This document shows, in pieces, positions 1 through 64,000 of a DNA stretch of 64,000 nucleotides; the first letter of the stretch is position 1; every line of letters starts with the position of its first letter. Source of the DNA: Blastococcus litoris (lineage in GTDB: Bacteria > Actinomycetota > Actinomycetes > Mycobacteriales > Geodermatophilaceae); the NCBI RefSeq assembly GCF_003075095.1, contig NZ_QCZF01000007.1:62001-126000 (forward strand), given 5' to 3'. The notes under the pieces were generated by a model. The model did no database searches. It saw only the letters and a list, made by a program, of their open reading frames with translations, and was not told the origin of the DNA. A program made the translations under genes and the position numbers.

Positions 1-966
1 GGCGGCCTCCACCCACTCGGCCACCGGCGGCAGGAAGGGCAGCCGCGAGAACGCGCGGGCGGCGGCCTGCGCGGGCTGGGGCGGCACCGCGATGGGCAGC
101 GCACCGAACTCGCGGGCCACGTCGGCCGCGGTCAGCACGCCGTCCCCGGCGATGTTGTAGGCGCCCGGCGGACCGGCCCCGACGATGCACTGCACCAGCG
201 CCCGGCCGACGTCCTCCTCGTGGATGAACTGCATCGGCAGCGCCGGCACGAACACGGGCACGGGGACCGGGAGGCGGCGGGGGCGGCCGAACAGCCGGCG
301 GCCGAGGGGAGCCAGCGGCCCGGGCAGGACGTCCTTGCCGCCGATGACGTTGGGGCCGAGGACGACGGGCGGCCGCAGCAGGAACAGCGCCAGCTCCGGG
401 TGCTGCGCCGCCTCCTGCTCGAGCAGCTCTTCGAGCTCGGCCTTCTCCTGGGCGTAGAAGAGCCGCGCCGCCGGCCGCGTCGGCCAGTCCTCGCCTATCG
501 TCTCCGGGTTGTCCGGGTGGAAGCCGTACGCCGCCACGGAGGAGGCGTAGACGAAGCGCCGCGCGCCGGCGGCGGCCGCCGCGCGGAAGACGTTGAGCGT
601 GCCGTCGACGTTGATCGAGCGGGTCGTCTCGCGCGAGGCGTTCCCGGTGATCAGGAACGCCAGGTGCACGACGACGTCGACGCCGTCGAAGGCGGCCCGC
701 AGCGCCTCCGCGTCGCGGACGTCGCCCTGCCGGTACTCCATCTTCGTCCAGCCGCGCTCGGCCGGGTCGAAGGGGCGCCGGGCGATCCCGATGACGCGCG
801 CGACCCTGTCGTCGTCCTGGAGCAGCGGCACGAGGCCGGAGCCGAAGGTCCCGGTCGGGCCGGTGACGGCGACGGTGAGACCGCCGTCGCTGCCGCCGTC
901 CGGCTCCGCCGCCCCGCGGGGCCCTTCGCCGAGGGCGCCCGCTCCGCGTCGCTTCCCAGGGCTCAC
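1..966 (-). CDS. NAD-dependent epimerase/dehydratase (C-terminus beyond window)
   Basis: Extended short-chain dehydrogenase. 322 codons are visible and the C-terminus lies outside the window. The Rossmann motif VTGPTGTFGSG is at residues 34-44, after a Gly/Ala-rich N-terminus of about 30 residues. The SDR serine region reads VYASSVAAYG, and the catalytic YxxxK pair is YAQEK (171-175). The GTG start overlaps the stop of the upstream acyltransferase gene as GTGA, so the two are probably translationally coupled. The substrate is probably a nucleotide sugar or a similar NAD(P)-dependent substrate, but the sequence does not show which. Confidence 0.9.
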   Translation of the reverse strand, partial: MSPGKRRGAGALGEGPRGAAEPDGGSDGGLTVAVTGPTGTFGSGLVPLLQDDDRVARVIGIARRPFDPAERGWTKMEYRQGDVRDAEALRAAFDGVDVVVHLAFLITGNASRETTRSINVDGTLNVFRAAAAAGARRFVYASSVAAYGFHPDNPETIGEDWPTRPAARLFYAQEKAELEELLEQEAAQHPELALFLLRPPVVLGPNVIGGKDVLPGPLAPLGRRLFGRPRRLPVPVPVFVPALPMQFIHEEDVGRALVQCIVGAGPPGAYNIAGDGVLTAADVAREFGALPIAVPPQPAQAAARAFSRLPFLPPVAEWVEAA

Positions 967-2510
967 CGGGCGGCTGCCGCGGTGGTCTTCTTGGCCGGCC
1001 GGGACGCCTTCGCGGGCGCCTTCTTCGCTGCTGACTTCGCCGGGGTCCCAGCGGCCGGCTCGGCCGGGGTCTCGGCCACGGCGTCGGCGGCGGCCTCGGC
1101 CTGGACCTCCTGCTCGGTCTTCTTCTTCGCCAGCGCCAGCAGCTGCTCGATGCCGCGCCGGATGCCACCGGAGAGGACGTCGACGTCCGGGTAGCCGTCG
1201 AAGTCGGCATTGATCCCGAACGTCATCGTGTTCAGGTAGGAGAAGATGCCGATCGAGCACCGGGTGCCGCCCGCGATGGGCACGTAGGCGGTCGCACTGG
1301 TCATCCGCTTGCCGAGCACGTAGAGCGGCACCCGGGGGCCCGGCACGTTGGTGGTGACGGCCTGGCACCACATCTGCCCGGCCTGCAGCGTCGCCCGGAC
1401 GCCCATCGACAGCAGCGTGGGTGCGATGAAGTTGCCCATCGAGATGATCGAGTTGGCGTCCACCGCCTGCATCGCGCGCTTGTACTCGTCCATCTGGCCC
1501 CGGATCGAGGCCAGCCGGTCGAGCGGGTCCTTGAGCCCGACCGGCAGGTCGACGAACACCGCGGACACCTGGTTGTTCAGGCTGCCCTTCTGGTCCTCGC
1601 GGCGGACCGACACCGGCACCATCGAACGGACGACGAGCTTCTCCGACGACAGCTCGCCGCGGCCCTGGAGCAGGTCGCGGAAGCCGCCGGTGATCGCGGT
1701 GAGGACGACGTCGTTCACGGTGCCGCCGAACGCCGTCCGCACCGCCTTGAACTCCTCGAACTTCCCCTCGGTCCACGCCCAGCGGCGGTGCGGCCCGATC
1801 GGGCCGTTGAGCGACCGCGCGGTGGGGGTGACCGCCTGCTTGGCCAGCGAGGGGACGGTCTTCGCCAGCGTGCGGCCGGAGTCGGCCAGGCTCTTCGCCG
1901 CCCGGACCGGGCTGCCGATGGTCGGCGCGTTGGCCAGCTGCTGCAGCGGGCTGGTCAGGCTGTCGCTCACCGAGCTCGCCATCACCTCGAGGCTCGAGGG
2001 GCTGCGCCGCGGCGTCCAGTCCTTGACCGCCTCGTGCGTGGCGTCGGGGTCCAGGTCGAACATCAGCTGCATCAGGTCGGTGCCGGCGACGCCGTCGACC
2101 ATGCAGTGGTGCACCTTCGAGATGAGGGCCCACCGGTCGTCGGCGAGGCCCTCGACCAGCCACAGCTCCCACAGCGGCTTGGCCATGTCGAGCCGCTGAC
2201 CGAGAACGCGGCCGGCCAGGTTGCGCAGCTGCTCGTCGCTGCCCGGGCGCGGCGTCGCGGTGTGCCGCACGTGGTACAGGATCTGGAAGTGCGGGTCGTC
2301 GACCCAGAGCGGGCGGCCCAGCTGCATCGGCACCGGGCGCACGCGCTGCCGGTACCGCGGCACCTTCGGCAGCTTGCCGAGGATCAGCCGCACCACGTCG
2401 CCGTAGGTGGGGGCCGGCCCCTCGAACACGGCGACCGACCCCACGTGCATGGGGGTGTTCTCGCTCTCCGCGTAGAAGAAGCCCGCATCGAGGGCGCTCA
2501 TCCGGTCCAC
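963..2510 (-). CDS. Wax ester synthase/diacylglycerol acyltransferase (WS/DGAT)
   Basis: About 515 residues. The family catalytic motif HHxxxDG is present as HHCMVDG with the histidines at 134-135. WS/DGAT enzymes join fatty acyl-CoA to a fatty alcohol or diacylglycerol, giving wax esters or triacylglycerol storage lipid at the membrane or lipid droplet. I chose the GTG at 2510 because GAGGAG lies 6 nt upstream and the product begins MDRMSALDAGF, typical of the family; an ATG three codons downstream is the alternative. The last ~45 residues are an unusual Ala/Lys/Pro-rich tail. The next gene overlaps its stop by 4 bases. Confidence 0.93.
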   Translation of the reverse strand: MDRMSALDAGFFYAESENTPMHVGSVAVFEGPAPTYGDVVRLILGKLPKVPRYRQRVRPVPMQLGRPLWVDDPHFQILYHVRHTATPRPGSDEQLRNLAGRVLGQRLDMAKPLWELWLVEGLADDRWALISKVHHCMVDGVAGTDLMQLMFDLDPDATHEAVKDWTPRRSPSSLEVMASSVSDSLTSPLQQLANAPTIGSPVRAAKSLADSGRTLAKTVPSLAKQAVTPTARSLNGPIGPHRRWAWTEGKFEEFKAVRTAFGGTVNDVVLTAITGGFRDLLQGRGELSSEKLVVRSMVPVSVRREDQKGSLNNQVSAVFVDLPVGLKDPLDRLASIRGQMDEYKRAMQAVDANSIISMGNFIAPTLLSMGVRATLQAGQMWCQAVTTNVPGPRVPLYVLGKRMTSATAYVPIAGGTRCSIGIFSYLNTMTFGINADFDGYPDVDVLSGGIRRGIEQLLALAKKKTEQEVQAEAAADAVAETPAEPAAGTPAKSAAKKAPAKASRPAKKTTAAAAR

Positions 2511-2596
2511 GTTCTGCTCCTCGCCGCCCCTGTCCTCTGCTCGGACCGGGGCCTGTCCACGTCGTCGGGGGCCGCTGAAGTGAGGTGTGTCGGGGT

Positions 2597-2623
2597 CGTC
2601 ACCGCAACGCGGTCGCGGTGACG
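2597..2623 (-). terminator. Hairpin 3' of the hydrolase gene
   Basis: Perfect 9-bp inverted repeat (2597-2605 with 2615-2623) and a 9-nt loop, in the gap between the alpha/beta hydrolase stop (2661) and the WS/DGAT start, both on the minus strand. There is no U-tract, as is common in high-GC actinobacteria. It may end the hydrolase transcript and separate it from WS/DGAT. Confidence 0.4.
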
Positions 2624-2660
2624 CCCACCACACTCTCGCGTTGCCCGGCGAACCGCACGG

Positions 2661-3623
2661 TCAACCGGCTTTTCGCTCTCCGGTCGCCACGCGGTCCAGC
2701 AAGCCGTTCAACGCGTCGTCGACGATCTGGGTACGGGTCAGGTTCACGCTGTGTCCAGCGCCACTCACCGTGACCAGCTCCGCTCCGGCGCCGATCGCCT
2801 CGGCCATGCGCCGCCCGTGCTCGTACGGCGTGAGCCGGTCGTGCGTCGCCGCGACGACGGTGACCGGCACCCTGCGGAGGACGGCCAGCGATCCGGTCTC
2901 GTCGTGGTCCAGGAAGGTCGCGTAGAAGGCCATGACGACGGGGTACGGCGTCTCCTCGAGCAGCTGCTGGACCAGCCGCACGCTCGCCGGGTCGGCGTCG
3001 TCCCGGCCGAAGAGCAGGCGGCGGGTGAACCACCGGCCGAACGCGCTGCCGCGCCACCGGAACCGCTCGAGCGCCGGGGCCAGCAGCTGCAGGACCCGCA
3101 GGTAGACCGGCAGTAGGTGCAGCCACCGGACGACCTTGAGCGCCCAGCCCAGCGGTCCGGTCTCCACCAGCCCGCCGGACGACGTCGCCAGCAGGAACAC
3201 CCCGACGACCCGTTCCCCGAACAGCTCGGGCCGCTGCCGGGCCAGCGCCATGATGCTCATGCCGCCCATCGAGTGGCCGGCCAGCACGACCGGCCCCGAG
3301 GGGGCGACGGCGTCGAGCACCTGGCCGAGGTCGCGGCCGGTGCGGTCGATCGTCGCGTCCGGCAGCGGCGTGACCGCCGACCGGCCGTGCCCGCGCTGGT
3401 CGAACAGCACCACCCGCGCCCGGTCGCGGATCGCCGCCCGCTGCAGCTCCCACTCGGCGAGGCGGGCGGTGAACCCGTGCGCGAAGACCACGGTGAGCTC
3501 CGCGTGCGGGTCGCCGTCGACCTCGACGTGCAGGCGCACGCCGTCGTCGGTCTCGACGACCCGCGAGCCCGGTGGGGGCGGCCCGGTCAGGGGAGGGAGG
3601 GACAGCGGCGGCTCCAGCGGCAT
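2661..3623 (-). CDS. Alpha/beta hydrolase
   Basis: 320 residues. The fold is clear: an oxyanion-region FAHGF near residue 50, the nucleophile elbow GHSMGG, a late Asp in ATHDRLTP and the catalytic His in GAGHSVN. It is most like epoxide hydrolase/lipase-type esterases with a lid domain between residues ~150 and 230. The substrate is unknown. It sits 37 bp downstream of the FUSC gene on the same strand, so co-transcription is possible. Its proximity to WS/DGAT makes a lipid ester substrate plausible but unproven. Confidence 0.85.
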   Translation of the reverse strand: MPLEPPLSLPPLTGPPPPGSRVVETDDGVRLHVEVDGDPHAELTVVFAHGFTARLAEWELQRAAIRDRARVVLFDQRGHGRSAVTPLPDATIDRTGRDLGQVLDAVAPSGPVVLAGHSMGGMSIMALARQRPELFGERVVGVFLLATSSGGLVETGPLGWALKVVRWLHLLPVYLRVLQLLAPALERFRWRGSAFGRWFTRRLLFGRDDADPASVRLVQQLLEETPYPVVMAFYATFLDHDETGSLAVLRRVPVTVVAATHDRLTPYEHGRRMAEAIGAGAELVTVSGAGHSVNLTRTQIVDDALNGLLDRVATGERKAG

Positions 3624-3660
3624 CCCGCCATCCCAGGGCGCCGCCCTCCCACCCGCAACC

Positions 3661-5625
3661 TCAGGGGCCGCCGCGCCGGCCGGGTGCGTTCTCCCGCACC
3701 AGGCGGCGGGCGGTGTCGACCTCGCGGGCCACGGGGCTCAGGACGCCGTCGGCGTGGATCTCCGCGTCGTCGGGCGCGCGGTGGGCCCGCACGTCCTCCT
3801 CGAGCTGCCGGATCGCCTTGCGCAGCACGGCCACCTGGGCGAGATCGGGGGCCGGCTCGCCCATCCGCTGGGCGATGACCGCCTCGGTGACGGCGTCCGA
3901 CGTCCGCTCCAGCTGGACGATGACCGGCCACCAGGCGGCGGCACGGTTGCTGATCGGCGGCGGTTCGGCCAGCCGGCGCTGGAGCTGGGTCTGCAGCTCG
4001 GTCAGCGCGCGGTAGTTCCGGCGCCGGGCGCGCCGCCGCTCCGCCGGGCTGCCGGTGAAGGCCGCGTCCACGAAGGCGTCGAGGGCGAGCGCCGCGGCGC
4101 GCAGCGCCTCGTCCAGCGGGGCCCGCCAGGTCTGCGGCCACAGGAGGTAGCCGAACACCAGGACGATGGCGCAGCCGATGAGGGTGTCGACCAGGCGGGC
4201 GCCCACGAGCCCGGGGCCGCTGGGCAGGGCGAGGTCGAGCAGCAGGATGATCACCGGCGTCTGGAAGACGGAGAACAACCCGAAGTTGGCGTTGCGCGCC
4301 CAGGGCAGCAGGGCCGCGAAGACGGCCATCGCGACGAGGACCCAGGCGTCGCGCGGCAGGACCGCCAGCAGCGCCGAGCCGATCAGGACGCCGAGCACGG
4401 TGCCCGCCCCGCGCTGGACCGCGCGGGTGAACACCGAGCCGAAGTCCGGCTTCAGCACGATCGCCACGGTGAGCAGCACCCAGTAGGGCCGCTGGATGGG
4501 CAGGTACTGCCGGGCGATCTCGGCCACCGTCATGCACAGCGCGAGGCGGACGGCGAAGCTGCGGCTCTCGGTGCTGGCCAGCGTGCGGTCGGCCAGCTCG
4601 CGCAGCCGGGTGCGCAGGTCGACCTCCGGCCGCTCGGCGGCGGCGCCCGCGCGCTCCTCGGGGTCCCCGACGACGTTCCAGACCAGGCGCACGCCGTGCC
4701 GCACCGCGCGCCGGGCCGGGGGCGCGTCGTCGACCGGCGGAGGGCGCTCCTCGGTCAGCACGTCGTCGGACTCGAGCGCGGCGGCCAGGGCGCGGACGGC
4801 GGTGACGTCGTCCGGGTCAGCGGGCACCCCGGCGCGCGCCGCCGCCACGGTCCCCTCGACCAGGGGCGCGGCGGAGTTGAGGACACCGGCCAGCTCGGAC
4901 AGCTCCTTGATCCGACCCGCGGAGTGGCTGCGGCTGCGGATGACCCGGTCGTAGGCGGCGTTCAGCGCGGTGGTCATGCCCCGGCGGGTGTCGTCCGACC
5001 GGTCGCTGCCGCTGGCCTCGAGCAGGTCGGCGATGCTCCGGAAGACGGCGGCCACCGAGGTGCGGTCGGGGTCGAGGGGCTCGGTGCGGGCCTGCACCAG
5101 CGTGGTCAGCGTGGCCCACGCCGCCCCGGCGAAGAAGAAGCCGATCTCGGCCGGGAGCGACAGCGGCGTCACCAGCCCCGACGAGAGCGCGGTGTAGATG
5201 AGCAGCTGCAGGGAGCCGAGCGACATGGCCGCGTTGACGGAGCTGATCAGCGCCGCGACGGCCGACAGCGCGGCGATCACGACCACCGGGACCCACCCGC
5301 CGCCGCTCGCGTACTGACCGACGACCAGGCCGACGGCGCCGAAGCCGATCGCGGCGGCGATCCGGCGCAGCCGGTCGCGCAGGGGACCGGACTGCGGTGC
5401 GAGCGTGGCCGCCAGCGCGCCCGTGGTCGCGAAGACGCCGGCCCCGAGGGCGGCACCGGGGTGGACCCCGCCGGCCACGAGGACGGCGACCGCCAGCGGC
5501 ATCGGGATGGTCACGGCGAACCGGACGACGTCGCGCCAGGGGACCGGCGGCGGCGTGGTGCGCACCAGCTCCTCGAGCCAGGCGGGCGCCCGGAGCACGC
5601 GCTCCCGGGTCCCGCGGTCCGTCAC
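3661..5625 (-). CDS. FUSC-family inner membrane transporter
   Basis: 654 residues with two hydrophobic blocks (about 35-190 and 375-520), separated and followed by soluble helical regions. This is the duplicated layout of FUSC/aromatic acid exporter (YccS/AaeB-like) proteins. The second block carries PIQRPYWVLLTVAIVLKP, close to the conserved Q-xxYW segment of this family. Likely role: efflux of aromatic or other organic acids; the substrate cannot be read from sequence. The GTG start is 64 bp from the divergent Nif3-like gene. Confidence 0.85.
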   Translation of the reverse strand: MTDRGTRERVLRAPAWLEELVRTTPPPVPWRDVVRFAVTIPMPLAVAVLVAGGVHPGAALGAGVFATTGALAATLAPQSGPLRDRLRRIAAAIGFGAVGLVVGQYASGGGWVPVVVIAALSAVAALISSVNAAMSLGSLQLLIYTALSSGLVTPLSLPAEIGFFFAGAAWATLTTLVQARTEPLDPDRTSVAAVFRSIADLLEASGSDRSDDTRRGMTTALNAAYDRVIRSRSHSAGRIKELSELAGVLNSAAPLVEGTVAAARAGVPADPDDVTAVRALAAALESDDVLTEERPPPVDDAPPARRAVRHGVRLVWNVVGDPEERAGAAAERPEVDLRTRLRELADRTLASTESRSFAVRLALCMTVAEIARQYLPIQRPYWVLLTVAIVLKPDFGSVFTRAVQRGAGTVLGVLIGSALLAVLPRDAWVLVAMAVFAALLPWARNANFGLFSVFQTPVIILLLDLALPSGPGLVGARLVDTLIGCAIVLVFGYLLWPQTWRAPLDEALRAAALALDAFVDAAFTGSPAERRRARRRNYRALTELQTQLQRRLAEPPPISNRAAAWWPVIVQLERTSDAVTEAVIAQRMGEPAPDLAQVAVLRKAIRQLEEDVRAHRAPDDAEIHADGVLSPVAREVDTARRLVRENAPGRRGGP

Positions 5626-5676
5626 GCAGCAGAGCTTGTCATCGACGGCGCCGGGGTCGTGGGACCGGCCGCCAGC

Positions 5677-5692
5677 TACGGTCCGAGCCGTG
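5677..5692 (+). promoter_or_regulatory. Leaderless-type -10 (TACGGT) of the Nif3-like gene
   Basis: TACGGT at 5677-5682 is followed by exactly 7 nt and then the GTG start. This spacing would place the transcription start on or next to the start codon. No Shine-Dalgarno sequence is present, consistent with leaderless translation. Confidence 0.55.
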
Positions 5693-6532
5693 CCAGTGCC
5701 CCTGCGCGAGGTGATCGCCGCGCTCGACGCCCGCTACGACCGCGCGCTGGCCGAGAGCTGGGACGCCGTCGGGCCGGTCTGCGGCGATCCCGACGAGCCG
5801 GTGGGCCGCGTGCTGTTCGCCGTCGACCCCACCAGCGCCGTCGTCGACGAGGTGGTCGGCACCGGGACCGACCTGCTCGTCACCCACCACCCCCTGTTCC
5901 TGACGCCGGTCCACGGCGTGCCGGCCGACGACCCGAAGGGCGCCCTGGTGCACCGGCTGGTGCGGGCCGGGGCGGCGCTGTTCGTCGCGCACACCAACGC
6001 CGACCGGGCGCCGGGCAGCGGTGTCAACGCCGCGCTGGCCGACGTCCTGGGACTGGTCGGGGCGGTGCCACTGGAGCCGGCCGGGGCCGACCCCGCGGCC
6101 GGGCTCGGCCGCGTCGGGGACCTGCCCCAGCCGATGACGCTGGCCTCCTTCGCCGAGCGGGTCGCCGCCGTCCTGCCGGAGACCGTCGGCGGCGTCCGGG
6201 TCGCGGGGGAGCCGCACCGCGTCGTGCGCCGGGTGGCCGTCTGCGGGGGGAGCGGCGGGTCGCTGCTCGGAGCGGCGGCCGCGGCCGGCGCGGACGTGTT
6301 CCTGACCAGCGACCTCAAGCACCACCCGGTCTCGGACGCGGGCGAGGTCGACGGCCCGGCGCTGTGCGACGTCGCGCACTACGCCTCCGAGTGGCCGTGG
6401 CTGCCAGTTGCCGCGGCGCGCCTCGCCGAGGACCTCGGAGGGCAGGTCGAGGTGGCCGTCTCGCGGCGCCGGACCGATCCGTGGACCCACCACGTCAGCT
6501 CGCGCGCGACCCAGGACGATCAGCTTTCCTGA
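5690..6532 (+). CDS. Nif3-like dinuclear metal center hexameric protein
   Basis: 280 residues, the usual length of the short YbgI/Nif3 form. Metal-ligand motifs are present: LLVTHHPLF (paired His), AHTNADRAPG, and C-terminal DVAHYASEWP supplying His and Glu. Related proteins form hexameric rings with two metals per subunit; some act as GTP cyclohydrolase I type 2 homologues, but the physiological role is generally unsettled. The stop codon lies inside the loop/arm of a strong hairpin, so the message may end there. Confidence 0.93.
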   Translation: MPVPLREVIAALDARYDRALAESWDAVGPVCGDPDEPVGRVLFAVDPTSAVVDEVVGTGTDLLVTHHPLFLTPVHGVPADDPKGALVHRLVRAGAALFVAHTNADRAPGSGVNAALADVLGLVGAVPLEPAGADPAAGLGRVGDLPQPMTLASFAERVAAVLPETVGGVRVAGEPHRVVRRVAVCGGSGGSLLGAAAAAGADVFLTSDLKHHPVSDAGEVDGPALCDVAHYASEWPWLPVAAARLAEDLGGQVEVAVSRRRTDPWTHHVSSRATQDDQLS

Positions 6533-6602
6533 TCGTTCTGGGTCCTACCTCGCGGTCGACCGTGAGGAAGGACCCCTGATGATCAGGGACCCTGATCATC
6601 AG
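6508..6602. repeat. Three adjacent long palindromes
   Basis: Three inverted repeats stand back to back. One has 16-bp arms at 6508-6523/6529-6544 with a 5-nt loop and a single imperfect pair. One has 18-bp arms with no loop at 6540-6557/6558-6575 and two mismatched pairs, centred on CGGTCGACCG. One has perfect 13-bp arms at 6576-6588/6590-6602. The first and third share GATCAG-type cores. The cluster fills most of the gap between the Nif3 and zinc-ribbon genes and may act as terminator, REP-like element or both. Confidence 0.75.
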
Positions 6603-6654
6603 CGGGCATGCACGGGAAGGCACGGCGGCCGGGGGAGAGGCGTTCCCGCGCATA

Positions 6655-6669
6655 TAGGTTGGCAGCGTG
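6655..6669 (+). promoter_or_regulatory. Leaderless-type -10 (TAGGTT) of the zinc-ribbon gene
   Basis: TATAGGTT ends at 6660; its TAGGTT hexamer is followed by 6 nt and the GTG start. No ribosome binding site precedes the start. This fits a promoter that makes a leaderless message. Confidence 0.5.
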
Positions 6670-7407
6670 AAGGCCGACCACTTCGAGCAGCAGAAGCTCC
6701 TTGACCTCGCCGCTGAAGACGTCGCGCTGACCCAGCTGGCACACCGGCAGCGCACGCTGCCGGAGGTCGCCGCCGTCCAGGCCGCCGAGGAGGCGGAGCG
6801 GACGCTCTCCGCCGACGTCGTGCGCGCCGAGACCGAGGTCAAGGACCTGGGACGCGAGGTCAAGCGCCTGGAGTCCGACGTCGAGACGGTGCGGGCGCGC
6901 GAGGCCAAGGACCAGCGGCTGCTGGAGTCGGGCAGCGTCTCGCCCAAGGAGATGACCAACCTCCAGCACGAGCTCGACTCGCTCAAGCGCCGCCAGTCCG
7001 ACCTCGAGGACCAGGAGCTCGAGCTCATGCAGCGGCTCGAGGACGCCGAGGCCACGCTCACCGCCGCGCAGCAGGGGCTGGAGCAGGCGCGGGCCGACCG
7101 CGAGCGGGCCGAGCAGGCACGCGACGACGCGCTGGCCGACATCGCCGACGGCACGAAGCAGCACGAGGCGGCGCGCGCCGAGGTGGCCGGGAAGATCTCC
7201 GCGCCGCTGCTGTCCCTCTACGACCGCATCCGCACCCAGACCGGGAGCACCGGCGCGGCGATGCTGCGGGCGCGTGCCTGCCAGGGGTGCCGGCTGGAGC
7301 TGTACGGCAACGAGCTGACCGCGGTGCGCAACGCCGACCCGCACGAGGTGGTGCGCTGCGAGAACTGCGGCCGGATCCTGGTGCGCACCGCCGAGTCCGG
7401 GCTGTGA
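6667..7407 (+). CDS. Coiled-coil zinc-ribbon protein (C4-type, CT398-like)
   Basis: 246 residues. Residues ~15-180 are heptad-rich coiled coil. The C-terminus carries a zinc ribbon with two Cys pairs, CQGC and CENC, separated by about 25 residues. Members of this family are predicted nucleic-acid-associated or assembly proteins, but their biochemical role is not established. The last bases overlap the following RNase H fusion gene (GTGA), an association commonly kept in actinobacteria. Confidence 0.9.
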   Translation: MKADHFEQQKLLDLAAEDVALTQLAHRQRTLPEVAAVQAAEEAERTLSADVVRAETEVKDLGREVKRLESDVETVRAREAKDQRLLESGSVSPKEMTNLQHELDSLKRRQSDLEDQELELMQRLEDAEATLTAAQQGLEQARADRERAEQARDDALADIADGTKQHEAARAEVAGKISAPLLSLYDRIRTQTGSTGAAMLRARACQGCRLELYGNELTAVRNADPHEVVRCENCGRILVRTAESGL

Positions 7408-8501
7408 CCGGGCGGCGGCTGGTCGTCGAGGCGGACGGCGGGTCGCGAGGGAACCCCGGCCCGGCCGGTTACGGCGCGCTGGTGCGCGACGCCGACACCG
7501 GGCGGGTGCTCGCCGAGCGGGCGGCATCGGTCGGGCGGGCGACCAACAACGTCGCCGAGTACGGCGGCCTCGTCGCCGGTCTGCAGGCCGCGCTGGACCT
7601 CGACCCCACCGCCAGCGTCGAGGTCCGCATGGACTCCAAGCTGGTGGTCGAGCAGATGTCGGGCCGCTGGAAGGTCAAGCACCCCGACATGCAGCAGCTG
7701 GCCCTGCAGGCCCAGCGGCTGGCCCGGCAGCTCGCCGACGTCCGCTACACGTGGGTGCCGCGCGCCCAGAACGGCGCCGCCGACGCCCTGGCCAACAGCG
7801 CGATGGACGGCAAGCCGGTGCACCGCGATCCCGCCGCCGAGGCCGTCGTCGTCGAGGACGACGTCCAGCCGACCGCAGAAACCGCGCCGGTGATCACCAC
7901 GGTGACGCACCTGCTGCGGCACGGGCAGACCGAGCACACCCCGGAGCGGCGCTTCAGCGGGCGCAACGAGCTGCCGCTCTCCCGCACGGGGCGGGCCGAG
8001 GCCGAGGCCGCGGCGCACCGCGCGAAGGACCTCGGCATCGAGGTCGTGGTCGCCTCGCCGCTCCGGCGCACCCGGGAGACCGCCGAGATCGTGGCGGGCG
8101 TGCTCGGGCTGCCGGTCGTCCTGGACGACGACCTCGCGGAGCTCGACTTCGGCGACCTCGAGGGGCTGACCTTCGACGAGGCCCGCGCCCGGCACCCGCT
8201 GGCTGCACGGCGCTTCCTGGAGGACGTCGCCGTGGCCGCGCCGAAGGGCGAGTCGGTCGCGGACGTGAGCGCCCGCGTCGCCCGGGCCCGCCGGCGGATC
8301 CTGGCCGAGCACGCGGGGCGCACGGTGCTCGTCGTCAGCCACGTGACGCCGATCAAGCTGCTGCTCGCGGCCGGTCTGGACGCCGGCGACGCGGTGGTGC
8401 ACCGGGTGTTCCTCGAGGCGGCATCGCTGTCGTCGGTCGCCTGGTCGTCGGACGGACGCGCCACGGTGCGCCTGGTGAACGACACCTCGCACCTGCGCTG
8501 A
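7404..8501 (+). CDS. Bifunctional RNase H / histidine phosphatase
   Basis: 365 residues with two domains. Residues 1-~140 are RNase HI-like, opening EADGGSRGNPGPAGYGA with the first catalytic Asp, then Glu in NNVAEYGGL and Asp in RMDSKLVVEQ. Residues ~165-365 are a phosphoglycerate mutase-like domain with the RHG motif (LLRHGQTEH) and a late His in VVSHVTPIK. This fusion is known in actinobacteria (Rv2228c type), where the C-terminal half acts as an acid or alpha-ribazole phosphatase. The first half removes RNA from RNA:DNA hybrids. The GTG start overlaps the upstream stop. Confidence 0.95.
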   Translation: MTGRRLVVEADGGSRGNPGPAGYGALVRDADTGRVLAERAASVGRATNNVAEYGGLVAGLQAALDLDPTASVEVRMDSKLVVEQMSGRWKVKHPDMQQLALQAQRLARQLADVRYTWVPRAQNGAADALANSAMDGKPVHRDPAAEAVVVEDDVQPTAETAPVITTVTHLLRHGQTEHTPERRFSGRNELPLSRTGRAEAEAAAHRAKDLGIEVVVASPLRRTRETAEIVAGVLGLPVVLDDDLAELDFGDLEGLTFDEARARHPLAARRFLEDVAVAAPKGESVADVSARVARARRRILAEHAGRTVLVVSHVTPIKLLLAAGLDAGDAVVHRVFLEAASLSSVAWSSDGRATVRLVNDTSHLR

Positions 8502-8502
8502 C

Positions 8503-8931
8503 GTGGACGTCCGCAGCCTCACCGCCGCGGACCTCGTCGTCCTCGACTGGCTCGACGACGGGACCCGCACCGGCCTGGCGGTCGCGGTCGGCGCCGGGCC
8601 GGGCCGGGCGCTCATGCTCGCCGCGTCCGGCCCGGCCGGACCGGTGGGCGTGCTGGCCGCCGACCTGCCGCCCTGGCGCGGGCGCACCGAGCCGTGGCTG
8701 TGGCTGGTGGAGGTGCGCCCGGGGTGCCGGGGGAGGGGGACCGGGACTGCGTTGCTCGCCGAGGCCCACCGACGCCTCGCGACGGCGGGCCACCTCGGCG
8801 TCGAGCTCGCCGTCGACGACACCAACGTGAGGGCCGCCGCGTTGTACCGGCGGCTCGGCTACGCGGCGGTCGGCTCGGGGACCGGCCCGGGTGACCCCTG
8901 GACGACGATGCGGCGCGCGCTCAGCGCGTAA
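8503..8931 (+). CDS. GNAT-family N-acetyltransferase
   Basis: 142 residues. The acetyl-CoA binding loop reads RPGCRGRGTGTALL (motif A, RxxGxG/A), followed by a typical motif B ending LYRRLGYAAVG. The acceptor is unknown. It starts one base after the RNase H fusion stop, so it is the last gene of that operon. Its 3' end overlaps the 3' end of the convergent GGDEF-EAL gene by 11 bp. Confidence 0.88.
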   Translation: MDVRSLTAADLVVLDWLDDGTRTGLAVAVGAGPGRALMLAASGPAGPVGVLAADLPPWRGRTEPWLWLVEVRPGCRGRGTGTALLAEAHRRLATAGHLGVELAVDDTNVRAAALYRRLGYAAVGSGTGPGDPWTTMRRALSA

Positions 8932-11200
8932 CGGCCGTCCGCGGCGCGCCCTGGTCCGCCAGCCAGGCCACCAGGTCGCCGGCGGGCAGCGGCCGGGCGT
9001 GCAGGTAGCCCTGGCTGACGTCGCAGTCGAGCGTGCGCAGGTGCCGCAGCGTCGGCTCGTCCTCGACGCCCTCGGCGACCACCCGCAGGCCGAGCCGGTG
9101 GGCCAGCTCGATGGTGCTGGCGACGATGGCCTCGGTCCGCCGGTCGGTGAGCAGGTCCGCGGTGAACGAGCGGTCCAGCTTCAGCTCGGCCACCGGCAGG
9201 TCGCGCAGGTAGGCCAGCGAGGAGTAGCCGGTGCCGAAGTCGTCGATGCTCACCGTGGCCCCGAGCTGGGCCAGCGCACCGACGACGGCGAGGCTGCGGT
9301 CGGGATCGGTGATCAGCACGCTCTCGGTGACCTCGAGGACCAGCGCTGCGGGAGCCAGCCCGTGCGCGTCGAGGAGTTGGGCGACCCGGCCGGGCAGACC
9401 GACGTCGAGCAGGTTGCTGGCCGAGAGGTTGACCGACATCCGCAGGTCCAGGCCCTGGCTCTGCCACTCGGCCGCCTGCGCGACCGCCTGCGCGAGGACG
9501 GTCTCGGTGAGCGCGCCCATCAGCCCGTGCACCTCGGCCAGCGGGAGGAAGTCGCCGGGGTGGAGGAGCCCGCGCTCGGGGTGCGCCCACCGCACGAGCG
9601 CCTCGACGCCCGAGACGTGACCGGTGGCGACGTCGAGCTGCGGCTGGTGGTGCAGGACCAGCTGGCCGTCGGTGAGCGCCCGGCGGAGCTCCTCGACGAG
9701 GGCGAGGTGGCCGCTGCTGTCGGCGTGGCGGCGGCTGTCGTAGAGGGCGACGCCGCCTCCCGAGCGCTTGGCGTCGTACATGGCCACGTCGGCGCGGCGG
9801 AGCAGGTGGGTGGGACGGACCACGTCGTCGTCGGTGCTGGCCACGCCGATGCTCGCCGAGGCGTGTACGAACATGCCCTCCACGGGGAACGGCTCGGCCA
9901 GGCGCTCGTGCAGGCGCGCGCCCAGGGCGAGCGCGACGTCGGCGGCCGGGGCGTTCGGCTCGAGGGCGGCGACGACGGCGAACTCGTCGCCACCCAGGCG
10001 GCCGAGGACGTCGCCGGCGCGCAGCGCCGGCTCGAGGCGACGGGCGACCAGGCGCAGCAGGTCGTCGCCGGCCGCGTGCCCGAGCGCGTCGTTCACCTCC
10101 TTGAACTTGTCGACGTCGAGCAGCGCCAGCGCGACGGGCGTGCCCTCGGCGGAGAGCTCCTCGACCCGGCGCAGCAGCGCGCGGCGGTTCGCGAGCCCGG
10201 TGAGCTCGTCGGTGAGGGCCTCGCGCCGCGTCACGGCCAGCGCGGCGATCTCGCGGACGTTGACCGCCAGGCGCGTCCCGGCGGCGACGGCGGCCAGCCC
10301 GGCGCACCAGACGGCGCCGGTCCCCGCGCCGATCAGCGCACCGGTCAGCAGCGTGGCGGTGGCCGCCACGATCACCACGTAGGCCCCGATGGTGGCGGCC
10401 GCCGGGTCGGTCGGCTGCGGAGCCGCCCGGCGGGACCGCAGCGTGGCGGCGACGGCGAAGCAGACGACGAGCAGGGGGTGCGAGACGGCCACCCAGCCCG
10501 CTCCCCGCCCGCCGGTGGCCAGCGCCGCCGCGGCCGCGCACATGTCGGCGGTGAGGGCCGCGACGACGAGCCATGTGCGCGGGTCGCGCCCCATCGCGCC
10601 CAGGAAGGGCAGGGTCAGCGCGGTGCCGACCAGGACGAAGCACACGGCGAACTGGCCGACCAGTGCCTGCAGCTCCCACCACGGGAGCAGGCTCAGCGAC
10701 GGGACGGCGGGGACGACGAACACGTCGAGCACGGCCACCACGGCGAGCACCGCCGCGGAGCCGTTGAGCACGTCGTTCGGGTCGGCGAGGCTGGTCCCGT
10801 ACCGGTTCCAGCGGACGATGCCCCCGTACCAGAAGGGGAAGACCGCGACGCCGGCCCAGAGCGCCGGGACGAGCGCCGCGTCGCCGGTCCCCGGCACCAG
10901 GGCCAGCACGCCGGCGGCGAGCATCCCGGCGGCGTAGACGCCGGCGCCGAGCGCCAGCCGGTTCCAGACCGCGCGCTCGGTCGTCACGCGGCGCGCCCGC
11001 CAGGCGAGCACGGCCAGCAGCAGCACGTGCATGGCCAGGACCAGCGGCAGGTCGGTGACCAGCGAGGTGCCTGCGACGAGCGCGGGGCGGAGGACGCGGA
11101 CCGCGCCGAAGAGGCTGAACGGCACGGCGACGAGCACGAGGAGGCCCAGGAGCCACCGCGGCGCTCCGGGCAGCAGCCTGGAGCGCATGCGACCGGCCAT
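8921..11200 (-). CDS. GGDEF-EAL cyclic-di-GMP turnover protein, membrane-anchored
   Basis: 759 residues. The first ~300 residues are strongly hydrophobic, with about eight or nine membrane segments. Next comes a diguanylate cyclase domain with an intact GGDEF motif (403-407), then a phosphodiesterase domain with EAL at 533-535 and DDFGTGYSSL further on. Both catalytic signatures look complete, so either synthesis or hydrolysis of c-di-GMP is possible. An ATG four codons downstream of the chosen start is an alternative. No soluble sensor domain is recognisable; sensing is presumably through the membrane part. Confidence 0.93.
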   Translation of the reverse strand: MAGRMRSRLLPGAPRWLLGLLVLVAVPFSLFGAVRVLRPALVAGTSLVTDLPLVLAMHVLLLAVLAWRARRVTTERAVWNRLALGAGVYAAGMLAAGVLALVPGTGDAALVPALWAGVAVFPFWYGGIVRWNRYGTSLADPNDVLNGSAAVLAVVAVLDVFVVPAVPSLSLLPWWELQALVGQFAVCFVLVGTALTLPFLGAMGRDPRTWLVVAALTADMCAAAAALATGGRGAGWVAVSHPLLVVCFAVAATLRSRRAAPQPTDPAAATIGAYVVIVAATATLLTGALIGAGTGAVWCAGLAAVAAGTRLAVNVREIAALAVTRREALTDELTGLANRRALLRRVEELSAEGTPVALALLDVDKFKEVNDALGHAAGDDLLRLVARRLEPALRAGDVLGRLGGDEFAVVAALEPNAPAADVALALGARLHERLAEPFPVEGMFVHASASIGVASTDDDVVRPTHLLRRADVAMYDAKRSGGGVALYDSRRHADSSGHLALVEELRRALTDGQLVLHHQPQLDVATGHVSGVEALVRWAHPERGLLHPGDFLPLAEVHGLMGALTETVLAQAVAQAAEWQSQGLDLRMSVNLSASNLLDVGLPGRVAQLLDAHGLAPAALVLEVTESVLITDPDRSLAVVGALAQLGATVSIDDFGTGYSSLAYLRDLPVAELKLDRSFTADLLTDRRTEAIVASTIELAHRLGLRVVAEGVEDEPTLRHLRTLDCDVSQGYLHARPLPAGDLVAWLADQGAPRTAVTR

Positions 11201-11269
11201 GCGGGAGATATCGGCGGGCCCCCGGGAGCGGTGAACGAGGGCCGGGGCAGATCACCCCTGCGGGGGAGA

Positions 11270-12511
11270 TCAGACCTGGAGGGCGACCCAGAGCGCCGTC
11301 GTCGCCGCCAGCAGGGTGAGCGGCACCGTCGCGAACCCCACCGCGGTGTGCTGGGCAGGCGAGGGCGCGCCGGGCCCCAGCACCCGCCGCCACAGCAGGT
11401 TGGCCAGCGAGCCGACGTAGGTGAGGTTGGGGCCGACGTTGACCCCGATGAGCACGGCGAGGACCGTCGCCGGACCACCGACGGCGGCGACCGGCAGCAG
11501 GGCGAGGGTCGCCGGCAGGTTGTTGAGCAGGTTGGCCAGCACGGCGGAGATCGCGGCGACGGCGAGCAGGGGGAGCAGCGCGTCCCCGTCCGGCAGGACG
11601 GCGCCGAGGAACGCCTCCAGCCCGTTGCGCAGGACGGCGAGCACGACCACGGCCAGGGCGAGGACGAAGAGGGCGAAGGGCAGGTCCGCCGCCTGCACGA
11701 GGTCGGTCCACCGCGTGGCCCCCCGGATCAGCTGGCGCGCGGCCAGGACCACCACGCCGAGCACCGCGGGCCAGACGGGCGGGATCCCGACGAGGGAGGT
11801 CAGCCCGAAGCCCACGACCACCAGACCCACGACGGTCAGGCCGACCACCGGGACGGGCGGCACGGCCGTGACCGGCTCGCCGGCAGGCTTGGTCAACTCG
11901 GCGCGGAACAACCAGCGGAGGACGAGGTGCTCGACGGCGACCGCCACCAGCCACGGGGCCGTCATCAGCGCCGTGAAGTGCAGGAACGACAGGCCGGTCG
12001 CGGCGAAGGCGAGCAGGTTGGTCAGGTTCGACACCGGCAGCAGCAGCGACGCCGAGTTGGCCAGGTGCCCGGTCGCGTAGGCGTGCGGCAGCGACGAGAC
12101 GCGCATCCGGGCCGCGGTCGCGACGACCACGGGCGTGAGCAGCACGACGGTCGCGTCCAGGCTGAGCAGCGCCGTCACGAGGGCCGACAGGACGACGACC
12201 CGGGCGAGCAGCGAGCTCGCCGACCGGCCCGAGCGTCGAGCCGTGACCGCCGCGGCCCAGGTGAACAGCCCTTCCCGGTCGGCGAGGTGCGCGAGGAGCA
12301 GGATGACGACGAGGAAGGCGACGGTGGGCCCGATGGCCCGGACGGCGGCCTCGGCCTCGGGCGCGCCGACGGCGCCGACGAGGACCAGGAAGGCGGCGCC
12401 GGGCAGCGCGACGGCGACCGGCGGGACGCGCGGGGAGGCGGCCGTGGCGGCGAGCAGCGTGGCGGCCAGGACGATCGCGGAAACGCCGAGGGCCAGCAGG
12501 TCGACGCTCAC
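11270..12511 (-). CDS. ArsB/SLC13-type ion transporter
   Basis: About 413 residues, almost entirely hydrophobic with 10-12 predicted helices. It carries segments typical of the ion transporter superfamily: NSASLLLPVSNLTNLLAF around the first half-site and NLLNNLPATLALLP in the second. Arsenite/antimonite efflux (ArsB) or anion uptake are both possible, and no ars genes are adjacent. The GTG start overlaps the stop of the TauE/SafE gene by 4 bases, so the pair is probably co-translated. Confidence 0.85.
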   Translation of the reverse strand: MSVDLLALGVSAIVLAATLLAATAASPRVPPVAVALPGAAFLVLVGAVGAPEAEAAVRAIGPTVAFLVVILLLAHLADREGLFTWAAAVTARRSGRSASSLLARVVVLSALVTALLSLDATVVLLTPVVVATAARMRVSSLPHAYATGHLANSASLLLPVSNLTNLLAFAATGLSFLHFTALMTAPWLVAVAVEHLVLRWLFRAELTKPAGEPVTAVPPVPVVGLTVVGLVVVGFGLTSLVGIPPVWPAVLGVVVLAARQLIRGATRWTDLVQAADLPFALFVLALAVVVLAVLRNGLEAFLGAVLPDGDALLPLLAVAAISAVLANLLNNLPATLALLPVAAVGGPATVLAVLIGVNVGPNLTYVGSLANLLWRRVLGPGAPSPAQHTAVGFATVPLTLLAATTALWVALQV

Positions 12512-13260
12512 CGGCGGAGGAAGAGGTAGACCGCGACCGCGACCCCGAAGGTGACGATGAGCAGCCGCAGGGGACCGGTCGGGATGCGGGTGGCGATGCG
12601 CGCGCCGAGGAAGCCGCCGAGCAGGTTGACCGGCGCCGCGACGGCGACGACGTCCCAGTGCACGTCGCCGAAGAGGCCGAACACGACGAGGGTGACCGTG
12701 GCGGTGACCGCCGACAACGCCGACTTCAGGGCGTTGGCCAGCTTCAGCCGGTGCAGCGCGACGCCGAGGACGCCGACCAGGATCACACCGAGCGCGCCGC
12801 CGAAGTAGCCGCCGTAGACGGTCGCCGCGAACAGGGCGACGTACAGCCAGGCGGGGTCCCTCCGGGGCCGGTCGCCCTCGTCGGGCAGCCGGCGGGTCAG
12901 GAGCGGCTGGACGGCGAGCAGCAGGCTGGCCAGCAGCACGAGCACGGGGACGATGAGGTCGAAGGCCCCCGACGGGGTGGTCAGCAGCAGGACGCTGCCC
13001 GTCGTCCCACCGGCCAGGGCGACCAGGCCCAGGCGGATCAGCCGGCTCCGCTGCCCGGCGTACTCGGCGCGGAAGCCGGCCACGCCGCCGAGGTAACCCG
13101 GCCACTGCGCGACGGAGTTGGTCACGTTGGCCGCGACCGTGGGCAGGCCGAGGGCGACGAGCGTCGGGAAGAGGATCAGCGAGCCGCCGCCGGCGATCGA
13201 GTTGACCACGCCCGCGACGAAGGCGACGCCCGCGGCGATGACCAGGTCGAGGGCGGGCAC
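12508..13260 (-). CDS. TauE/SafE-family membrane permease
   Basis: 250 residues with about eight membrane helices. The N-terminal repeat contains NSIAGGGSLILFPTL and the second half YGGYFGGALGVILVG, the family's duplicated glycine-rich signature. These proteins move sulfite, sulfoacetate or related anions. The GTG at 13260 is preceded by TAGGCT and 8 nt, without a ribosome binding site. It is divergent from a DoxX-like gene with only 24 bp between start codons. Confidence 0.88.
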   Translation of the reverse strand: MPALDLVIAAGVAFVAGVVNSIAGGGSLILFPTLVALGLPTVAANVTNSVAQWPGYLGGVAGFRAEYAGQRSRLIRLGLVALAGGTTGSVLLLTTPSGAFDLIVPVLVLLASLLLAVQPLLTRRLPDEGDRPRRDPAWLYVALFAATVYGGYFGGALGVILVGVLGVALHRLKLANALKSALSAVTATVTLVVFGLFGDVHWDVVAVAAPVNLLGGFLGARIATRIPTGPLRLLIVTFGVAVAVYLFLRR

Positions 13261-13287
13261 GAGCGGCGAGCCTACGGTGACCGCATG
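13258..13287. promoter_or_regulatory. Back-to-back leaderless promoters
   Basis: TACGGT at 13273-13278 stands 6 nt before the ATG at 13285 (plus strand). The complementary strand carries TAGGCT (13274-13269), 8 nt before the GTG at 13260. The two -10 hexamers overlap by two bases, so polymerase could probably occupy only one promoter at a time. Confidence 0.55.
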
Positions 13288-13644
13288 CGGAGGCCGGGCA
13301 GGGCGATCGGGCTGGCGGCGTTGCTCGGCGGGTCGGGCGTGATCCACCTCGTGCGCCCGCGCACCTACGAGTGGCTGGTGCCGCCCGAGCTCGGCGACGC
13401 CCGCACGTGGGTGAGGGCGACCGGGGTCGCGGAGCTGGGCACCGCGGCGCTGCTCTCGTCCCCGGCGACGCGACGCACCGGTGGGTGGGCCGCGGCGGGG
13501 CTGCTGCTCGCGTTCGTGCCCGCGCACCTGCACACGTTCCGGGTGGTGCCGAAGAAGCCGCTGCCGCTGACGGTGGCCGCGGTCCGGCTGCCGCTGCAGG
13601 TGCCGCTGGTGACCGCGGCGCTCCGGGTGGCCCGCGGCCGCTGA
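13285..13644 (+). CDS. Small membrane protein, DoxX-like
   Basis: 119 residues with four short hydrophobic segments, resembling DoxX-like/DUF4267-type integral membrane proteins; that assignment is tentative. A His near the start (VIHLVRP) and a motif AHLHTF in the middle stand out. Function unknown. Expression is probably leaderless. The gene is divergent from the TauE/SafE permease. Confidence 0.7.
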   Translation: MRRPGRAIGLAALLGGSGVIHLVRPRTYEWLVPPELGDARTWVRATGVAELGTAALLSSPATRRTGGWAAAGLLLAFVPAHLHTFRVVPKKPLPLTVAAVRLPLQVPLVTAALRVARGR

Positions 13645-13681
13645 CCCCCCACGGCGGACGGGTCGGCGGCAGACTGCGCCC

Positions 13682-14398
13682 ATGCCGACTCCCCTGCCTG
13701 ACGACTGGCAGCGCGCCCTGGTCGTGGCCGCGCACCCCGACGACATCGAGTACGGGCTGGCCGCGGCCGTCGCGGTGTGGACCGCGACGGGCAAGGAGGT
13801 GCACTACCTCCTGGCCACCCGCGGCGAGGCGGGGATGGCGGGCGTCCCACCGGCGGAGGCCGGACCGCTGCGCGAGGAGGAGGAGCGGCGCTCGGCTGCG
13901 GTCGTCGGCGTCAGCGAGGTGGAGTTTCTCGACCACCGCGACGGCACGCTGGTGGCCGGCCCCGAGCTGCGGCGCGACCTGGCAGCCGCGATCCGGCGGC
14001 ACCGCCCGGAGCTCGTCGTCACCGGCTACTTCGGGGCGACCTGGACGCCGCCCGGGGTCTCGCCGGCCTACGTCAACTCCGCCGACCACCGCGCGCTCGG
14101 CCAGTGCGTCATCGACGCGGTGGCCGACGCCGCGAACGAGTGGATCTTCCCGGACCTGACCGAGGAGCGGTGGAGCGGCGTCACGTACATCGCCGTCGGG
14201 GAGATGACCGACCCGCCGCACGAGGTGGACGTCAGCGACACCGTCGAGCTGGCGGTCGCGTCGCTCACCGAGCACCGCCGGTACCTGGAGCTGCCGTCGG
14301 ACGACCCCGTCGAGGAGCAGGCCCGCCAGGTCGTCGACATGTCGACGCTGAAGGAGGACGGCGGGCGCCGCGTCGGCTTCCGCCTCTACTGGGGCTGA
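13682..14398 (+). CDS. PIG-L family deacetylase
   Basis: 238 residues. The zinc-binding signature AHPDD occurs near residue 19, and a distal His supplies the third ligand (NSADHRALG). In actinobacteria this family includes MshB/Mca (mycothiol metabolism) and N-acetylglucosaminyl deacetylases. Length and the conserved TRGEAGM segment fit the generic LmbE/BshB-like group, so the exact substrate is open. CAGACT lies 6 nt before the ATG, again suggesting a leaderless start. Confidence 0.9.
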   Translation: MPTPLPDDWQRALVVAAHPDDIEYGLAAAVAVWTATGKEVHYLLATRGEAGMAGVPPAEAGPLREEEERRSAAVVGVSEVEFLDHRDGTLVAGPELRRDLAAAIRRHRPELVVTGYFGATWTPPGVSPAYVNSADHRALGQCVIDAVADAANEWIFPDLTEERWSGVTYIAVGEMTDPPHEVDVSDTVELAVASLTEHRRYLELPSDDPVEEQARQVVDMSTLKEDGGRRVGFRLYWG

Positions 14399-14717
14399 GC
14401 GCCGGGGCCGCCCGGCCGGCCCGCGGACGCCCGCGGACGCCCGCGTCACGAGACTGTAATGACCTCGATCAGGTTGTGCGCGTTCCAAGTGGATCGCAGG
14501 GGGCATGGGGGGCGAAGGCCTTCCGAGAGGGCCTGCCAGGAGCGGTGGCTGCGCGGTCGTCCCGAGCACGCCATCCCTCCACCGGGTTCTTCCCCGATCC
14601 GGGCCACGACGTCGCACCATGCGGCGTCCGCACGACCGGGAGCAGGTTCCGAACCATGCCCCCCCGCCCTCTGCAACCACTGGGGGGCGGAACACCTGAG
14701 ACGAAGGAGTCCCCCCC
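14399..14717 (+). other. Non-coding leader of the CHRD gene
   Basis: No gene is recognised here. It contains a 10-nt tandem repeat (CCCGCGGACG, about 2.6 copies from 14420), a TGTAAT hexamer at 14455-14460 that could serve as -10, and the palindrome GGTTCCGAACC at 14645-14655. AAGGAG at 14704-14709 is the ribosome binding site for the TTG start at 14718. Confidence 0.5.
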
Positions 14718-15494
14718 TTGCGCAAGGCATTCGCGCTTCCGACCGTCGCACTCGCCGCCGCGGCCTTCCCGCTGCTGACCGCGGGCACCGCGCTCGCCGA
14801 CCACGACGGGAGCTACCAGGCGACGCTGAGCGCCGTGAACGAGTCGGGCGTCTCGGGCACCGGCGTGGTCACGCTGGCCGGGGACCAGGCGACCGTCACG
14901 GTCAACGCCTCGGGCCTGCTGGCCGGCTCGCCGCACGCCCAGCACTTCCACATCGGCGCACAGGGGACCTGCCCGGCCGACGGCCTCGCGGACGACGCGG
15001 ACGGTGACGGCTTCGTGAGCGTCACCGAGGCCGCGAAGTACTACGGCGCCATCGGCACCTCGCTGACCACGGAGGGCGACACCGGACCCGACAGCGGTCT
15101 GGCCGTCGACCGGTTCCCGACCGCCGAGGGAGGCTCCCTCAGCTACGAGCGCACCTTCGCGATCACCGAGGATGTGCAGGAGGCCTTCGCCAAGGGCACC
15201 GCGGTGCTCGTCGTCCACGGCGTCGACAAGGACGGCAGTGGCGCCTACGACGGTGACGTCATGAGCGAGCTCGACGAGTCGCTGCCCATGGAGGCCACCG
15301 CCCCGGCCGCCTGCGGCCCGCTCACGGTCTCCCAGATGGGCACCATGCCCGCGGGGGGTGCCGACACCGGTGCCGGTGCCACCAGCGGCGTCGAGCACCA
15401 GGCCGCGATCGGTGTCGGTGCGCTCGCGGCTGCCGGAGCGGTCGCCGCGGGTGCGGTCGCGTACCGCCGTCGCCAGGCCACGGACCAGGCCTGA
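14718..15494 (+). CDS. Secreted CHRD-domain protein with C-terminal membrane anchor
   Basis: 258 residues, starting at TTG with AAGGAG 8 nt upstream. A signal peptide ends near TALA-DHDG (about residue 27). The body resembles the CHRD fold (YQATLSAVNESG, QHFHIGAQGTC). The C-terminus has TMPAGGADTGAG, then a hydrophobic stretch and RRRQ, the layout of a sortase substrate with a non-LPXTG motif. A class F sortase follows directly, so this is its probable substrate. The function of CHRD proteins in bacteria is not settled. Confidence 0.8.
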   Translation: MRKAFALPTVALAAAAFPLLTAGTALADHDGSYQATLSAVNESGVSGTGVVTLAGDQATVTVNASGLLAGSPHAQHFHIGAQGTCPADGLADDADGDGFVSVTEAAKYYGAIGTSLTTEGDTGPDSGLAVDRFPTAEGGSLSYERTFAITEDVQEAFAKGTAVLVVHGVDKDGSGAYDGDVMSELDESLPMEATAPAACGPLTVSQMGTMPAGGADTGAGATSGVEHQAAIGVGALAAAGAVAAGAVAYRRRQATDQA

Positions 15495-15501
15495 CCGACC
15501 A

Positions 15502-15581
15502 GCCGGCGCCGCGCCGGGCAGCCCCCACTGCCCGGCGCGGCGCCGGCGCTCCACCACGGCCCGTGATCCCGGCCGTGGTGG
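15502..15581 (+). terminator. Double hairpin between CHRD and sortase genes
   Basis: A perfect 20-bp stem (15502-15521 with 15528-15547, 6-nt loop) is followed by an 11-bp stem (15551-15561 with 15571-15581). Together they fill the gap between the two genes. They probably terminate most transcripts or stabilise the upstream message, giving much more substrate than sortase. Confidence 0.7.
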
Positions 15582-15603
15582 CCCCGATCCGAAAGGAGTG
15601 CCC

Positions 15604-16287
15604 GTGGTGGACCGACCGAGCCGGTACGCCGGTTCGCGCACCTGGGCGCTGCTCGCCCTCGCGCTGGCGGTGGTCGCGGCGGTGGCGCTCGGGGTGGCGC
15701 TGACCGGTCAGCGGCAGGCCGTCGCACCGCCCCTCAGCGCAGCCCGGGACGCCCCGGCGGTTCCGCCGACGGCTACCACGCCGCCGCCTGCGCCCGCGAG
15801 GCAGGAGGCGGCCGAGCTGCCGGTGGCCGAACCGGTCGGGCTGCGCATCCCCGCTCTCGGGATCAGCAGTGACCTGCTGCGACTGGGTCTGCAGGCCGAC
15901 GGCACCGTCGAGGTGCCGCCGCTGTCCGCCGTCGAGCGCGCCGGCTGGTACCGCGAGTCGCCGGCTCCCGGTGCGGTGGGCCCGGCCGTCCTGCTCGGGC
16001 ACGTCGACTCCGCCGAGTCCGGGCCCGGCGTCTTCTTCGAGCTCGGCGCGCTGACACCTGGGTCGGAGGTGGAGGTGTCCCGGCAGGACGGGACGGTCGC
16101 GGTCTTCGCCGTCGACCGCGTCGAGCGCTACGCGAAGGACGACTTCCCGACCGTGCAGGTCTACGGCAACACCCCCGACCCGCAGCTGCGCCTGATCACC
16201 TGCGGCGGCGAGTTCGACCCGGTGGCCCGTAGCTACGAGGACAACGTCGTGGCCTACGCCAGGCTGGTCGGCACCCGCCCGGCCTGA
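15604..16287 (+). CDS. Class F sortase
   Basis: 227 residues with one N-terminal membrane anchor (~12-35), a Pro/Ala-rich linker and the sortase domain. The catalytic triad is visible: His in LLGHVDSAES, Cys in LITCGGEFD and Arg in VARSYEDN. It would cleave sorting signals at the outer membrane face and attach proteins to the wall or process them. GAAAGGAG precedes the GTG by 5 nt. The adjacent CHRD protein is the likely client. Confidence 0.9.
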   Translation: MVDRPSRYAGSRTWALLALALAVVAAVALGVALTGQRQAVAPPLSAARDAPAVPPTATTPPPAPARQEAAELPVAEPVGLRIPALGISSDLLRLGLQADGTVEVPPLSAVERAGWYRESPAPGAVGPAVLLGHVDSAESGPGVFFELGALTPGSEVEVSRQDGTVAVFAVDRVERYAKDDFPTVQVYGNTPDPQLRLITCGGEFDPVARSYEDNVVAYARLVGTRPA

Positions 16288-16310
16288 GGCGCCCCGGGCG
16301 GCCGTCCCCC

Positions 16311-16316
16311 TAGACT
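16311..16316 (+). promoter_or_regulatory. -10 hexamer (TAGACT) of rnpB
   Basis: TAGACT ends 8 nt before the first base of the P1 helix of RNase P RNA, a normal distance for initiation at or just before the mature 5' end. No clear -35 hexamer is seen. Confidence 0.6.
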
Positions 16317-16324
16317 GGCAGGAC

Positions 16325-16734
16325 GACGGACGAGTCGGCTGGGCGGTCGCGTCGGCGGGGGAGACCCCGTCGCCGAGGAACGTCCGGGCTCCACAGGGCA
16401 GGGTGGTCGTTAACAGCGACCCGGGGCGACCCGCGGGACAGTGCCACAGAGAACAGACCGCCAGCGGCTCGCCGCTGGTAAGGGTGAAACGGCGGTGTAA
16501 GAGACCACCGCACACCGGGTGACCGGTGTGGCTCGGTAAACCCCACCCGGAGCAAGGGCAAGAGGGACGGCGGCTCGCCGCAGTCCTGCGCAGGCGTTCG
16601 AGGGCGGCCCGCCCGAGCCTGCGGGTAGCCCGCTCGAGCCTGCCGGCAACGGCAGGCCTAGATGGATGACCGCCCATCGGGAGGCCGTGAGGCACCCGTG
16701 GACAGAACCCGGCGTACAGGCCGACTCGTCCGTC
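16325..16734 (+). ncRNA. rnpB: RNase P RNA, bacterial type A
   Basis: Catalytic RNA that removes tRNA 5' leaders. A perfect 15-bp P1 helix pairs 16325-16339 with 16720-16734. Conserved core blocks follow in order: GAGGAACGTCCGGGCTC near 16374, ACAGGGCAGGGTGGT, the AGAGAACAGACCGCC block, GGGTGAAACGGCGG, TAAGAGACCACCGC, GGTAAACCCCAC, AGATGGATGACCGCC, and the 3' GACAGAACCCGGC. Ends are set from P1 and are approximate. Its final ~34 bases are repeated at 38.16 kb, marking it as an integration target. Confidence 0.97.
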
Positions 16735-16737
16735 GCC
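16701..16737 (+). repeat. Putative attachment site, left (3' end of rnpB)
   Basis: 37-bp direct repeat of 38157-38193, identical at 35 positions, including 30 consecutive bases (16708-16737). It covers the 3' strand of the rnpB P1 helix and 3 bases beyond. Site-specific recombinases often use 3' ends of structural RNA genes and leave such duplications. Confidence 0.8.
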
Positions 16738-16996
16738 CCACCGTGGGCGATCGGCCCCGCGTGCCGCCCGACCTCGCGCGGCGGCTCGGCCGGCTGCGCC
16801 ACTGCGCAGTCGAGCAGCAGGCCTGCCCACACCGGCCACTGTCGTCCGAGGAGTGTCGGGCCGGCATTCGGAGCCGGCGACGAACCGGAGGCGGAACGCC
16901 GAGAGGTCCGATGGTGGCCAGCGCGAACCCCCTGGCACCACCGTGCTGAGGACGTCGCTCTCGCCGGCCGCGGCCGTAGATCGGCGCAACCGCCTG
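16735..16996 (+). other. Island left end, no gene recognised
   Basis: 262 bp between rnpB and the end of the permease gene. Neither strand gives a recognisable protein, and no hairpin of terminator strength was noticed. If an integrase once flanked the attachment site here, no trace is visible to me. Confidence 0.4.
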
Positions 16997-18058
16997 TCAG
17001 CGCGTGTGCACCGCTGCAGCCGGCAGCTCCGCGGGGTCCGGTTCCGCGGCCCCGGTCGGGGCCGGTCCGGCGGACGTGTCGTCGCCTCGGCGCCGCCGGA
17101 CGACTCCCTTCGCCTGACGGCGCTCTCGGCCCGAAGCCAGTGCAACAGCGGCCAGCAGGGCCACACCGTTGAACATCGCCGCGACCCACTGGACGCCGGT
17201 GACCAGCTGCAGCCCCTGCACACCGGTCGCCAGAACGAAGATGGCAAGAAGCGTGCCCCAGACGTTGAGGCGCCCTGGCACCAGCTGTGTCGAGCCCAGG
17301 AAGACGGCCGCGAACGCTGGAAGCAGCAGGGAAGCGCCGAAACTCAGCGAGGGACCGCTCAGGGAGACGAAGAGGACGCCGGCGAAGCCGCTGATCGTGC
17401 CCGAGGCCGCTAGGGAGATCCACGACCACCGGTCGACGGCGATTCCCGACAACCGTGCGGCCTCGGGGTTGCTACCGGACGCCCGCATGTACCGTCCGGC
17501 AGGCGTCTTCTCGAGTACCCACCACACCAGCACTGCGATCACGACGAGATAGACGACGACGAACTGGAAGCCGAAGATGTCCGCCTGCGTCATCGCGGTC
17601 CAGGCGTCGTTCACCACCGGCACGGGCTCCACGTTGCCCGTGATGATGACCTGGACCGCGGCGAGGATCGAGCCCATCGCGAGCGTGGCGATGAAGGAGC
17701 TCACCCGGAGACGGACGACGACGAAGCCGTTCACTGCGCCGACGACGAAGCCGACCACTGCGCCGAGGAGCACAGCGGGCAGGGGGCCCATGACGTCCTT
17801 CGTCTGGACGATGACCGCGGTCATCCCCGCCACGTTCGCCGTCGCACCGATCGAGAGATCGAACTGCCCGGTGACCATGGGGACGAGCAGCGCGAGGGCG
17901 GCGATCGCCGCGATCGCCTGCGTCGAGGCGAGCAAGTGCACCGTCGCCATGGTCGGGAAGGTCAGGGGGGCCAGCACGGAGAAGACCGCGATGAAGATGG
18001 CCCACAGGTACAGGCCGCTGAAGCGGTCGAGACCGAGGTGCAGCCGTCGGAGATCCAT
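16997..18058 (-). CDS. ABC transporter permease, Rbs/BPD_transp_2 family
   Basis: 353 residues with about nine or ten membrane helices and the branched-chain/ribose permease signatures GQFDLSIGATANVAGM and GFAGVLFVSLSGPSLSFG. The C-terminal ~40 residues are charged and Ala/Pro-rich. It would form the membrane channel with the ATPase encoded directly upstream (2 bp gap). An in-frame GTG two codons earlier overlaps the ATPase stop and is an alternative start. Third gene of the binding protein-ATPase-permease operon. Confidence 0.93.
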   Translation of the reverse strand: MDLRRLHLGLDRFSGLYLWAIFIAVFSVLAPLTFPTMATVHLLASTQAIAAIAALALLVPMVTGQFDLSIGATANVAGMTAVIVQTKDVMGPLPAVLLGAVVGFVVGAVNGFVVVRLRVSSFIATLAMGSILAAVQVIITGNVEPVPVVNDAWTAMTQADIFGFQFVVVYLVVIAVLVWWVLEKTPAGRYMRASGSNPEAARLSGIAVDRWSWISLAASGTISGFAGVLFVSLSGPSLSFGASLLLPAFAAVFLGSTQLVPGRLNVWGTLLAIFVLATGVQGLQLVTGVQWVAAMFNGVALLAAVALASGRERRQAKGVVRRRRGDDTSAGPAPTGAAEPDPAELPAAAVHTR

Positions 18059-18060
18059 GG

Positions 18061-19644
18061 TCACTCGGCTTTCTGGGTCGAGGTGTGCTGGTGGAAGCTG
18101 TGATTGATGGCGTTCTCGTTGACGCGCTCGCCGGAGAGCTCCTCGGCAACGCGGCCCGCCCGCATGATCAGCACGCGGTCGCACAGGGTCACGAGTTCTT
18201 CTACGTCCGTCGAGCTGACGAGGACGGCGGTCCCCCGCGCGCTGGCAGACAGCACCTGCCGGTGCAGTTCGGCCTTGGCGCCAACGTCGACCCCCTGGGT
18301 CGGCTCGTCCAGCAGGAGCACGCGGGGATCGATCCGCAGCCATCGCCCCATGACGACCTTCTGCTGGTTGCCACCGCTGAACGTGCGCAGCGGTAGCTTC
18401 ACGCCGTCCCGCGGGCGGACGTCCAGCCGCTCGAACCAGTCGGCGGAGTCGCGCTGCTCCGCTCCGGAACTGAGGAACCCGCGGGCCCAGAAGCGGCGCA
18501 CGTCCGATATCGACAGGTTCTCCGCCGCTGTCAGGTCCATGAACCCGCCGGCCGCCTTGCGGTCCGGGGGTACGTAGGCCAGACCGGCACGAACGGACGC
18601 TGCGGGCCGGAACTGGGCGAGCGGGCGGCCCTCGACGCGAACTGATCCGCCGTCGCGAGGCCGGGCGCCGAAGATGGCCCCGAGAACGGATTCGCGGCCG
18701 GATCCCGTGAGGCCGTAGACGCCGACGATCTCACCGGCGCGGACGGTGAGGGACACGCCCGCGAGCACCTCGCCGGTGACGTCCTCGACCTGCAGGACGG
18801 GAGGAGCGCCGCCGGGCGGCGAAGCTGCGAGGTGGTCTGCCTCCCGCCGTACCTCCTCCAGCTCGCCGCCTACGAGGGCGTGCACCAGGTCGTCGCGGGA
18901 CGTGTCCTCGACGGAGGCGCTGAGGACCAAGACGCCGTCGCGCAGGATGCTGACACGCTGGGCGAGGGCGTAGACCTCGTCGAGGTGGTGGGTCACGTAC
19001 AGGACGCCTAACCCCTCGGCCGCGGCAGTCCTCAGCATCGAGTGCAGGTGGGCCACCTCGGACGCGGGGAGCGAGGCCGTCGGCTCGTCGAGGACCAGGA
19101 CGGTGGCGCGCTCGGACCCGCTGAGCGCTCGCGCGACGGCGACCCCGGTCCGCTGGGCAGCCGTGAGGTCGGCGACCGGTGTCCGAGGGTCGATGTCGAG
19201 CCCGACCCGGGTCAGGGCCTCGCGTGCCACGGCAGTCATGCGGCGTGCCGACACGGTTCCCCACCGGGTGGGGAACCGGTTCCCGAAGTGCAGGTTGTCC
19301 GCGACGCTGGCGTCCTCGATGAGGCCCAGGTCCTGGTGGACGAAGCGCAGTCCGAGGGCGTGGCTGGACTCCGGCGTCCCGAACGCCAATTCCGTGCCGG
19401 CCACCCTGCAACGGCCGGCGTCCGGGCTGTGCAACCCCGAGAGAACCTTGATGAGAGTCGACTTACCCGAGCCGTTCTGACCCAGCAGCATGTGGATCTC
19501 GCCGGGCAGCACGGTCAGCCGGGTCGGCTGGAGCACCGTGCGGCCGCCGAAGGACTTCATCACCCCGTCCAGGGCTAGCGCGGGGGGCGCGGGCGCTGCC
19601 GCGCCCCCCGCGTGCTGCGCCGGACCTGAGTCCTGGGACAGCAT
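18061..19644 (-). CDS. ABC transporter ATPase with two nucleotide-binding domains (RbsA-like)
   Basis: 527 residues. Domain 1 has Walker A GQNGSGKST (55-63), a degenerate signature DLTAAQRTGVAVARAL and Walker B VLVLDEPTAS. Domain 2 has the altered P-loop GLTGSGRES, a clear SGGNQQK signature and VLLLDEPTQG. This asymmetric tandem arrangement is characteristic of the ribose/monosaccharide importer family. It energises import through the adjacent permease. The start lies 2 bp after the binding-protein stop. Confidence 0.94.
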   Translation of the reverse strand: MLSQDSGPAQHAGGAAAPAPPALALDGVMKSFGGRTVLQPTRLTVLPGEIHMLLGQNGSGKSTLIKVLSGLHSPDAGRCRVAGTELAFGTPESSHALGLRFVHQDLGLIEDASVADNLHFGNRFPTRWGTVSARRMTAVAREALTRVGLDIDPRTPVADLTAAQRTGVAVARALSGSERATVLVLDEPTASLPASEVAHLHSMLRTAAAEGLGVLYVTHHLDEVYALAQRVSILRDGVLVLSASVEDTSRDDLVHALVGGELEEVRREADHLAASPPGGAPPVLQVEDVTGEVLAGVSLTVRAGEIVGVYGLTGSGRESVLGAIFGARPRDGGSVRVEGRPLAQFRPAASVRAGLAYVPPDRKAAGGFMDLTAAENLSISDVRRFWARGFLSSGAEQRDSADWFERLDVRPRDGVKLPLRTFSGGNQQKVVMGRWLRIDPRVLLLDEPTQGVDVGAKAELHRQVLSASARGTAVLVSSTDVEELVTLCDRVLIMRAGRVAEELSGERVNENAINHSFHQHTSTQKAE

Positions 19645-19646
19645 CG

Positions 19647-20810
19647 TCAGCCGACCTGCCACAGCGCGAGGTACTGGTCCAGGGCACCTTCGGGCTGGTT
19701 GTAGGGGACGCTCACGTCCGCGGCGTTGTCCGCGTCGAGCACCTGGATGGGGGCGACAAAGTTGCCCTCGAACCCGTCGCTGTCGGTGATCGCGCGCAGG
19801 GCTGCGTCCAAGGCGCCGTAGCCGAGCAACTGGTAGCTGCTCACCGTCCACGCCCCCGCTCCGCCGTTCTGCAGTGCTGTGATCGCTGCTTGGTCCGCCT
19901 GGCGACCGACCACAGTGATGTCGGTCAGCCCGGCGGCCTTGGCGGCGGCGTCGAACCCGTTGGTGTATGCGGCGTTGTCGAACACCACGTACTTGATGCC
20001 GGGATTCGCCCTCAGCGTGTTGACGGTGGTCGGCACGACCTGGCCGTCGCTGACCTGCGCGGCGGTCAACTCGATGGTCTGCAGCTCGCAGTCCGGGCAC
20101 GCCGTCCCCAGCTCGCTCTCGAGCCCGTCGGCGACGGCGAGGTAGGACGGATAGGCCGTGACGTTGGCGTGCAGCACCTGTCCGGTCCCCTCGGAGTCGA
20201 CGGCGATCCAGTCGGCCAGCAGGCTGCCCACCGAGTTCTCCTGGTCGCAGTTGCTGGGGCCGGCGATGATCGTCTCGGTCGCCTTGACCGGACACACCCC
20301 GGCCGCCACGATCGGCACCCCCGCCTCCTCGTAGGCCTTGACGGTGGCCTCGCCGTACAGGTCGGGCGACACACCCGTGACGACGACGGCCGATGGCTCC
20401 TTCGAGAGAGCCGTCATCAGCGCCGACTGCAGGGTCGCCGGGTTGGCCGTGTCGTAGGTGACCTCGTCGTAGTCCCAGTCGATCGCCTCGGCCGCCTCCT
20501 GGACGCCGTCACCGATGATCGACGTGGCTGGGACGGCGTTGGCGAGAAAGATGACCGAACCGGACGACGGCGGCGCCTCGCTCAGCTCCGTGGTCTGAGA
20601 GATCTCGGTGGGCGCCTTGAGTGCCCCGTCGATGTTCTCCTGCGCCTGGTCGAGGCCGCTGGTGTCGCCGCTCCCTGCCGACGCGGAGGCGCCGTCTTCC
20701 CCTGCGCCGCATGCGGCCAGCGTGAGCGCGGCGGTGGCGAGGAGTGCGACGGCGGCACCCGGCCGACGGTGCGGCCGGCGGCCGGCTGAGGACTTCGAGA
20801 TCGACTTCAC
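19647..20810 (-). CDS. Substrate-binding lipoprotein, Rbs-type (peripla_BP_4)
   Basis: 387 residues. The GTG at 20810 gives an Arg-rich N-terminus, a hydrophobic segment and the lipobox LAAC with Cys34, so it is a membrane-anchored receptor. The fold is that of ribose/autoinducer-2-type binding proteins. Unusually for that group it has at least four further Cys: GVCPV, SNCDQ and CPDC, which could form disulfides. Given its repressor and neighbours, the ligand is probably the catabolic substrate of the island rather than a common sugar; this is inference. Confidence 0.9.
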   Translation of the reverse strand: MKSISKSSAGRRPHRRPGAAVALLATAALTLAACGAGEDGASASAGSGDTSGLDQAQENIDGALKAPTEISQTTELSEAPPSSGSVIFLANAVPATSIIGDGVQEAAEAIDWDYDEVTYDTANPATLQSALMTALSKEPSAVVVTGVSPDLYGEATVKAYEEAGVPIVAAGVCPVKATETIIAGPSNCDQENSVGSLLADWIAVDSEGTGQVLHANVTAYPSYLAVADGLESELGTACPDCELQTIELTAAQVSDGQVVPTTVNTLRANPGIKYVVFDNAAYTNGFDAAAKAAGLTDITVVGRQADQAAITALQNGGAGAWTVSSYQLLGYGALDAALRAITDSDGFEGNFVAPIQVLDADNAADVSVPYNQPEGALDQYLALWQVG

Positions 20811-20996
20811 GACGGACCAGCTTTCTGCGGGACCTCGACGGCCCGGACGACTCAGGGACAGGAACTCGGCCGCTCTCCCTGCCGCCCGTCGATGCGGGAG
20901 GCCCGTCGAGGACCGAGGCGGAACCGGGGGATCGCTGGTGGGTCGGACGGACAGGCTTGCTGCTTTCACCCCGACGCCAGTCGCTGGCGTGGCACG
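20811..20996 (-). other. 5' leader of the ABC operon
   Basis: About 185 nt separate the predicted -10 from the binding-protein start. The reading frame stays open upstream, but the lipoprotein signal fixes the start at 20810. No riboswitch or leader peptide is recognised. Confidence 0.4.
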
Positions 20997-21025
20997 AGAC
21001 TAGGGTCACATCGGCGACGCGTCAA
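20997..21025 (-). promoter_or_regulatory. Promoter of the ABC importer operon
   Basis: On the minus strand, -35 TTGACG (21025-21020), a 17-bp spacer and -10 TAGTCT (21002-20997). The -35 overlaps four bases of the TCAAC-N6-GTTGA palindrome at 21022-21037, so repressor binding would occlude polymerase. Confidence 0.7.
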
Positions 21026-21037
21026 CAACCACGTTGA
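21022..21037. promoter_or_regulatory. Operator a, TCAAC-N6-GTTGA
   Basis: Perfect arms TCAAC and GTTGA with spacer AACCAC. It overlaps the -35 of the ABC importer promoter and is exactly 100 bp from operator b. Confidence 0.75.
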
Positions 21038-21121
21038 TAAGGTCTCGGACGAGAACGAGTGGGTCGCTGAGCCGACCACCGCTCGACTTCGTGAGACCGG
21101 ACAGTGCGGAACGAGCCGGTA

Positions 21122-21137
21122 TCAACCAGCGTGTTGA
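21122..21137. promoter_or_regulatory. Operator b, TCAAC-N6-GTTGA
   Basis: Arms TCAAC and GTTGA, spacer CAGCGT. The right arm runs into TTGACA (21134-21139), a consensus -35 for the MFS gene, with a weak TGTGCT 17 bp downstream as -10. Confidence 0.75.
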
Positions 21138-21210
21138 CAGCATGCCCCTGAGGCGGTGTGCTGCAGCCCCGGTCCCTGAGCGTCATCGTCGATCGGCCGG
21201 AGGGACACGG

Positions 21211-22383
21211 ATGGCACAGCTCACGACGCGGTCCCGGTACGAAGGAGCGCGTCTCGTCACCGGCGGCGTCCTGCTCGACACGGCCGGGATCCTGCCGGTC
21301 GGCCTGGTCGGCGCTCTGGCCGCGCCCATCGGCGAGTCGCTCGCTCTCACCAGTGGGCGGCTGGCCGTGGTGGTCACCGGCTTCTTCCTCACCGGCAGCG
21401 TCACCGCGATGCTGCTCGGGAGCCGCATCGACCGGGCCGGTCCACGACGGGCTGCTGGTGCCGCCGGCATCGTGACCGTGGCCGCCGTGCTCGCGGTCGC
21501 GGTGCTCGCCCGTCACTGGGTGGTCCTGCTCGCGTCGATCTGCGTCTGCGGCGCCGCCTTCTCCATCACCATGCCGGCCACCAACGCGCTCCTGCGAGCC
21601 CGTATCCCGGAGGCGCGGCTGGCGACCGTGGTGAGCATCAAGCAGTGCGCGGTACCCGTGGCCCTGCTGCTCGCGGGGACGGCGGTGGCGACGGTCGAGG
21701 ACTGGCGGTGGGCGTTCGTGGCCGTGGTGGCCGTGCCCCTCGCCGGTTGGTCACTGCTCCCACGGTTCCCCGTGCCACGGGGCGACGCCGACCCGGGGAG
21801 TGGTCGGTCCGCGCGCCGGGGGGTCCTCTCCGTCGGTGTGAGCGTGGGCCTGGCGTCCCTGCTACCGGGCGCGCTGACCGGATTCGCGGTACTCACGCTC
21901 ACGGACGGGGGCCTGGCCGCGCCCGTGGCCGGCGCCGTCGTGATCGCGGCGAACGTCCTGGGCATCGTCGTGCGTCTCGGGGCCGGCGTCTGGGCGGACC
22001 GGAAGGGATCGGACGGCTACCGTCCGGTCGCCGTCCTCATGGCCGCCGGAGCGGTCGGGGCCGTCCTGCTCGGGACCGGTCCGGTGCCTCTGCTGATCGC
22101 CGGGGCGCTGCTGGCCTACGGCTTCGGGTGGGGCTGGTCGGGACTGACCTACTTCCTCGTGGTCAGGGGCCCCGCCGAGCACGCCGGCTCGACCAGTTCC
22201 GTCATCCAGGCCGGTGGCATGGCGGGCTCGGCCAGCGGGCCGCTGGCGATGGGCCTGCTCCTCCAGGCGACGGACCACACCGGTGCGTGGTGGTGCGTCG
22301 CCGCCTTCACGGCCGTGGCCGCGCTGGTCGTCGCCCGTGCCGCGTCCGCGCGGCGGGCGGATCAGCCCAGGGCGTCGGTGTAG
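21211..22383 (+). CDS. MFS transporter
   Basis: 390 residues, 12 predicted helices. The loop 2-3 signature is present as GSRIDRAGPRR. The second half carries WADRKGSDGYRP in the equivalent loop. GGAGGG precedes the ATG by 6 nt. It is controlled from a promoter under operator b and probably gives a second import or efflux route for the island's substrate. Its last 22 bp overlap the 3' end of the convergent SDR gene. Confidence 0.9.
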   Translation: MAQLTTRSRYEGARLVTGGVLLDTAGILPVGLVGALAAPIGESLALTSGRLAVVVTGFFLTGSVTAMLLGSRIDRAGPRRAAGAAGIVTVAAVLAVAVLARHWVVLLASICVCGAAFSITMPATNALLRARIPEARLATVVSIKQCAVPVALLLAGTAVATVEDWRWAFVAVVAVPLAGWSLLPRFPVPRGDADPGSGRSARRGVLSVGVSVGLASLLPGALTGFAVLTLTDGGLAAPVAGAVVIAANVLGIVVRLGAGVWADRKGSDGYRPVAVLMAAGAVGAVLLGTGPVPLLIAGALLAYGFGWGWSGLTYFLVVRGPAEHAGSTSSVIQAGGMAGSASGPLAMGLLLQATDHTGAWWCVAAFTAVAALVVARAASARRADQPRASV

Positions 22384-23294
22384 AGCGCCAGCTCGTCGCG
22401 CATGCTCCTGGGCACGCTGTAACCCGTGGGGTCGCAGATGGCGTCCCAGTTGTCGCGGACGTCGGCCCAGGAGGCGTCCCGCCCGACCCAGCCGGGCGCC
22501 TCGGCGAGGAACATCCGTGCGATGCGCCCGCCGCCCACGGAGAACGCCTCACCGGTGGCCGGGCAGGAGTCGTGGCAGAGCCACGCCACGAGCGGGGACA
22601 CCTGGTCCGGGGACAGGCGCTGGAACAAGCCACCCATCAGGTCGCTCGCCCGGGCGCGGTCGCCGTCCTTGCTGCTGCTCATCCTGGTCAGCGCGAGGGG
22701 TGCGATGGCGTTGGAGCGGATACCGTGCGGCGCCCCCTCCACCGCGAGCATGCGCATCAGGCCGAAGACCCCGGCCTTGGCCGAGCCGTAGTTCGCATGC
22801 CCGGGATTGCCGAACAGACCGGCCGCGGACGTCGTGAAGACGACGTGGCCACCGCCCTGTTCGCGCATGTGCGCCCAGGCGGGGCGGGTGACGTTGTAGG
22901 ACCCGCGCAGGTGCACGTCCAGCACCGCGTCCCAGGTCTCCTCGTCGAGGTCCTCGAACACCTTGTCCCGGAGGATGCCGGCGTTGTTGACCACGATGTC
23001 GACGCGTCCGAATTCACGGACGGCCGTCTCGATGAGGGCCTGTCCACCGGCCGCGGTCGCGACGGATGACGTGTCGGCCACGGCTTCGCCGCCTGCTTCG
23101 TCGATCTCGCGGACGACGTCGTGAGCGGGGGAGGGCGAGGAACCCGAGCCGCTCACGGAGCCCCCGATGTCGTTCACGACGACGGCGGCGCCCAGCGATG
23201 CGAGCAGGCGGGCGTGGGAGCGGCCGAGGCCGGCGCCGGCTCCCGTGACGACGGCGACCCGCCCGCGGAACGGGACCTCGTCCTCAGGCGACAC
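22362..23294 (-). CDS. Short-chain dehydrogenase, multifunctional-enzyme-2 type
   Basis: 310 residues. NAD(P) motif TGAGAGLG near residue 18, NNAG at ~107, catalytic Ser in FTTSAAG and the YxxxK motif as YGSAK. It closely resembles the (3R)-hydroxyacyl-CoA dehydrogenase domain of peroxisomal MFE-2, including the long NDIGGS region after beta-2. It probably oxidises a 3-hydroxyacyl-CoA. The GTG start overlaps the end of the monooxygenase gene by 11 bp, so both come from the operator c promoter. Confidence 0.92.
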   Translation of the reverse strand: MSPEDEVPFRGRVAVVTGAGAGLGRSHARLLASLGAAVVVNDIGGSVSGSGSSPSPAHDVVREIDEAGGEAVADTSSVATAAGGQALIETAVREFGRVDIVVNNAGILRDKVFEDLDEETWDAVLDVHLRGSYNVTRPAWAHMREQGGGHVVFTTSAAGLFGNPGHANYGSAKAGVFGLMRMLAVEGAPHGIRSNAIAPLALTRMSSSKDGDRARASDLMGGLFQRLSPDQVSPLVAWLCHDSCPATGEAFSVGGGRIARMFLAEAPGWVGRDASWADVRDNWDAICDPTGYSVPRSMRDELALYTDALG

Positions 23295-25089
23295 GGGCCG
23301 GCTCCGCTCCGGTGGGCGTGCTGATACCGGCCAGCTCGGCCGTGATCTGCAGTGCCAGGAAGCGCGAGTACAGGCGGCAGTCGATGAGCGAGCCGCCCAT
23401 CACCCAGAAGCCGTCCTGTGCCGTCCGCTGCCACATGTTGCGCATGATGTGGTTCTCGTCGAAACCCCAGATCGGCCCGACGCGGTCGGCGACCGCGTCG
23501 CCCAGCAGCCGGCGCACGCCCTCCTGCTGGTTCTCGTATCCGGTCGCCAGGACGATCACGTCGAACTCGGTGTGCGTGCCGTCGGTCGAGAGCAGACCAG
23601 TGGGGGTGAACCGGTCGATGTCCCGCGACTGCATCAGACCGATCTTGCGATCCGCGATGAGGTCCGAGCACCCCACGTTGATGTAGTAGCCGCCGCCCTT
23701 GCGCAGGTACATCATGTGGAACCCGGTGGCGTCCGGTCCCGGGGTCGTCTCGAAACCCACGGCGTTGAGCCGGTCGAGCAGGTCCTTGTCGAGGGCCGTC
23801 GTGCGCTTGGTCAGCCACTGGTAGGTCTCGTGCAGCACCGGATAGGGGATCGCGGCCGTGATGAGGTCGACGTCGTCGACCGGAGGGCCCTCGGAGTAGA
23901 CGGAGTACACCAGCGTGCCGCTGGGCACCAGGCTCACCACGCACGTGGGGCTGTTCTGCATGATGGTGACGCTCTCGGCGCCGTTGCTGTAGAGGTCCTG
24001 GGCGACGTCGTGGCCGCTGTTGCCGGTGCCGATGACCAGGGCTCGCTTGCCCGCGTACTCGAGGCCGGAGGAGAACCGGCTGGAGTGCCTCACGGTGCCC
24101 GTGAACTCGGCGAGACCGGGCAGGTCGGGGATGCGGGGGACGTCGCTGACGCCCCCGGTCGCCAGGACGAGATGGGGCACGCGGAGGGTTCGCACCTCGC
24201 CGTCGGCACGGCGGACCTGGGCGGTCCAGCTGGCTGTCGCCTCGTCGTAGGACCCGGACAGGAACTCCGTGCCGGTCCAGACGTTGAGCTCCATGAACTC
24301 CGCGTAGCCCTCCAGCCAGCCGGCGAGCTTGTCCTTCGGCATGAAGGTCGGCCAGGTCGGGGGGAAGGGCAGGTAGGGCAGGCTGTTCGCCCAGACCTCG
24401 TTGTGCAGGGTCAGCGAGTGGTAGCGGTTGCGCCAGGTGTCGCCGACACGGGGGGTCTTCTCCACGATCAGCGCGTCGACGCCCATCTGACGGAGCCGGG
24501 CGCCCAGGATCAGGCCCGCCTGTCCGCCCCCCACCACCAGGACTTGAGGGTCACGATCTGCGTACTCCTGGTCCTTGCGGCGGAGGTCCAGCCAGTTGTC
24601 GCCGCCGAAGTTGTGCGAGTACTCCTCGCCGGTCGGGCGCCGTGTTCCGCTGCGCTCCTCGTGCCCCTCGAGCTCCTGGAGCGTCGTGAGCATGATCCAG
24701 ACGAGCGGCTGCTCTGAGGTGTCACCCGGCAGCAGACGGACGAAACCGGTGCCCGCGCCGACTGCCGTCGTGAAGTCGAAGTAGCCCTCGATGACGTTCC
24801 GAGCGGACCGCCGGACGAGACGGGGAGGCGTCCGGTCCGTCGCGGGGCGGACGTCCCGTATGCCCACGTCGGGCAGGTGGGCGGAGAGGGCGGCCTCGAT
24901 GTCCGCGTGGCCGGCGAAGGTCCGGTAGGCCCACGTGAAGGACAGGATGTCCTTCCAGTAGCCGTCGTGGGAGAACAAGGCAACCACGGCGGCGGGGTCG
25001 CCGCTCTCGAGCGCCGCGCCCAGGGAGGCGACCCAGGCGTCGAAGACCGCCTCGACGTCGGTCGTCTCGTTCGTGTCCACCATCGTCAT
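23284..25089 (-). CDS. Flavin-dependent monooxygenase with N-terminal NTF2-like domain
   Basis: 601 residues. Residues ~10-140 form a SnoaL/NTF2-like domain. The rest is a class B flavoprotein: FAD motif VVGGGQAG (185-192), the FMO fingerprint FTGTVRHSSRF, and the NADPH motif GTGNSGHD. Such enzymes carry out Baeyer-Villiger or heteroatom oxidation. I chose the ATG at 25089 because GAGGAG lies 10 nt upstream; an ATG at 25107 would fall within that ribosome site. It may perform the first oxidative step of the pathway, perhaps opening a ketone ring. Confidence 0.88.
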   Translation of the reverse strand: MTMVDTNETTDVEAVFDAWVASLGAALESGDPAAVVALFSHDGYWKDILSFTWAYRTFAGHADIEAALSAHLPDVGIRDVRPATDRTPPRLVRRSARNVIEGYFDFTTAVGAGTGFVRLLPGDTSEQPLVWIMLTTLQELEGHEERSGTRRPTGEEYSHNFGGDNWLDLRRKDQEYADRDPQVLVVGGGQAGLILGARLRQMGVDALIVEKTPRVGDTWRNRYHSLTLHNEVWANSLPYLPFPPTWPTFMPKDKLAGWLEGYAEFMELNVWTGTEFLSGSYDEATASWTAQVRRADGEVRTLRVPHLVLATGGVSDVPRIPDLPGLAEFTGTVRHSSRFSSGLEYAGKRALVIGTGNSGHDVAQDLYSNGAESVTIMQNSPTCVVSLVPSGTLVYSVYSEGPPVDDVDLITAAIPYPVLHETYQWLTKRTTALDKDLLDRLNAVGFETTPGPDATGFHMMYLRKGGGYYINVGCSDLIADRKIGLMQSRDIDRFTPTGLLSTDGTHTEFDVIVLATGYENQQEGVRRLLGDAVADRVGPIWGFDENHIMRNMWQRTAQDGFWVMGGSLIDCRLYSRFLALQITAELAGISTPTGAEPARVA

Positions 25090-25222
25090 GTGAACGCATC
25101 TCCTCACGAGGGGGCGGCCGGGGGTCCCGGCGCTGGGCGGAACGACGGGCGTCGGCGCCTTCGTGGCGGCGCACGCCCCGCCGGCCGAGCGAGTTCAGTA
25201 GAGACCATGCCGTCGGGTGCTG

Positions 25223-25238
25223 TCAACACATACGTTGA
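25223..25238. promoter_or_regulatory. Operator c, TCAAC-N6-GTTGA
   Basis: Arms TCAAC and GTTGA with spacer ACATAC; flanks extend the symmetry (TGTCAAC / GTTGACA). It overlaps the -35 TTGACA of the monooxygenase-SDR operon. Confidence 0.78.
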
Positions 25239-25364
25239 CAACTCGCGGCGAAAACCTGTTGCCCTGATCGCGGTCAGGTCACCCGTGCATCGTCTTCCCG
25301 CAGGTTGGAGAGGGCTCGGTCGAGAAGCGAGCGGGCAGGCGGAGTGCGACTCTGCGGCAATTTG

Positions 25365-25380
25365 TCAACGTGAGCGTTGA
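25365..25380. promoter_or_regulatory. Operator d, TCAAC-N6-GTTGA
   Basis: Arms TCAAC and GTTGA with spacer GTGAGC. The right arm supplies the first four bases of the acyl-CoA dehydrogenase -35 hexamer. Confidence 0.8.
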
Positions 25381-25405
25381 CGAGTGCGTCGGCCCTGCGT
25401 ACGGT
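25377..25405 (+). promoter_or_regulatory. Promoter of the acyl-CoA dehydrogenase gene
   Basis: -35 TTGACG (25377-25382), 17-bp spacer, -10 TACGGT (25400-25405). The gene's GTG start at 25434 has AAGGAGG upstream. Operator d overlaps the -35, the clearest repressor-promoter overlap on the plus strand. Confidence 0.75.
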
Positions 25406-25433
25406 CGGCGGCGTTCCCCTCAAGGAGGCTGTC

Positions 25434-26603
25434 GTGTTCGAACTCGATCTGTCCGACGAGCAGCGAGCGCTCGTCGAGAGCATCCGCTCTGCCTGTGCCG
25501 GTTTCGACGACCGGTACTGGACCGAGCACGACCGTGACCACGTGTTCCCTGACGAGTTCTTCGAGGCGATGGTCAAGGTCGGGGTGGTCGGCATGCTCGC
25601 CGACGAGGAGTACGGCGGCGGCGGCGCGTCCATCGAGGACGCCGCTCTGGCGCTCCAGACGATCGCGGCGAGCGGTGCCGGGATCAACGGTTGCTCCACC
25701 GTGCACCTGTCGATGTTCGGCTTCCACCCGGTCGTCCGCTGGGGCTCGCCGGAGCTGAAGGCCAAGTACCTGCCCCGGGTTGCTGCGGGGGACATCCACG
25801 TGTCGTTCAGCGTGACCGAGCCGGATGCCGGCAGCGACACCACGCGCATCTCGACGCGGGCGATCCCGACCGAGGACGGCTGGGTGCTGCGCGGCCGGAA
25901 GGTCTGGATGACGAAGGCGCTGCAGTCCACGTCTGCTCTGGTGCTGGCCCGGACCTCGGCCGTGGGGGAAACCGCACGACCGGTCGACGGGCTGTCCCTG
26001 TTCGTCGTGGATCTCGATCCGGCCCACGTCGACATCGTGGCGATCGACAAGATGGGCCGGAACGCGGTCGCGAGCTGCGAGGTGGTCTTCGACGACCTGC
26101 CCATCCCGCGGGAGAACCTCGTGGGGGAGGAGGGCAAGGGCTTCTACGCACTGCTCGACGGGCTGAACCCCGAGCGGGTGCTCGTCGCCTCCGAGGCCAT
26201 CGGGCTGGGCCGTGTCGCGATCGAGCGAGCCGTCCAGTACGCCAACGAACGGATCGTCTTCGGTCGGCCGATCGGCAAGAACCAGGGCATCCAGCACCCT
26301 CTGGCGGACGCGCACATGCAGCTGATGGGCGCGTCGGCGATGGTGCGGGTCGCCGCCCGGCTCTACGACGCAGGCAAGCCGTGTGCGGCCGAGGCCAACA
26401 CGGCGAAGTTCCTCGCCGGCCGTGCCGCGTTCTTCGCCTGCGACCGGGCCGTCCAGACCCACGGTGGGTTCGGCTACGCCACCGAGTACCAGGTGGAGCG
26501 GTTCTTCCGGGAGTCACGACTCCTTCGGATTGCCCCGGTCAGCGAGGAGCAGATCATGAACTACGTGGCCGAGCGCGAGCTCCACCTGCCCCGCTCGTAC
26601 TGA
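25434..26603 (+). CDS. Acyl-CoA dehydrogenase
   Basis: 389 residues with the three-domain FAD enzyme layout: FSVTEPDAGSD in the middle domain and QTHGGFGYATEYQVERFFRE near the C-terminus. The usual C-terminal YEGT catalytic Glu is replaced (RIAPVSEEQ). A Glu is found instead at 247 in LNPERV, the helix-G position used as base by isovaleryl-CoA and long-chain dehydrogenases. This suggests a branched or bulky acyl-CoA substrate. Transcribed alone from the operator d promoter; the ALDH gene follows after 253 bp. Confidence 0.93.
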   Translation: MFELDLSDEQRALVESIRSACAGFDDRYWTEHDRDHVFPDEFFEAMVKVGVVGMLADEEYGGGGASIEDAALALQTIAASGAGINGCSTVHLSMFGFHPVVRWGSPELKAKYLPRVAAGDIHVSFSVTEPDAGSDTTRISTRAIPTEDGWVLRGRKVWMTKALQSTSALVLARTSAVGETARPVDGLSLFVVDLDPAHVDIVAIDKMGRNAVASCEVVFDDLPIPRENLVGEEGKGFYALLDGLNPERVLVASEAIGLGRVAIERAVQYANERIVFGRPIGKNQGIQHPLADAHMQLMGASAMVRVAARLYDAGKPCAAEANTAKFLAGRAAFFACDRAVQTHGGFGYATEYQVERFFRESRLLRIAPVSEEQIMNYVAERELHLPRSY

Positions 26604-26697
26604 GTCCTCCGGTCGACCGCCCCGGGTGGACCCCGCGGCGCCCTGCGCGCCGGCTCGCCGCGCCGCGCGGCCTTTGGAACCCGACTACTTTCGTTCG

Positions 26698-26713
26698 TCA
26701 ACCTGCCTGTTGA
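26698..26713. promoter_or_regulatory. Operator e, TCAAC-N6-GTTGA
   Basis: Arms TCAAC and GTTGA, spacer CTGCCT. Continues into TTGACG (26710-26715) with TTCCGT 17 bp downstream, a plausible promoter for the aldehyde dehydrogenase gene. Confidence 0.75.
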
Positions 26714-26787
26714 CGGCACGCGTTCGAGCACATTCCGTAAGCCTCGTGCAGCGCACGAGTGAACGTTGACGCGGGCAGCCTCGGCTG

Positions 26788-26803
26788 TCAACGTCGATGT
26801 TGC
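26788..26803. promoter_or_regulatory. Operator f, TCAAC-N6-GTTGC (one mismatch)
   Basis: Left arm TCAAC, spacer GTCGAT, right arm GTTGC instead of GTTGA. It lies 90 bp downstream of operator e and 53 bp before the aldehyde dehydrogenase start. It would sit in the transcribed leader if the promoter at e is used. Confidence 0.6.
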
Positions 26804-26856
26804 CAGCCCGCCACGACGTCGTCGGCGGTGGGACTCGTCTGAGTCAAGGAGCACAC

Positions 26857-28323
26857 ATGAGCGACAGTGAAGGCCGCCTCTTCATCGGTGGCCAGTGGGT
26901 CGAGCCCTCCTCGTCCGAATGGCTCGTGTCGATCAACCCGGCGACCGAGCAGGAGTCGGGTCGGGTGCCGGCTGCCAACGCCGAGGACGTCGACCGTGCC
27001 GTTGCCGCCGCGCGTGAGGCGTTCGACCGGGGCCCCTGGCCGCGGATGTCCGTCGAGGAGCGCAGCGTCGTGCTGAGGGAGGCGGCCGCCTACCTGCGGG
27101 AGCACACCGAGGAGATCGCCCGGGTCATCACGTCGGAGATGGGGTCTCCGATCGCCCAGTCCATCCACGTGCAGGTGCCCCGGGCCTACCAGATCTGGGA
27201 GTACTTCGCCGATCTGGGCAAGACGTTCCAGTGGACGGAGCGCCGCGATGCCTACGACGTCGTCAACCAGGCGTCGGAGATCGTCATCGAGCACGAGCCG
27301 ATCGGCGTCGTCGCAGCCATCGTGCCGTGGAACGGGCCCCAGATCGTCGCAGCGATGAAGTGCGCACCGGCCCTGATCTCCGGGTGCACCGTGGTGCTCA
27401 AGCCCTCCGAGGAGGCTGCGCTCAGCTTCAGCTACCTGGCCGAGGCGTTCCGCCGGGCCGGGCTGCCGGACGGTGTCCTCAACATCGTCCCCGCCGACCG
27501 GGTGGTCAGCGAGCACCTCGTGTCGCACCCCGACGTGGACAAGGTCTCGATCACCGGCAGCGTGGCGGCCGGGAAGCGCGTGAACGAGCTCTGCGCGGCC
27601 CAGATGAAGCACTGCACCTTGGAGCTCGGCGGGAAGTCCGCGGCGATCCTGCTCGACGACGTCGACCTCCACGCCGCGATGGCCTCGCTCGGCCCGATCA
27701 TGGCGTTCATCAACGGGCAGGCCTGCAACGCGCCCACCCGCCTGCTCGTCCCGCGGAGCCGCTACGACGAGTACGCCTCGGCCCTGGTGGAGACCATGCG
27801 GGCGCTGCCCTACGGCGACCCGTCCGACATGAACACCTTCGTCGGGCCGCTGGCGTCGCGGCGTCAGCGCGACCGGGTCGCCTCCTACCTGGAGCTGGGC
27901 AAGCAGGAGGGGGCCACCGTGGCCCTCGGCGGTGGGATCCCGGCCGACCGTCCGGTCGGCTGGTACGTCGAGAAGACGGTGTTCACCCACGTCGAGAACT
28001 CCATGCGCATCGCCCAGGAGGAGATCTTCGGGCCGGTCTACTGCGTCATCGCCTACGAGGACGAGGCCGACGCGATCCGGATCGCCAACGACACACCCTT
28101 CGGCCTGGCCGGGAGCGTCTGGACCTCGGACCCGAAGCGCGGTTTCGAGGTGGCGCGTCAGATCGTGGCCGGCACGGTGGGCGTCAACTCGCACACGATC
28201 GACATGGCCGGGCCCTTCGGCGGCATGAAGGACTCGGGCTTCGGCCGCGAGTGCGGCACCGAGGGCATCGCGGACTACACGCAGCTGAAGACCCTCATGC
28301 CGCCCGTCGGCACCTACGTCTGA
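26857..28323 (+). CDS. Aldehyde dehydrogenase
   Basis: 488 residues, normal family length. The catalytic Cys is in GQACNAPTR, the general base Glu in LELGGKS, and the NAD-site PWNGPQ and TGSVAAGK segments are present. It oxidises an aldehyde to the acid with NAD(P). AAGGAG lies upstream of the ATG. Controlled by operators e and f. In the pathway it may produce the carboxylate that the CoA ligases activate. Confidence 0.95.
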   Translation: MSDSEGRLFIGGQWVEPSSSEWLVSINPATEQESGRVPAANAEDVDRAVAAAREAFDRGPWPRMSVEERSVVLREAAAYLREHTEEIARVITSEMGSPIAQSIHVQVPRAYQIWEYFADLGKTFQWTERRDAYDVVNQASEIVIEHEPIGVVAAIVPWNGPQIVAAMKCAPALISGCTVVLKPSEEAALSFSYLAEAFRRAGLPDGVLNIVPADRVVSEHLVSHPDVDKVSITGSVAAGKRVNELCAAQMKHCTLELGGKSAAILLDDVDLHAAMASLGPIMAFINGQACNAPTRLLVPRSRYDEYASALVETMRALPYGDPSDMNTFVGPLASRRQRDRVASYLELGKQEGATVALGGGIPADRPVGWYVEKTVFTHVENSMRIAQEEIFGPVYCVIAYEDEADAIRIANDTPFGLAGSVWTSDPKRGFEVARQIVAGTVGVNSHTIDMAGPFGGMKDSGFGRECGTEGIADYTQLKTLMPPVGTYV

Positions 28324-28455
28324 GCGCATTGGACCCGCCGAGAGGGCGGTGGCGTGCCGGGTCCGCCGGTGCGCCGCCGCCCTGTCAGCGATTGAGCGCC
28401 CCTGGCCCCTGCTCGAAGGGCACGATTCGGGGAGGGGCCGCGGTCGGTCCGAGCC

Positions 28456-29043
28456 CTATTCGCCGGCCGTCGTCCCTGGCCGGCGGACGACGGGGTCGGG
28501 GAGGGAACGGGCCGCTGTCAGGACCTCGCCGTCCCGGGTCAGCACGTGGCATGCGTCGCCGAGCTGCGGCGCCAGGCCCAGTCCGACGGCCATCCACGCT
28601 CCGGTGGACCGCGAGGCCCTGTCGTAGGGCAGGTGCTCGTTGATCTGGAGGAAGAAGCTGAGGGTGGTCAGCTCCGTCAGGCTCAGCAGCAGACTGGTGA
28701 GGTGCGTGCACCCGGAGGTGCCGCCGCCGACCCCGAGGACCTTCCGCCGCCACCCTGACTGCAGCGAACCCCCGACGAGTGCAGCGCACGCCGCCAGAGC
28801 GCGCGGGCACAGGTCGTACGGGTGCGTGGGCGCCTCGGCCTCGAGCTCCAGGACCTCCAGCTCCCGGGTCACGCGTCCGACGACGACGAAGTCGTGGACG
28901 ACGACGGAGTCGGCCGCCGTCGCGTAGTTCCCACCGAACGACTCGTCGGTCAGGGTGGCCCGGAAGGTGAAGGTGCCGTCGTCCTGCGGGGTCACCTCGA
29001 GCAGTCGCCGGCGTTCCATCCGCACCGGCGCAGGCCCGGTCAC
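28456..29043 (-). CDS. DUF2889 family protein
   Basis: 195 residues. Resembles DUF2889: an N-terminal beta-rich part with RRRLLEVTPQDDGTF, then CPRALAACAALVGGS and a conserved CTHLTSLLLSL region. A Cys/His pair (GCTH) and SGWRRKV stand out. No biochemical function is known to me. It is the last gene of the eight-gene operon and its GTG overlaps the acyl-CoA ligase stop, suggesting a role with that ligase or its product. Confidence 0.78.
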   Translation of the reverse strand: MTGPAPVRMERRRLLEVTPQDDGTFTFRATLTDESFGGNYATAADSVVVHDFVVVGRVTRELEVLELEAEAPTHPYDLCPRALAACAALVGGSLQSGWRRKVLGVGGGTSGCTHLTSLLLSLTELTTLSFFLQINEHLPYDRASRSTGAWMAVGLGLAPQLGDACHVLTRDGEVLTAARSLPDPVVRRPGTTAGE

Positions 29044-30707
29044 CGCGCCGCCGCCCGATCCGCTGCGCCGGCCGCGAGGGCGTCCTCGCGGGCGAGGCCG
29101 GCGCGCGTGACGCGCCACCCGTGCGCCTCGCGGTCCCAGCTGTTGGCGCCGGGTCCGTCGGCCCGCAACTTGTACTTCTCGACCTTGGCCGTCGGGGTCC
29201 GCGGGAAGTCGTCGACGATGTCGAACCACCGCGGGATCATGAAGTACGGCATCACCGCAGCGCAGTGCATCAGCAACTCCTCCGGCGTGAGGGACGAGCC
29301 CTCCCGGAGCCGCACCAGCGCCCACACCTCGTCCTCGCCAACCGGGGACGGCGTCGCGACAGCGACCGCCTCGGAGACCGCCGGGTGCTGGAGGAGGAGC
29401 GACTCGACCTCGAAGCTGGAGATGTTCTCCCCGCGCCGGCGGATGGAGTCGGACTTGCGGTCGTCGAAGAAGAACCAGCCGTTCTCGTCGACGTGCCCGC
29501 GGTCCCCGGAGTGCAGCCACAGGTTGCGCCAGGACTCGACCGTCCGCTCCGGCATCCCGATGTAGCCCGATCCGACGAGGTAGGGGCGCCGGGGCCGGAC
29601 GCAGATCTCGCCGGTCGTGCCGACCGGGACCTCGTTGTCCTGGTCGTCCAGGATCGCCACGTCGTAGTACGGGCTGATCCGGCCGCAGGAGCCCGGCTGG
29701 TAGTCGTCGTCCACGCCGCGGAAGAGCGGCAACCCGACCTCCGTCGACCCGAACACGGTGGTGATCGTGCAGCCGAAGCGCTGCTCGAGCTCCTCGTGCA
29801 CGTCACTCGGGTCCGGGACGGAGTAGATGGTCCGGATCGTGGTTCGAGCGTCCTCGGGGTGCGGCGGGCGGGACAGCAGCATGTTGCAGATCCCTCCGAC
29901 GCCGACGAAGTTCGTCACGCCGTGCTCGCGCACGTCGTCCATGAAGGTGGAGATGCTCAGCCGGGGGAGCAGGAGCATCCGGCCGCCGCAGACGAGGGTG
30001 GCCACTGTCAGGAACTTCGCGCCGATGTGGAAGAACGGGAGGAAGTTCATCACGATGTCGTCCTCGCGCAGGCCGTTGATGTCGGCGTACATGTAGCCGT
30101 AGGCCGTCAGGTAGTGGTGCGTGAGCAGGACGCCCTTGGAGGGCCCGGTCGTACCCGAGGTGAAGATGATCCCGGCGATCGAGTCGTGGGGGACCGGTCG
30201 GTCGAGGTCGGACTCGTGCGCGACGACGGTGAGGTCGTCGAAGGGTCGGCACCGCGCCGGCAGTGCCCGCGCCTCGCTGCTGCCGCGCACGAAGACCTGT
30301 CGCACCAGGGGGAGGCCGGGCGCGATCGCCAGGACCGCCGGGAGGTAGGCGGCGTCGACGACGCACTGCGTCGCCTGTCCGACCGACAGCTGGTGTTCGA
30401 GCATCGCGCCGTGGTACGCCGTGTTGATCGGGACCTCGACGGCGCCCACCTTGCCCAGCGCCAACCACAGCGCCAGGTAGTCGGGGGAGTTGTCCATCAG
30501 GACGGCGACGTGGCTGCCCTCGCCGATGCCCTGGTCCTGCAGGTTGCGCGCCACGCGGTTGACGCGTGCGTTGAAGGCCCCCCGCGTGTGGACCTCCTCG
30601 CCGAAGGTGAAGAAGACGGCGTCGGGGTCCTCGGCGGCCCGCCGCTCGAGCAGAGCGACCAGGACGACGTCCTCGGCCGCGACGGGTGCGAAGTGGCTGT
30701 GCGTCAT
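29040..30707 (-). CDS. Acyl-CoA ligase, AMP-binding (CaiC/FadD-like)
   Basis: 555 residues. ATP/AMP motifs are in order: FTSGTTGPSKG (P-loop), VFGSTEVG, the hinge region LHSGDRGHVDENGW, RRGENISSFEVE, and the C-terminal catalytic Lys in RTPTAKVEK. It activates a carboxylic acid to its CoA thioester via an adenylate. Overall it looks nearest to the carnitine/crotonobetaine-CoA ligase-like branch. GGAGAGGA precedes the ATG. The start overlaps the acetoacetyl-CoA synthetase stop as ATGA. Confidence 0.93.
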   Translation of the reverse strand: MTHSHFAPVAAEDVVLVALLERRAAEDPDAVFFTFGEEVHTRGAFNARVNRVARNLQDQGIGEGSHVAVLMDNSPDYLALWLALGKVGAVEVPINTAYHGAMLEHQLSVGQATQCVVDAAYLPAVLAIAPGLPLVRQVFVRGSSEARALPARCRPFDDLTVVAHESDLDRPVPHDSIAGIIFTSGTTGPSKGVLLTHHYLTAYGYMYADINGLREDDIVMNFLPFFHIGAKFLTVATLVCGGRMLLLPRLSISTFMDDVREHGVTNFVGVGGICNMLLSRPPHPEDARTTIRTIYSVPDPSDVHEELEQRFGCTITTVFGSTEVGLPLFRGVDDDYQPGSCGRISPYYDVAILDDQDNEVPVGTTGEICVRPRRPYLVGSGYIGMPERTVESWRNLWLHSGDRGHVDENGWFFFDDRKSDSIRRRGENISSFEVESLLLQHPAVSEAVAVATPSPVGEDEVWALVRLREGSSLTPEELLMHCAAVMPYFMIPRWFDIVDDFPRTPTAKVEKYKLRADGPGANSWDREAHGWRVTRAGLAREDALAAGAADRAAAR

Positions 30708-32674
30708 GAGTCCTCTCCTTCGAGGGTGTGCCACCGGGCGATGGCGTCGAGCGCATCGGGGCTGACCAGGCTGTCGCGGCTCACGACGGAGTCGACGGCA
30801 GCGCCCTGCAGGATCCGTTTGACCGGGGTCTCGAGCTTCTTGCCGGACAGGGTCCGTGGGAGTGCGGTCAGGACCACCACGTCGTCAGGCACGTGCCGCG
30901 GCGACAGCTCCGAGCGGAGCCGACGGCGGATCTCACCCCGCACGCGCTCCTCGTCCTCCGGCCCGGGGCCGACCACGAACAGGATCAACCGGCCCGCGCC
31001 GCCCGCCGGGTCCTCGAGGTGGACGACGAGGCTGTCGGTCACGCCGGGCACGTCCTCGGCCACCGAGTAGAAGTCCGAGGTGCCCAGCCGGACGCCGCCG
31101 CGGTTCAGGGTTGAGTCCGATCGGCCCGAGATCACGCTGGCGCCGTCCTCGAACAGGCAGATCCAGTCGCCGTGCGTCCACACGCCCGGGTTCTGGTCGT
31201 AGTAGGCCGCGCGCAGCCGCCGGCCGTCCGGGTCGCCGGCCAGGCCCACGGGCATCGACGGCATCGGGGTGGTGACGACGAGCTCGCCGGGCATCCCGAG
31301 CACGGGGGCACCGGAGTTGTCGAGCGCCGCGACGTCCACGCCCAGCATGCGCACGGGGATCTCCCCGGCCCGGACCGGGCTCAGCGGCGAGGCCCCGACG
31401 AAGGCCGAGCAGATGTCGGTGCCACCGGACGCGGAGCCGAGCAGCACGCCGGGGGACACGTGCTCGTAGACGTAGGAGTAGCCCTCGGCCGGGAGCGGCG
31501 AACCGGTCGAGCCCAGGCCGCGCAGGGCCGACAGGTCGTACTCGCTGCCCGGCCGGAGGCCGGCCGCCCGGCAGGTCATGAGGAAGGACGCCGACGTGCC
31601 CAGGTAGGTCACGCGCTCGTCCGCGGCGGCCCGCCAGAGCGTGCCGAGGTCGGGCCAGCCGAGATTCCCGTCGAGGCACACCACCGCCGCGCCGTGGAGG
31701 AGCGCGCTGACGGCGTAGTTCCACATCATCCAGCCGGTGGTGGAGAACCACAGGAAGCGGTCGCCCGGTCCGACGTCGTTGTGCAGCCCCAGGGCCTTGG
31801 CGTGCTCGAGCAGGATCCCGCCGTGCCCGTGGACGATCGCCTTGGGCAGACCGGTGGTCCCGGAGCTGAACAGCACGTAGAGCGGGTGGTCGAAGGGAAC
31901 CCGGGCGAACTCCAGTGGCCCCTCGTCCCGCAGCAGGACCGCCCACGGCAGGCCGTCGGGCAGGCCGTCGCCCAGGTAGGGGATCGAGACGACCTCCCGG
32001 ACCGAGGGCAGCGCACCCCGGATCGCCGCGACCTCCTCACGCCGGTCCATCGCCTTGTCGCCGTAGCGGAGCCCGTCGACGGCCAGGAGGACGACCGGCT
32101 CGACCTGCGACAACCGGTCGACGACCGCCCGGGGGCCGAACTCAGGTGGGCAGCTGACCCACACCGCTCCCAGGGAGGCCGTCGCCAGGAAGGCGACGAT
32201 CGCCTCGGGGATGTGCGGCAGGTACCCGGCGACCGTGTCCCCGGGGCGCACCCCGAGGCCGAGCAGCCCGGTCCGGCAGCGCGCGACCTGCTCGCGCAGG
32301 TCGTCGAAGCCGAGCTCCACCCGCGCCCGCGTCTGCGAGAGGCCGATCACCGCCGGGCCCTCGACGCCCGGGTGCCGCAGGGCGTGCTCCGGGTAGGACA
32401 GTCTGGCGCCGGGCAGCCACGTCGCAGGCATCGTGCGGTCGGCCAGGAACGACGTCGCGCCGTCGATCCGCAGGTCGAAGAACTCCGCGACCGCTCGCCA
32501 GAAGCCGTCCAGGTCCGCGACCGACCAGGCCCAGAGCTCGTCGTACGTGCTCGGCGCCCCTCGGCCGCTCTCCGCCAGCCAGGCGCAGAAGCGGCCCATC
32601 CGGGTGCGCTCGAGGGCGTCCGGACCCGGGCTCCACAGGACCTCGCCCCGGGGCGGGGCCGGCGCGGTCGTCAC
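30704..32674 (-). CDS. Acetoacetyl-CoA synthetase
   Basis: 656 residues, the family's usual length. An N-terminal AACS/ACAS_N domain (LWSPGPDALERTRM, TYDELWAWSV) is followed by the adenylating core with LFSSGTTGLPKAIVHGHGG, FSTTGWMMWN and TDICSAFVG, ending with the catalytic Lys in LSGKKLETPVKR. It turns acetoacetate, CoA and ATP into acetoacetyl-CoA. The GTG start overlaps the racemase stop. With an HMG-CoA lyase-like gene in the same operon, acetoacetate may be a pathway product, though another 3-oxo acid is possible. Confidence 0.9.
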   Translation of the reverse strand: MTTAPAPPRGEVLWSPGPDALERTRMGRFCAWLAESGRGAPSTYDELWAWSVADLDGFWRAVAEFFDLRIDGATSFLADRTMPATWLPGARLSYPEHALRHPGVEGPAVIGLSQTRARVELGFDDLREQVARCRTGLLGLGVRPGDTVAGYLPHIPEAIVAFLATASLGAVWVSCPPEFGPRAVVDRLSQVEPVVLLAVDGLRYGDKAMDRREEVAAIRGALPSVREVVSIPYLGDGLPDGLPWAVLLRDEGPLEFARVPFDHPLYVLFSSGTTGLPKAIVHGHGGILLEHAKALGLHNDVGPGDRFLWFSTTGWMMWNYAVSALLHGAAVVCLDGNLGWPDLGTLWRAAADERVTYLGTSASFLMTCRAAGLRPGSEYDLSALRGLGSTGSPLPAEGYSYVYEHVSPGVLLGSASGGTDICSAFVGASPLSPVRAGEIPVRMLGVDVAALDNSGAPVLGMPGELVVTTPMPSMPVGLAGDPDGRRLRAAYYDQNPGVWTHGDWICLFEDGASVISGRSDSTLNRGGVRLGTSDFYSVAEDVPGVTDSLVVHLEDPAGGAGRLILFVVGPGPEDEERVRGEIRRRLRSELSPRHVPDDVVVLTALPRTLSGKKLETPVKRILQGAAVDSVVSRDSLVSPDALDAIARWHTLEGEDS

Positions 32675-33819
32675 CGGACCCCCTCCACCACGCCGGCCGT
32701 GCGCACTGCTGCTGCATCCGCCAGCACGTCGGTGGTGTGGGCCCCGACTGCCGGAGGCGGCCCAGGCAGGGGCAGGGTGCTCCGGGACAGCCGTGGGCCG
32801 GGCGCCGGCTGAGTCACGCCGGCGACGTCGACGTAGGTCCGCCGGGCGAGGTGGTGGGGGTGCTCCACGGCCTCGGGGAAGGTGAGCACCGGGGTGACGC
32901 AGGCGTCGGTCCCGTCGAAGAGCGCCGACCAGTGGGCGAGGTCCTCGGCGGCGAAGATCGTGGCCAGGGTGCGGGCGAGCTCGCGGCAGGAGTCCTCGTC
33001 GTCGCGTCGCCAGTCGGCGGGGTCCAGACCCACGGTCCGCAGCAGCAGGGCGAAGAACCGGGGCTCGATGGCGCCCACCGCGACGGCGCGCCCGTCCCGG
33101 GTGGCGTAGGTGCGGTACCAGGGGCGGCTGCCGTCGAAGGCGTTGGTGCCCCGCGGTCCCCACCGGCCCGTGGCGAGCATGCCCAGGGTGGTCGCGGTCA
33201 GCCCGGCGACACCGTCGCTGATCGCGGTGTCGACGACCTGGCCGCGGCCGGACCGCTCGCGCTCGAAGAGTGCCGCCAGCACGCCGAAGGCGAGGTAGAG
33301 GCCGCCTCCCGCGTAGTCGCCGAGCAGGTTCAGCGGGACGGGCGGCGGGCGGTCGGGGTCACCCATGGCGTCGAGCGCGCCGCTGAGCGCCACGTAGTTG
33401 ATGTCGTGGCCGGCCGCCTGGGCCAGCGGGCCGTCCTGCCCCCACCCGGTCATGCGCGCGTAGACGAGGCGCGGGTTGCGCGTCAGGCAGTCCTTCGGTC
33501 CGATGCCCAGACGCTCGGCGGCCCCGGGCCGCATGCCCTCGATGAGGACGTCGGCGGTGTCCAGCAGTCCCAGCAGAGCGGCGCGGCCGTCGTCGTCCTT
33601 GAGGTCCAGGACGACGCTGCGCTGGCTGCGTCGCCGCGGGTCCTGCGCGGGCGGGACCGAGGTCGTCTGCTCCGTGGGCCGGTCGACGACGACGACGTCG
33701 GCCCCCAGGTCGGCGAGCATCATGGCCGCGTGGGGGCCTGGTCCGAGGGATGCCAGGTGGATCACGCGGATCCCGTGCAGAGGGGCGGGGGAGGTCGGCA
33801 CCGCCCGGTCGCCGCTCAT
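32671..33819 (-). CDS. Alpha-methylacyl-CoA racemase (CaiB/BaiF family)
   Basis: 382 residues. The racemase catalytic set is present: His138 in GHDINY, Asp168 in GDYAGGG and Glu252 in IEPRFF. Their spacing nearly matches that of the M. tuberculosis enzyme MCR (His126, Asp156, Glu241), which separates this from class III CoA-transferases. It would interconvert 2R- and 2S-methylacyl-CoA so that a stereospecific dehydrogenase can act, pointing to a methyl-branched substrate. ATGA and GTGA overlaps join it to its operon neighbours. Confidence 0.88.
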   Translation of the reverse strand: MSGDRAVPTSPAPLHGIRVIHLASLGPGPHAAMMLADLGADVVVVDRPTEQTTSVPPAQDPRRRSQRSVVLDLKDDDGRAALLGLLDTADVLIEGMRPGAAERLGIGPKDCLTRNPRLVYARMTGWGQDGPLAQAAGHDINYVALSGALDAMGDPDRPPPVPLNLLGDYAGGGLYLAFGVLAALFERERSGRGQVVDTAISDGVAGLTATTLGMLATGRWGPRGTNAFDGSRPWYRTYATRDGRAVAVGAIEPRFFALLLRTVGLDPADWRRDDEDSCRELARTLATIFAAEDLAHWSALFDGTDACVTPVLTFPEAVEHPHHLARRTYVDVAGVTQPAPGPRLSRSTLPLPGPPPAVGAHTTDVLADAAAVRTAGVVEGVR

Positions 33820-34577
33820 CCGAACCGCGGGTCTCTGCGCTCGGTGAAGGCGCTGAAGCCTTCGAGGGCGTCCTCGCGCCGGTAGCCCTCCAGGGCGACG
33901 TCGGCCTCCCAGGCGAAGGCGTCAGCCAGCTCCATGTTCTGGCCCTGGTAGGCCAGCTCCTTGGTGCGCGCGACGGCCCACGGGCTGTAGCCGGCGATGG
34001 TCCGGGCCCACTCCATGGCCGCATCGACGACCGACTCGTCGTCCACGACGCGCTGGGCGAGCCCGATGGCGGCGGCCTCCTCGCCGTCCACGGTCCGCGC
34101 CAGCAGCAGGAGCTCGAGCGCCTTGGACAGCCCGATGAGCCGGGTGAGCCGCTGGCTCTGCTGGGCCCCCTGCACGGCCCCGCGCCAGAGGCCGGTGGGA
34201 CCGATGCGGGCACCGCGGCCGACCACCCGCAGGTCGCAGGCGAGCGCGAGGGCGAACCCGCCGCCCACCGCGTAGCCCTGGATCGCGGCGATGAACGGCT
34301 TCCAGATCGGCCACGGGCGGGGGATGGGTGGCGGACCGCCACCGTCGGGGCCGAACGAGCTGTTCTCCTGGTACGCGTCGATGTCGCCGCCGGAGCTGAA
34401 CGCCTTGTCGCCGGCGCCGCGGATCACGGCGACGCGGATGTCGTCGTCCTCCTCGATGCGGGCGTACGCCTCCGTGAGGCCCGCCCGCATCTCGGCGTCC
34501 ACGGCGTTGCGCTTGGCCTCGTTGTCGAGCACGACGACGGCGATGCCGTCCGAGACGCTGAAGTCGATCCGTCCCAT
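33816..34577 (-). CDS. Enoyl-CoA hydratase/isomerase family protein (first copy)
   Basis: 253 residues of crotonase fold. The oxyanion-hole segments are AFSSGGDIDAY and IQGYAVGGGFALALACDL. The usual catalytic Glu positions carry LWRGAVQGAQQ, so the acid/base pair differs from classical enoyl-CoA hydratase; isomerase, hydrolase or C-C lyase activity is equally possible. It overlaps the HMG-CoA lyase-like gene upstream (TGATG) and the racemase gene downstream. Confidence 0.87.
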   Translation of the reverse strand: MGRIDFSVSDGIAVVVLDNEAKRNAVDAEMRAGLTEAYARIEEDDDIRVAVIRGAGDKAFSSGGDIDAYQENSSFGPDGGGPPPIPRPWPIWKPFIAAIQGYAVGGGFALALACDLRVVGRGARIGPTGLWRGAVQGAQQSQRLTRLIGLSKALELLLLARTVDGEEAAAIGLAQRVVDDESVVDAAMEWARTIAGYSPWAVARTKELAYQGQNMELADAFAWEADVALEGYRREDALEGFSAFTERRDPRFG

Positions 34578-35524
34578 CAGTGGACCTCCGTCGTTCGCAC
34601 GGGCCCGGACCGCTGGATCCGGCTGTGGAGCGGGCGGCCGAGGACGTCCTCGGCGAGGCGGCCGGCGCGCAGCAGGGTCGGCAGGTCGATGCCGGTGGGC
34701 ACGTCCATCTGCGTCAGGGCGGCGACCAGGTCCTCGGTCACCACGTTGCCGCTCTCGCCGACGTCTCCCTGGTCGACAGCGGACGGTTCGCCCCCGACGC
34801 CCCCGAGGCTGGCGTCGACGGTGCGTACCCCCGCTTCGATCGCGGCGAGGGTGTTGGCGATGCCGACTCCGCGGTTGTCGTGGAAGTGGGCGACGAAGTC
34901 GACGTCCGGCCACTGCGTCACCGCGTCGGTGAACAGACGGCGGACCCCACGCGGGTCGGCCATGCCGGTGGTGTCGCCGAACATGATCGACCGGACCCCG
35001 AGGCCGTGCGCCCAGTCCACGAGCCCGAACACGGTGTCCGGCTCGACCCGGCCCTGGATGGGACACCCCCACGCGGTCGCCACACCGATCAGCGGGTCGA
35101 TCCCGGCCGTCCCGAGCGTGTCCACCATGGCGGCCACCTGCTCCTTGTGAGCAGCGTGATCGCGGCGCAGGTTGGCCACGTTGTGCGGTTCGCTCGCCGA
35201 GAACGGGATGCCGCAGCGGTCGATCCGCCGGATGCCGCGGTGCGCCTCGACCACGCGGGAGGCGCCGCGCACGTTCACCGTGAGCACCCGGATGCGGAAG
35301 GACTCGTCGATCCCTGCCAGCACCTGCTCGGCGTCGGCGAACTGCGGCACCACCGACGCGGGGACGAAGGACGCCGCGTCGATCTCGCCCACTCCGCTGG
35401 ATGCCGCCGCGGTGATGACGCTCAGCTTCGCGGACGTCGAGAGGGTCTCGGGCCAGCCCTGGATGCCGTCGCGAGCCCAGGCCTCGCAGACCGAGACGGG
35501 ATCGTGCGTCTCGACGGCGGTCAC
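34577..35524 (-). CDS. HMG-CoA lyase-like protein lacking the signature cysteine
   Basis: 315 residues of the HMGL/DRE-TIM family. RDGIQ near the N-terminus and HFHDN (213-217) are the metal-site motifs. The signature loop, which in HMG-CoA lyases reads GGCPYA, is GGEPSA here (244-249), followed by a conserved GNVVTEDLV. The mobile catalytic Cys is therefore replaced, probably by Glu246. It may cleave or condense a related substrate, or be inactive as a classical lyase. GTGA overlap with the cyclase gene. Confidence 0.82.
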   Translation of the reverse strand: MTAVETHDPVSVCEAWARDGIQGWPETLSTSAKLSVITAAASSGVGEIDAASFVPASVVPQFADAEQVLAGIDESFRIRVLTVNVRGASRVVEAHRGIRRIDRCGIPFSASEPHNVANLRRDHAAHKEQVAAMVDTLGTAGIDPLIGVATAWGCPIQGRVEPDTVFGLVDWAHGLGVRSIMFGDTTGMADPRGVRRLFTDAVTQWPDVDFVAHFHDNRGVGIANTLAAIEAGVRTVDASLGGVGGEPSAVDQGDVGESGNVVTEDLVAALTQMDVPTGIDLPTLLRAGRLAEDVLGRPLHSRIQRSGPVRTTEVH

Positions 35525-36423
35525 AGGACCGCCACCGGGTTCACCGGGCTCGCCACGCCTCCGACGAGGCGGAGCGGTGCCACCACGAGCAGGAAGTCGG
35601 TCCGACCGGTCGCGGCCAGCTCCTCGAGGTCCATGAGCTCCAGGAGGTGCACCCCCCGGTTCCGGATCAGGGCGACGTGCATGGGTGCGGCGTCAGCGGG
35701 GTCGGGGGAGGGGCCCGCCTCGACCGCGATGTTGTCCGCCCCGACGAGGGCGAAGCCCTGCTCGTCGATCCAGGCCGCGCACGACGGGTCGAGGCCGGCC
35801 CACGTCAGTGCGCTCGCGGTGCCGGCACGCCACCGGGCGAGCCAGCCGGTCCGGACGAGCAGGGCGTCGCCCGGCTCGGGCGTGAGCCCGGCCTGGTCGA
35901 GCGCCCCCTGCAGGTCGTCGGCGGTCAGCCGGTGGTCATCGGTGTCCGCGGGACCGTGCGGCGGTCCCGCGTCCACGAACAGGGCGCGGGTGACGATCGG
36001 GCCGGCCTTGTCGATGCCGCATCGTGCCGCGCCGCGACTGGTCACCTCGTCAGCGGAGAAGCCGTTCCACATCCGGTGGTCGGCCCACACGTGGGCCAGG
36101 GCGTCGAGGTGGGTGGTGGCGCCGGTGGGCAGCACCAGGGTGTCGTCGGCGAAGCCGAAGCCCCGCTCGCTCAGGCCGGCCGCGTAGTCACCGCCGTCCC
36201 GGACCATGAAGTGCTGGAGTGCAGGGCGGCGGTCGGCACCGGGGCCCTGTCCCGAACGCAGGGGAAGGCCGAGGGAGACGGGCGTCCCGGCCCGCACGCT
36301 GGCCAGACCGCGGAGCGTCGCCTCCGGGGTGACCCGGTTCAGGGCTCCGCGCTCGTCGTCGTCCCCCCAGCGGCCCCAGTTCGACGCCAGGACGTCCGAT
36401 GTCCCGGCCGCCTCCGCGCTCAC
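35521..36423 (-). CDS. Cyclase family (kynurenine formamidase-like) metal hydrolase
   Basis: 300 residues. The metal motif of this family appears as TGATTHLDALAHVW (family form HxGTHxDxPxH, first residues altered). N-terminal NWGRWGDDDERGALN is typical of the cyclase group. Known members hydrolyse formylkynurenine, isatin or cyclic esters and imides. In a CoA-thioester operon together with a Baeyer-Villiger-type enzyme, hydrolysis of a lactone or cyclic diketone is a reasonable guess. Confidence 0.83.
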   Translation of the reverse strand: MSAEAAGTSDVLASNWGRWGDDDERGALNRVTPEATLRGLASVRAGTPVSLGLPLRSGQGPGADRRPALQHFMVRDGGDYAAGLSERGFGFADDTLVLPTGATTHLDALAHVWADHRMWNGFSADEVTSRGAARCGIDKAGPIVTRALFVDAGPPHGPADTDDHRLTADDLQGALDQAGLTPEPGDALLVRTGWLARWRAGTASALTWAGLDPSCAAWIDEQGFALVGADNIAVEAGPSPDPADAAPMHVALIRNRGVHLLELMDLEELAATGRTDFLLVVAPLRLVGGVASPVNPVAVL

Positions 36424-37208
36424 CGGGTCCGCCAGGCCGGGAGGCGCTTCTCCGCGAAGGCCGCCGTGCCCTCTCGGGCGTCGGCGACCCCGAGGTTGAC
36501 CGTCAGCGCGGCCTGCAGCATCTGCAGGCGCGTGTCGACGTCCCCGTTCACAGCCGTGTAGAACGCCGTGCGGCCGAGGGCCACGGCCTGGGGGGAGGCG
36601 TGGCGCAGTTCGTCGGCCAGGGCGTCGACGGCCTTGTCGAGCTCGTCGTGCGGGACCACGTCCGAGACGAAGCCTAGCCGGGCTCCCTCAGGCGCGCTGA
36701 TGCGCCGAGCGGTGAGCATGAGGCCGAGTGCCTGCTTCGGCGGCATCCAGTGCAGCAGCGGCACCGTGATCATGTAAGGCCAGAGCCCGACGTGGACCTC
36801 CGGCACCCCGAACTGGGCGCGGTCGCTCGCGACCACGAAGTCGCAGGCGAGGGCCAGGCCGAAGCCACCGGCGAGTGCGAAGCCCTGCACCCTGGCGATG
36901 GTGGGCTTGCCGAGCGCCCACAGGTCCCCGAACAGCTGCGCCAGCATCCCACGGTCCTGGTGTGCCCGGAGCGCGTCTCCCTGGGCAGCCATCTCGCGGA
37001 GGTCCCCGCCGGCGCAGAAGGCCTTGTCGCCGGCGCCCTCGAGGACGAGGACGCGGGCGGTGTCGTCGCGGGCAACGGCGGCCACCCCCTCGCGCAGGCC
37101 GGTGAAGACCGACGCGCTGAGGGCGTTGCGCTGCTCCGGTCGGTTGATCCGCAACCGGGCGACGCCGTCGGCGACGTCCAGCAGGACGTCGTCACTGCTC
37201 GCAGTCAT
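36420..37208 (-). CDS. Enoyl-CoA hydratase/isomerase family protein (second copy, operon first gene)
   Basis: 262 residues of crotonase fold: RPEQRNALS, AFCAGGDLREM (oxyanion hole) and VQGFALAGGFGLALACDF. At the catalytic segment PEVHVGLWP one of the two usual Glu is present. It differs from the other copy in the operon, so the two probably act on different intermediates. The ATG at 37208 has AGAGG upstream. First gene of an eight-gene operon in which every junction overlaps by 1-4 bases. Confidence 0.88.
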   Translation of the reverse strand: MTASSDDVLLDVADGVARLRINRPEQRNALSASVFTGLREGVAAVARDDTARVLVLEGAGDKAFCAGGDLREMAAQGDALRAHQDRGMLAQLFGDLWALGKPTIARVQGFALAGGFGLALACDFVVASDRAQFGVPEVHVGLWPYMITVPLLHWMPPKQALGLMLTARRISAPEGARLGFVSDVVPHDELDKAVDALADELRHASPQAVALGRTAFYTAVNGDVDTRLQMLQAALTVNLGVADAREGTAAFAEKRLPAWRTR

Positions 37209-37260
37209 GACCTCTGCCCTTCTCGGCCGCTCGTCGACGGGCGCCGCGGTTGAAGGGGAA

Positions 37261-37289
37261 AAGCTATCAACGTCGGTGTTGACAGTCAA
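37261..37289 (-). promoter_or_regulatory. Promoter of the eight-gene catabolic operon
   Basis: Minus strand: -35 TTGACT (37289-37284), a 17-bp spacer (37283-37267) and -10 TAGCTT (37266-37261). The spacer contains operator g almost exactly, so bound repressor would lie between -35 and -10. Confidence 0.72.
37267..37282. promoter_or_regulatory. Operator g, TCAAC-N6-GTTGA
   Basis: Arms TCAAC and GTTGA, spacer GTCGGT. It lies between the repressor gene and the catabolic operon. For the repressor it precedes TATAGT (37295-37300), suggesting autoregulation. A further half-site TCAAC follows at 37286. Confidence 0.8.
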
Positions 37290-37327
37290 CGCCCTATAGT
37301 TTGGACTCACAGCGTGAAGGGGTGCTC

Positions 37328-37993
37328 ATGAGTTCGATCGGCTCGCGCCGCGCGGCCGCTGCGGCGGCCGCCGCAGACAGCCCGGCGTACCAGGAGCGGC
37401 GGGACGCGATCCGGGCAGCCGCCGGTCGCGTCTTCCACCGTCAGGGGTTCGCGGCCACCAAGCTGACCGACGTCGCAGAGGAAGCCGGGATGGACCGGGC
37501 CTCCCTCTACTACTACGTGGGCTCCAAGGAGCAGTTGTTCCGCGAGGTCGTCGCCGACGCGGCGTCGGCCAACATCGTCGACGCCGAGCGGATCGCCCAG
37601 TCGGAGGCGCCTGCCCGGGAGAAGCTGACGCTCCTGATCGGCTCGCTGATGACCTCGTTCGAGCGGCACTTCCCCTATCTGTACGTGCTGGTGCAGGAGG
37701 ACTTCCAGAAGCTGAACCACCACGCCGACCAGCCCGACAGCGAGTGGATGGCCGTCCTGCGGGACTGGAACGACCGGTACGTGAACGCGGTGAAGTCGGT
37801 GATCTCCCAGGGGTTGCGCTCGGGGGAGCTACGCAGCTCGTTGCCCGCAGGGATCATCGCGAATGCGCTCATCGGGATGATGGATTCCTCGCACGTGTGG
37901 TTCCGTCCCAACGGCATGATGGACGCAGCCGAGATCGGCGCCGGGATGGCGGACATGCTGCTGGACGGCCTGGCCGGCTCGCCACCCAGCTGA
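37328..37993 (+). CDS. TetR-family transcriptional repressor of the island regulon
   Basis: 221 residues. After an Ala-rich start, the helix-turn-helix spans about residues 25-70 (RVFHRQGFAATKLTDVAEE, then MDRASLYYYVGSKEQLF). The C-terminal part is the ligand domain, similar to TetR proteins that sense acyl-CoA or hydrophobic compounds. GAAGGGG precedes the ATG at 37328. It is divergent from the operon it flanks. The eight palindromes of the segment are its probable targets, and an acyl-CoA pathway intermediate its probable inducer; both are inferences. Confidence 0.9.
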   Translation: MSSIGSRRAAAAAAAADSPAYQERRDAIRAAAGRVFHRQGFAATKLTDVAEEAGMDRASLYYYVGSKEQLFREVVADAASANIVDAERIAQSEAPAREKLTLLIGSLMTSFERHFPYLYVLVQEDFQKLNHHADQPDSEWMAVLRDWNDRYVNAVKSVISQGLRSGELRSSLPAGIIANALIGMMDSSHVWFRPNGMMDAAEIGAGMADMLLDGLAGSPPS

Positions 37994-38118
37994 GTCTCCT
38001 CGTCGTCGGTGGTTGTTCCGAGACGCGGTGCGCCTCGTCGCCGAAGTGGCTCCGTTGAGCCGAGGTCCGTCCGTCAGCGGCCCGCTGCGCCAATCCAGGA
38101 CGCTCGGCGACCAGCTCA

Positions 38119-38134
38119 TCAACAGGGATGTTGA
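38119..38134. promoter_or_regulatory. Operator h, TCAAC-N6-GTTGA, without an obvious gene
   Basis: Perfect arms with spacer AGGGAT and extended TTGACAA on one side. It lies 22 bp from the right attachment repeat. The TetR and LuxR genes on either side both have their 3' ends toward it, so no recognised gene is placed to be controlled by it. Confidence 0.7.
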
Positions 38135-38156
38135 CAACCGGCTCTTCTTCAGGCTC

Positions 38157-38193
38157 GACAGTTCCCGGCGTACAGGCCGACTCGTCCGTCGCC
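38157..38193 (+). repeat. Putative attachment site, right (rnpB 3'-end remnant)
   Basis: Same orientation and 35 of 37 bases as 16701-16737, with 30 identical in a row (38164-38193). No other part of RNase P RNA is found beside it, so it is a fragment rather than a second gene. Confidence 0.8.
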
Positions 38194-38238
38194 TCGCCGG
38201 GACCACGACCCACGTGGTCGGCGGAGGCGTCGGGTCGA

Positions 38239-40914
38239 TCAGAGGATCCCGAGCCGGCGAGCCCGGCGGACCGCTTCGCTGCGCCGGGTGGCCCCGAGCT
38301 TGCGCAGGATGCTCCGGATGTGGGTCCGCACGGTGTTGACGGAGACGAACATCGCTGCGGCGATCTCCGCGGTCGAGAGCATGTCCGCGAGGTGCCGGAG
38401 GACCTCGGCCTCGCGCGGGCTGAGCTCACCGATGACCACGGGTCCGAGGACGGGATCGGAGGTGACGCAGGACCCGGCATCCGGTCGTCGCGGGAGGGGA
38501 ACAGCGAGTGGAGGCGGCGCGGTCGGGCTCAGCCAGGCGCCGGCGGCCGCGAGCCGTGGGTCGGAGCGCAGCAGGGGACGCAGCTGCGGTGACGCATCGA
38601 GGAAGGGCCGGCGCAGGCGCTCGGGCGCCGCGAGGCGCAGTGCCCGCTCGAGGGTGGCCACGGCCTCGGCCGTGTCGCCGGCCTCAGCGTGCCGGCAGGC
38701 CCGGACGACGGCGCTCTCGACGGCGAGCACCGGCGTCGACCGTCCGTCCGGGATGGTCGACGACCCGCGCGGGCCCCCGCCGAGGCCGATCGTGCCGGCG
38801 GTGGCGCGCAGCAGCGCTGCGCGGACCGACGCGGCCGGCAGGCCGTCGAGCAGCTGCCGGAAGCCGGCGCCGTCCCGGCGGGCGAGGCGGATCCGCGCGG
38901 CCTCGACGACGACCTGCTCCCGTAGCCAGCGGGGGAGCGGGGGACGTTCGAGGACCGGCCGCAGGACTCGTTCGGCGGAATCGAGATCTCCCTGCGCCCG
39001 ACGCAGCCGGCTGTGGAGCACGGCCTGGACCGCCCCGCTGACGAGATGGTCGGTCGGACGGTGCTCGGCGCGGCCGAGCCAGCGACGGGCGCTGCCCAGC
39101 TCGTGGCGCTCCAGGTGCGTCCACGCGGCCGCAGCGGCCGCGGTGCTCGTCCGCCGGGTCTCGGGGAGCCGGTGCTGCTGGGCGAGCGCCTCGTGCTCGT
39201 CCACGAGGGCCGTGGCGTGCCCCAGCCGTCCGGCGAGCGCTTCCAGCAGCGCCAGGTCGCCGAGGCACCGCGCGTGCAACCGGGCGCCGACATCCGTCGC
39301 CCTGAGGAGGCCCAGCGCACGGACCACCGCGTCGTGGAGGGTGTCGTCCGAGGCGTCCGTGCGCAACAACGCCGCGGATCCGGCGCCGGCGAGGACAGCT
39401 CTCAGCGCGGCTCGTCGCGACTCCGGCACCGTGCGCAGACCGAGCAGGAGCGTCTCGGCGGCGTCGGCCGCGGCCCTGACGTCGTCGTCGGCCGGACCGG
39501 CCGCCAGAGCGGACGCACACGTCACGGCGGCGGCCACGCGCAGCGCGTCACGGCTCCCGGCGTCGGCGGCGGCCGCCGCCGCGCGGGTCAGGTCCGCCGC
39601 CACCGGCGACGCCCCCTCGCCGAGCGCCGCCGCGGCGCGCAGCACGGCCGCGTCGGCGCTGCATGCCTGGCTCGGGAGCGGATCGGTCGCGGCTCCGTCG
39701 GCCAGCAGACGGGTCACGGCCAGGTCGTCGACGAGCAGGCGGGCGGTCAGTTCGTCGTCCCGTGCCGCCTGCGCGTGCCCGACCGCCCGCGGCATGTCTC
39801 CGGCAGCGGCGAACCAGTCGGCGCAGACGCGGTGGAGTGCGGCGAAGGCGCCAGGGTGCTCGTAGGCCAGCTGGGCCTGCAGCAGCTCGCGGAACAGGGC
39901 GTGGATGCGGAATCCGCCGGGGGCGTCGGCGGCACGCTCCACGAAGGCGTTCGCGGTCGCCAGCGACGCCAGCATCCGGAGGCTGTCGGGTCGCCCGGTG
40001 AGCCGCTGCAGCAGCTCGGGCCACAGCTGCTCCGTCACGCTGATCCGCAGCAGGAAGCGGCGCACGGGGGCAGGTTGCCGGGCCAGCACCTCGGCGGAGA
40101 GGTACTGGGCGACACTGCCGTCGTCGGCCGTCAGGGCGGCGACCAGCTCCTCGGGCGGGACGCCGCGCGTGAGCTGGGCGGTGGCCAGCCGCAGCGCAGC
40201 CGCCCAGCCCTCGGTGGCCTCGCACAGCGCGGCTGCCACGTCGGCGGCGACCGGAGCGCCGAGAGCCGCGAACAGCGCGCCTGCCTCCTCTGCGGTGAAC
40301 GCCAGCTGATCGGTGCGGATCTCGGTGAGGACGTCGTCGAGGCGGTAGCGGTGCAGCGGCAACCGCGGGTCGGCGCGCGCGCACAGCACCATCCGCAGCC
40401 GCGTCCCCGCGTGGTGGACGAGCCGGTCGAGCGCGTCCAGGAGGTCGTGGCGGGTCAGGCAGTCGGCGTCGTCGAGGATCAGCACGGTCGGCGCGGGCAG
40501 CGCGAGCACGGCCGCGGCAAGCTCGGTGGCAGCCTCCGGCGCCGGCCCACCCCGTTCGGGCAGCCTCACCCCGGCGCGCCGCACCGACGCGGTGACCAGG
40601 GTCCAGAAGACCGTCGGGGCGTCGTCGGCGTCATCCAGGGACACCCACGCCACGTGCTGCACGTCATGCTGCGTCTGCAGCCAGGAAGCGGCGACCACCG
40701 TCTTACCCGCGCCCGCGGGCCCGCTGAGCAACGTCACCGGTGTCGTGGCCACGGCGCGGGAGAGCGCGGTCAGCAGCCGCGGGCGCGGTACCGGGGAGAA
40801 CCCCAGCGGCGGTGGCGCCAACTTGCACTCCGGCACGTCGATGTCGAAGCCACGTGACGAGCGGAGGGCCACGGACCGGCTCTCGTCGTCGAGAGCCGTG
40901 AGCACTTCGGACAT
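38239..40914 (-). CDS. Large ATP-binding LuxR-family regulator (LAL/MalT-like)
   Basis: 891 residues. Walker A GPAGAGKT is at 65-72 and a Walker B-like VLILDDADCL follows near residue 145. Next is a long helical repeat region (TPR-like, Ala/Arg-rich), and a LuxR HTH ends the protein (LSPREAEVLRHLADML, NTVRTHIRSILRKLGA). LAL proteins are ATP-dependent activators, often of transport or secondary-metabolite genes. Its 3' end is 45 bp outside the right island repeat. The target is unknown. Confidence 0.92.
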   Translation of the reverse strand: MSEVLTALDDESRSVALRSSRGFDIDVPECKLAPPPLGFSPVPRPRLLTALSRAVATTPVTLLSGPAGAGKTVVAASWLQTQHDVQHVAWVSLDDADDAPTVFWTLVTASVRRAGVRLPERGGPAPEAATELAAAVLALPAPTVLILDDADCLTRHDLLDALDRLVHHAGTRLRMVLCARADPRLPLHRYRLDDVLTEIRTDQLAFTAEEAGALFAALGAPVAADVAAALCEATEGWAAALRLATAQLTRGVPPEELVAALTADDGSVAQYLSAEVLARQPAPVRRFLLRISVTEQLWPELLQRLTGRPDSLRMLASLATANAFVERAADAPGGFRIHALFRELLQAQLAYEHPGAFAALHRVCADWFAAAGDMPRAVGHAQAARDDELTARLLVDDLAVTRLLADGAATDPLPSQACSADAAVLRAAAALGEGASPVAADLTRAAAAAADAGSRDALRVAAAVTCASALAAGPADDDVRAAADAAETLLLGLRTVPESRRAALRAVLAGAGSAALLRTDASDDTLHDAVVRALGLLRATDVGARLHARCLGDLALLEALAGRLGHATALVDEHEALAQQHRLPETRRTSTAAAAAAWTHLERHELGSARRWLGRAEHRPTDHLVSGAVQAVLHSRLRRAQGDLDSAERVLRPVLERPPLPRWLREQVVVEAARIRLARRDGAGFRQLLDGLPAASVRAALLRATAGTIGLGGGPRGSSTIPDGRSTPVLAVESAVVRACRHAEAGDTAEAVATLERALRLAAPERLRRPFLDASPQLRPLLRSDPRLAAAGAWLSPTAPPPLAVPLPRRPDAGSCVTSDPVLGPVVIGELSPREAEVLRHLADMLSTAEIAAAMFVSVNTVRTHIRSILRKLGATRRSEAVRRARRLGIL

Positions 40915-41035
40915 CAGGGTCCTTCCTGCCTCGTCCGCAGCGGAGCCGCGGGCTCTGAGGGCGACCTCGTGGTGGTGGGGGACGAGCCGGTCGAAGGCGG
41001 TGCGAGGGGGACGGGGTGGGGTGGTCCGGCTCCCG

Positions 41036-41275
41036 TCACACCAGGCCCCGCGCCCGGGCGCGCGCCACCACCTGATCGCGGGCGGGCGCTCCGAGCAGGT
41101 CCTGCAGCCGGCGGATGCGGGTGCGGACGGTGTTGGTCGAGATGGACATCGCTGCGGCGATACCGGCGGTGGACCGTCCCTCGGCGAGGTGGCGCAGCGC
41201 CTCGAGGTCCCGCGCGGTCAACCGCGTCCGAGGGGGGCGATCGTCCGTCGTCTCCGTGGGCGGGGGTCTTGCCAT
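41036..41275 (-). CDS. Solo LuxR-type HTH protein
   Basis: 79 residues, almost all of it a LuxR HTH (TARDLEALRHLAEGRS, then NTVRTRIRRLQDLLGA). It resembles the C-terminus of the neighbouring 891-residue regulator in the same positions, so it could be a duplicated DNA-binding domain. It has no receiver or ligand domain. On the same strand, about 120 bp before the large regulator's start; they may form an operon. Confidence 0.72.
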   Translation of the reverse strand: MARPPPTETTDDRPPRTRLTARDLEALRHLAEGRSTAGIAAAMSISTNTVRTRIRRLQDLLGAPARDQVVARARARGLV

Positions 41276-41366
41276 GGTGGATCTCCCTCCCGGCGCCGAG
41301 TCACCGCCACGCTAGGAGGGGAAAAATCCGCCCGCTTCCCGATCTCGGACGGTTCACTTGCGCACG

Positions 41367-42437
41367 ATGGACATCCGACGGGAGTCGACGGACCGCTTCG
41401 TCCGCTGGGCGGCGCTCGTCGGCTTCCCCGAACTGTGCCGATCCGTCGGCCTGGACCCGGGACGGCTGCTCGCGGACGTGGGACTGCACCTGGCGGAACC
41501 CCTCGACCACGACACGTGGATCCCGGCCCCCCCGGTCGCCCTCGTGCTGGAACGGGCGGCCGTCGCATCCGGTTGCGACGACTTCGCCGTCCGGCTGAAC
41601 CGGTGGCGCCGGTTCTCCCACCTGGGTCCGATCTCGCTGGTGCTCCGCGAAGAGCCCGACCTGCGCAGCGCGCTCGACCTGCTGATCCGGTACCAGCGGG
41701 CCTACAACGGGGTCATCGACCTTCGGCTGGTCGAGACCGGCGACCTCGCGACGGTGCACATCCGCGTGGACTACGGGCGACCGGTTCCCGTCCGGCAGCC
41801 CCTCGACCTCACCGCGGCGTCGCTGATGACCACCATCCGCGGACTCGTCAGCGCCGCCTGGGAACCACGCGTCGTCTGCTTCTCCCATCCGGCACCGGCC
41901 GATCTCACCGCGTTCCACCGGGTGTTCGGCTCCACCCTGCGGTTCGACCACGAGTTCACCGGTGTGGTCTTCTCGGCCCGGGACCTGGACGCCGCGACGG
42001 TGACCGCCGACCCGGGGTTCCGGCCCTATGCACGTCAGCTGCTGCAGTCGCTGGCGGCCCCCCGGCCCGTCACCGTGGCCGACGAGGTCGGCTCGCTGGT
42101 CGAGTTCCTGCTGCCTCTCGGCAGCTGCTCGCTGGCGCGGGTGAGCCGTGACCTCGGGGTGCAGCCGCGCACCCTGCACCGGCGGCTGGCCGCCGAGGGG
42201 CAGAGCTTCTCGGCGATCGTGCAGGCCACGCGTGTCCGTCTCGCCACGCACTACCTGGCCAACGAGCGCTTCACGCTCACCGAGGTCTCGGGCATGCTCG
42301 GCTTCGCCACACCGAGCGCCTTCTCGACGTGGTTCCGCCAGCACTTCGGCACCAGCGCCAGCGACTGGCGCTCCCGCACCCGGGTCCCGCCTGCGCACGA
42401 CAGCGCGACGCGGGTCGAGGCGGGCCGAGGTGGGTGA
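41367..42437 (+). CDS. AraC-family regulator with Arabinose_bd-type N-terminal domain
   Basis: 356 residues. The first ~200 residues match the AraC subgroup with an OruR/ArgR-like N-terminal domain. The C-terminus has two HTHs (LARVSRDLGVQPRTLHRRL, and TEVSGMLGFATPSAFSTWF). A TTG three codons earlier is an alternative start. The following MFS gene begins within its last codons (8-bp overlap), so it probably controls that transporter. Confidence 0.87.
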   Translation: MDIRRESTDRFVRWAALVGFPELCRSVGLDPGRLLADVGLHLAEPLDHDTWIPAPPVALVLERAAVASGCDDFAVRLNRWRRFSHLGPISLVLREEPDLRSALDLLIRYQRAYNGVIDLRLVETGDLATVHIRVDYGRPVPVRQPLDLTAASLMTTIRGLVSAAWEPRVVCFSHPAPADLTAFHRVFGSTLRFDHEFTGVVFSARDLDAATVTADPGFRPYARQLLQSLAAPRPVTVADEVGSLVEFLLPLGSCSLARVSRDLGVQPRTLHRRLAAEGQSFSAIVQATRVRLATHYLANERFTLTEVSGMLGFATPSAFSTWFRQHFGTSASDWRSRTRVPPAHDSATRVEAGRGG

Positions 42438-43707
42438 ACCCGCGCCGGTCGGCGCCCTGACGGCGGCCGGTCGCCGACAGGTGTTCCCGTGGTTGGTGCT
42501 GGCCCTGTCGTTCGCACTGCTGCTGTCGGACTTCATGTGCCGGCAGGTGCTGGCAGCCGTCTTCCCGCTCCTGAAGGTCGAATGGACCCTGACGGACACC
42601 CAGTTGGGCGCACTGGCCAGCGTCGTCGCCCTCACCGTGGGCGTGCTCACCGTCCCGCTGTCGATCCTCGCCGACCGCTACGGGCGTCGCCTGGCGATCC
42701 TGGGCATGGCCCTGGTGTGGAGCCTGGCCACGCTCGCCTCGGCGGTGGCCGCGAACTACGGCCAACTGCTGGTCGCCCGGCTGTTCATCGGGGCCGGAGA
42801 GGCCGCCTACGGCAGCGTCGGTCTGGCCGTGGTGCTGTCGGTGTTCCCCGCGCACCGCCGGGCGGCGCTGTCGGGGGCCTTCAGCGCCGGCGGCACGTTC
42901 GGCTCCGTGCTCGGCGTCGCGCTCGGCGGGGCGCTGGCAGTCCAGTTCGGCTGGCGCTGGTCGGTCGCTGCCATGGCTGCGGTCGGGCTCGTCCTGGCTG
43001 CGCTGTACCGGCAGCTGATCACCGAGGCGAAGCTCGCCGAGCACGCGCAGGACGGGTACCTCGACAACGCGGCCCCGATCCGGACCGGGCGGTCCCGGCT
43101 GACCTCGCTGCTGTTCCCCCCGTCCGTGCTCTGCGCGTACCTCGGCGCGGGTGTGCAGCTGTTCGTGGCCGGTGCCCTGCTCACCTGGCTGCCCAGTTAC
43201 CTGCATCGCGCCTACGGCCTGCCGACGGGGGAAGCGGCGGGGCTCGCGTCGCTGCTGCTCCTCGGCATGGGCGTGGGCATGATCGGTTGCGGCCTGCTCA
43301 CCGATCGCCTCGCCCGCGGCGCGCCCGTCCGGATCTGGACGACCGCGATGGGCTACGCGGCAGCGTCGCTGCTGCTGCTCGGTGTCGGCTTCGCGCTGCC
43401 GCCCGGCACGGCGCAGTTGACCCTCATCGGTGCCGGCGCCTTCTTCGCCGCCGGCACCACGGGTCCGGCGGGGGCGCTGGTGACCGACCTGACTCCGGTC
43501 CAGGTCCGGGCCAGCGCGCTGGGTGTGCTCGCCCTGGCCTACAACCTGCTCGGCCTGACCCCCGGACCACTGGTCATCGGGATGCTCGCCGACCGGCTGG
43601 GCCTGACCACCGCGATGAGGCTCGCACCCGCCGTCTCGCTCGCGGCCTTCGCCCTGCTCGCCGTCGGCCGCGCACGAGCGGGGCGCATCGGGCGCACCTC
43701 CTCGTAG
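42430..43707 (+). CDS. MFS transporter, ACS-like
   Basis: 425 residues with 12 predicted helices. The loop 2-3 motif is LADRYGRRLAIL and its second-half equivalent is LTDRLARGAP. The long first loop (DFMCRQVLAAVFPLLKVEW) resembles anion:cation symporter and sugar/organic acid MFS members. The GTG start overlaps the AraC gene. It probably imports the small molecule that the AraC regulator senses. Confidence 0.85.
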   Translation: MGEPAPVGALTAAGRRQVFPWLVLALSFALLLSDFMCRQVLAAVFPLLKVEWTLTDTQLGALASVVALTVGVLTVPLSILADRYGRRLAILGMALVWSLATLASAVAANYGQLLVARLFIGAGEAAYGSVGLAVVLSVFPAHRRAALSGAFSAGGTFGSVLGVALGGALAVQFGWRWSVAAMAAVGLVLAALYRQLITEAKLAEHAQDGYLDNAAPIRTGRSRLTSLLFPPSVLCAYLGAGVQLFVAGALLTWLPSYLHRAYGLPTGEAAGLASLLLLGMGVGMIGCGLLTDRLARGAPVRIWTTAMGYAAASLLLLGVGFALPPGTAQLTLIGAGAFFAAGTTGPAGALVTDLTPVQVRASALGVLALAYNLLGLTPGPLVIGMLADRLGLTTAMRLAPAVSLAAFALLAVGRARAGRIGRTSS

Positions 43708-43744
43708 CTCGCGACACCGGCGAGGTCGACCCCCGTCGGTCCGC

Positions 43745-44890
43745 TCAACCCCGCGGCCGCGCGTTGAGCCGGGCGGCCTGCCGCGTGAGGTGGTCGCGCT
43801 CCGCCAGGTTGGGCGCGGCCAGCGCCGCCTCCGCGTAGAGCCGGGCCGCTGTGCCGAGATCGTCCGCGCGCTCGTGGAGGTACGCCGCCACCGCCGCGTA
43901 CCGGGGCAGGGCGCCGTCGAGCTCGCTCAGGGCAGCGAGCCCGGCGCGGGCGCCGTCGGCCTCCCCGACGGCGACGGCCCGGTTGAGGAGCACGACCGGG
44001 CTGCCGGTCAGCCGGACGAGCTCGTCGTACCACTCGACGATCTGCACCCAGTCGGTCTCCTCGTGGCTGCGCGCGTCGGCGTGCAGGGCGGCGATCGCTG
44101 CCTGGGCCTGGAACTCGCCCAGCCGGTCTCGGACGAGGGCGGCCTGGAGGACGTCGACGCCCTCGGCGATCAGCCGCGTGTCCCACCGGCCGCGGTCCTG
44201 CTCGGCCAGGGGCACGAGGCCGCCGTCGGGGCGGGTCCTGGCCGGTCGCCGGGCGTGGTGCAGCAGCATCAGCGCCAGCAGGCCCGCCACCTCCTCGTGG
44301 TCGATGCGGGCCGCCAGCTGCCGGGTCAGCCGGATCGCCTCCGCGGCCAGGTCGACGTCGCCGGAGTAGCCCTCGTTGAAGACCAGGTAGAGCACGCGGA
44401 GCACCGTGGCCAGGTCGCCCGGTTCGTCGAACCGGACGCCCGACACGGTCCGCTTGGCCCGGCTGATCCGCTGGGCCATGGTCGCCTCCGGCACCAGGTA
44501 GGCCTGGGCGATCTGCCGCGTGGTCAGCCCGCCGACCGCGCGCAGGGTGAGCGCCACCGCCGAGGTCGGGGAGAGCGAGGGGTGGGCGCACAGGACGTAC
44601 AGCCGCAGCGTGTCGTCCACCTCGGTGCCCGGCCCGGGCGCGGGCTCCTCGTCCACGCGCACCTCGCGCCGGCGCCGGGAGGTGTCGGAGCGGACGGCGT
44701 CCAGGAACTTGCGCCACGCCACCGTGACCAGCCAGCCCTGAGGGTCGCGGGGAGGGTCCTCCGGCCACACCCGGACGGCCTCCAGCAGGGCGTCCTGGAC
44801 GGCGTCCTCGGCCGCCGCGAAGTCAGCTCCGCGACGGCCGAGGATCCCGATGACGCTGGGGATGAGCGCCCGGAGGCGCGCCTCATCCAC
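43745..44890 (-). CDS. ECF42-type sigma factor (with DUF6596 C-terminus)
   Basis: 381 residues. Sigma-2 region (DFAAAEDAVQDALLEAVRVW) and sigma-4 region (LTTRQIAQAYLVPEATMAQRISRAK) are followed by a ~200-residue helical TPR-like extension, the layout of ECF42 factors. These have no classical anti-sigma; the extension and a DGPF-domain partner are proposed regulators. The partner gene lies 7 bp upstream, as is typical. Confidence 0.93.
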   Translation of the reverse strand: MDEARLRALIPSVIGILGRRGADFAAAEDAVQDALLEAVRVWPEDPPRDPQGWLVTVAWRKFLDAVRSDTSRRRREVRVDEEPAPGPGTEVDDTLRLYVLCAHPSLSPTSAVALTLRAVGGLTTRQIAQAYLVPEATMAQRISRAKRTVSGVRFDEPGDLATVLRVLYLVFNEGYSGDVDLAAEAIRLTRQLAARIDHEEVAGLLALMLLHHARRPARTRPDGGLVPLAEQDRGRWDTRLIAEGVDVLQAALVRDRLGEFQAQAAIAALHADARSHEETDWVQIVEWYDELVRLTGSPVVLLNRAVAVGEADGARAGLAALSELDGALPRYAAVAAYLHERADDLGTAARLYAEAALAAPNLAERDHLTRQAARLNARPRG

Positions 44891-44897
44891 CGGGCCG

Positions 44898-45305
44898 TCA
44901 GTCCGTGATGGTCGGCGGCTCGTCGAAGAACGGCCGCACCTCGAGCCACTCGTGGATCGGCTCGCCGCCCGCGCCGGGTGCCGAGGACAGCTCGCCGGCC
45001 AGCTCGACCGCGCGCTCCTGGCTGTCGACGTCGATCACCATCCAGCCGGCGATCAGGTCCTTCGTCTCGGCGAACGGGCCGTCCGTGACGGGCGGGCGCC
45101 CGTCGCCGTCGGAGCGCACCCACATGCCGTCGGGGCGCAGCGCCTGCCCGTCGACGTACTCGCCGGTCCCTTCGAGCCGGGTCGCGAAGTCCTGCATGTA
45201 CTGCATGTGCGCCGTGACCTCGTCGGGGGTCCACCGGTCCATCGGGACGTCGTTCACCGCCGACGGTGCGCCCCGGTAGTGCTTGAGCAGCAGGTACTTG
45301 GCCAT
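44898..45305 (-). CDS. YCII/DGPF-domain protein, ECF42 partner
   Basis: 135 residues. The diagnostic DGPF appears in VTDGPFAETKDLIAGW. YCII-fold proteins of this kind are encoded beside ECF42 sigma factors and are thought to act with them, although the mechanism is unclear. The N-terminus is MAKYLLLKHY. First gene of the two-gene operon. Confidence 0.93.
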   Translation of the reverse strand: MAKYLLLKHYRGAPSAVNDVPMDRWTPDEVTAHMQYMQDFATRLEGTGEYVDGQALRPDGMWVRSDGDGRPPVTDGPFAETKDLIAGWMVIDVDSQERAVELAGELSSAPGAGGEPIHEWLEVRPFFDEPPTITD

Positions 45306-45473
45306 CGTTGTCTCCTTCGTGGTCCACGGCCCACCGTGGCCGTCGCACCTCGGGGACGGAGCAGCGGACGGGTTCTCGACATCCTGCCGGGAGAAATTCT
45401 GCGCACGTCCGACGACGTGGTTGCGGTACGTGTCCGTCTTGACACCCGTCGGGTGCGTCACCAGCCTCTGAGC

Positions 45474-45866
45474 ATGACGGTGATCCCGCTTCCCCGGCAC
45501 GGGCGATGGGCGTGGGACCTGCGCGGCGAGGGCCGCGCGGTCCGGGTGACGGCCCACGTCGACTCTGGCGTGATGAACCTGAGCCTCTGGCGCGGAGGTG
45601 TGTGCGTCGGAAGCGCCCAGCTGCTGCCGGGCGACGTCGCGAAGCTGGCGGGCGGGCTGACGGAAGGCCTGGCGGAGATCGCCGCCCAGTCGCGCTCGGA
45701 GCCGGCCGGTGATTCCCGACGGATCGCCGAGCTGGAGGGACGGCTCGCCGAGGTGGAGGCGCGGCTGGGGTCCTCGGCGCCGCGGCGGACCGTCGCGGGT
45801 GCGGTGGGCGCGGTCCGCTCCGCGCTCGTCTCGCGCGGGCTGCGGGCGATGGTGCGCGCCCGCTGA
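45474..45866 (+). CDS. Small hypothetical protein with C-terminal coiled coil
   Basis: 130 residues, not recognised. The N-terminal half looks beta-rich (WAWDLRGEGRAVRVTAHVDSG). It is followed by an amphipathic helix with heptads (RIAELEGRLAEVEARLG) and a basic end. TTGACA lies about 36 nt upstream of the ATG, but no clear -10 follows. It stands between two genes of opposite strand. Confidence 0.55.
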   Translation: MTVIPLPRHGRWAWDLRGEGRAVRVTAHVDSGVMNLSLWRGGVCVGSAQLLPGDVAKLAGGLTEGLAEIAAQSRSEPAGDSRRIAELEGRLAEVEARLGSSAPRRTVAGAVGAVRSALVSRGLRAMVRAR

Positions 45867-45869
45867 TCC

Positions 45870-46463
45870 TCAGCGCCGCACGTCGTAGACCAGGTGGGTC
45901 ACCTGCCTGCCCTGCACGATGCGCGGGTCCTCGAACAAGATCGGCTCGGCGATACCGCCGCTGCCGAAGAAGGGCCGGCCGGTGCCCAGCACGGCCGGCA
46001 CCAGGTTGAGAACCACCTGGTCGACGAGGCCCTCGCGCAGCGCCTGCCCGCCGATCTGCCCGGCGCTCACCGACACGTCCTGCTCGCCAGCGAGGTCGCG
46101 CGCCTGCTCGATCGCGCCGCGCACGTCCCGGACGAAGGTGAAGGGCGCGCTGCCCGCGTGCTCCCAGTCGGTCGGCGGCTCGTGGGTCACCACGAACACG
46201 TGCTCGCCGTTGGCCGGGACGCCGTTCCATCCGTTGGTCAGGTCGAACAGACGCCGGCCGATCACTGCCGCGGCGATCCGCGGCGCGAACGAGTAGAGGA
46301 AGTCCGCGGTCTCCCGGGTGGTGTGGAAGACCCGGGACTCGTCGCTGAAGGTGCCGGCGACGTCGCCGTTGCCGTACCAGTCGAAGAGCGGCCCGATCGT
46401 GTCGTCGTCCCTGGCGATGAAGCCGTCGAGCGACACCGCCGCGAAGATGCTCGTCCTGCCCAC
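45870..46463 (-). CDS. Dihydrofolate reductase/RibD C-terminal domain protein
   Basis: 197 residues. The start MGRTSIFAAVSLDGFIARDDD is typical of the RibD_C/DHFR-like family, with VIGRRLFDL and SAGQIGGQAL further on. These are NADPH-dependent reductases, mostly of unknown substrate. GTG at 46463 preceded by AGGAGGG. Despite the DHFR-like fold, classical folate reductase activity should not be assumed. Confidence 0.85.
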   Translation of the reverse strand: MGRTSIFAAVSLDGFIARDDDTIGPLFDWYGNGDVAGTFSDESRVFHTTRETADFLYSFAPRIAAAVIGRRLFDLTNGWNGVPANGEHVFVVTHEPPTDWEHAGSAPFTFVRDVRGAIEQARDLAGEQDVSVSAGQIGGQALREGLVDQVVLNLVPAVLGTGRPFFGSGGIAEPILFEDPRIVQGRQVTHLVYDVRR

Positions 46464-46561
46464 ATTCCTGCCCTCCTGGCCCGGACCGCGCCCGCCGCGA
46501 CCGTCAGGAGCAGGACTGGCACGGCGTGCTCGACTCATCGGTCGACCAGCCCGTCGCCCCA

Positions 46562-47101
46562 TCAGGCAGGTGCCGGCGCGCCCTCCGGTGTCACGACGAG
46601 CCAGCGGCCACCGTTCTCGACGACGTCGTGGCACAGGACCTGTCCCGGCCCCTCGTGCGCGTAGAAGTAGAGCGGGTGGCCGCCGTAGGTGACCTGGGTC
46701 GACCCGTCGTCGCGGGCGACCGTGCCCAGCAGGTCCGCCCGCACGTCGCCGGTCGGCTGCGGGGCCCCCGTCGTGAGCACCGGCGGCCAGGCCTCCGCGC
46801 ACTCGCCGTAGCACTCCGGGACGCCGGCGGTCTCGATCTCGAACAGGTAGATCGCCTGGCCCGGCTCGTCGAAGAGCATCGGCCCGAACTCGCTGTCCCG
46901 GACGGTGACGGAGACGCCCGTCGCCGGCGGCGCAGCGGTCGTCGGGGCGGCCGCGCCCGGCTCCGTGCCGGGCGCGGACGACGTCGCCGACGGGGCCCGG
47001 GACGGGGCATCGGCAGCGTCGGTGGCTGGGCCGCCGCAGGCGGTGACGAGCAGGCCCGCGACGACCACTGCGGTACCGGCTCGCCCGCTGAAGAGGGTCA
47101 C
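46562..47101 (-). CDS. Lipoprotein with secreted-repeat domain (Lipoprotein_15-like)
   Basis: 179 residues. Signal and lipobox LLVTACGG, then a Thr/Ala/Pro linker. The body contains two units resembling the secreted repeat of unknown function (LFDEPGQAIYLFE, and YGGHPLYFYAHEGPGQ), with paired Cys in CYGECAEAWPPV. It is anchored on the outer membrane face. Function unknown; homologous repeats are widespread in actinobacteria. Confidence 0.85.
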   Translation of the reverse strand: MTLFSGRAGTAVVVAGLLVTACGGPATDAADAPSRAPSATSSAPGTEPGAAAPTTAAPPATGVSVTVRDSEFGPMLFDEPGQAIYLFEIETAGVPECYGECAEAWPPVLTTGAPQPTGDVRADLLGTVARDDGSTQVTYGGHPLYFYAHEGPGQVLCHDVVENGGRWLVVTPEGAPAPA

Positions 47102-47175
47102 GCCTCATCCTGGATCGCCGTCGACCCCTGTCAATGGGATCTCCGCGGTCCGGCCGTCGCTAGGCTTCGGGCCAC

Positions 47176-47223
47176 ATGAGCGAGAGACGACCGGCGCGAC
47201 GCACGACCGGCGGTGCCGCGTGA
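47176..47223 (+). other. Possible 15-codon leader ORF before cobU
   Basis: An ATG 9 nt after TAGGCT (47161-47166) opens a 15-codon frame whose TGA overlaps the cobU GTG as GTGA. It could serve to couple translation of cobU in the absence of a good ribosome site. Chance occurrence cannot be excluded. Confidence 0.3.
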
Positions 47224-47762
47224 AGCTGCGCCGGAAGCGGGTCCTCGTCCTCGGCGGCGCGCGGTCGGGCAAGTCCTCCCACGCCGAGGGCCTGCTGCGC
47301 CGGGAGCGATCGGTCGAGTACGTCGCGTGCGGTCTGCCACCGAGCGAGGACGACGCCGAATGGGCCGGTCGGGTCGCGCTCCACCGCGACCGCCGTCCGG
47401 CGTCGTGGACGACGAACGAGACCGTCGACCTCGTCGCCGTGCTGGGACGGCCGGGGCCGCCGGTTCTGGTCGACTGCCTGACCACCTGGCTGGCCCGGGT
47501 CATGGACGACTGCGGCGTCTGGACCGACCAGCCCGGATCGGCGGAGAAGCTGGCGTCCGCCGTCGACGACGTCGTCGCCGCCTGGACCGGCACCCGTCGC
47601 CGGGTCGTCGGGGTCAGCAACGAGGTCGGCTGGGGCATCGTCCCGGCCACGCCGTCGGGACGACGGTTCCGCGACGAGCTCGGCGTCCTCAACGCCCGGA
47701 TCGCCGCCGCGTCCGACCGCGTGTGGCTGGTGACCGCGGGATTGCCCCAGCGGCTCCGGTGA
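47220..47762 (+). CDS. cobU: Adenosylcobinamide kinase/adenosylcobinamide-phosphate guanylyltransferase
   Basis: 180 residues. P-loop LGGARSGKS near residue 12, the guanylylated-His region VALHRDRRP, and LVDCLTTWLARV and NEVGWGIVP downstream are all characteristic of CobU/CobP. It phosphorylates adenosylcobinamide and then attaches GMP in the nucleotide-loop assembly of vitamin B12. No other cobalamin gene is nearby and no cobalamin riboswitch is seen upstream. The GTG start is chosen by homology to the usual N-terminus. Confidence 0.93.
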   Translation: MKLRRKRVLVLGGARSGKSSHAEGLLRRERSVEYVACGLPPSEDDAEWAGRVALHRDRRPASWTTNETVDLVAVLGRPGPPVLVDCLTTWLARVMDDCGVWTDQPGSAEKLASAVDDVVAAWTGTRRRVVGVSNEVGWGIVPATPSGRRFRDELGVLNARIAAASDRVWLVTAGLPQRLR

Positions 47763-47766
47763 CCGG

Positions 47767-48819
47767 TCAGCCGCTGAACCTGACGACGCCGCCCTCCGTG
47801 GCGCTCAGGCGGGCGGCGTCCAGGACGGTCATCGAGGCGACGGCGTCCCGCGGCTCCACCGGCAGCGGCCCGAGTCCTCGGACGGCGCGCGCGAACAGCG
47901 GGTAGAAGTCCGACCAGGCGCCGTTCTCCGACGGGACCGGTTCGCCCTCGTCCCCCCGGTGCAGCCGCCCCCAGCGCAGCGAGGGCTCTGCACCCCACGC
48001 CGGGCCGAGCGACTCCGGCGTGTGCCCGGCCAGCAGCAGGTCCTCCTGGCCGTCCATCAGCGTGCCGTTCACGTAGCTGCCGCTCGTACCGGTCACTCGG
48101 AACCGCGGCCCGGGCGCGCCCTGGCTCCAGCTGCCCCACAGGTGCGACCGCGCGCCGCTGGTGTGGGTGAGGGCCACGAACACGTCGTCGTCGAGACCGT
48201 TCTCGCGGGTCCGCCACTCGGCGTACACCGAGGAGACCGGTCCCATGAGGACGAGTGCCTGGTCGACGAGGTGGCTGCCGAAGTCCAGCAGCGTTCCACC
48301 GCCGGCGGTGCCCGGGCCGTCCTCGGGAGCCAGCCGCTCGAAGCGCAACTCGAAGCGGACGACGTCGCCGAGGGCGCCGTCGTCGACCAGGCGCCGGACG
48401 GTCAGGAAATCGGAGTCCCACCGCCGGTTCTGGTAGGGCGAGAGCGCCAGCCCTCGCTCCTCGGCCAGCTCCACCGACCGCCGGGCGGCGTCGGCGTCCA
48501 GCGCGAAGGGCTTGTCGCACACGACGGCGAGGCCGAGCTCGAGGGCCCGGTCGGTCAGCTCGCTGTGCGTCGCGGCGGGTGTGGAGATCGCGACCGCCTC
48601 TGCGCCGGCGTCCACGAGCTCCTCCAGCGAGCCGAAGGTCGTGCGGCCGCGGGAGTCCTGCTCCACCAGCGCGCGCCGCTCCTCGGACGAGGTCACGACG
48701 CCGAGGAACTCGACCCCCGGCGCGGTACCGAGCAGCGGGGCGTGGAACCAGCGACCGCCGAAGCCGTAGCCGACGAGCCCGAAGCGGACGGGGGAGCCGG
48801 TGGGGTCGTCTGTCGTCAC
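47767..48819 (-). CDS. Gfo/Idh/MocA-family oxidoreductase
   Basis: 350 residues. N-terminal NAD(P) motif GLVGYGFGG and the family CDKPFAL motif, with YQNRRWDSDFL and a C-terminal alpha/beta domain (LLDFGSHLVDQAL). It oxidises or reduces a sugar, inositol or related polyol. CATGAT stands 6 nt before the GTG, resembling a leaderless start. Convergent with cobU (4-bp gap). Confidence 0.92.
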   Translation of the reverse strand: MTTDDPTGSPVRFGLVGYGFGGRWFHAPLLGTAPGVEFLGVVTSSEERRALVEQDSRGRTTFGSLEELVDAGAEAVAISTPAATHSELTDRALELGLAVVCDKPFALDADAARRSVELAEERGLALSPYQNRRWDSDFLTVRRLVDDGALGDVVRFELRFERLAPEDGPGTAGGGTLLDFGSHLVDQALVLMGPVSSVYAEWRTRENGLDDDVFVALTHTSGARSHLWGSWSQGAPGPRFRVTGTSGSYVNGTLMDGQEDLLLAGHTPESLGPAWGAEPSLRWGRLHRGDEGEPVPSENGAWSDFYPLFARAVRGLGPLPVEPRDAVASMTVLDAARLSATEGGVVRFSG

Positions 48820-48887
48820 CGGTCGATCATGCCCGGGATCGACCTGGTTCGATGACCGCGTCGCGCCCCCCGCAGCCAGGAGACCCC

Positions 48888-50279
48888 GTGACGACGAACG
48901 CCGACCCCCCGGTGGACGCGACGGCCGGTCCGCAGATCCCGTTCGGGACGGCGGTGCGCACGTGGTTCGCCATCTCGCTCCAGACCTTCGGCGGACCCGC
49001 CGGCCAGATCGCCGTCATGCAGCGGACGCTGGTCGACGACAAGCGGTGGATCGGCCAGCGGCGGTTCCTGCACGCGATGAACTACTGCATGCTCCTGCCC
49101 GGCCCGGAGGCCCAGCAGCTGGCGACCTATGTCGGCTGGCTCCTGCACGGCACGCGGGGCGGCCTGGTCGCCGGTGGCCTGTTCGTCCTGCCGGGCGTGG
49201 TCGCGCTGCTGGTCCTGTCGGCCGTCTACGTCGGCTTCGGCTCCACCGTGGCGGTGACGGCGCTGTTCGCCGGGCTGGCCCCGGCGGTGCTCGCCATCGT
49301 CGTTCAGGCGGTGCAGCGGGTGGCGAAGCGGGCGCTGATCAGCCCGGCGCTGGTCACCATCGCCGTCGTCTCGTTCCTGGCGCTCGCGCTGTTCGCGGTC
49401 CCGTTCCCGGTGGTGGTCGTCGCCGCGGGAGCGGTCGGGTGGGCGCTGCACCGGTGGTGGCCGGCGGCCGTCCCGGAGAAGCGCAGGGCCGAGGCGGCCG
49501 ACGACGGGCCGGCGCCGGTGATCCCGGACGACGTCCTGCACGCCGAGCGTCCCTCGTCGCGCCGCGCGCTGAAGGTCCTGGTCGTGGGGCTGCTGGTGTG
49601 GGGCGTGCCGTTGGCCGCCTTCGCGCTGCTGACCGGCACGGACAGCGTCTTCACCGAGCAGGGGCTGTTCTTCTCCGGGGCAGCAGTCGTGACCTTCGGC
49701 GGGGCGTACGCGGTGCTCGCGTACGTGGCCCAGCAGGCGGTGCAGGTCTACGGGTGGTTGGCGCCGGGGGAGATGGTGCGCGGGCTCGCCCTGGCCGAGA
49801 CGACGCCGGGGCCGCTGATCATGGTCGTGCAGTTCGTGGCTTTCGTGGGGGCCTACCGCGCCCCGGGCGAGCTCGATCCGTGGGCCGCGGCGGTGCTCGC
49901 CTCGCTCCTGGTCACCTGGGTGACGTTCGTGCCCAGCTTCCTGTTCGTGCTCCTCGGCGCGCCCTACATGGAGCGGCTCCGGGGCAACCGCTCGCTCTCG
50001 GCGGCGCTGACCGGGATCACTGCGGCGGTCGTGGGGGTCATTGCCAACCTCGGGGTCTACTTCGCGGTGCACACGCTGTTCGCCGACACCCGGGCCGTCG
50101 ACCGGTTCGGCCTGGCGGTGCAGCTGCCCGACCTGTCGAGCCTGCGACCGGTCCACCTGGCGATCGCGGTCGTCGCGGCCGTCCTGATCTTCCGGCTGAA
50201 GTGGTCGGTGCTGCGCACGCTCGGGGTCTGCGCACTGCTCGGCCTCGCCGCCGGCCTCGCCGGGCTGCCCGTCTCCTGA
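48888..50279 (+). CDS. chrA: Chromate transporter (long, two-domain ChrA)
   Basis: About 463 residues, with two homologous membrane halves. The first has FGGPAGQIAVMQR and MLLPGPEAQQLATYVGW; the second has TFGGAYAVLAYVAQQA and ETTPGPLIMVVQF. This matches CHR-family chromate efflux. I prefer the GTG at 48888, which has AGGAG 5 nt upstream, over an ATG at 48852 without a ribosome site. No chrB-like regulator is adjacent. Confidence 0.9.
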   Translation: MTTNADPPVDATAGPQIPFGTAVRTWFAISLQTFGGPAGQIAVMQRTLVDDKRWIGQRRFLHAMNYCMLLPGPEAQQLATYVGWLLHGTRGGLVAGGLFVLPGVVALLVLSAVYVGFGSTVAVTALFAGLAPAVLAIVVQAVQRVAKRALISPALVTIAVVSFLALALFAVPFPVVVVAAGAVGWALHRWWPAAVPEKRRAEAADDGPAPVIPDDVLHAERPSSRRALKVLVVGLLVWGVPLAAFALLTGTDSVFTEQGLFFSGAAVVTFGGAYAVLAYVAQQAVQVYGWLAPGEMVRGLALAETTPGPLIMVVQFVAFVGAYRAPGELDPWAAAVLASLLVTWVTFVPSFLFVLLGAPYMERLRGNRSLSAALTGITAAVVGVIANLGVYFAVHTLFADTRAVDRFGLAVQLPDLSSLRPVHLAIAVVAAVLIFRLKWSVLRTLGVCALLGLAAGLAGLPVS

Positions 50280-50560
50280 CCTCCGCCTGGAGATCCCCAT
50301 ACGCGGTGGGCGGCGGTGTGACGGCCATCTCACGCTTGTTGAATACGCAGAGTTACCGGATCGGGCGACAGAGCGTCACCGGTTCGGGCGGTGCTCGACC
50401 CCTGCATCACCGTCCGTGACGCCGGTCGGGTGTCCCCCTTCCGGGTCACGGCACCGGCCGAAGGTCTCCCGTTCCTGCTGACCAGGCCGGATCTTGGGGG
50501 AGCCGCGACCCCGGTCACCACGGCCCGATCAGTCGACGGCGGACCTCCTAGGAGATCACC
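50280..50560 (+). other. Upstream region of the pilus operon
   Basis: 281 bp without a recognised gene. It ends with AGGAGATC as the flp ribosome site. An AT-richer patch at about 50336-50356 (TTGTTGAATACG) may hold the promoter. I looked for c-di-GMP riboswitch core sequences and did not find them. Confidence 0.4.
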
Positions 50561-50758
50561 GTGCTCAACCTGTTCACCGCTCTGCAGATCCTGGCCTTCG
50601 ACGTCACCGACCGCCTCAAGCGCGAGGAGAAGGGCGCCAGCGCGGTCGAGTACGCGCTGCTGGTCGGCCTGATCGCCGCTGCCGTCGTCGCGGCCGTCGC
50701 GCTCTTCGGTCCGAAGCTGAACACCCTGTTCACGAACATCAACGTCAACGGCAAGTGA
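50561..50758 (+). CDS. flp: Flp-type pilin
   Basis: 65 residues. A short basic leader with EEKGASAVEYALLVGLIAA gives the Flp signature: Gly before the cleavage point, the conserved Glu at +5, Tyr at +6, and a hydrophobic helix. Prepilin peptidase would cut after the Gly and the helices pack into thin fibres. First gene of the Tad cluster and probably the most expressed, with a hairpin after it. Confidence 0.92.
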   Translation: MLNLFTALQILAFDVTDRLKREEKGASAVEYALLVGLIAAAVVAAVALFGPKLNTLFTNINVNGK

Positions 50759-50794
50759 CCCACTCCGTCCTCTGACGGACGCGGGTCGTGGTCG

Positions 50795-50824
50795 GGCGGC
50801 ACGGCTCCCCTGAGCCGTGCCGCC
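50795..50824 (+). terminator. Hairpin between flp and TadE gene
   Basis: Perfect 12-bp stem (50795-50806 with 50813-50824) and a 6-nt loop. Placed after the pilin gene and before the minor pilin-like gene, it is likely to reduce downstream transcription or protect the flp message. Confidence 0.6.
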
Positions 50825-50868
50825 GGGCCCGTCCCATCCCGGAACCCAGCCTTGGAAGGAGGATCGTC

Positions 50869-51285
50869 ATGACGTCACGCTCGAACCGCCCCGGCCGTCG
50901 GCCGGCCGGCGAGCGCGGGGCGGTCGCGGTCGAGTTCGCACTCGTCGTGCCGCTGGTGCTGCTCATGCTGTTCAGCATCATCTCGGTCAGCCGCGCCTTC
51001 CAGGTGCAGGCCACCCTCTCCGGCGCCGCCCGGGAGGCGGCCCGTGCCATGGCGATCCAGAACGACGTCGGCGCGGCGCGCTCCGCCGCCGTCTTCGCCG
51101 CCTCGACCTCGGACATCCCGCTGACCGCCGGGCAGGTGGCCGTCTCGCCGTCGACGTGCACGAACGCGGCGCCGACGACGAACATCACCGTCACCATCAC
51201 CTACCAGTTCCAGCCCGCCGGCAACTTCGCCGGAGGGGTGGCCTTCCCGATCACCAGCAAGGCGGTGCTCCGGTGCGGCGGCTGA
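50869..51285 (+). CDS. TadE-like pseudopilin
   Basis: 138 residues. Basic leader ending GERGAVAVEFALVVPLVLLML, the TadE motif with Gly, Glu at +5 and a single membrane helix; a short extracytoplasmic domain with one Cys follows. GGAAGGAGG precedes the ATG. Thought to be a minor component of the Flp pilus. Overlaps the next gene by 13 bp. Confidence 0.9.
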   Translation: MTSRSNRPGRRPAGERGAVAVEFALVVPLVLLMLFSIISVSRAFQVQATLSGAAREAARAMAIQNDVGAARSAAVFAASTSDIPLTAGQVAVSPSTCTNAAPTTNITVTITYQFQPAGNFAGGVAFPITSKAVLRCGG

Positions 51286-52208
51286 ACGGCCGCCCCCTGC
51301 GCCGGCTGCGGGAGGAGCGGGGCGGGGTCGCGGTCATGCTCGCCCTGCTGATGCCGCTGTTGTTCGGCGCGGCCGCCATCGGGGTCGACATCGCCGCCAT
51401 CTGGTCGGCCCGCCAGCAGGTGCAGACCGGGGCCGACGCGGCCGTCATCGCGGTGGCCATGGACTGCGCGCGCAACGACTGCGGCAACATCAAGAAGACC
51501 GCCGAGGACGCCTTCTGGGCCAACGACGAGGCGGCCAAGCTCGCCAACCTCGGCCCGGGCGAGGGCTGGATCCGCGTCGACGGCCGCAAGATCAGCGCGA
51601 CCCAGAAGAAGGACTGGCTGGTCAACCACTTCTTCGCGGCCGCCGTCGGCTACGACACCGGCTCGCTGGCGGTCCAGTCCTACGCGGAGTGGGCGCCGAT
51701 GGTGGATGCCCGCTCGGAGTTCCCGGTCGCCATCTCCTACTGCACCTACAAGGACCTGGCGCTGCCGCTCGCGGCGCAGAAGAGCGTGACGCTGGGCGTG
51801 GGCGAGACGTCGGGCGGCAGCTGCAGCACGCCGTCGGGCACCTCGGTCAACGCCGGCATCGCCTGGATGCAGACCGACGGCGACTGCACCGCCTCCACGG
51901 TCTGGAAGGGGAGCTACGAGCGGGAGAGCCCGGTGCTCCAGGGCCCCCTCCCCGCCGGCTGCACCGACGCCTACCTCTCCTCGATGGTGGGTCGCGACGT
52001 GGTCGTCCCGATCTGGGACGACCTGCACGCCCAGACCTACCGCGTGTACGGCTACGCCGCCTTCCACATCACCGGCTGGGACGGCTCCGGCGCCCGCAAG
52101 CTCACCGGCTACTTCACGTACTCGGCCCGCCAGGTCGACGACACCACCCCGCCCCCCAGAAACGCACCCGACCTGGGTGCCCGAGCCGTGTTCCTCACCG
52201 AGAGCTAA
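51273..52208 (+). CDS. TadG-like pilus assembly protein
   Basis: 311 residues. N-terminal leader EERGGVAVMLALLMPLLFGAAAIGVDI, as in the Tad/TadG group, then DIAAIWSARQQVQTGADAA, a conserved segment. The long exported domain is Cys-containing (about eight Cys) and shows no von Willebrand domain that I can identify. Likely role: anchoring or minor pilin function in the Flp system. Confidence 0.82.
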   Translation: MRRLNGRPLRRLREERGGVAVMLALLMPLLFGAAAIGVDIAAIWSARQQVQTGADAAVIAVAMDCARNDCGNIKKTAEDAFWANDEAAKLANLGPGEGWIRVDGRKISATQKKDWLVNHFFAAAVGYDTGSLAVQSYAEWAPMVDARSEFPVAISYCTYKDLALPLAAQKSVTLGVGETSGGSCSTPSGTSVNAGIAWMQTDGDCTASTVWKGSYERESPVLQGPLPAGCTDAYLSSMVGRDVVVPIWDDLHAQTYRVYGYAAFHITGWDGSGARKLTGYFTYSARQVDDTTPPPRNAPDLGARAVFLTES

Positions 52209-52218
52209 GGACAAAGAG

Positions 52219-52938
52219 ATGCCTCGCCGAATCATCGCCGCGGTCGCGGCCCTCGTGCTCGCCGTCGTCGGCGCCGTCGTCCTCATCGGCTACGTGCGCG
52301 GCGCGGACGACCGTGCCCAGGCCGGGGAGCAGCTGGTCGACGTCCTGGTCGTCGACAGCGAGGTCGCCGCGGGGACCTCCGCCGGCGACCTGGGCAGCAG
52401 CGTCTCGGTCGAGCGGGTGCCCACGCGCCTGGTCGCGGAGGACGCCGTCTCGGACCTGTCGGAGCTCGGGGACCAGGTGGCCACGGCAGCGCTGCTGCCC
52501 GGCGACCAGGTCCTGGCCGGCCGCTTCGCCGACCGCACCTCGCTCGCCCCCGCGGGCACGGTCCTGGCTCCCGAAGGGCTGGTCGAGATCAGCGTGACGC
52601 TGGACGCGCAGCGTGCCGTGGGCGGAGCGGTGAAGCCCGGGGACAAGGTCGGGATCCAGCTCACGAACCAGGAGTCGGCCGAGGGTGGTGTCACCGCCTA
52701 CAGCGTCTTCCAGGTCTTCCGTGACGTCCTGGTGACCCGCGTCGTCCGGCCGGAGGGCAGCGCTGACCCCGCCGCCCCCTACGTGGTCACCGTCGCGCTC
52801 TCGCCGCAGGACGCCTCCGTCGTGGTCCTGGGCACCGAGTCCGAGTCCGTCTGGCTCTCCCTCGAGAAGGCGTCGCCGGGCGATGCCGGCCAGAGCCCCG
52901 TCACCACCACCACCGTCACCCTGGGAGACGACCAGTGA
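52219..52938 (+). CDS. cpaB: Flp pilus assembly protein CpaB (SAF domain)
   Basis: 239 residues. One N-terminal membrane helix, a SAF domain (VDSEVAAGTSAGDLGSSV, and LLPGDQVLAGRF), then the CpaB C-terminal region with GGAVKPGDKVGIQL. In diderms CpaB works with the secretin; no secretin gene is seen here, so in this monoderm it presumably acts at the wall. Confidence 0.9.
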   Translation: MPRRIIAAVAALVLAVVGAVVLIGYVRGADDRAQAGEQLVDVLVVDSEVAAGTSAGDLGSSVSVERVPTRLVAEDAVSDLSELGDQVATAALLPGDQVLAGRFADRTSLAPAGTVLAPEGLVEISVTLDAQRAVGGAVKPGDKVGIQLTNQESAEGGVTAYSVFQVFRDVLVTRVVRPEGSADPAAPYVVTVALSPQDASVVVLGTESESVWLSLEKASPGDAGQSPVTTTTVTLGDDQ

Positions 52939-54143
52939 GCACCGTCCTGACCGTCGGCGTCGGCGCCGACCTCCTGCAGCAGCTCCGCGAGCAGCACGAC
53001 GGGGACGTCGTGACGCTCGCCGTGGACGCGCCCACGAGCGGCGGGCTGATGAGCCTGCTCGGCGGCGGCAGCGAGCCCCTGGCCGTCGTCCTCGGTCCCG
53101 ACGTCCCGCTCGACCGTGCCTTCAACCTGGCCGGACGGGTCGACGTCGCCACCACGACCAGCGTGATCATCGTCGTGGCGGACGCCGATCCCGAGCTCTG
53201 GATGGCAGCCATGCGGGCGGGCGTCCGCGACGTCCTCAGCCCCGACGCCTCCGCGGCGGACGTGTCCGCGGTCCTCGAGCGCGCCGCCGGCCTGGCCCGC
53301 GCCCGGCAGGAAGCGGCCGCCGCCGGTCAGGCCGAGGAGCGCCCCGACCACCGGGTGATCGTCGTGGCCTCGCCCAAGGGCGGGGTCGGCAAGACCACCG
53401 TGTCGACCAACCTGGCTGTCGGCCTCGCGCGGTCCGGCGAGGGCTCGACGGTGATCGTGGATCTCGACGTGCAGTTCGGGGACGTCGCCAGCGCCCTCGC
53501 GATGGCCCCCGAGTACACCCTGCCCGACACCGTGCACGGCGCGGCCAGCAACGACCCGCTGGTGCTCAAGACGTTCCTCGGCCGGCACCCCAGCGGCCTG
53601 TACGTCGTCGCCGGCAGCGACTCGCCGGCGGCGGGGGACGCCGTCACCGCCGAGCAGGTCGCGCGGCTGATCGACACCCTGTCGCGGGAGTTCCGGTACG
53701 TCGTCATCGACACCGCTCCGGGCCTGGCCGACCACACGCTCGTCGCGCTGGAGCGTGCGACGGACCTGGTCCTCGTCAGCAGCATGGACGTCCCGGGCGT
53801 GCGCGGGATGCGCAAGGAGCTCAACGTCCTCGAGGAGCTGTCCCTGGTCCCGGCCGGCCGGCACCTCGTGCTCAACATGGCCGACCCGGCGGGTGCGCTG
53901 TCCATGGACGACGTCACCACCACGATCGGTTCGCCGCTCGACGTGGTCCTGCCGCGCAGCACCGCCGTGCCGCTCTCGACCAACACGGGCATCCCGCTGC
54001 TCGAGAGCGAGGCGCGGGACGTCGTGACCCGTGGCCTGCAGACCCTCCTGGGCCGCCTCCTCCCGGAGCAGGCGGGCGCGGCGCAGCCGAGCGGGTCCGG
54101 GCTCTCCGGTCTGCTCGGCCGGCTCAAGGCCGGTGGCCGGTGA
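52935..54143 (+). CDS. cpaE: CpaE/TadZ-like localisation ATPase
   Basis: 402 residues. Residues 1-~125 form a receiver-like domain, followed by a MinD/ParA ATPase with the deviant Walker A SPKGGVGKTT (near residue 145) and IVDLDVQFGD. TadZ proteins place the pilus machine at the pole or membrane. The GTG start overlaps the CpaB stop by 4 bases. Confidence 0.92.
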   Translation: MSTVLTVGVGADLLQQLREQHDGDVVTLAVDAPTSGGLMSLLGGGSEPLAVVLGPDVPLDRAFNLAGRVDVATTTSVIIVVADADPELWMAAMRAGVRDVLSPDASAADVSAVLERAAGLARARQEAAAAGQAEERPDHRVIVVASPKGGVGKTTVSTNLAVGLARSGEGSTVIVDLDVQFGDVASALAMAPEYTLPDTVHGAASNDPLVLKTFLGRHPSGLYVVAGSDSPAAGDAVTAEQVARLIDTLSREFRYVVIDTAPGLADHTLVALERATDLVLVSSMDVPGVRGMRKELNVLEELSLVPAGRHLVLNMADPAGALSMDDVTTTIGSPLDVVLPRSTAVPLSTNTGIPLLESEARDVVTRGLQTLLGRLLPEQAGAAQPSGSGLSGLLGRLKAGGR

Positions 54144-55615
54144 ACCTCAGCGAGCGCCTGTCCCAGGCGCGCGGTGAGGAAGCCCTGAGCACCGACCCGA
54201 TCCGTCCGGCCGCGGCCGACGCCGGTCGCCTGGCGACGCGTGTCGCCACGGTGGCGGTGACCGAGGAGGCGGCGCCGGGTCGTGCGTCCGCTGCGGACCC
54301 GGCCACGGCACCTGTCGACGGGCTGGCCCGGCTCAAGGCCAAGGCGAGCCAGGCGCTGTTCGACCGGCTCGGGACCAAGCTGTCCGACCCCGACCTGCCC
54401 GAGGAGCAGCTGCACGGCCTGGTGCGCACGGAGCTGCAGCGGGTGCTGGCGAACGAGCAGGACAGCGCCCTTTCCACCGAGGACCGCCGGCGCCTCATGG
54501 CCGAGATCACCGACGAGGTGCTCGGGCACGGCCCGCTGCAGCCGTTCCTCGACGACCCGACGGTCACCGAGATCATGGTGAACGGGCCCGACCTCGTGTA
54601 CGTGGAGCGGAACGGGCGCCTGGTGCGCACGGAGGCCGCCTTCACGTCGGAGGCGCACCTGCGCCGGGTGATCGAGCGGATCGTCTCCCGCGTGGGCCGG
54701 CGCATCGACGAGAGCTCGCCGCTGGTCGACGCACGGCTCGCCGACGGGTCGCGCGTGAACGCGATCATCCCGCCACTCGCCTTCGGCGGGTCGTCCCTGA
54801 CCATCCGCAAGTTCAGCAGCACGCCGTTCGAGGTCGGTGACCTCATCGCCTTCGGGACGATGTCCCCGGAGATGGCCGAGCTGCTCCGGGCCTGCGTCGA
54901 GGCGCGGCTGAACATCATCGTCTCCGGCGGTACCGGCACCGGCAAGACGACGCTGCTCAACGTGCTCTCGTCGTTCATCCCGGACTACGAGCGGATCATC
55001 ACCATCGAGGACGCCGTCGAGCTGCAGCTGCAGCAGGAGCACGTCGTCCGTCTCGAGTCCCGGCCCGCCAACATCGAGGGCAAGGGCGCGGTCAGCATCC
55101 GCGACCTGGTGCGCAACTCGCTGCGCATGCGGCCGGACCGCATCGTGGTCGGCGAGGTCCGCGGTGGCGAGAGCCTCGACATGCTCCAGGCGATGAACAC
55201 CGGTCACGACGGCTCGCTGTCGACGGTGCACGCCAACAACCCCCGCGACGCCATCGCGCGCCTGGAGACGCTGGTCCTCATGGCCGGCATGGACCTCCCG
55301 CTGCGGGCGGTCCGGGAGCAGGTCGCCTCGGCCGTCGACGTCATCGTGCAGATCAGCCGACTGCGTGACGGCACCCGGCGGATCACCCACGTGACCGAGG
55401 TCCAGGGCGTCGAGGGCGAGACGGTGACGATGCAGGACGCCTTCACCTTCGACTACTCGGCGGGGACCGACCTCAACGGCCGGCTCCTGGGCAAGGCCGT
55501 GCCGACCGGCGTGCGGCCCCGCTTCACCGAACGCTTCGCCGAGCTGGGCATCGCTCTTTCCCCGCGTGTCTTCGGGCACTCGGCGGAGCGGGTTCCGTCC
55601 GGGAAGCGGCCGTGA
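54140..55615 (+). CDS. cpaF: Pilus assembly ATPase CpaF/TadA
   Basis: 491 residues. Walker [10 protein letters not shown], Asp box [10 protein letters not shown], Walker [13 protein letters not shown], and the His box [12 protein letters not shown] type II/IV secretion hexameric ATPase driving pilin assembly and, in Tad systems, also retraction. GTGA overlap with the upstream stop. Confidence 0.95.
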
Positions 55616-56553
55616 TGTCCGCCGCGGCGTGGGTCGCCGTCCTCGCGGTGGCCGCCTCGCTCGCCCTGGCGGTCGTGGCCTTCGCCTCGCCGGGGCGGAC
55701 CACGGTCCCGCTGACCCGGCTGAAGCCCGACGCGGAGCCCACCCGCGGGCGCATGGCCGGGGCCGCGGAGGACGCCACCGCCTTCGCCGACCGACTGCTC
55801 CGCAGGACCGGTCGCACGGGTCAGCTCCAGACCTTCCTCGAGGAGGCCGGTGTCCGGTCCCGACCGGCGGAGGTGCTGGTCATCGCGGGCGGCGCCACGC
55901 TCGGCGCAGGCGCGCTGGGCCTGGTGCTCGGCAACGTGGCGACCGGGGTGGTCTTCGCGCTGGTCGCCCCGCTGGCCGTCGCCGGCGTGATCAGCGTGCG
56001 CCGCACCCGCCGCCGCGCGGCGTTCATGGCGCAGCTCGACGAGTCGCTGCAGCTCATGGCGAGCAGCCTGCGAGCCGGGCACAGCGTGCTGCGGGCGCTC
56101 GACGCGGTCTCGCGCGACTCGGAGTCGCCGACCTCGGAGGAGTTCTCCCGGGTGGTCAACGAGGCGCGGGTCGGCCGCGACCTCAACGAGGCGCTGGAGG
56201 AGGTCGCCCGCCGCACCAGCAGCGAGGACTTCAGCTGGGTCGTGCAGGCCATCGCCATCCACCGAGAGGTGGGGGGCAACCTGGCCGAGGTGCTCGACAG
56301 CGTGGGCGTCACCATCCGCGAGCGGAACAAGCTGCGGCGCCAGGCCCGGGTCCTCTCCGCCGAGGGGCGGACCTCCGGCGTCGTCCTGTTCCTGCTGCCG
56401 CCGATCGTCACCGGCCTGCTCGTCATCGTGGCGCCCGACTACGTCGGCAGGCTCGTCGAGTCCTCGGCCGGGATCGTCATGCTCACGGTGTCCGCCACGC
56501 TCATGGCCGTCGGCGCGCTGTGGCTGCGCACGATCGTGAAGGTGAGGTTCTGA
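55612..56553 (+). CDS. tadB: Tad platform protein TadB
   Basis: 313 residues. Type II secretion F-domain protein: two N-terminal membrane segments, the cytoplasmic helical bundle (QLMASSLRAGHSVLRALD, and IHREVGGNLAEVLD), and two C-terminal helices. Works with TadC as the inner-membrane platform for CpaF. GTG-ATG at the start; either may be used. Confidence 0.93.
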   Translation: MMSAAAWVAVLAVAASLALAVVAFASPGRTTVPLTRLKPDAEPTRGRMAGAAEDATAFADRLLRRTGRTGQLQTFLEEAGVRSRPAEVLVIAGGATLGAGALGLVLGNVATGVVFALVAPLAVAGVISVRRTRRRAAFMAQLDESLQLMASSLRAGHSVLRALDAVSRDSESPTSEEFSRVVNEARVGRDLNEALEEVARRTSSEDFSWVVQAIAIHREVGGNLAEVLDSVGVTIRERNKLRRQARVLSAEGRTSGVVLFLLPPIVTGLLVIVAPDYVGRLVESSAGIVMLTVSATLMAVGALWLRTIVKVRF

Positions 56554-57440
56554 TGACCCCCGTCGTCATGCTCGGCGTGTTCTCCGTCGCCGCCGCCATC
56601 GGGTGCCTCACCTACACCCTCGTCGGCCACTCGGGGCGCGCGCTGGCCATCGCCCGGCGCAACCTCACCCGCGGCCTGGCCACGACCACCGTGGAGGTCG
56701 GCTCCCTCGAGTCCCGCGGGTCCGGGTCCAGCGCGCTCCTGCGGGTCATCACGCCGGACGCCGAGGCTCGGCGTGCCCGACGCCTGCTGCAGGTCGCGGG
56801 CTATCCGCACGGCCTCACGCTCACCCGCGTCCTCTGGGCCAAGCTCGTCCTCGCCGGTGTCGTCGCCCTTGTCGGCCTGGCCCTCCTCGCGAGCGGCGGC
56901 GGGCTGCTCACGTGGGTCCTCGTGCCCCTCGCCGTCGTCGGGGCCTACCGCCTCCCCGAGGCGATCCTCTGGGGTCGCGGGCAGGAGCGGCGGAAGACCA
57001 TCACCCACGAGCTGCCCGATCTCCTCGACCAGATGACCATCGCGGTCGCTGCCGGGCTCGGCTTCGAGGCGGCGCTGGCACGTGCGGCGGCGAACGGCAG
57101 GGGACCGCTGGCCGACGAGCTGTCGCGGACGCTGCACGACGTCGCGGTCGGCCGGTCGCGACGCGAGGCGTACAACGCGCTGGTCGCGCGGACCGACGTC
57201 CCGGACCTCAAGCGCTTCGTGGCCGCGGTCAACCAGGCCGACGCCTACGGCATCGCCATCGCCGACGTGCTGAAGGTGCAGGCCGCCGAGATGCGCGTGA
57301 AGCGCCGGCAGCGGGCCGAGGAGCAGGCGATGAAGGTGCCGGTCAAGGTCACCTTCCCGCTGATGCTCTGCTTCCTCCCGGCGCTGCTGATCACCGTGGT
57401 GGGGCCCGCGGTCATGGGGCTGGTCGACAGCCTCGGCTGA
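56553..57440 (+). CDS. tadC: Tad platform protein TadC
   Basis: 295 residues. F-domain protein with DQMTIAVAAGLGFEAALARA and FVAAVNQADAYGIAIADVLK, ending in membrane helices with FLPALLITVVGPAVM. Last gene of the cluster; it starts inside the tadB stop (TGATG). Prepilin peptidase (TadV/CpaA) is not in the window. Confidence 0.93.
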   Translation: MTPVVMLGVFSVAAAIGCLTYTLVGHSGRALAIARRNLTRGLATTTVEVGSLESRGSGSSALLRVITPDAEARRARRLLQVAGYPHGLTLTRVLWAKLVLAGVVALVGLALLASGGGLLTWVLVPLAVVGAYRLPEAILWGRGQERRKTITHELPDLLDQMTIAVAAGLGFEAALARAAANGRGPLADELSRTLHDVAVGRSRREAYNALVARTDVPDLKRFVAAVNQADAYGIAIADVLKVQAAEMRVKRRQRAEEQAMKVPVKVTFPLMLCFLPALLITVVGPAVMGLVDSLG

Positions 57441-57445
57441 GCACG

Positions 57446-57505
57446 CACGGACGACGGACCCGTGGCCACCGCACGAGCGGTGACCTCGGGTCCGTCGCGT
57501 CCGTG
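57446..57505. terminator. Bidirectional hairpin after the pilus operon
   Basis: Long inverted repeat: 57446-57462 pairs with 57487-57505 (a 2-nt bulge), enclosing a second small stem (CACCGC/GCGGTG). It lies between convergent genes and could terminate both. Confidence 0.7.
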
Positions 57506-57512
57506 CCGGGAC

Positions 57513-57848
57513 TCAGCGCGGCTGCGCCGGGTTGGTCGGGTCGCCGTGCGACGGCGGGTTGACCGGCGGGCCAGACGTCGCCTCCGTCACCTGCGAGCCA
57601 CCCGTGGCGGCCGGCGGGGCGTCGGCGCCCACCGCGGCCGGGTCGCCGCCCGAGGGCTGGGCGCCGTCGGCCAGCCCGGACAGCCGGTGCTGCATGGCGC
57701 TGACCACCTGGATGCGGTTGGCGTGCGAACGCTCGTACTGCAGCAGGGTCTCCAGGTCGTCGGAGCCCAGCGTCCGGATCCGGGAGGTCAGCGAACCCAC
57801 GGGCAGGTGGTCGTAGTCGGGCAGCGGCAGGTCGTCGCGCTCGGTCAT
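57513..57848 (-). CDS. Conserved hypothetical protein with Pro-rich tail
   Basis: 111 residues. The N-terminal 55 residues form a compact conserved domain (PDYDHLPVGSLTSRIRTL, and LLQYERSHANRIQV), which I recall from actinobacterial proteins of unknown function. The rest is a disordered Gly/Pro/Ala-rich tail. The ATG at 57848 has GAGAGGACGAG upstream. No function can be assigned. Confidence 0.7.
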   Translation of the reverse strand: MTERDDLPLPDYDHLPVGSLTSRIRTLGSDDLETLLQYERSHANRIQVVSAMQHRLSGLADGAQPSGGDPAAVGADAPPAATGGSQVTEATSGPPVNPPSHGDPTNPAQPR

Positions 57849-58004
57849 CGCTCGTCCTCTCGTGAACTTCTCGGGTCGGGGTCGGCCTACCCGCTCCGGC
57901 CGATGCGACACCGGGTGTGAGGACGGGGTCGGTGGGTAGGCGGCGACGGCGAGGGTGTCCGGCCGAGGGCACCGCCCGAGCGACCGAGGAGTTGGCCCAC
58001 CGAC

Positions 58005-59129
58005 ATGGACGTGTCCTTCCTGGAGCCCGTCTTCGCTGCGACAGGGCCGTTCGCGACCGTGTGCGCGGACGTCACCCACACCACCGAGAACGCCGACACC
58101 GAGCTGGAGCTCAAGGTGCGCGCGGTGACCGAGCGGCTCGCCGGGCAGGGGGCGCCGGAGGCGGTGGTGGAGGCGGTCCGCGGCCGCTTGCTCGAGGGCA
58201 ACGACGGTGGCCGGGCGGGCACGCTGAGAGGCCGCGCCGTCGTCGTCGCCGCCGACGGCTCCGTCGTCCTGGACGAGGCGCTGGCCGACGTGCCGCGCGA
58301 GGCGACCTGCGAGTGGTCGCCCCAGCCGGCGCTGCTGCCCGTGGTGCGCCAGATGGCGGCCCGGGTCCCGCACGCGGTCGTGATCACCGACCGCCTCGGC
58401 GCCGACATCTCCGTGGTCGGCCCCGGCGGCCGGGCGGAGGAGGAGCAGCAGGTGGAAGGCGACAGCTTCCACATGCGCAAGGTCAAGGTCGGTGGGTGGG
58501 CCCACAACACCTACATGCACACAGCCGAGAACCAGTGGATCGACAACGCCGACCAGGTGGCCGAGGAGATCGCCTCGCTGGCCCGCCGGCTCCGCCTCCG
58601 CTTCGTCCTCGTGGCGGGCGACGTGCGGGCCCGGCAGATCCTCACCGACCGGGCGAGCGACGCCTGGTCGGACCTGGTCGTGAGCATGGAGGAGGGCGGC
58701 CGGGCCGCCGGGGCCGATCGCGAGCCGGTGGCCCGCAGGGAGGCCGAGCTCGTGGGCGAGCACGAGGCGCGCGAGGTCGCCGGGGTGCTCGAGCAGCTCG
58801 ACGGCGCGGCCGCGCACGGGCTGGCGGTGACCGGCACGGCGGCGGTCGTCGAGGCGCTGCGCAAGGGTCAGGTCGAGACGCTCGTGCTCGCCGACGACCC
58901 TGGCGAGGCCACCCTGCTCGTCGGCGACACCCCGGCCGAGCTCGGCGTCGACCAGCACGACATGGACGCCCTCGGCATCCACGGCGAGGCGGTGCCCGCC
59001 GACCGCGCCCTGCTCGCCGCCGCCGTCGCGAGCGCCGCCGGCGTCGTCGTCGTGCCCCGCAGCGCGATGCCGGGTGAGGCCCCCGTCGCCGCCGTCCTCC
59101 GCTACGCCGACGCCTCGACGGCGTCCTGA
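58005..59129 (+). CDS. Bacterial eRF1/Vms1-like (baeRF2-type) protein
   Basis: 374 residues, most similar to the Rv2629/baeRF family: an N-terminal domain, then a central VGGWAHNTYMHTAENQW segment where Vms1/release-factor-like proteins carry their catalytic loop, and a C-terminal eRF1-like domain 3. Relatives are proposed to act in rescue of stalled ribosomes or hibernation stress. The GGW motif is present; whether it has peptidyl-tRNA hydrolase activity is unknown. Confidence 0.78.
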   Translation: MDVSFLEPVFAATGPFATVCADVTHTTENADTELELKVRAVTERLAGQGAPEAVVEAVRGRLLEGNDGGRAGTLRGRAVVVAADGSVVLDEALADVPREATCEWSPQPALLPVVRQMAARVPHAVVITDRLGADISVVGPGGRAEEEQQVEGDSFHMRKVKVGGWAHNTYMHTAENQWIDNADQVAEEIASLARRLRLRFVLVAGDVRARQILTDRASDAWSDLVVSMEEGGRAAGADREPVARREAELVGEHEAREVAGVLEQLDGAAAHGLAVTGTAAVVEALRKGQVETLVLADDPGEATLLVGDTPAELGVDQHDMDALGIHGEAVPADRALLAAAVASAAGVVVVPRSAMPGEAPVAAVLRYADASTAS

Positions 59130-59154
59130 GCCCCTCCGGATCGAAGGAGACCCC

Positions 59155-59412
59155 GTGACCGACCCCCACCGGGCCGCCACCCCCGCCGGCACCGACCAGG
59201 GCGACATCGAGCGCCGCGCGGCGCTCGCCGAGGCGCTGGGCAAGGAAGTGTGGCCCGCCGACCGCGACACCCTCGTGGCCAGGGCGCAGGAGGGGCCGGC
59301 ACCCGACGCCGTCCTCGCCCAGCTGCGCCGCCTGCCCGAGGGCCGGCAGTTCGAGAACCTGCAGGACGTCGCCGAGGCGCTGGGCCTGGGCACCGAGCAG
59401 GAGCGGTTCTGA
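59155..59412 (+). CDS. DUF2795-like protein
   Basis: 85 residues. The second half fits DUF2795: LVARAQEGPAPDAVLAQLRRLP then FENLQDVAEALG. These small proteins are widespread in actinobacteria and have no assigned function. AAGGAG is 6 nt before the GTG. Directly follows the baeRF gene. Confidence 0.75.
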   Translation: MTDPHRAATPAGTDQGDIERRAALAEALGKEVWPADRDTLVARAQEGPAPDAVLAQLRRLPEGRQFENLQDVAEALGLGTEQERF

Positions 59413-59413
59413 C

Positions 59414-59665
59414 ATGCCCTCGATGAAGGACCCGAGCCCGGAGGCGTGGGAGAACGTCACCGACGGCAACGTGGAGACGCGCGCCCAGCTGCTCCCGGAG
59501 GAGCAGTCGGTGGAGGGGCACCCAGACCCGGAACAGGGCGACCTCGACCCGAAGGTCCAGGCCGCGGTGATCCTCGCCGAGTCCGAGGAGCGCACCATCC
59601 ACGCCGACCCCGATGACGCGCAGGGCGGCCACCGGCAGTCCTCGGACACCGCCGACCTACCCTGA
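59414..59665 (+). CDS. Small acidic hypothetical protein
   Basis: 83 residues, rich in Glu, Asp and Pro, with no predicted membrane segment; probably largely disordered. Not recognised. One base separates it from the DUF2795 stop, and the thioesterase follows after one base, so it belongs to the same operon. Confidence 0.6.
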   Translation: MPSMKDPSPEAWENVTDGNVETRAQLLPEEQSVEGHPDPEQGDLDPKVQAAVILAESEERTIHADPDDAQGGHRQSSDTADLP

Positions 59666-59666
59666 C

Positions 59667-60047
59667 GTGCGGCACGAGCACCCGGTCCAGCTGCGCTGGT
59701 CAGACCCCGACTCGCTCGGGCACGTCAACCACGCGCGGGCGCTGAGCCTCATCGAGGACGCGCGCCTGGCGATGGTGGACGGCCCGGGCGGGTCGATGAT
59801 CCTGGCCCGGCTCGAGGTGGACTACCTCCGGCAGCTGTACTACCGGGTCGGCGAGCGCCCGTGCGTCAGCAGCTGGGTGACCCGCATCGGCACGAGGTCG
59901 CTCACCGTCCGGCAGGAACTGGTCCAGGACGGCGAGGTCGCGATCCGCGCCGACGTCGTCCTGGTCGCGTTCGACTTCGCCACCGACACCAGCCGCCCGC
60001 TCACCGACGACGAGCGGGAACACTGGGCGCGGTACCTGGAGGAGTAG
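59667..60047 (+). CDS. 4HBT-type acyl-CoA thioesterase
   Basis: 126 residues of hotdog fold. The substrate-binding/catalytic segment is WSDPDSLGHVNHARAL, matching the 4-hydroxybenzoyl-CoA thioesterase motif (Asp then GHVNN-like). Hydrolyses an acyl-CoA. I prefer the GTG at 59667, one base after the previous stop; an ATG at 59613 would overlap the previous gene by 53 bp. Confidence 0.87.
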   Translation: MRHEHPVQLRWSDPDSLGHVNHARALSLIEDARLAMVDGPGGSMILARLEVDYLRQLYYRVGERPCVSSWVTRIGTRSLTVRQELVQDGEVAIRADVVLVAFDFATDTSRPLTDDEREHWARYLEE

Positions 60048-60048
60048 G

Positions 60049-60897
60049 TCAGGCGCGGATCTCCAGCGTGCAGCACTTGACGCTGCCGCCCGCCTTGAGC
60101 AGCTCCGAGAGGTCGACGCCGACCGGCTCGTAGCCGCGCTCGGCCAGCTGCGCGGCCAGCCCGGTGGCCGCCGACGGCAGGACGACGTGCCGGCCGTCGG
60201 ACACTGCGTTCAGGCCCAGCACGACGGCGTCGGCCTCCGAGGCCAGCACCGCTTCGGGGAACAGCCGCTGGAGGACCCCCCGGCTGCCCGCGCTGAACGC
60301 CTCCGGGAAGTAGGCGACGGTGTGGTCGTCGAGCACCGCCAGCGCGGTGTCGAGGTGGTAGAAGCGCGGGTCGACCAGCTGCAACGAGACCACCAGGACG
60401 CCGAGCAGCTCCTGCACCTCGGTGTGGGCGCCCGGGTCGGTGCGGAAGCCCGTGCCGGCGAGGACCAGCTCGCCGACGACGAGGAAGTCGCCCTCGCCTT
60501 CGTTGACGTGCACCGGCTCGGTGACGCTCTTGAGGCCCAGGCTCTCCAGCCGCCGGAGGTAGGCCGGCCCCTCGGGACGCCGCTCTGCATGGGTGAACCG
60601 GGCGCCCAGGGCGTGGCCCTCGAACACCAGACCGCCGTTGGCCGCGAACACCATGTCGGGCAGCCCCGGCTGCGGCTCGATCAGCTCGACCTCGTGGCCG
60701 AGGCGCAGGTAGGTCCGGCGCAGCGTCTCCCACTGCCGCACGGCGAGGTCGGGGTCGGCACCGCGGGTGACGTCCATCCAGGGGTTGATGGCGTAGCTGA
60801 CGTCGAAGTGCGTGGGGGCGCACATGAGGTAGCGCCGCGGCGTCGCGACCCGCTCGGCGTGCTCGGCGGCACGAGGAAGGGGAAGGGCAACGGTCAC
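60049..60897 (-). CDS. Dimethylarginine dimethylaminohydrolase-like amidinotransferase
   Basis: 282 residues. Pentein fold with MVFAANGGLVFEG, VNEGEGDFL, the catalytic His in PRFYHLDTAL and the catalytic Cys in GGSVKCCTLE. DDAH enzymes hydrolyse N-omega-methylated arginines to citrulline; related enzymes act on arginine or ornithine. GAGGAG precedes the GTG. Divergent from an Lrp-type regulator, which probably controls it. Confidence 0.88.
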   Translation of the reverse strand: MTVALPLPRAAEHAERVATPRRYLMCAPTHFDVSYAINPWMDVTRGADPDLAVRQWETLRRTYLRLGHEVELIEPQPGLPDMVFAANGGLVFEGHALGARFTHAERRPEGPAYLRRLESLGLKSVTEPVHVNEGEGDFLVVGELVLAGTGFRTDPGAHTEVQELLGVLVVSLQLVDPRFYHLDTALAVLDDHTVAYFPEAFSAGSRGVLQRLFPEAVLASEADAVVLGLNAVSDGRHVVLPSAATGLAAQLAERGYEPVGVDLSELLKAGGSVKCCTLEIRA

Positions 60898-60964
60898 GGA
60901 CGGCTCCTCGCAGCAGCGGCGCCGGCACTCCCGGCGGACCCCGCGAACGCTAGGGACCAACCTC

Positions 60965-60990
60965 GTTGCAACACAACGTTGCTTCGTTGC
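60965..60990. promoter_or_regulatory. Probable Lrp-type operator between the dimethylargininase-like gene and lrp
   Basis: Two perfect 8-bp palindromes, GTTGCAAC (60965-60972) and CAACGTTG (60974-60981), followed by a third CGTTGC half. They lie upstream of TACGTT (61005-61010), a -10 candidate for the regulator. Stacked half-sites of one sequence suit a dimeric or octameric Lrp protein. Confidence 0.6.
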
Positions 60991-61053
60991 GCGTCCAGAG
61001 GCGATACGTTGTCTCTGTTCAGCAGGAACGGCGAGTTGTTGCACGGAGGCGGC

Positions 61054-61491
61054 ATGGACACCATCGACGAGCAGGTGATCGGCTGCCTGCTGCACAACGC
61101 CCGGGCCACCTTCGCCGAGATCGGGTCGCAGGTCGGGCTGTCGGCGCCGGCGGTGAAGCGGCGCGTCGACCGCCTGGTCGCCTCGGGCGCGATCCGCGGA
61201 TTCACCGCGCTCATCGACCCCGACGTGCTCGGCTGGCAGACCGAGGCCTACGTGGAGATCTACTGCAAGGGCACAGTGGCCCCGGAGGAGCTGCGGCTCA
61301 ACCTCGAGCGGGTCCCCGAGGTGGTCGGCGCGGCCACCGTCTCCGGGAACGCCGACGCGCTGGTCCACATGCTCGCCTCGGACGTCAAGCAGCTGGAGCG
61401 GGCGCTGGAGCGCATCCGCGACGAACCGAACGTCGACCACACCCGCAGCGTGATCGTGCTGTCCCGGCTGATCGACCGGCCCCGCACCTGA
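61054..61491 (+). CDS. Lrp/AsnC-family regulator
   Basis: 145 residues. N-terminal HTH (ARATFAEIGSQVGLSAPAVKRRVDRL) and a C-terminal RAM domain (EAYVEIYCKGTV, and VVGAATVSGNADALVHM). The ligand is presumably an amino acid; the divergent partner suggests arginine or methylarginine. CACGGAGG precedes the ATG. Confidence 0.92.
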   Translation: MDTIDEQVIGCLLHNARATFAEIGSQVGLSAPAVKRRVDRLVASGAIRGFTALIDPDVLGWQTEAYVEIYCKGTVAPEELRLNLERVPEVVGAATVSGNADALVHMLASDVKQLERALERIRDEPNVDHTRSVIVLSRLIDRPRT

Positions 61492-61752
61492 GGAGCGGCC
61501 AGGATCTGCTCCCGTGACCTTCTTCGCCGGCTGCGAGGGGCCCGCGTGGACCTCGAGGACGACGTGGAGCTGAGGGTGCGGACCGCCGGTCGTCCAGCTG
61601 CACGGCGGACCGGTCGACAGCGGGTGACCACGTGGCCGAGGAGTCACCCGAGGAGCTCGTCGCCGCGCTGCTCCCGTCCTGAACGGGTGACCCGATGTGA
61701 TCGTGGCGCACCTCCCGGGTAGGGCCGGGGCCGGACCCGAGAAGGAGAGGTC
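61492..61752 (+). other. Intergenic, no gene recognised
   Basis: 261 bp. No convincing coding frame or RNA is seen. GAAGGAGAGG at its end serves the ChaB-domain gene. Confidence 0.4.
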
Positions 61753-62187
61753 ATGCCGAAGACGACGAAGACCGGCAGCGCCAAGCAGTCGGAGCTCCCC
61801 AGCACGCTGAAGCGCTCCCCGAAGAAGGCCCAGCGCACCTTCGCCAAGGCTCACGACTCGGCGGCCGACGAGTACGGCGACGAGCGCCGCGCCAACCAGG
61901 TCGCGTGGGCCGCCGTCAAGCACAGCTTCGAGAAGGTGGGCGACCACTGGGAGAAGAAGGCCGGCGGCAAGAAGGGCCCTTCCGACGCGCAGGCGGCCGG
62001 CGGCCGGAACACGAACAAGAAGACGGCGGGCGGCGTCGACGCCAACGCCACCAAGGACCACCTGCTCAAGCTGGCGAAGAAGCTCGACATCTCCGGCCGC
62101 TCGACGATGAAGAAGAAGCAGCTGGTCGAGGCCATCGAGAAGGCCAACACCAAGAAGACGGCCGACGCCCGCAAGAAGAAGAAGTAG
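61753..62187 (+). CDS. ChaB-domain protein with Rho N-terminal-like (SAP-type) end
   Basis: 144 residues. Residues ~12-72 match ChaB (LPSTLKRSPKKAQRTFAKAH, and ANQVAWAAVKHSFEKVGDHW). Residues ~98-132 match the Rho_N motif (TKDHLLKLAKKLDISGRS). Both linkers and the end are Lys-rich. ChaB was named a cation-transport regulator, but the Rho_N-type end and basic charge suggest nucleic acid binding or a stress role. Confidence 0.85.
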   Translation: MPKTTKTGSAKQSELPSTLKRSPKKAQRTFAKAHDSAADEYGDERRANQVAWAAVKHSFEKVGDHWEKKAGGKKGPSDAQAAGGRNTNKKTAGGVDANATKDHLLKLAKKLDISGRSTMKKKQLVEAIEKANTKKTADARKKKK

Positions 62188-62195
62188 CCCGCCGG

Positions 62196-62224
62196 GCGCT
62201 CCCCGCGGAGGCTGCGGGGAGCGC
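62196..62224. terminator. Convergent terminator hairpin
   Basis: Perfect 11-bp stem (62196-62206 with 62214-62224), 7-nt loop. Lies between the ChaB-domain gene and the convergent peptidase gene, whose stop begins at 62225. Confidence 0.75.
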
Positions 62225-63532
62225 TCAGGCCGGGATGAGGATGAGCTCGGTCTGCCGGCCGTCGAGGTACTCGACGCCGTCGTCGGTCAGCGCGATGCCC
62301 TGCTCGAGCGCCATCCGGACGCACTGACCGCCCCACTCGGGGACGGACCGGCGCACTGCCAGCTCGAGCGCGTAGACGGTGTCGGCGTGCACCGGGTAGT
62401 CGCCGGCGCCGGGTACCCCGCCCTGCTCGTCCCACAGGCCGATCGCCGGACCGGCGCCGTGGCCGTGGAAACCGACGGGGTGGGAGTAGACGTCCGCGTC
62501 GATGCCGTCGGCGGCGGCGGCCGCCCGGGCGGTCGCGAGCACCTCGTTGCCCGTGCGGCCGACGGCGAGCGCGGCGGTCGTCAGGTCCTGCATCCGGTTG
62601 CCGGTGCGCAGCGCCGCACGGAGCCCCTCCGGGGCGTCGGTCTCCCCGGGCCGCAGCACGTAGCCGTTGCGCTGGGTGTCGGTGCGCAGGCCGAGGCTGG
62701 ACAGCCCGACGTCGCAGTGGACGAGGTCGCCGGGTTCGATCACCGTCCCGTACGGCACGGCAGGCAACAGGGCGCCGCGCTCCTCGACCAGGGGAACGCC
62801 GTGCCGCTGGAGCGTGACGCTGGGCTGGAACCACGGCTCGACACCGAGGTCGTGGAAGCGCTGGCGGATCCACCAGGCCAGGTCCTGCGCCGTCGTCGTC
62901 CCCGGCACCAGGACGGCGGGGGAGTAGGCCTCGGCGATGACGTCGTGGACCAGGCGGTTGAGGGCGTGCAGCGCCCGGATCTCCTCGGGCAGCCGGGTCT
63001 CCAGCCATCCGACGACGAGGCCCTCCGCCGGCACCAGGCGGTCGGCGTAGGGCCCGAGAGCCTCCACCAGCAGCCGGTGGTCGGTGTGGCTGAGCCCGTC
63101 GGCGAGCGCGAAGGTCTCGGAGACGTCGATGCCGATCCGCGGTGGGTCGGCCTGCTCGACGATCCGGCGCACCGCCGCCCACTGCGACTGCTCGAACGAC
63201 AGGCCCGGGGCGTCGTCGGGGGACCAGGCGGCCAGGAACTGGCCCACCGGGTAGGGGGAGACGGCCGCGGCGGTGACGCCGTCGTCGCTGCGGTGCAGGA
63301 CCAGGATCGTGCGGCGGCGGGCCGAGAGCCACGTGGCCGGCAGCAGGGTGGGCAGCACCGGGTCCTCGTTGTACTCGCGGCCGACGACGAGCCACAGGTC
63401 GATCCCGGCCCGGTCCATCAGGCCGGGCAGGAGGTCGAGCAGGCGCTGGGTGAGCCAGCGGTCGCGGACGTCCGCCTGCTCGCGCAGCGGCAGCGGCACC
63501 GTGCGGGTGGGGTCGGGCGCCACCAGCGTCAT
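62225..63532 (-). CDS. M24-family metallopeptidase (Xaa-Pro type)
   Basis: 435 residues with an N-terminal creatinase-like domain and the pita-bread catalytic domain. Metal-ligand and nearby segments include VHCDVGLSSLGLRTD (Asp pair), SHPVGFHGHGAG (His) and YALELAVRR (Glu). An in-line Gln/Cys at GGQCVRMALEQG sits near the last Glu ligand. It may cleave Xaa-Pro dipeptides, but several members act on other amides. Confidence 0.88.
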   Translation of the reverse strand: MTLVAPDPTRTVPLPLREQADVRDRWLTQRLLDLLPGLMDRAGIDLWLVVGREYNEDPVLPTLLPATWLSARRRTILVLHRSDDGVTAAAVSPYPVGQFLAAWSPDDAPGLSFEQSQWAAVRRIVEQADPPRIGIDVSETFALADGLSHTDHRLLVEALGPYADRLVPAEGLVVGWLETRLPEEIRALHALNRLVHDVIAEAYSPAVLVPGTTTAQDLAWWIRQRFHDLGVEPWFQPSVTLQRHGVPLVEERGALLPAVPYGTVIEPGDLVHCDVGLSSLGLRTDTQRNGYVLRPGETDAPEGLRAALRTGNRMQDLTTAALAVGRTGNEVLATARAAAAADGIDADVYSHPVGFHGHGAGPAIGLWDEQGGVPGAGDYPVHADTVYALELAVRRSVPEWGGQCVRMALEQGIALTDDGVEYLDGRQTELILIPA

Positions 63533-63580
63533 GCCCGAAGCGTTGCAAAGAACCGGCGGCTTCGCCGGTCGAGCGGGGCG

Positions 63581-64000
63581 TCAGGCGTCGAGGGCGGCCG
63601 GGAGGGGGACCCCATCGGTCAAGGGTGAGCGGGCGCGGGGGACCCACAGGGCGACGATGCGGTCGCGGCCCTGCTGCTTGGCCTCGTACATCGCGGCGTC
63701 GGCCCGGTCGACCAGCCGCCACAGCTCGTCGGTGGGGCTCTCGGCGTCGGAGGGGCGGGTGAGCGCGACCCCGATCGAGGCCGTCACCGCGTGCCCGTCG
63801 TCCGTCCGGCTGCCCGAGACCGCAGTCCGGAGGCGCTCGGCCAGGTGCGCCGCCTCGTCGGGGTCGCTGACGAGACCCAGGACCACCAGCTCCTCGCCGC
63901 CGGTGCGGGCCAGGATGTCGCTGGGGCGGACGGCGGCGGACAGCGCGCCGGCGACCTGCTGCAGGACGGCGTCCCCCGCCGCGTGACCGTGCGCGTCGTT
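63581..64000 (-). CDS. GGDEF-domain protein, C-terminal part (N-terminus beyond window)
   Basis: 139 residues visible from NDAHGHAAGDAVLQQV to the C-terminus, the second half of a diguanylate cyclase domain. The active-site loop reads TGGEELVVLG, so the final Phe of GG(D/E)EF is Leu. This could weaken but not necessarily abolish c-di-GMP synthesis. The C-terminal motif RADAAMYEAKQQGRDRI is standard. Any sensor domain lies outside the window. Confidence 0.9.
   Translation of the reverse strand, partial: NDAHGHAAGDAVLQQVAGALSAAVRPSDILARTGGEELVVLGLVSDPDEAAHLAERLRTAVSGSRTDDGHAVTASIGVALTRPSDAESPTDELWRLVDRADAAMYEAKQQGRDRIVALWVPRARSPLTDGVPLPAALDA

Follow-up and report, generated by a model that had tools for sequence, protein, structure and literature searches.

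An integrase-less catabolic island at the 3' end of rnpB, a recurrent integration site in actinobacteria

The 64-kb stretch of DNA analysed here (the window) carries the 3' end of rnpB, the gene for RNase P RNA, twice. How did a second copy come to lie downstream of the gene, and what does it say about the DNA between the two? The copies, at 16701-16737 and 38157-38193, have the same orientation and agree in 35 of 37 bases, with a run of 30 identical ones (Table 1), exactly as the initial annotation of this sequence had given them. Its claim that only the 3' end is copied was likewise borne out, since rnpB is complete at the proximal site and its tail stands alone at the distal one. The gene gave a full-length match to the Rfam model RF00010 (281.3 bits, model positions 1-367). 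The exact core consists of the last 25 nt of RNase P RNA plus five further bases and includes 16720-16734, the 3' strand of the terminal helix of the RNA, which we take to be P1; the best duplex of this helix comprises 16 Watson-Crick pairs. Apart from this pair of tails, no exact direct repeat in the window reaches 24 bases, and the draft genome (87 contigs) holds two copies of the core at up to 3 mismatches in 25, with 0 matches to a reversed control pattern at the same threshold. At up to 8 mismatches on both strands of the window, the one sequence found besides the two copies was the 5' helix strand of rnpB. A degenerate third tail past the island was considered and rejected (best 11 mismatches in 29, + strand of 38201-46000).

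Islands in structural RNA genes have an integrase, target the 3' end, keep the gene whole and leave a direct repeat at their far end. The far boundary here carries such a repeat of the 3' end of its target (35/37, 30 exact). We consider it very probable, as the initial annotation had proposed, that the bracket was made by site-specific recombination at the end of rnpB. The attP of an incoming element would have recombined with an attB made up of the last 25-30 bases of rnpB, and the element would itself have carried these bases, the 3' strand of the terminal helix among them. The gene would thus stay whole at one end, with a second tail left at 38157-38193. An integrase of the kind found beside rnpB in other genomes (see below) presumably acted here, and the end encoding it may have been lost later, in which case the island would move only via another integrase in trans, or not at all.

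Table 1. Features of the window around rnpB and the island.
Feature	Positions	Strand	Basis or remark
5' strand of rnpB terminal helix	16325..16339	+	perfect 15-nt complement of 16720-16734
rnpB, class A RNase P RNA, intact, insertion target	16331..16732	+	Rfam RF00010
rnpB-side attachment copy (attL-like)	16701..16737	+	exact core 16708-16737
Island, 21.4 kb	16738..38156		between attachment copies
Sugar-type ABC permease (BPD_transp_2)	16997..18343	-	Pfam
Sugar-type ABC ATPase, true start downstream of ORF start	18061..20295	-	Pfam
Periplasmic sugar-binding protein (Peripla_BP_4)	19647..20969	-	Pfam
MFS transporter	21034..22383	+	Pfam
Short-chain dehydrogenase	22362..23294	-	Pfam
Flavin monooxygenase (FMO-like)	23284..25107	-	Pfam
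Acyl-CoA dehydrogenase	25377..26603	+	Pfam
Aldehyde dehydrogenase	26797..28323	+	Pfam
DUF2889 protein, true start probably near 29030	28456..29520	-	Pfam
Acyl-CoA ligase	29040..30734	-	Pfam
Acetoacetate--CoA ligase, true start probably near 32650	30704..33163	-	NCBIfam TIGR01217 above cut-off
Class III CoA-transferase	32671..33819	-	Pfam
Enoyl-CoA hydratase, true start probably near 34560	33816..35072	-	Pfam
HMG-CoA-lyase-like protein	34577..35524	-	Pfam
Putative cyclase (PF04199)	35521..36423	-	Pfam
Enoyl-CoA hydratase	36420..37310	-	Pfam
TetR regulator, final gene before distal repeat	37301..37993	+	Pfam
Distal attachment copy (attR-like)	38157..38193	+	exact core 38164-38193
Second accessory block: LuxR, AraC, MFS	38239..43707		homologous block in G330 and G002
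Sigma factor (DUF6596) and YCII gene pair	43745..45557	-	homologues at many other family places
First downstream gene that some relatives keep near rnpB (native flank)	45402..45866	+	matches in L032, L033, L034, L035

The description of the block as catabolic agrees with its Pfam and NCBIfam matches, from which its genes would form an acyl-CoA catabolic cluster with acetoacetate/HMG-CoA as the likely end point; the ABC ATPase frame also gave AraG/RbsA-like NCBIfam matches, below cut-offs. The GC content of the island is 71.3%, as compared with 75.1% for 1-16330 and 73.3% for 45402-64000, and it climbs just past the distal copy. Median GC3 was 0.906 in 16 ORFs inside and 0.962 in 16 ORFs outside (Mann-Whitney p 7e-5), with ORF sets picked by hand, some starts uncertain and one out-of-frame inside ORF dropped. 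GC is uneven within the island (about 0.68-0.73 over 17-31 kb, about 0.735-0.75 over 31-36 kb), and the nearly flank-level value of the latter part, which counts against the proposed mechanism, suggests that the block may be a mosaic.

The statement in the initial annotation that no integrase is recognised also held: neither Pfam on ORFs tiling the island nor an integrase HMM detected one, whereas 17 of 25 comparable brackets chosen from our set have one. Xis, relaxase, Rep and transposase families were equally absent from these Pfam matches. The HMM for the rnpB-type integrase found nothing at E<=0.01 among all window ORFs of at least 60 aa, and the best candidate for an integrase remnant in 16701-45600 had an E value of about 0.8. 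The lack of integrase, Xis, relaxase and Rep genes speaks against the proposed mechanism, as does the fact that an exact empty site was not found.

The window was compared by blastn, with matches of at least 100 bases listed, to 20 rnpB regions, each up to 20 kb long, taken from 19 relatives, two of the regions coming from G007. Three of the 20 stretches (L041, L044 and L045) stop at or near rnpB and are uninformative on the downstream side. In all 17 of the 17 informative stretches (17/20 pass rnpB), no DNA match to 17-38 kb of the window lay beside rnpB, an absence that supports a site-specific insertion leaving rnpB whole. The upstream side of rnpB and the DNA from about 45.4 kb onward are common to most relatives. 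Only about 0.9 kb separates rnpB from the 45.4-kb gene in L032 and L033, which are near-empty sites, and differing DNA fills this interval in other relatives. The junction of rnpB with the sequence following 38193 was not found beside rnpB among the relatives, and none of them has an uninterrupted attB with both island neighbours, L032 and L033 being the nearest approach.

Wider DNA searches, in which up to two candidates were scored per genome, returned matches of about 1.9 kb at most from 107 other genomes of the family (query 18300-38150, E<=1e-100), 297 others of the order (query 28400-38150, E<=1e-200) and 395 others of the phylum (query 21000-30700, E<=1e-150). A donor of the island was not found, the family genomes giving just short matches of 66-76% identity. 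The real and unique repeat, the lower GC3, the presence of the block in no other genome searched and its absence beside rnpB in relatives give good support to insertion at rnpB.

The initial annotation had predicted that rnpB would be joined directly to the DNA after 38193 in relatives, and this was not seen: that DNA is itself accessory, with homologues of 38239-43707 lying away from rnpB in G330 and G002. A native chromosome right after 38193 is thereby ruled out. Because another accessory block begins there, at least two acquisitions probably lie between rnpB and 45.4 kb.

In a rival scenario, integration produced the two tails, but the catabolic genes that they enclose, or a part of them, came in afterwards through other recombination and not as the cargo of a single element. 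The different DNA filling this interval in different relatives, the separately accessory DNA at 38.2-45.4 kb, the missing integrase, the difference in GC between about 17-31 kb and 31-36 kb and the existence of a stretch with three tails (L146) are all compatible with such stepwise growth. Yet GC climbs immediately past the distal copy, the island has a lower GC3 than its surroundings, and no transposase family or further tail copy was seen in it. We judge this scenario somewhat unlikely, and arrival of the whole 21.4 kb in a single event is moderately favoured.

Similar brackets elsewhere support the site-specific insertion that we prefer. In the genus, 5 of 16 genomes (own included) carry two same-strand tail copies on one contig (G000, G003, G006, G013 and, with 3 mismatches, G015), and G005 and G001 have a tail copy at a contig end. 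The tail pattern matched in 145 of 298 sampled order genomes and the reversed control in 7; the bracket count drawn from this sample, which covers the family of the window only, was 12 of 51 genomes (own included) with at least two same-strand copies on one contig. Four of these 12 brackets (G015, G022, G280 and G299) have second copies with 2-3 mismatches, and neither copy of the G273 pair is the rnpB end itself. The tail copies track each host's own tail and pair with that host's helix strand. Among 26 pairs (L101 having dropped out of the 25 loci used), the near tail paired better than the distal one in 5, equally in 17 and worse in 4, a split that does not mark either tail as the one brought in by the element.

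Tyrosine integrases lie at the rnpB 3' end inside such brackets, which also supports site-specific insertion. In both G006 and G016 a PF00589 match is found at a distance of about 120 bp from the 3' end of rnpB, and in G013 one lies within the bracket. These proteins belong to a single family (88-96% identity to that of G006) and have their coding end toward rnpB; the G013 frame appears to be broken by a stop near the N-terminus. GTTCC precedes the distal copy of the window, as it does the distal copies of G006 and G016. Since agreement in the left arm is limited to GTTCC, a left arm shared with other elements was rejected and we do not claim that the window element belongs closely to the G006/G016 lineage; this resemblance in the last bases only weighs against the preferred mechanism.

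We chose by hand 25 loci with a full or half bracket, leaving out at least one of the brackets listed (G215). An integrase match at E<1e-40 was present in 17 of them, with an HMM built from 41 proteins of the integrase scan described below, some of which are the same genes. The eight without a strong match are the window, L038, L040, L150, L151, L154, L155 and L156; L154 has an integrase fragment (E 7.5e-6), and the stretches taken for L150 and L156 contain no rnpB.

The suggestion that integrases be sought beside rnpB proved fruitful. A scan of named genomes with the G006 protein alone gave 103 confirmed matches, the best 80 of which correspond to 79 distinct loci; the following counts refer to these best 80. 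rnpB was present at 65 of the 79 loci and absent from the DNA examined at 14. The integrase is convergent with rnpB in 56 of the 65, and in 45 of these 31-142 bp separate its match from the 3' end of rnpB; in 8 other loci it lies 178-303 bp downstream of rnpB, reading away, and 1 is arranged otherwise. A second tail (the host's own, at up to 5 mismatches of 28) occurs downstream of rnpB at 25 of the 65 loci and upstream at 0 of 65, with flanks too short for the far end of larger elements. Scan and bracket loci overlap (e.g. L066/G016, L059/G212), and their counts are not additive. ARAGORN found a tRNA gene at four of 52 integrase loci, 3-8.5 kb from the integrase. Partial integrase matches beside rnpB (L118, L120, L127, L130, L131 and L135) may mean decay at the site; the L132 integrase is cut by a contig end.

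In a tree of 64 integrases, adjacency to rnpB was strongly clustered (6 changes over 32 rows, against a shuffled mean of 21.7). Some rows without rnpB fall among the labelled ones and many forks are open, and the tree does not prove a single origin of the rnpB-adjacent integrases. The nearest integrase relatives in the window's own genome are 44-45% identical, lie beside tRNA genes and branch apart with two rows without rnpB (support 96/77). An origin of the group from phages or plasmids was rejected, as all 2842 matching phage records and all 746 matching plasmid records are below 60% identity (best 36.9% among the 30 phage matches listed and 37.1% among the 10 plasmid matches listed). Two gut 'phage' records with rnpB tails, considered as a source of attP, contain full-length rnpB matches, are therefore probably host DNA, and yield no attP.

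Two types of element use the rnpB site, one with a TrwC relaxase and one of pSAM2 type with RepSA/FtsK. The genes next to rnpB in L046 (G016) encode an integrase, a Xis-like HTH_17 protein and a TrwC relaxase/helicase of 937 aa, and matches of defence type (AbiEii and PDC-S39) are found deeper inside; this element, between two rnpB tails, resembles integrative mobilisable elements with a TrwC relaxase, while the window's island is catabolic and has no recognised mobilisation gene. L142 (G039, family f16) shares the gene set of pSAM2-type AICEs, with integrase, HTH_17, RepSA and FtsK/SpoIIIE genes, all toward the far end, between two rnpB tails. pSAM2 itself uses a tRNA gene. None of these int/HTH_17/RepSA/FtsK genes was seen in the window's island, and the RepSA/Tra set with int and xis is absent from its Pfam matches. 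Elements flanked by att sites and devoid of an integrase are known as CIMEs. With two att-like ends and no recombinase seen, the island is like them, and it might share their capacity to move in trans.

The island could then still be mobile, being excised or moved by the rnpB-type integrases of other elements. That both copies retain 30 identical bases would fit with this idea, as would the 8 of 25 chosen brackets that have no strong integrase match, in contrast to relatives that carry one. Yet no close rnpB-type integrase that might serve as helper is present in the own draft genome, a result that also counts against the preferred mechanism, and the family, order and phylum searches did not turn up the same island in another genome; we regard continued mobility as unlikely. 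A chance resemblance or plain duplication of an rnpB fragment is very unlikely in view of the uniqueness of the repeat in the window, its two copies in the own genome, the second copies downstream at 25/65 loci against 0/65 upstream and the integrases inside 17/25 chosen brackets, although the second copy of G015 (L038) shares rnpB-like bases past the core, which would be compatible with a plain duplication there.

Site-specific recombination at rnpB is thus the best explanation of the repeat, the intact rnpB, the absence of the block in relatives and its atypical GC3, together with the elements of the same architecture in close relatives, in which a tyrosine integrase abuts rnpB. The repeat given in the initial annotation is correct, and the mechanism it proposed very probably so; of its integrase-made island, the mechanism is backed by brackets and integrases in relatives, while no integrase is left here and the enzyme responsible is deduced from those relatives.

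A survey of islands assigned 33.8% of targets to tRNA/tmRNA genes, 43.4% to protein-coding genes and 22.8% to intergenic DNA (PMC12424338); the targets there do not name rnpB, which is the target here. No description of rnpB as an attB came up in searches of open-access full texts, a body of literature with most subscription journals outside it, and an earlier description is possible. In the portions seen, rnpB is not treated as an integration site in PMC4256840, PMC2516327, PMC8776855, PMC12884075, PMC4524478, PMC6582537, PMC5462765, PMC3541175, PMC2705793 or PMC5771137.

We conclude that rnpB repeatedly serves as an integration site in actinobacteria and has a group of integrases of its own, and that the window's island is an integrase-less occupant of this site. 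A more far-reaching view, which we put forward tentatively, is that rnpB could be a major integration hub across Actinomycetota, where dedicated tyrosine integrases would deliver a host-matched strand of the terminal helix that rebuilds the ribozyme at each insertion, the catabolic block being integrase-less cargo open to movement in trans. Island finders restricted to tRNA and tmRNA genes would miss this rnpB-borne class. The site yields integrases whose conserved attB lies in an essential gene, and an example of an insertion that swaps a portion of an essential ribozyme's terminal helix. In many actinobacteria, rnpB is a predictable spot in which to look for mobile and catabolic genes.

Directly after the catabolic island of the window, which lies between two copies of the 3' end of rnpB (the tail), there is a second accessory stretch, in which LuxR, AraC and MFS genes are followed by a sigma factor/YCII pair. 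Both parts of this stretch have homologues in other genomes of the family, at unrelated places. Inside the rnpB element of the relative G016, an AbiEii match is accompanied by a PDC-S39 candidate defence gene.

Positions of accessory and rnpB-derived features
Feature	Sequence	Position
Second accessory stretch	window	38239-45557
AbiEii match and PDC-S39 candidate	L046 (G016)	9267-12665
Second, partial rnpB copy	L038 (G015)	near 4901 (reverse complement coordinates)

Two of the records examined were unusual. One genome, G007, contains two full rnpB matches (on contigs C253 and C15); either its bin is mixed or it has a second rnpB gene. The other record, L058 (SPQJ01000010.1), is labelled 'Bacillus sp. 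AZ43' and is the apparent counterpart of contig C2 of G006, which a genome search assigned to the genus of the window; the label looks wrong.

In G015, the second copy of the tail is still rnpB-like beyond the core and forms a longer partial duplicate of rnpB. An 18-kb stretch in family f16 (L146, G194:C56) contains three rnpB tails and resembles a tandem array of elements. In the f16 loci (L140-L146), the tail is directly followed by an inverted repeat, CCAGCTCAGAGCC...GGCTCTGAGCTGG or a near-identical one, and then by T-rich DNA. The same arrangement is also present behind a distal copy in L142, L144 and L146. The inverted repeat and T-rich DNA of f16 may represent a terminator that the element supplies to rnpB.
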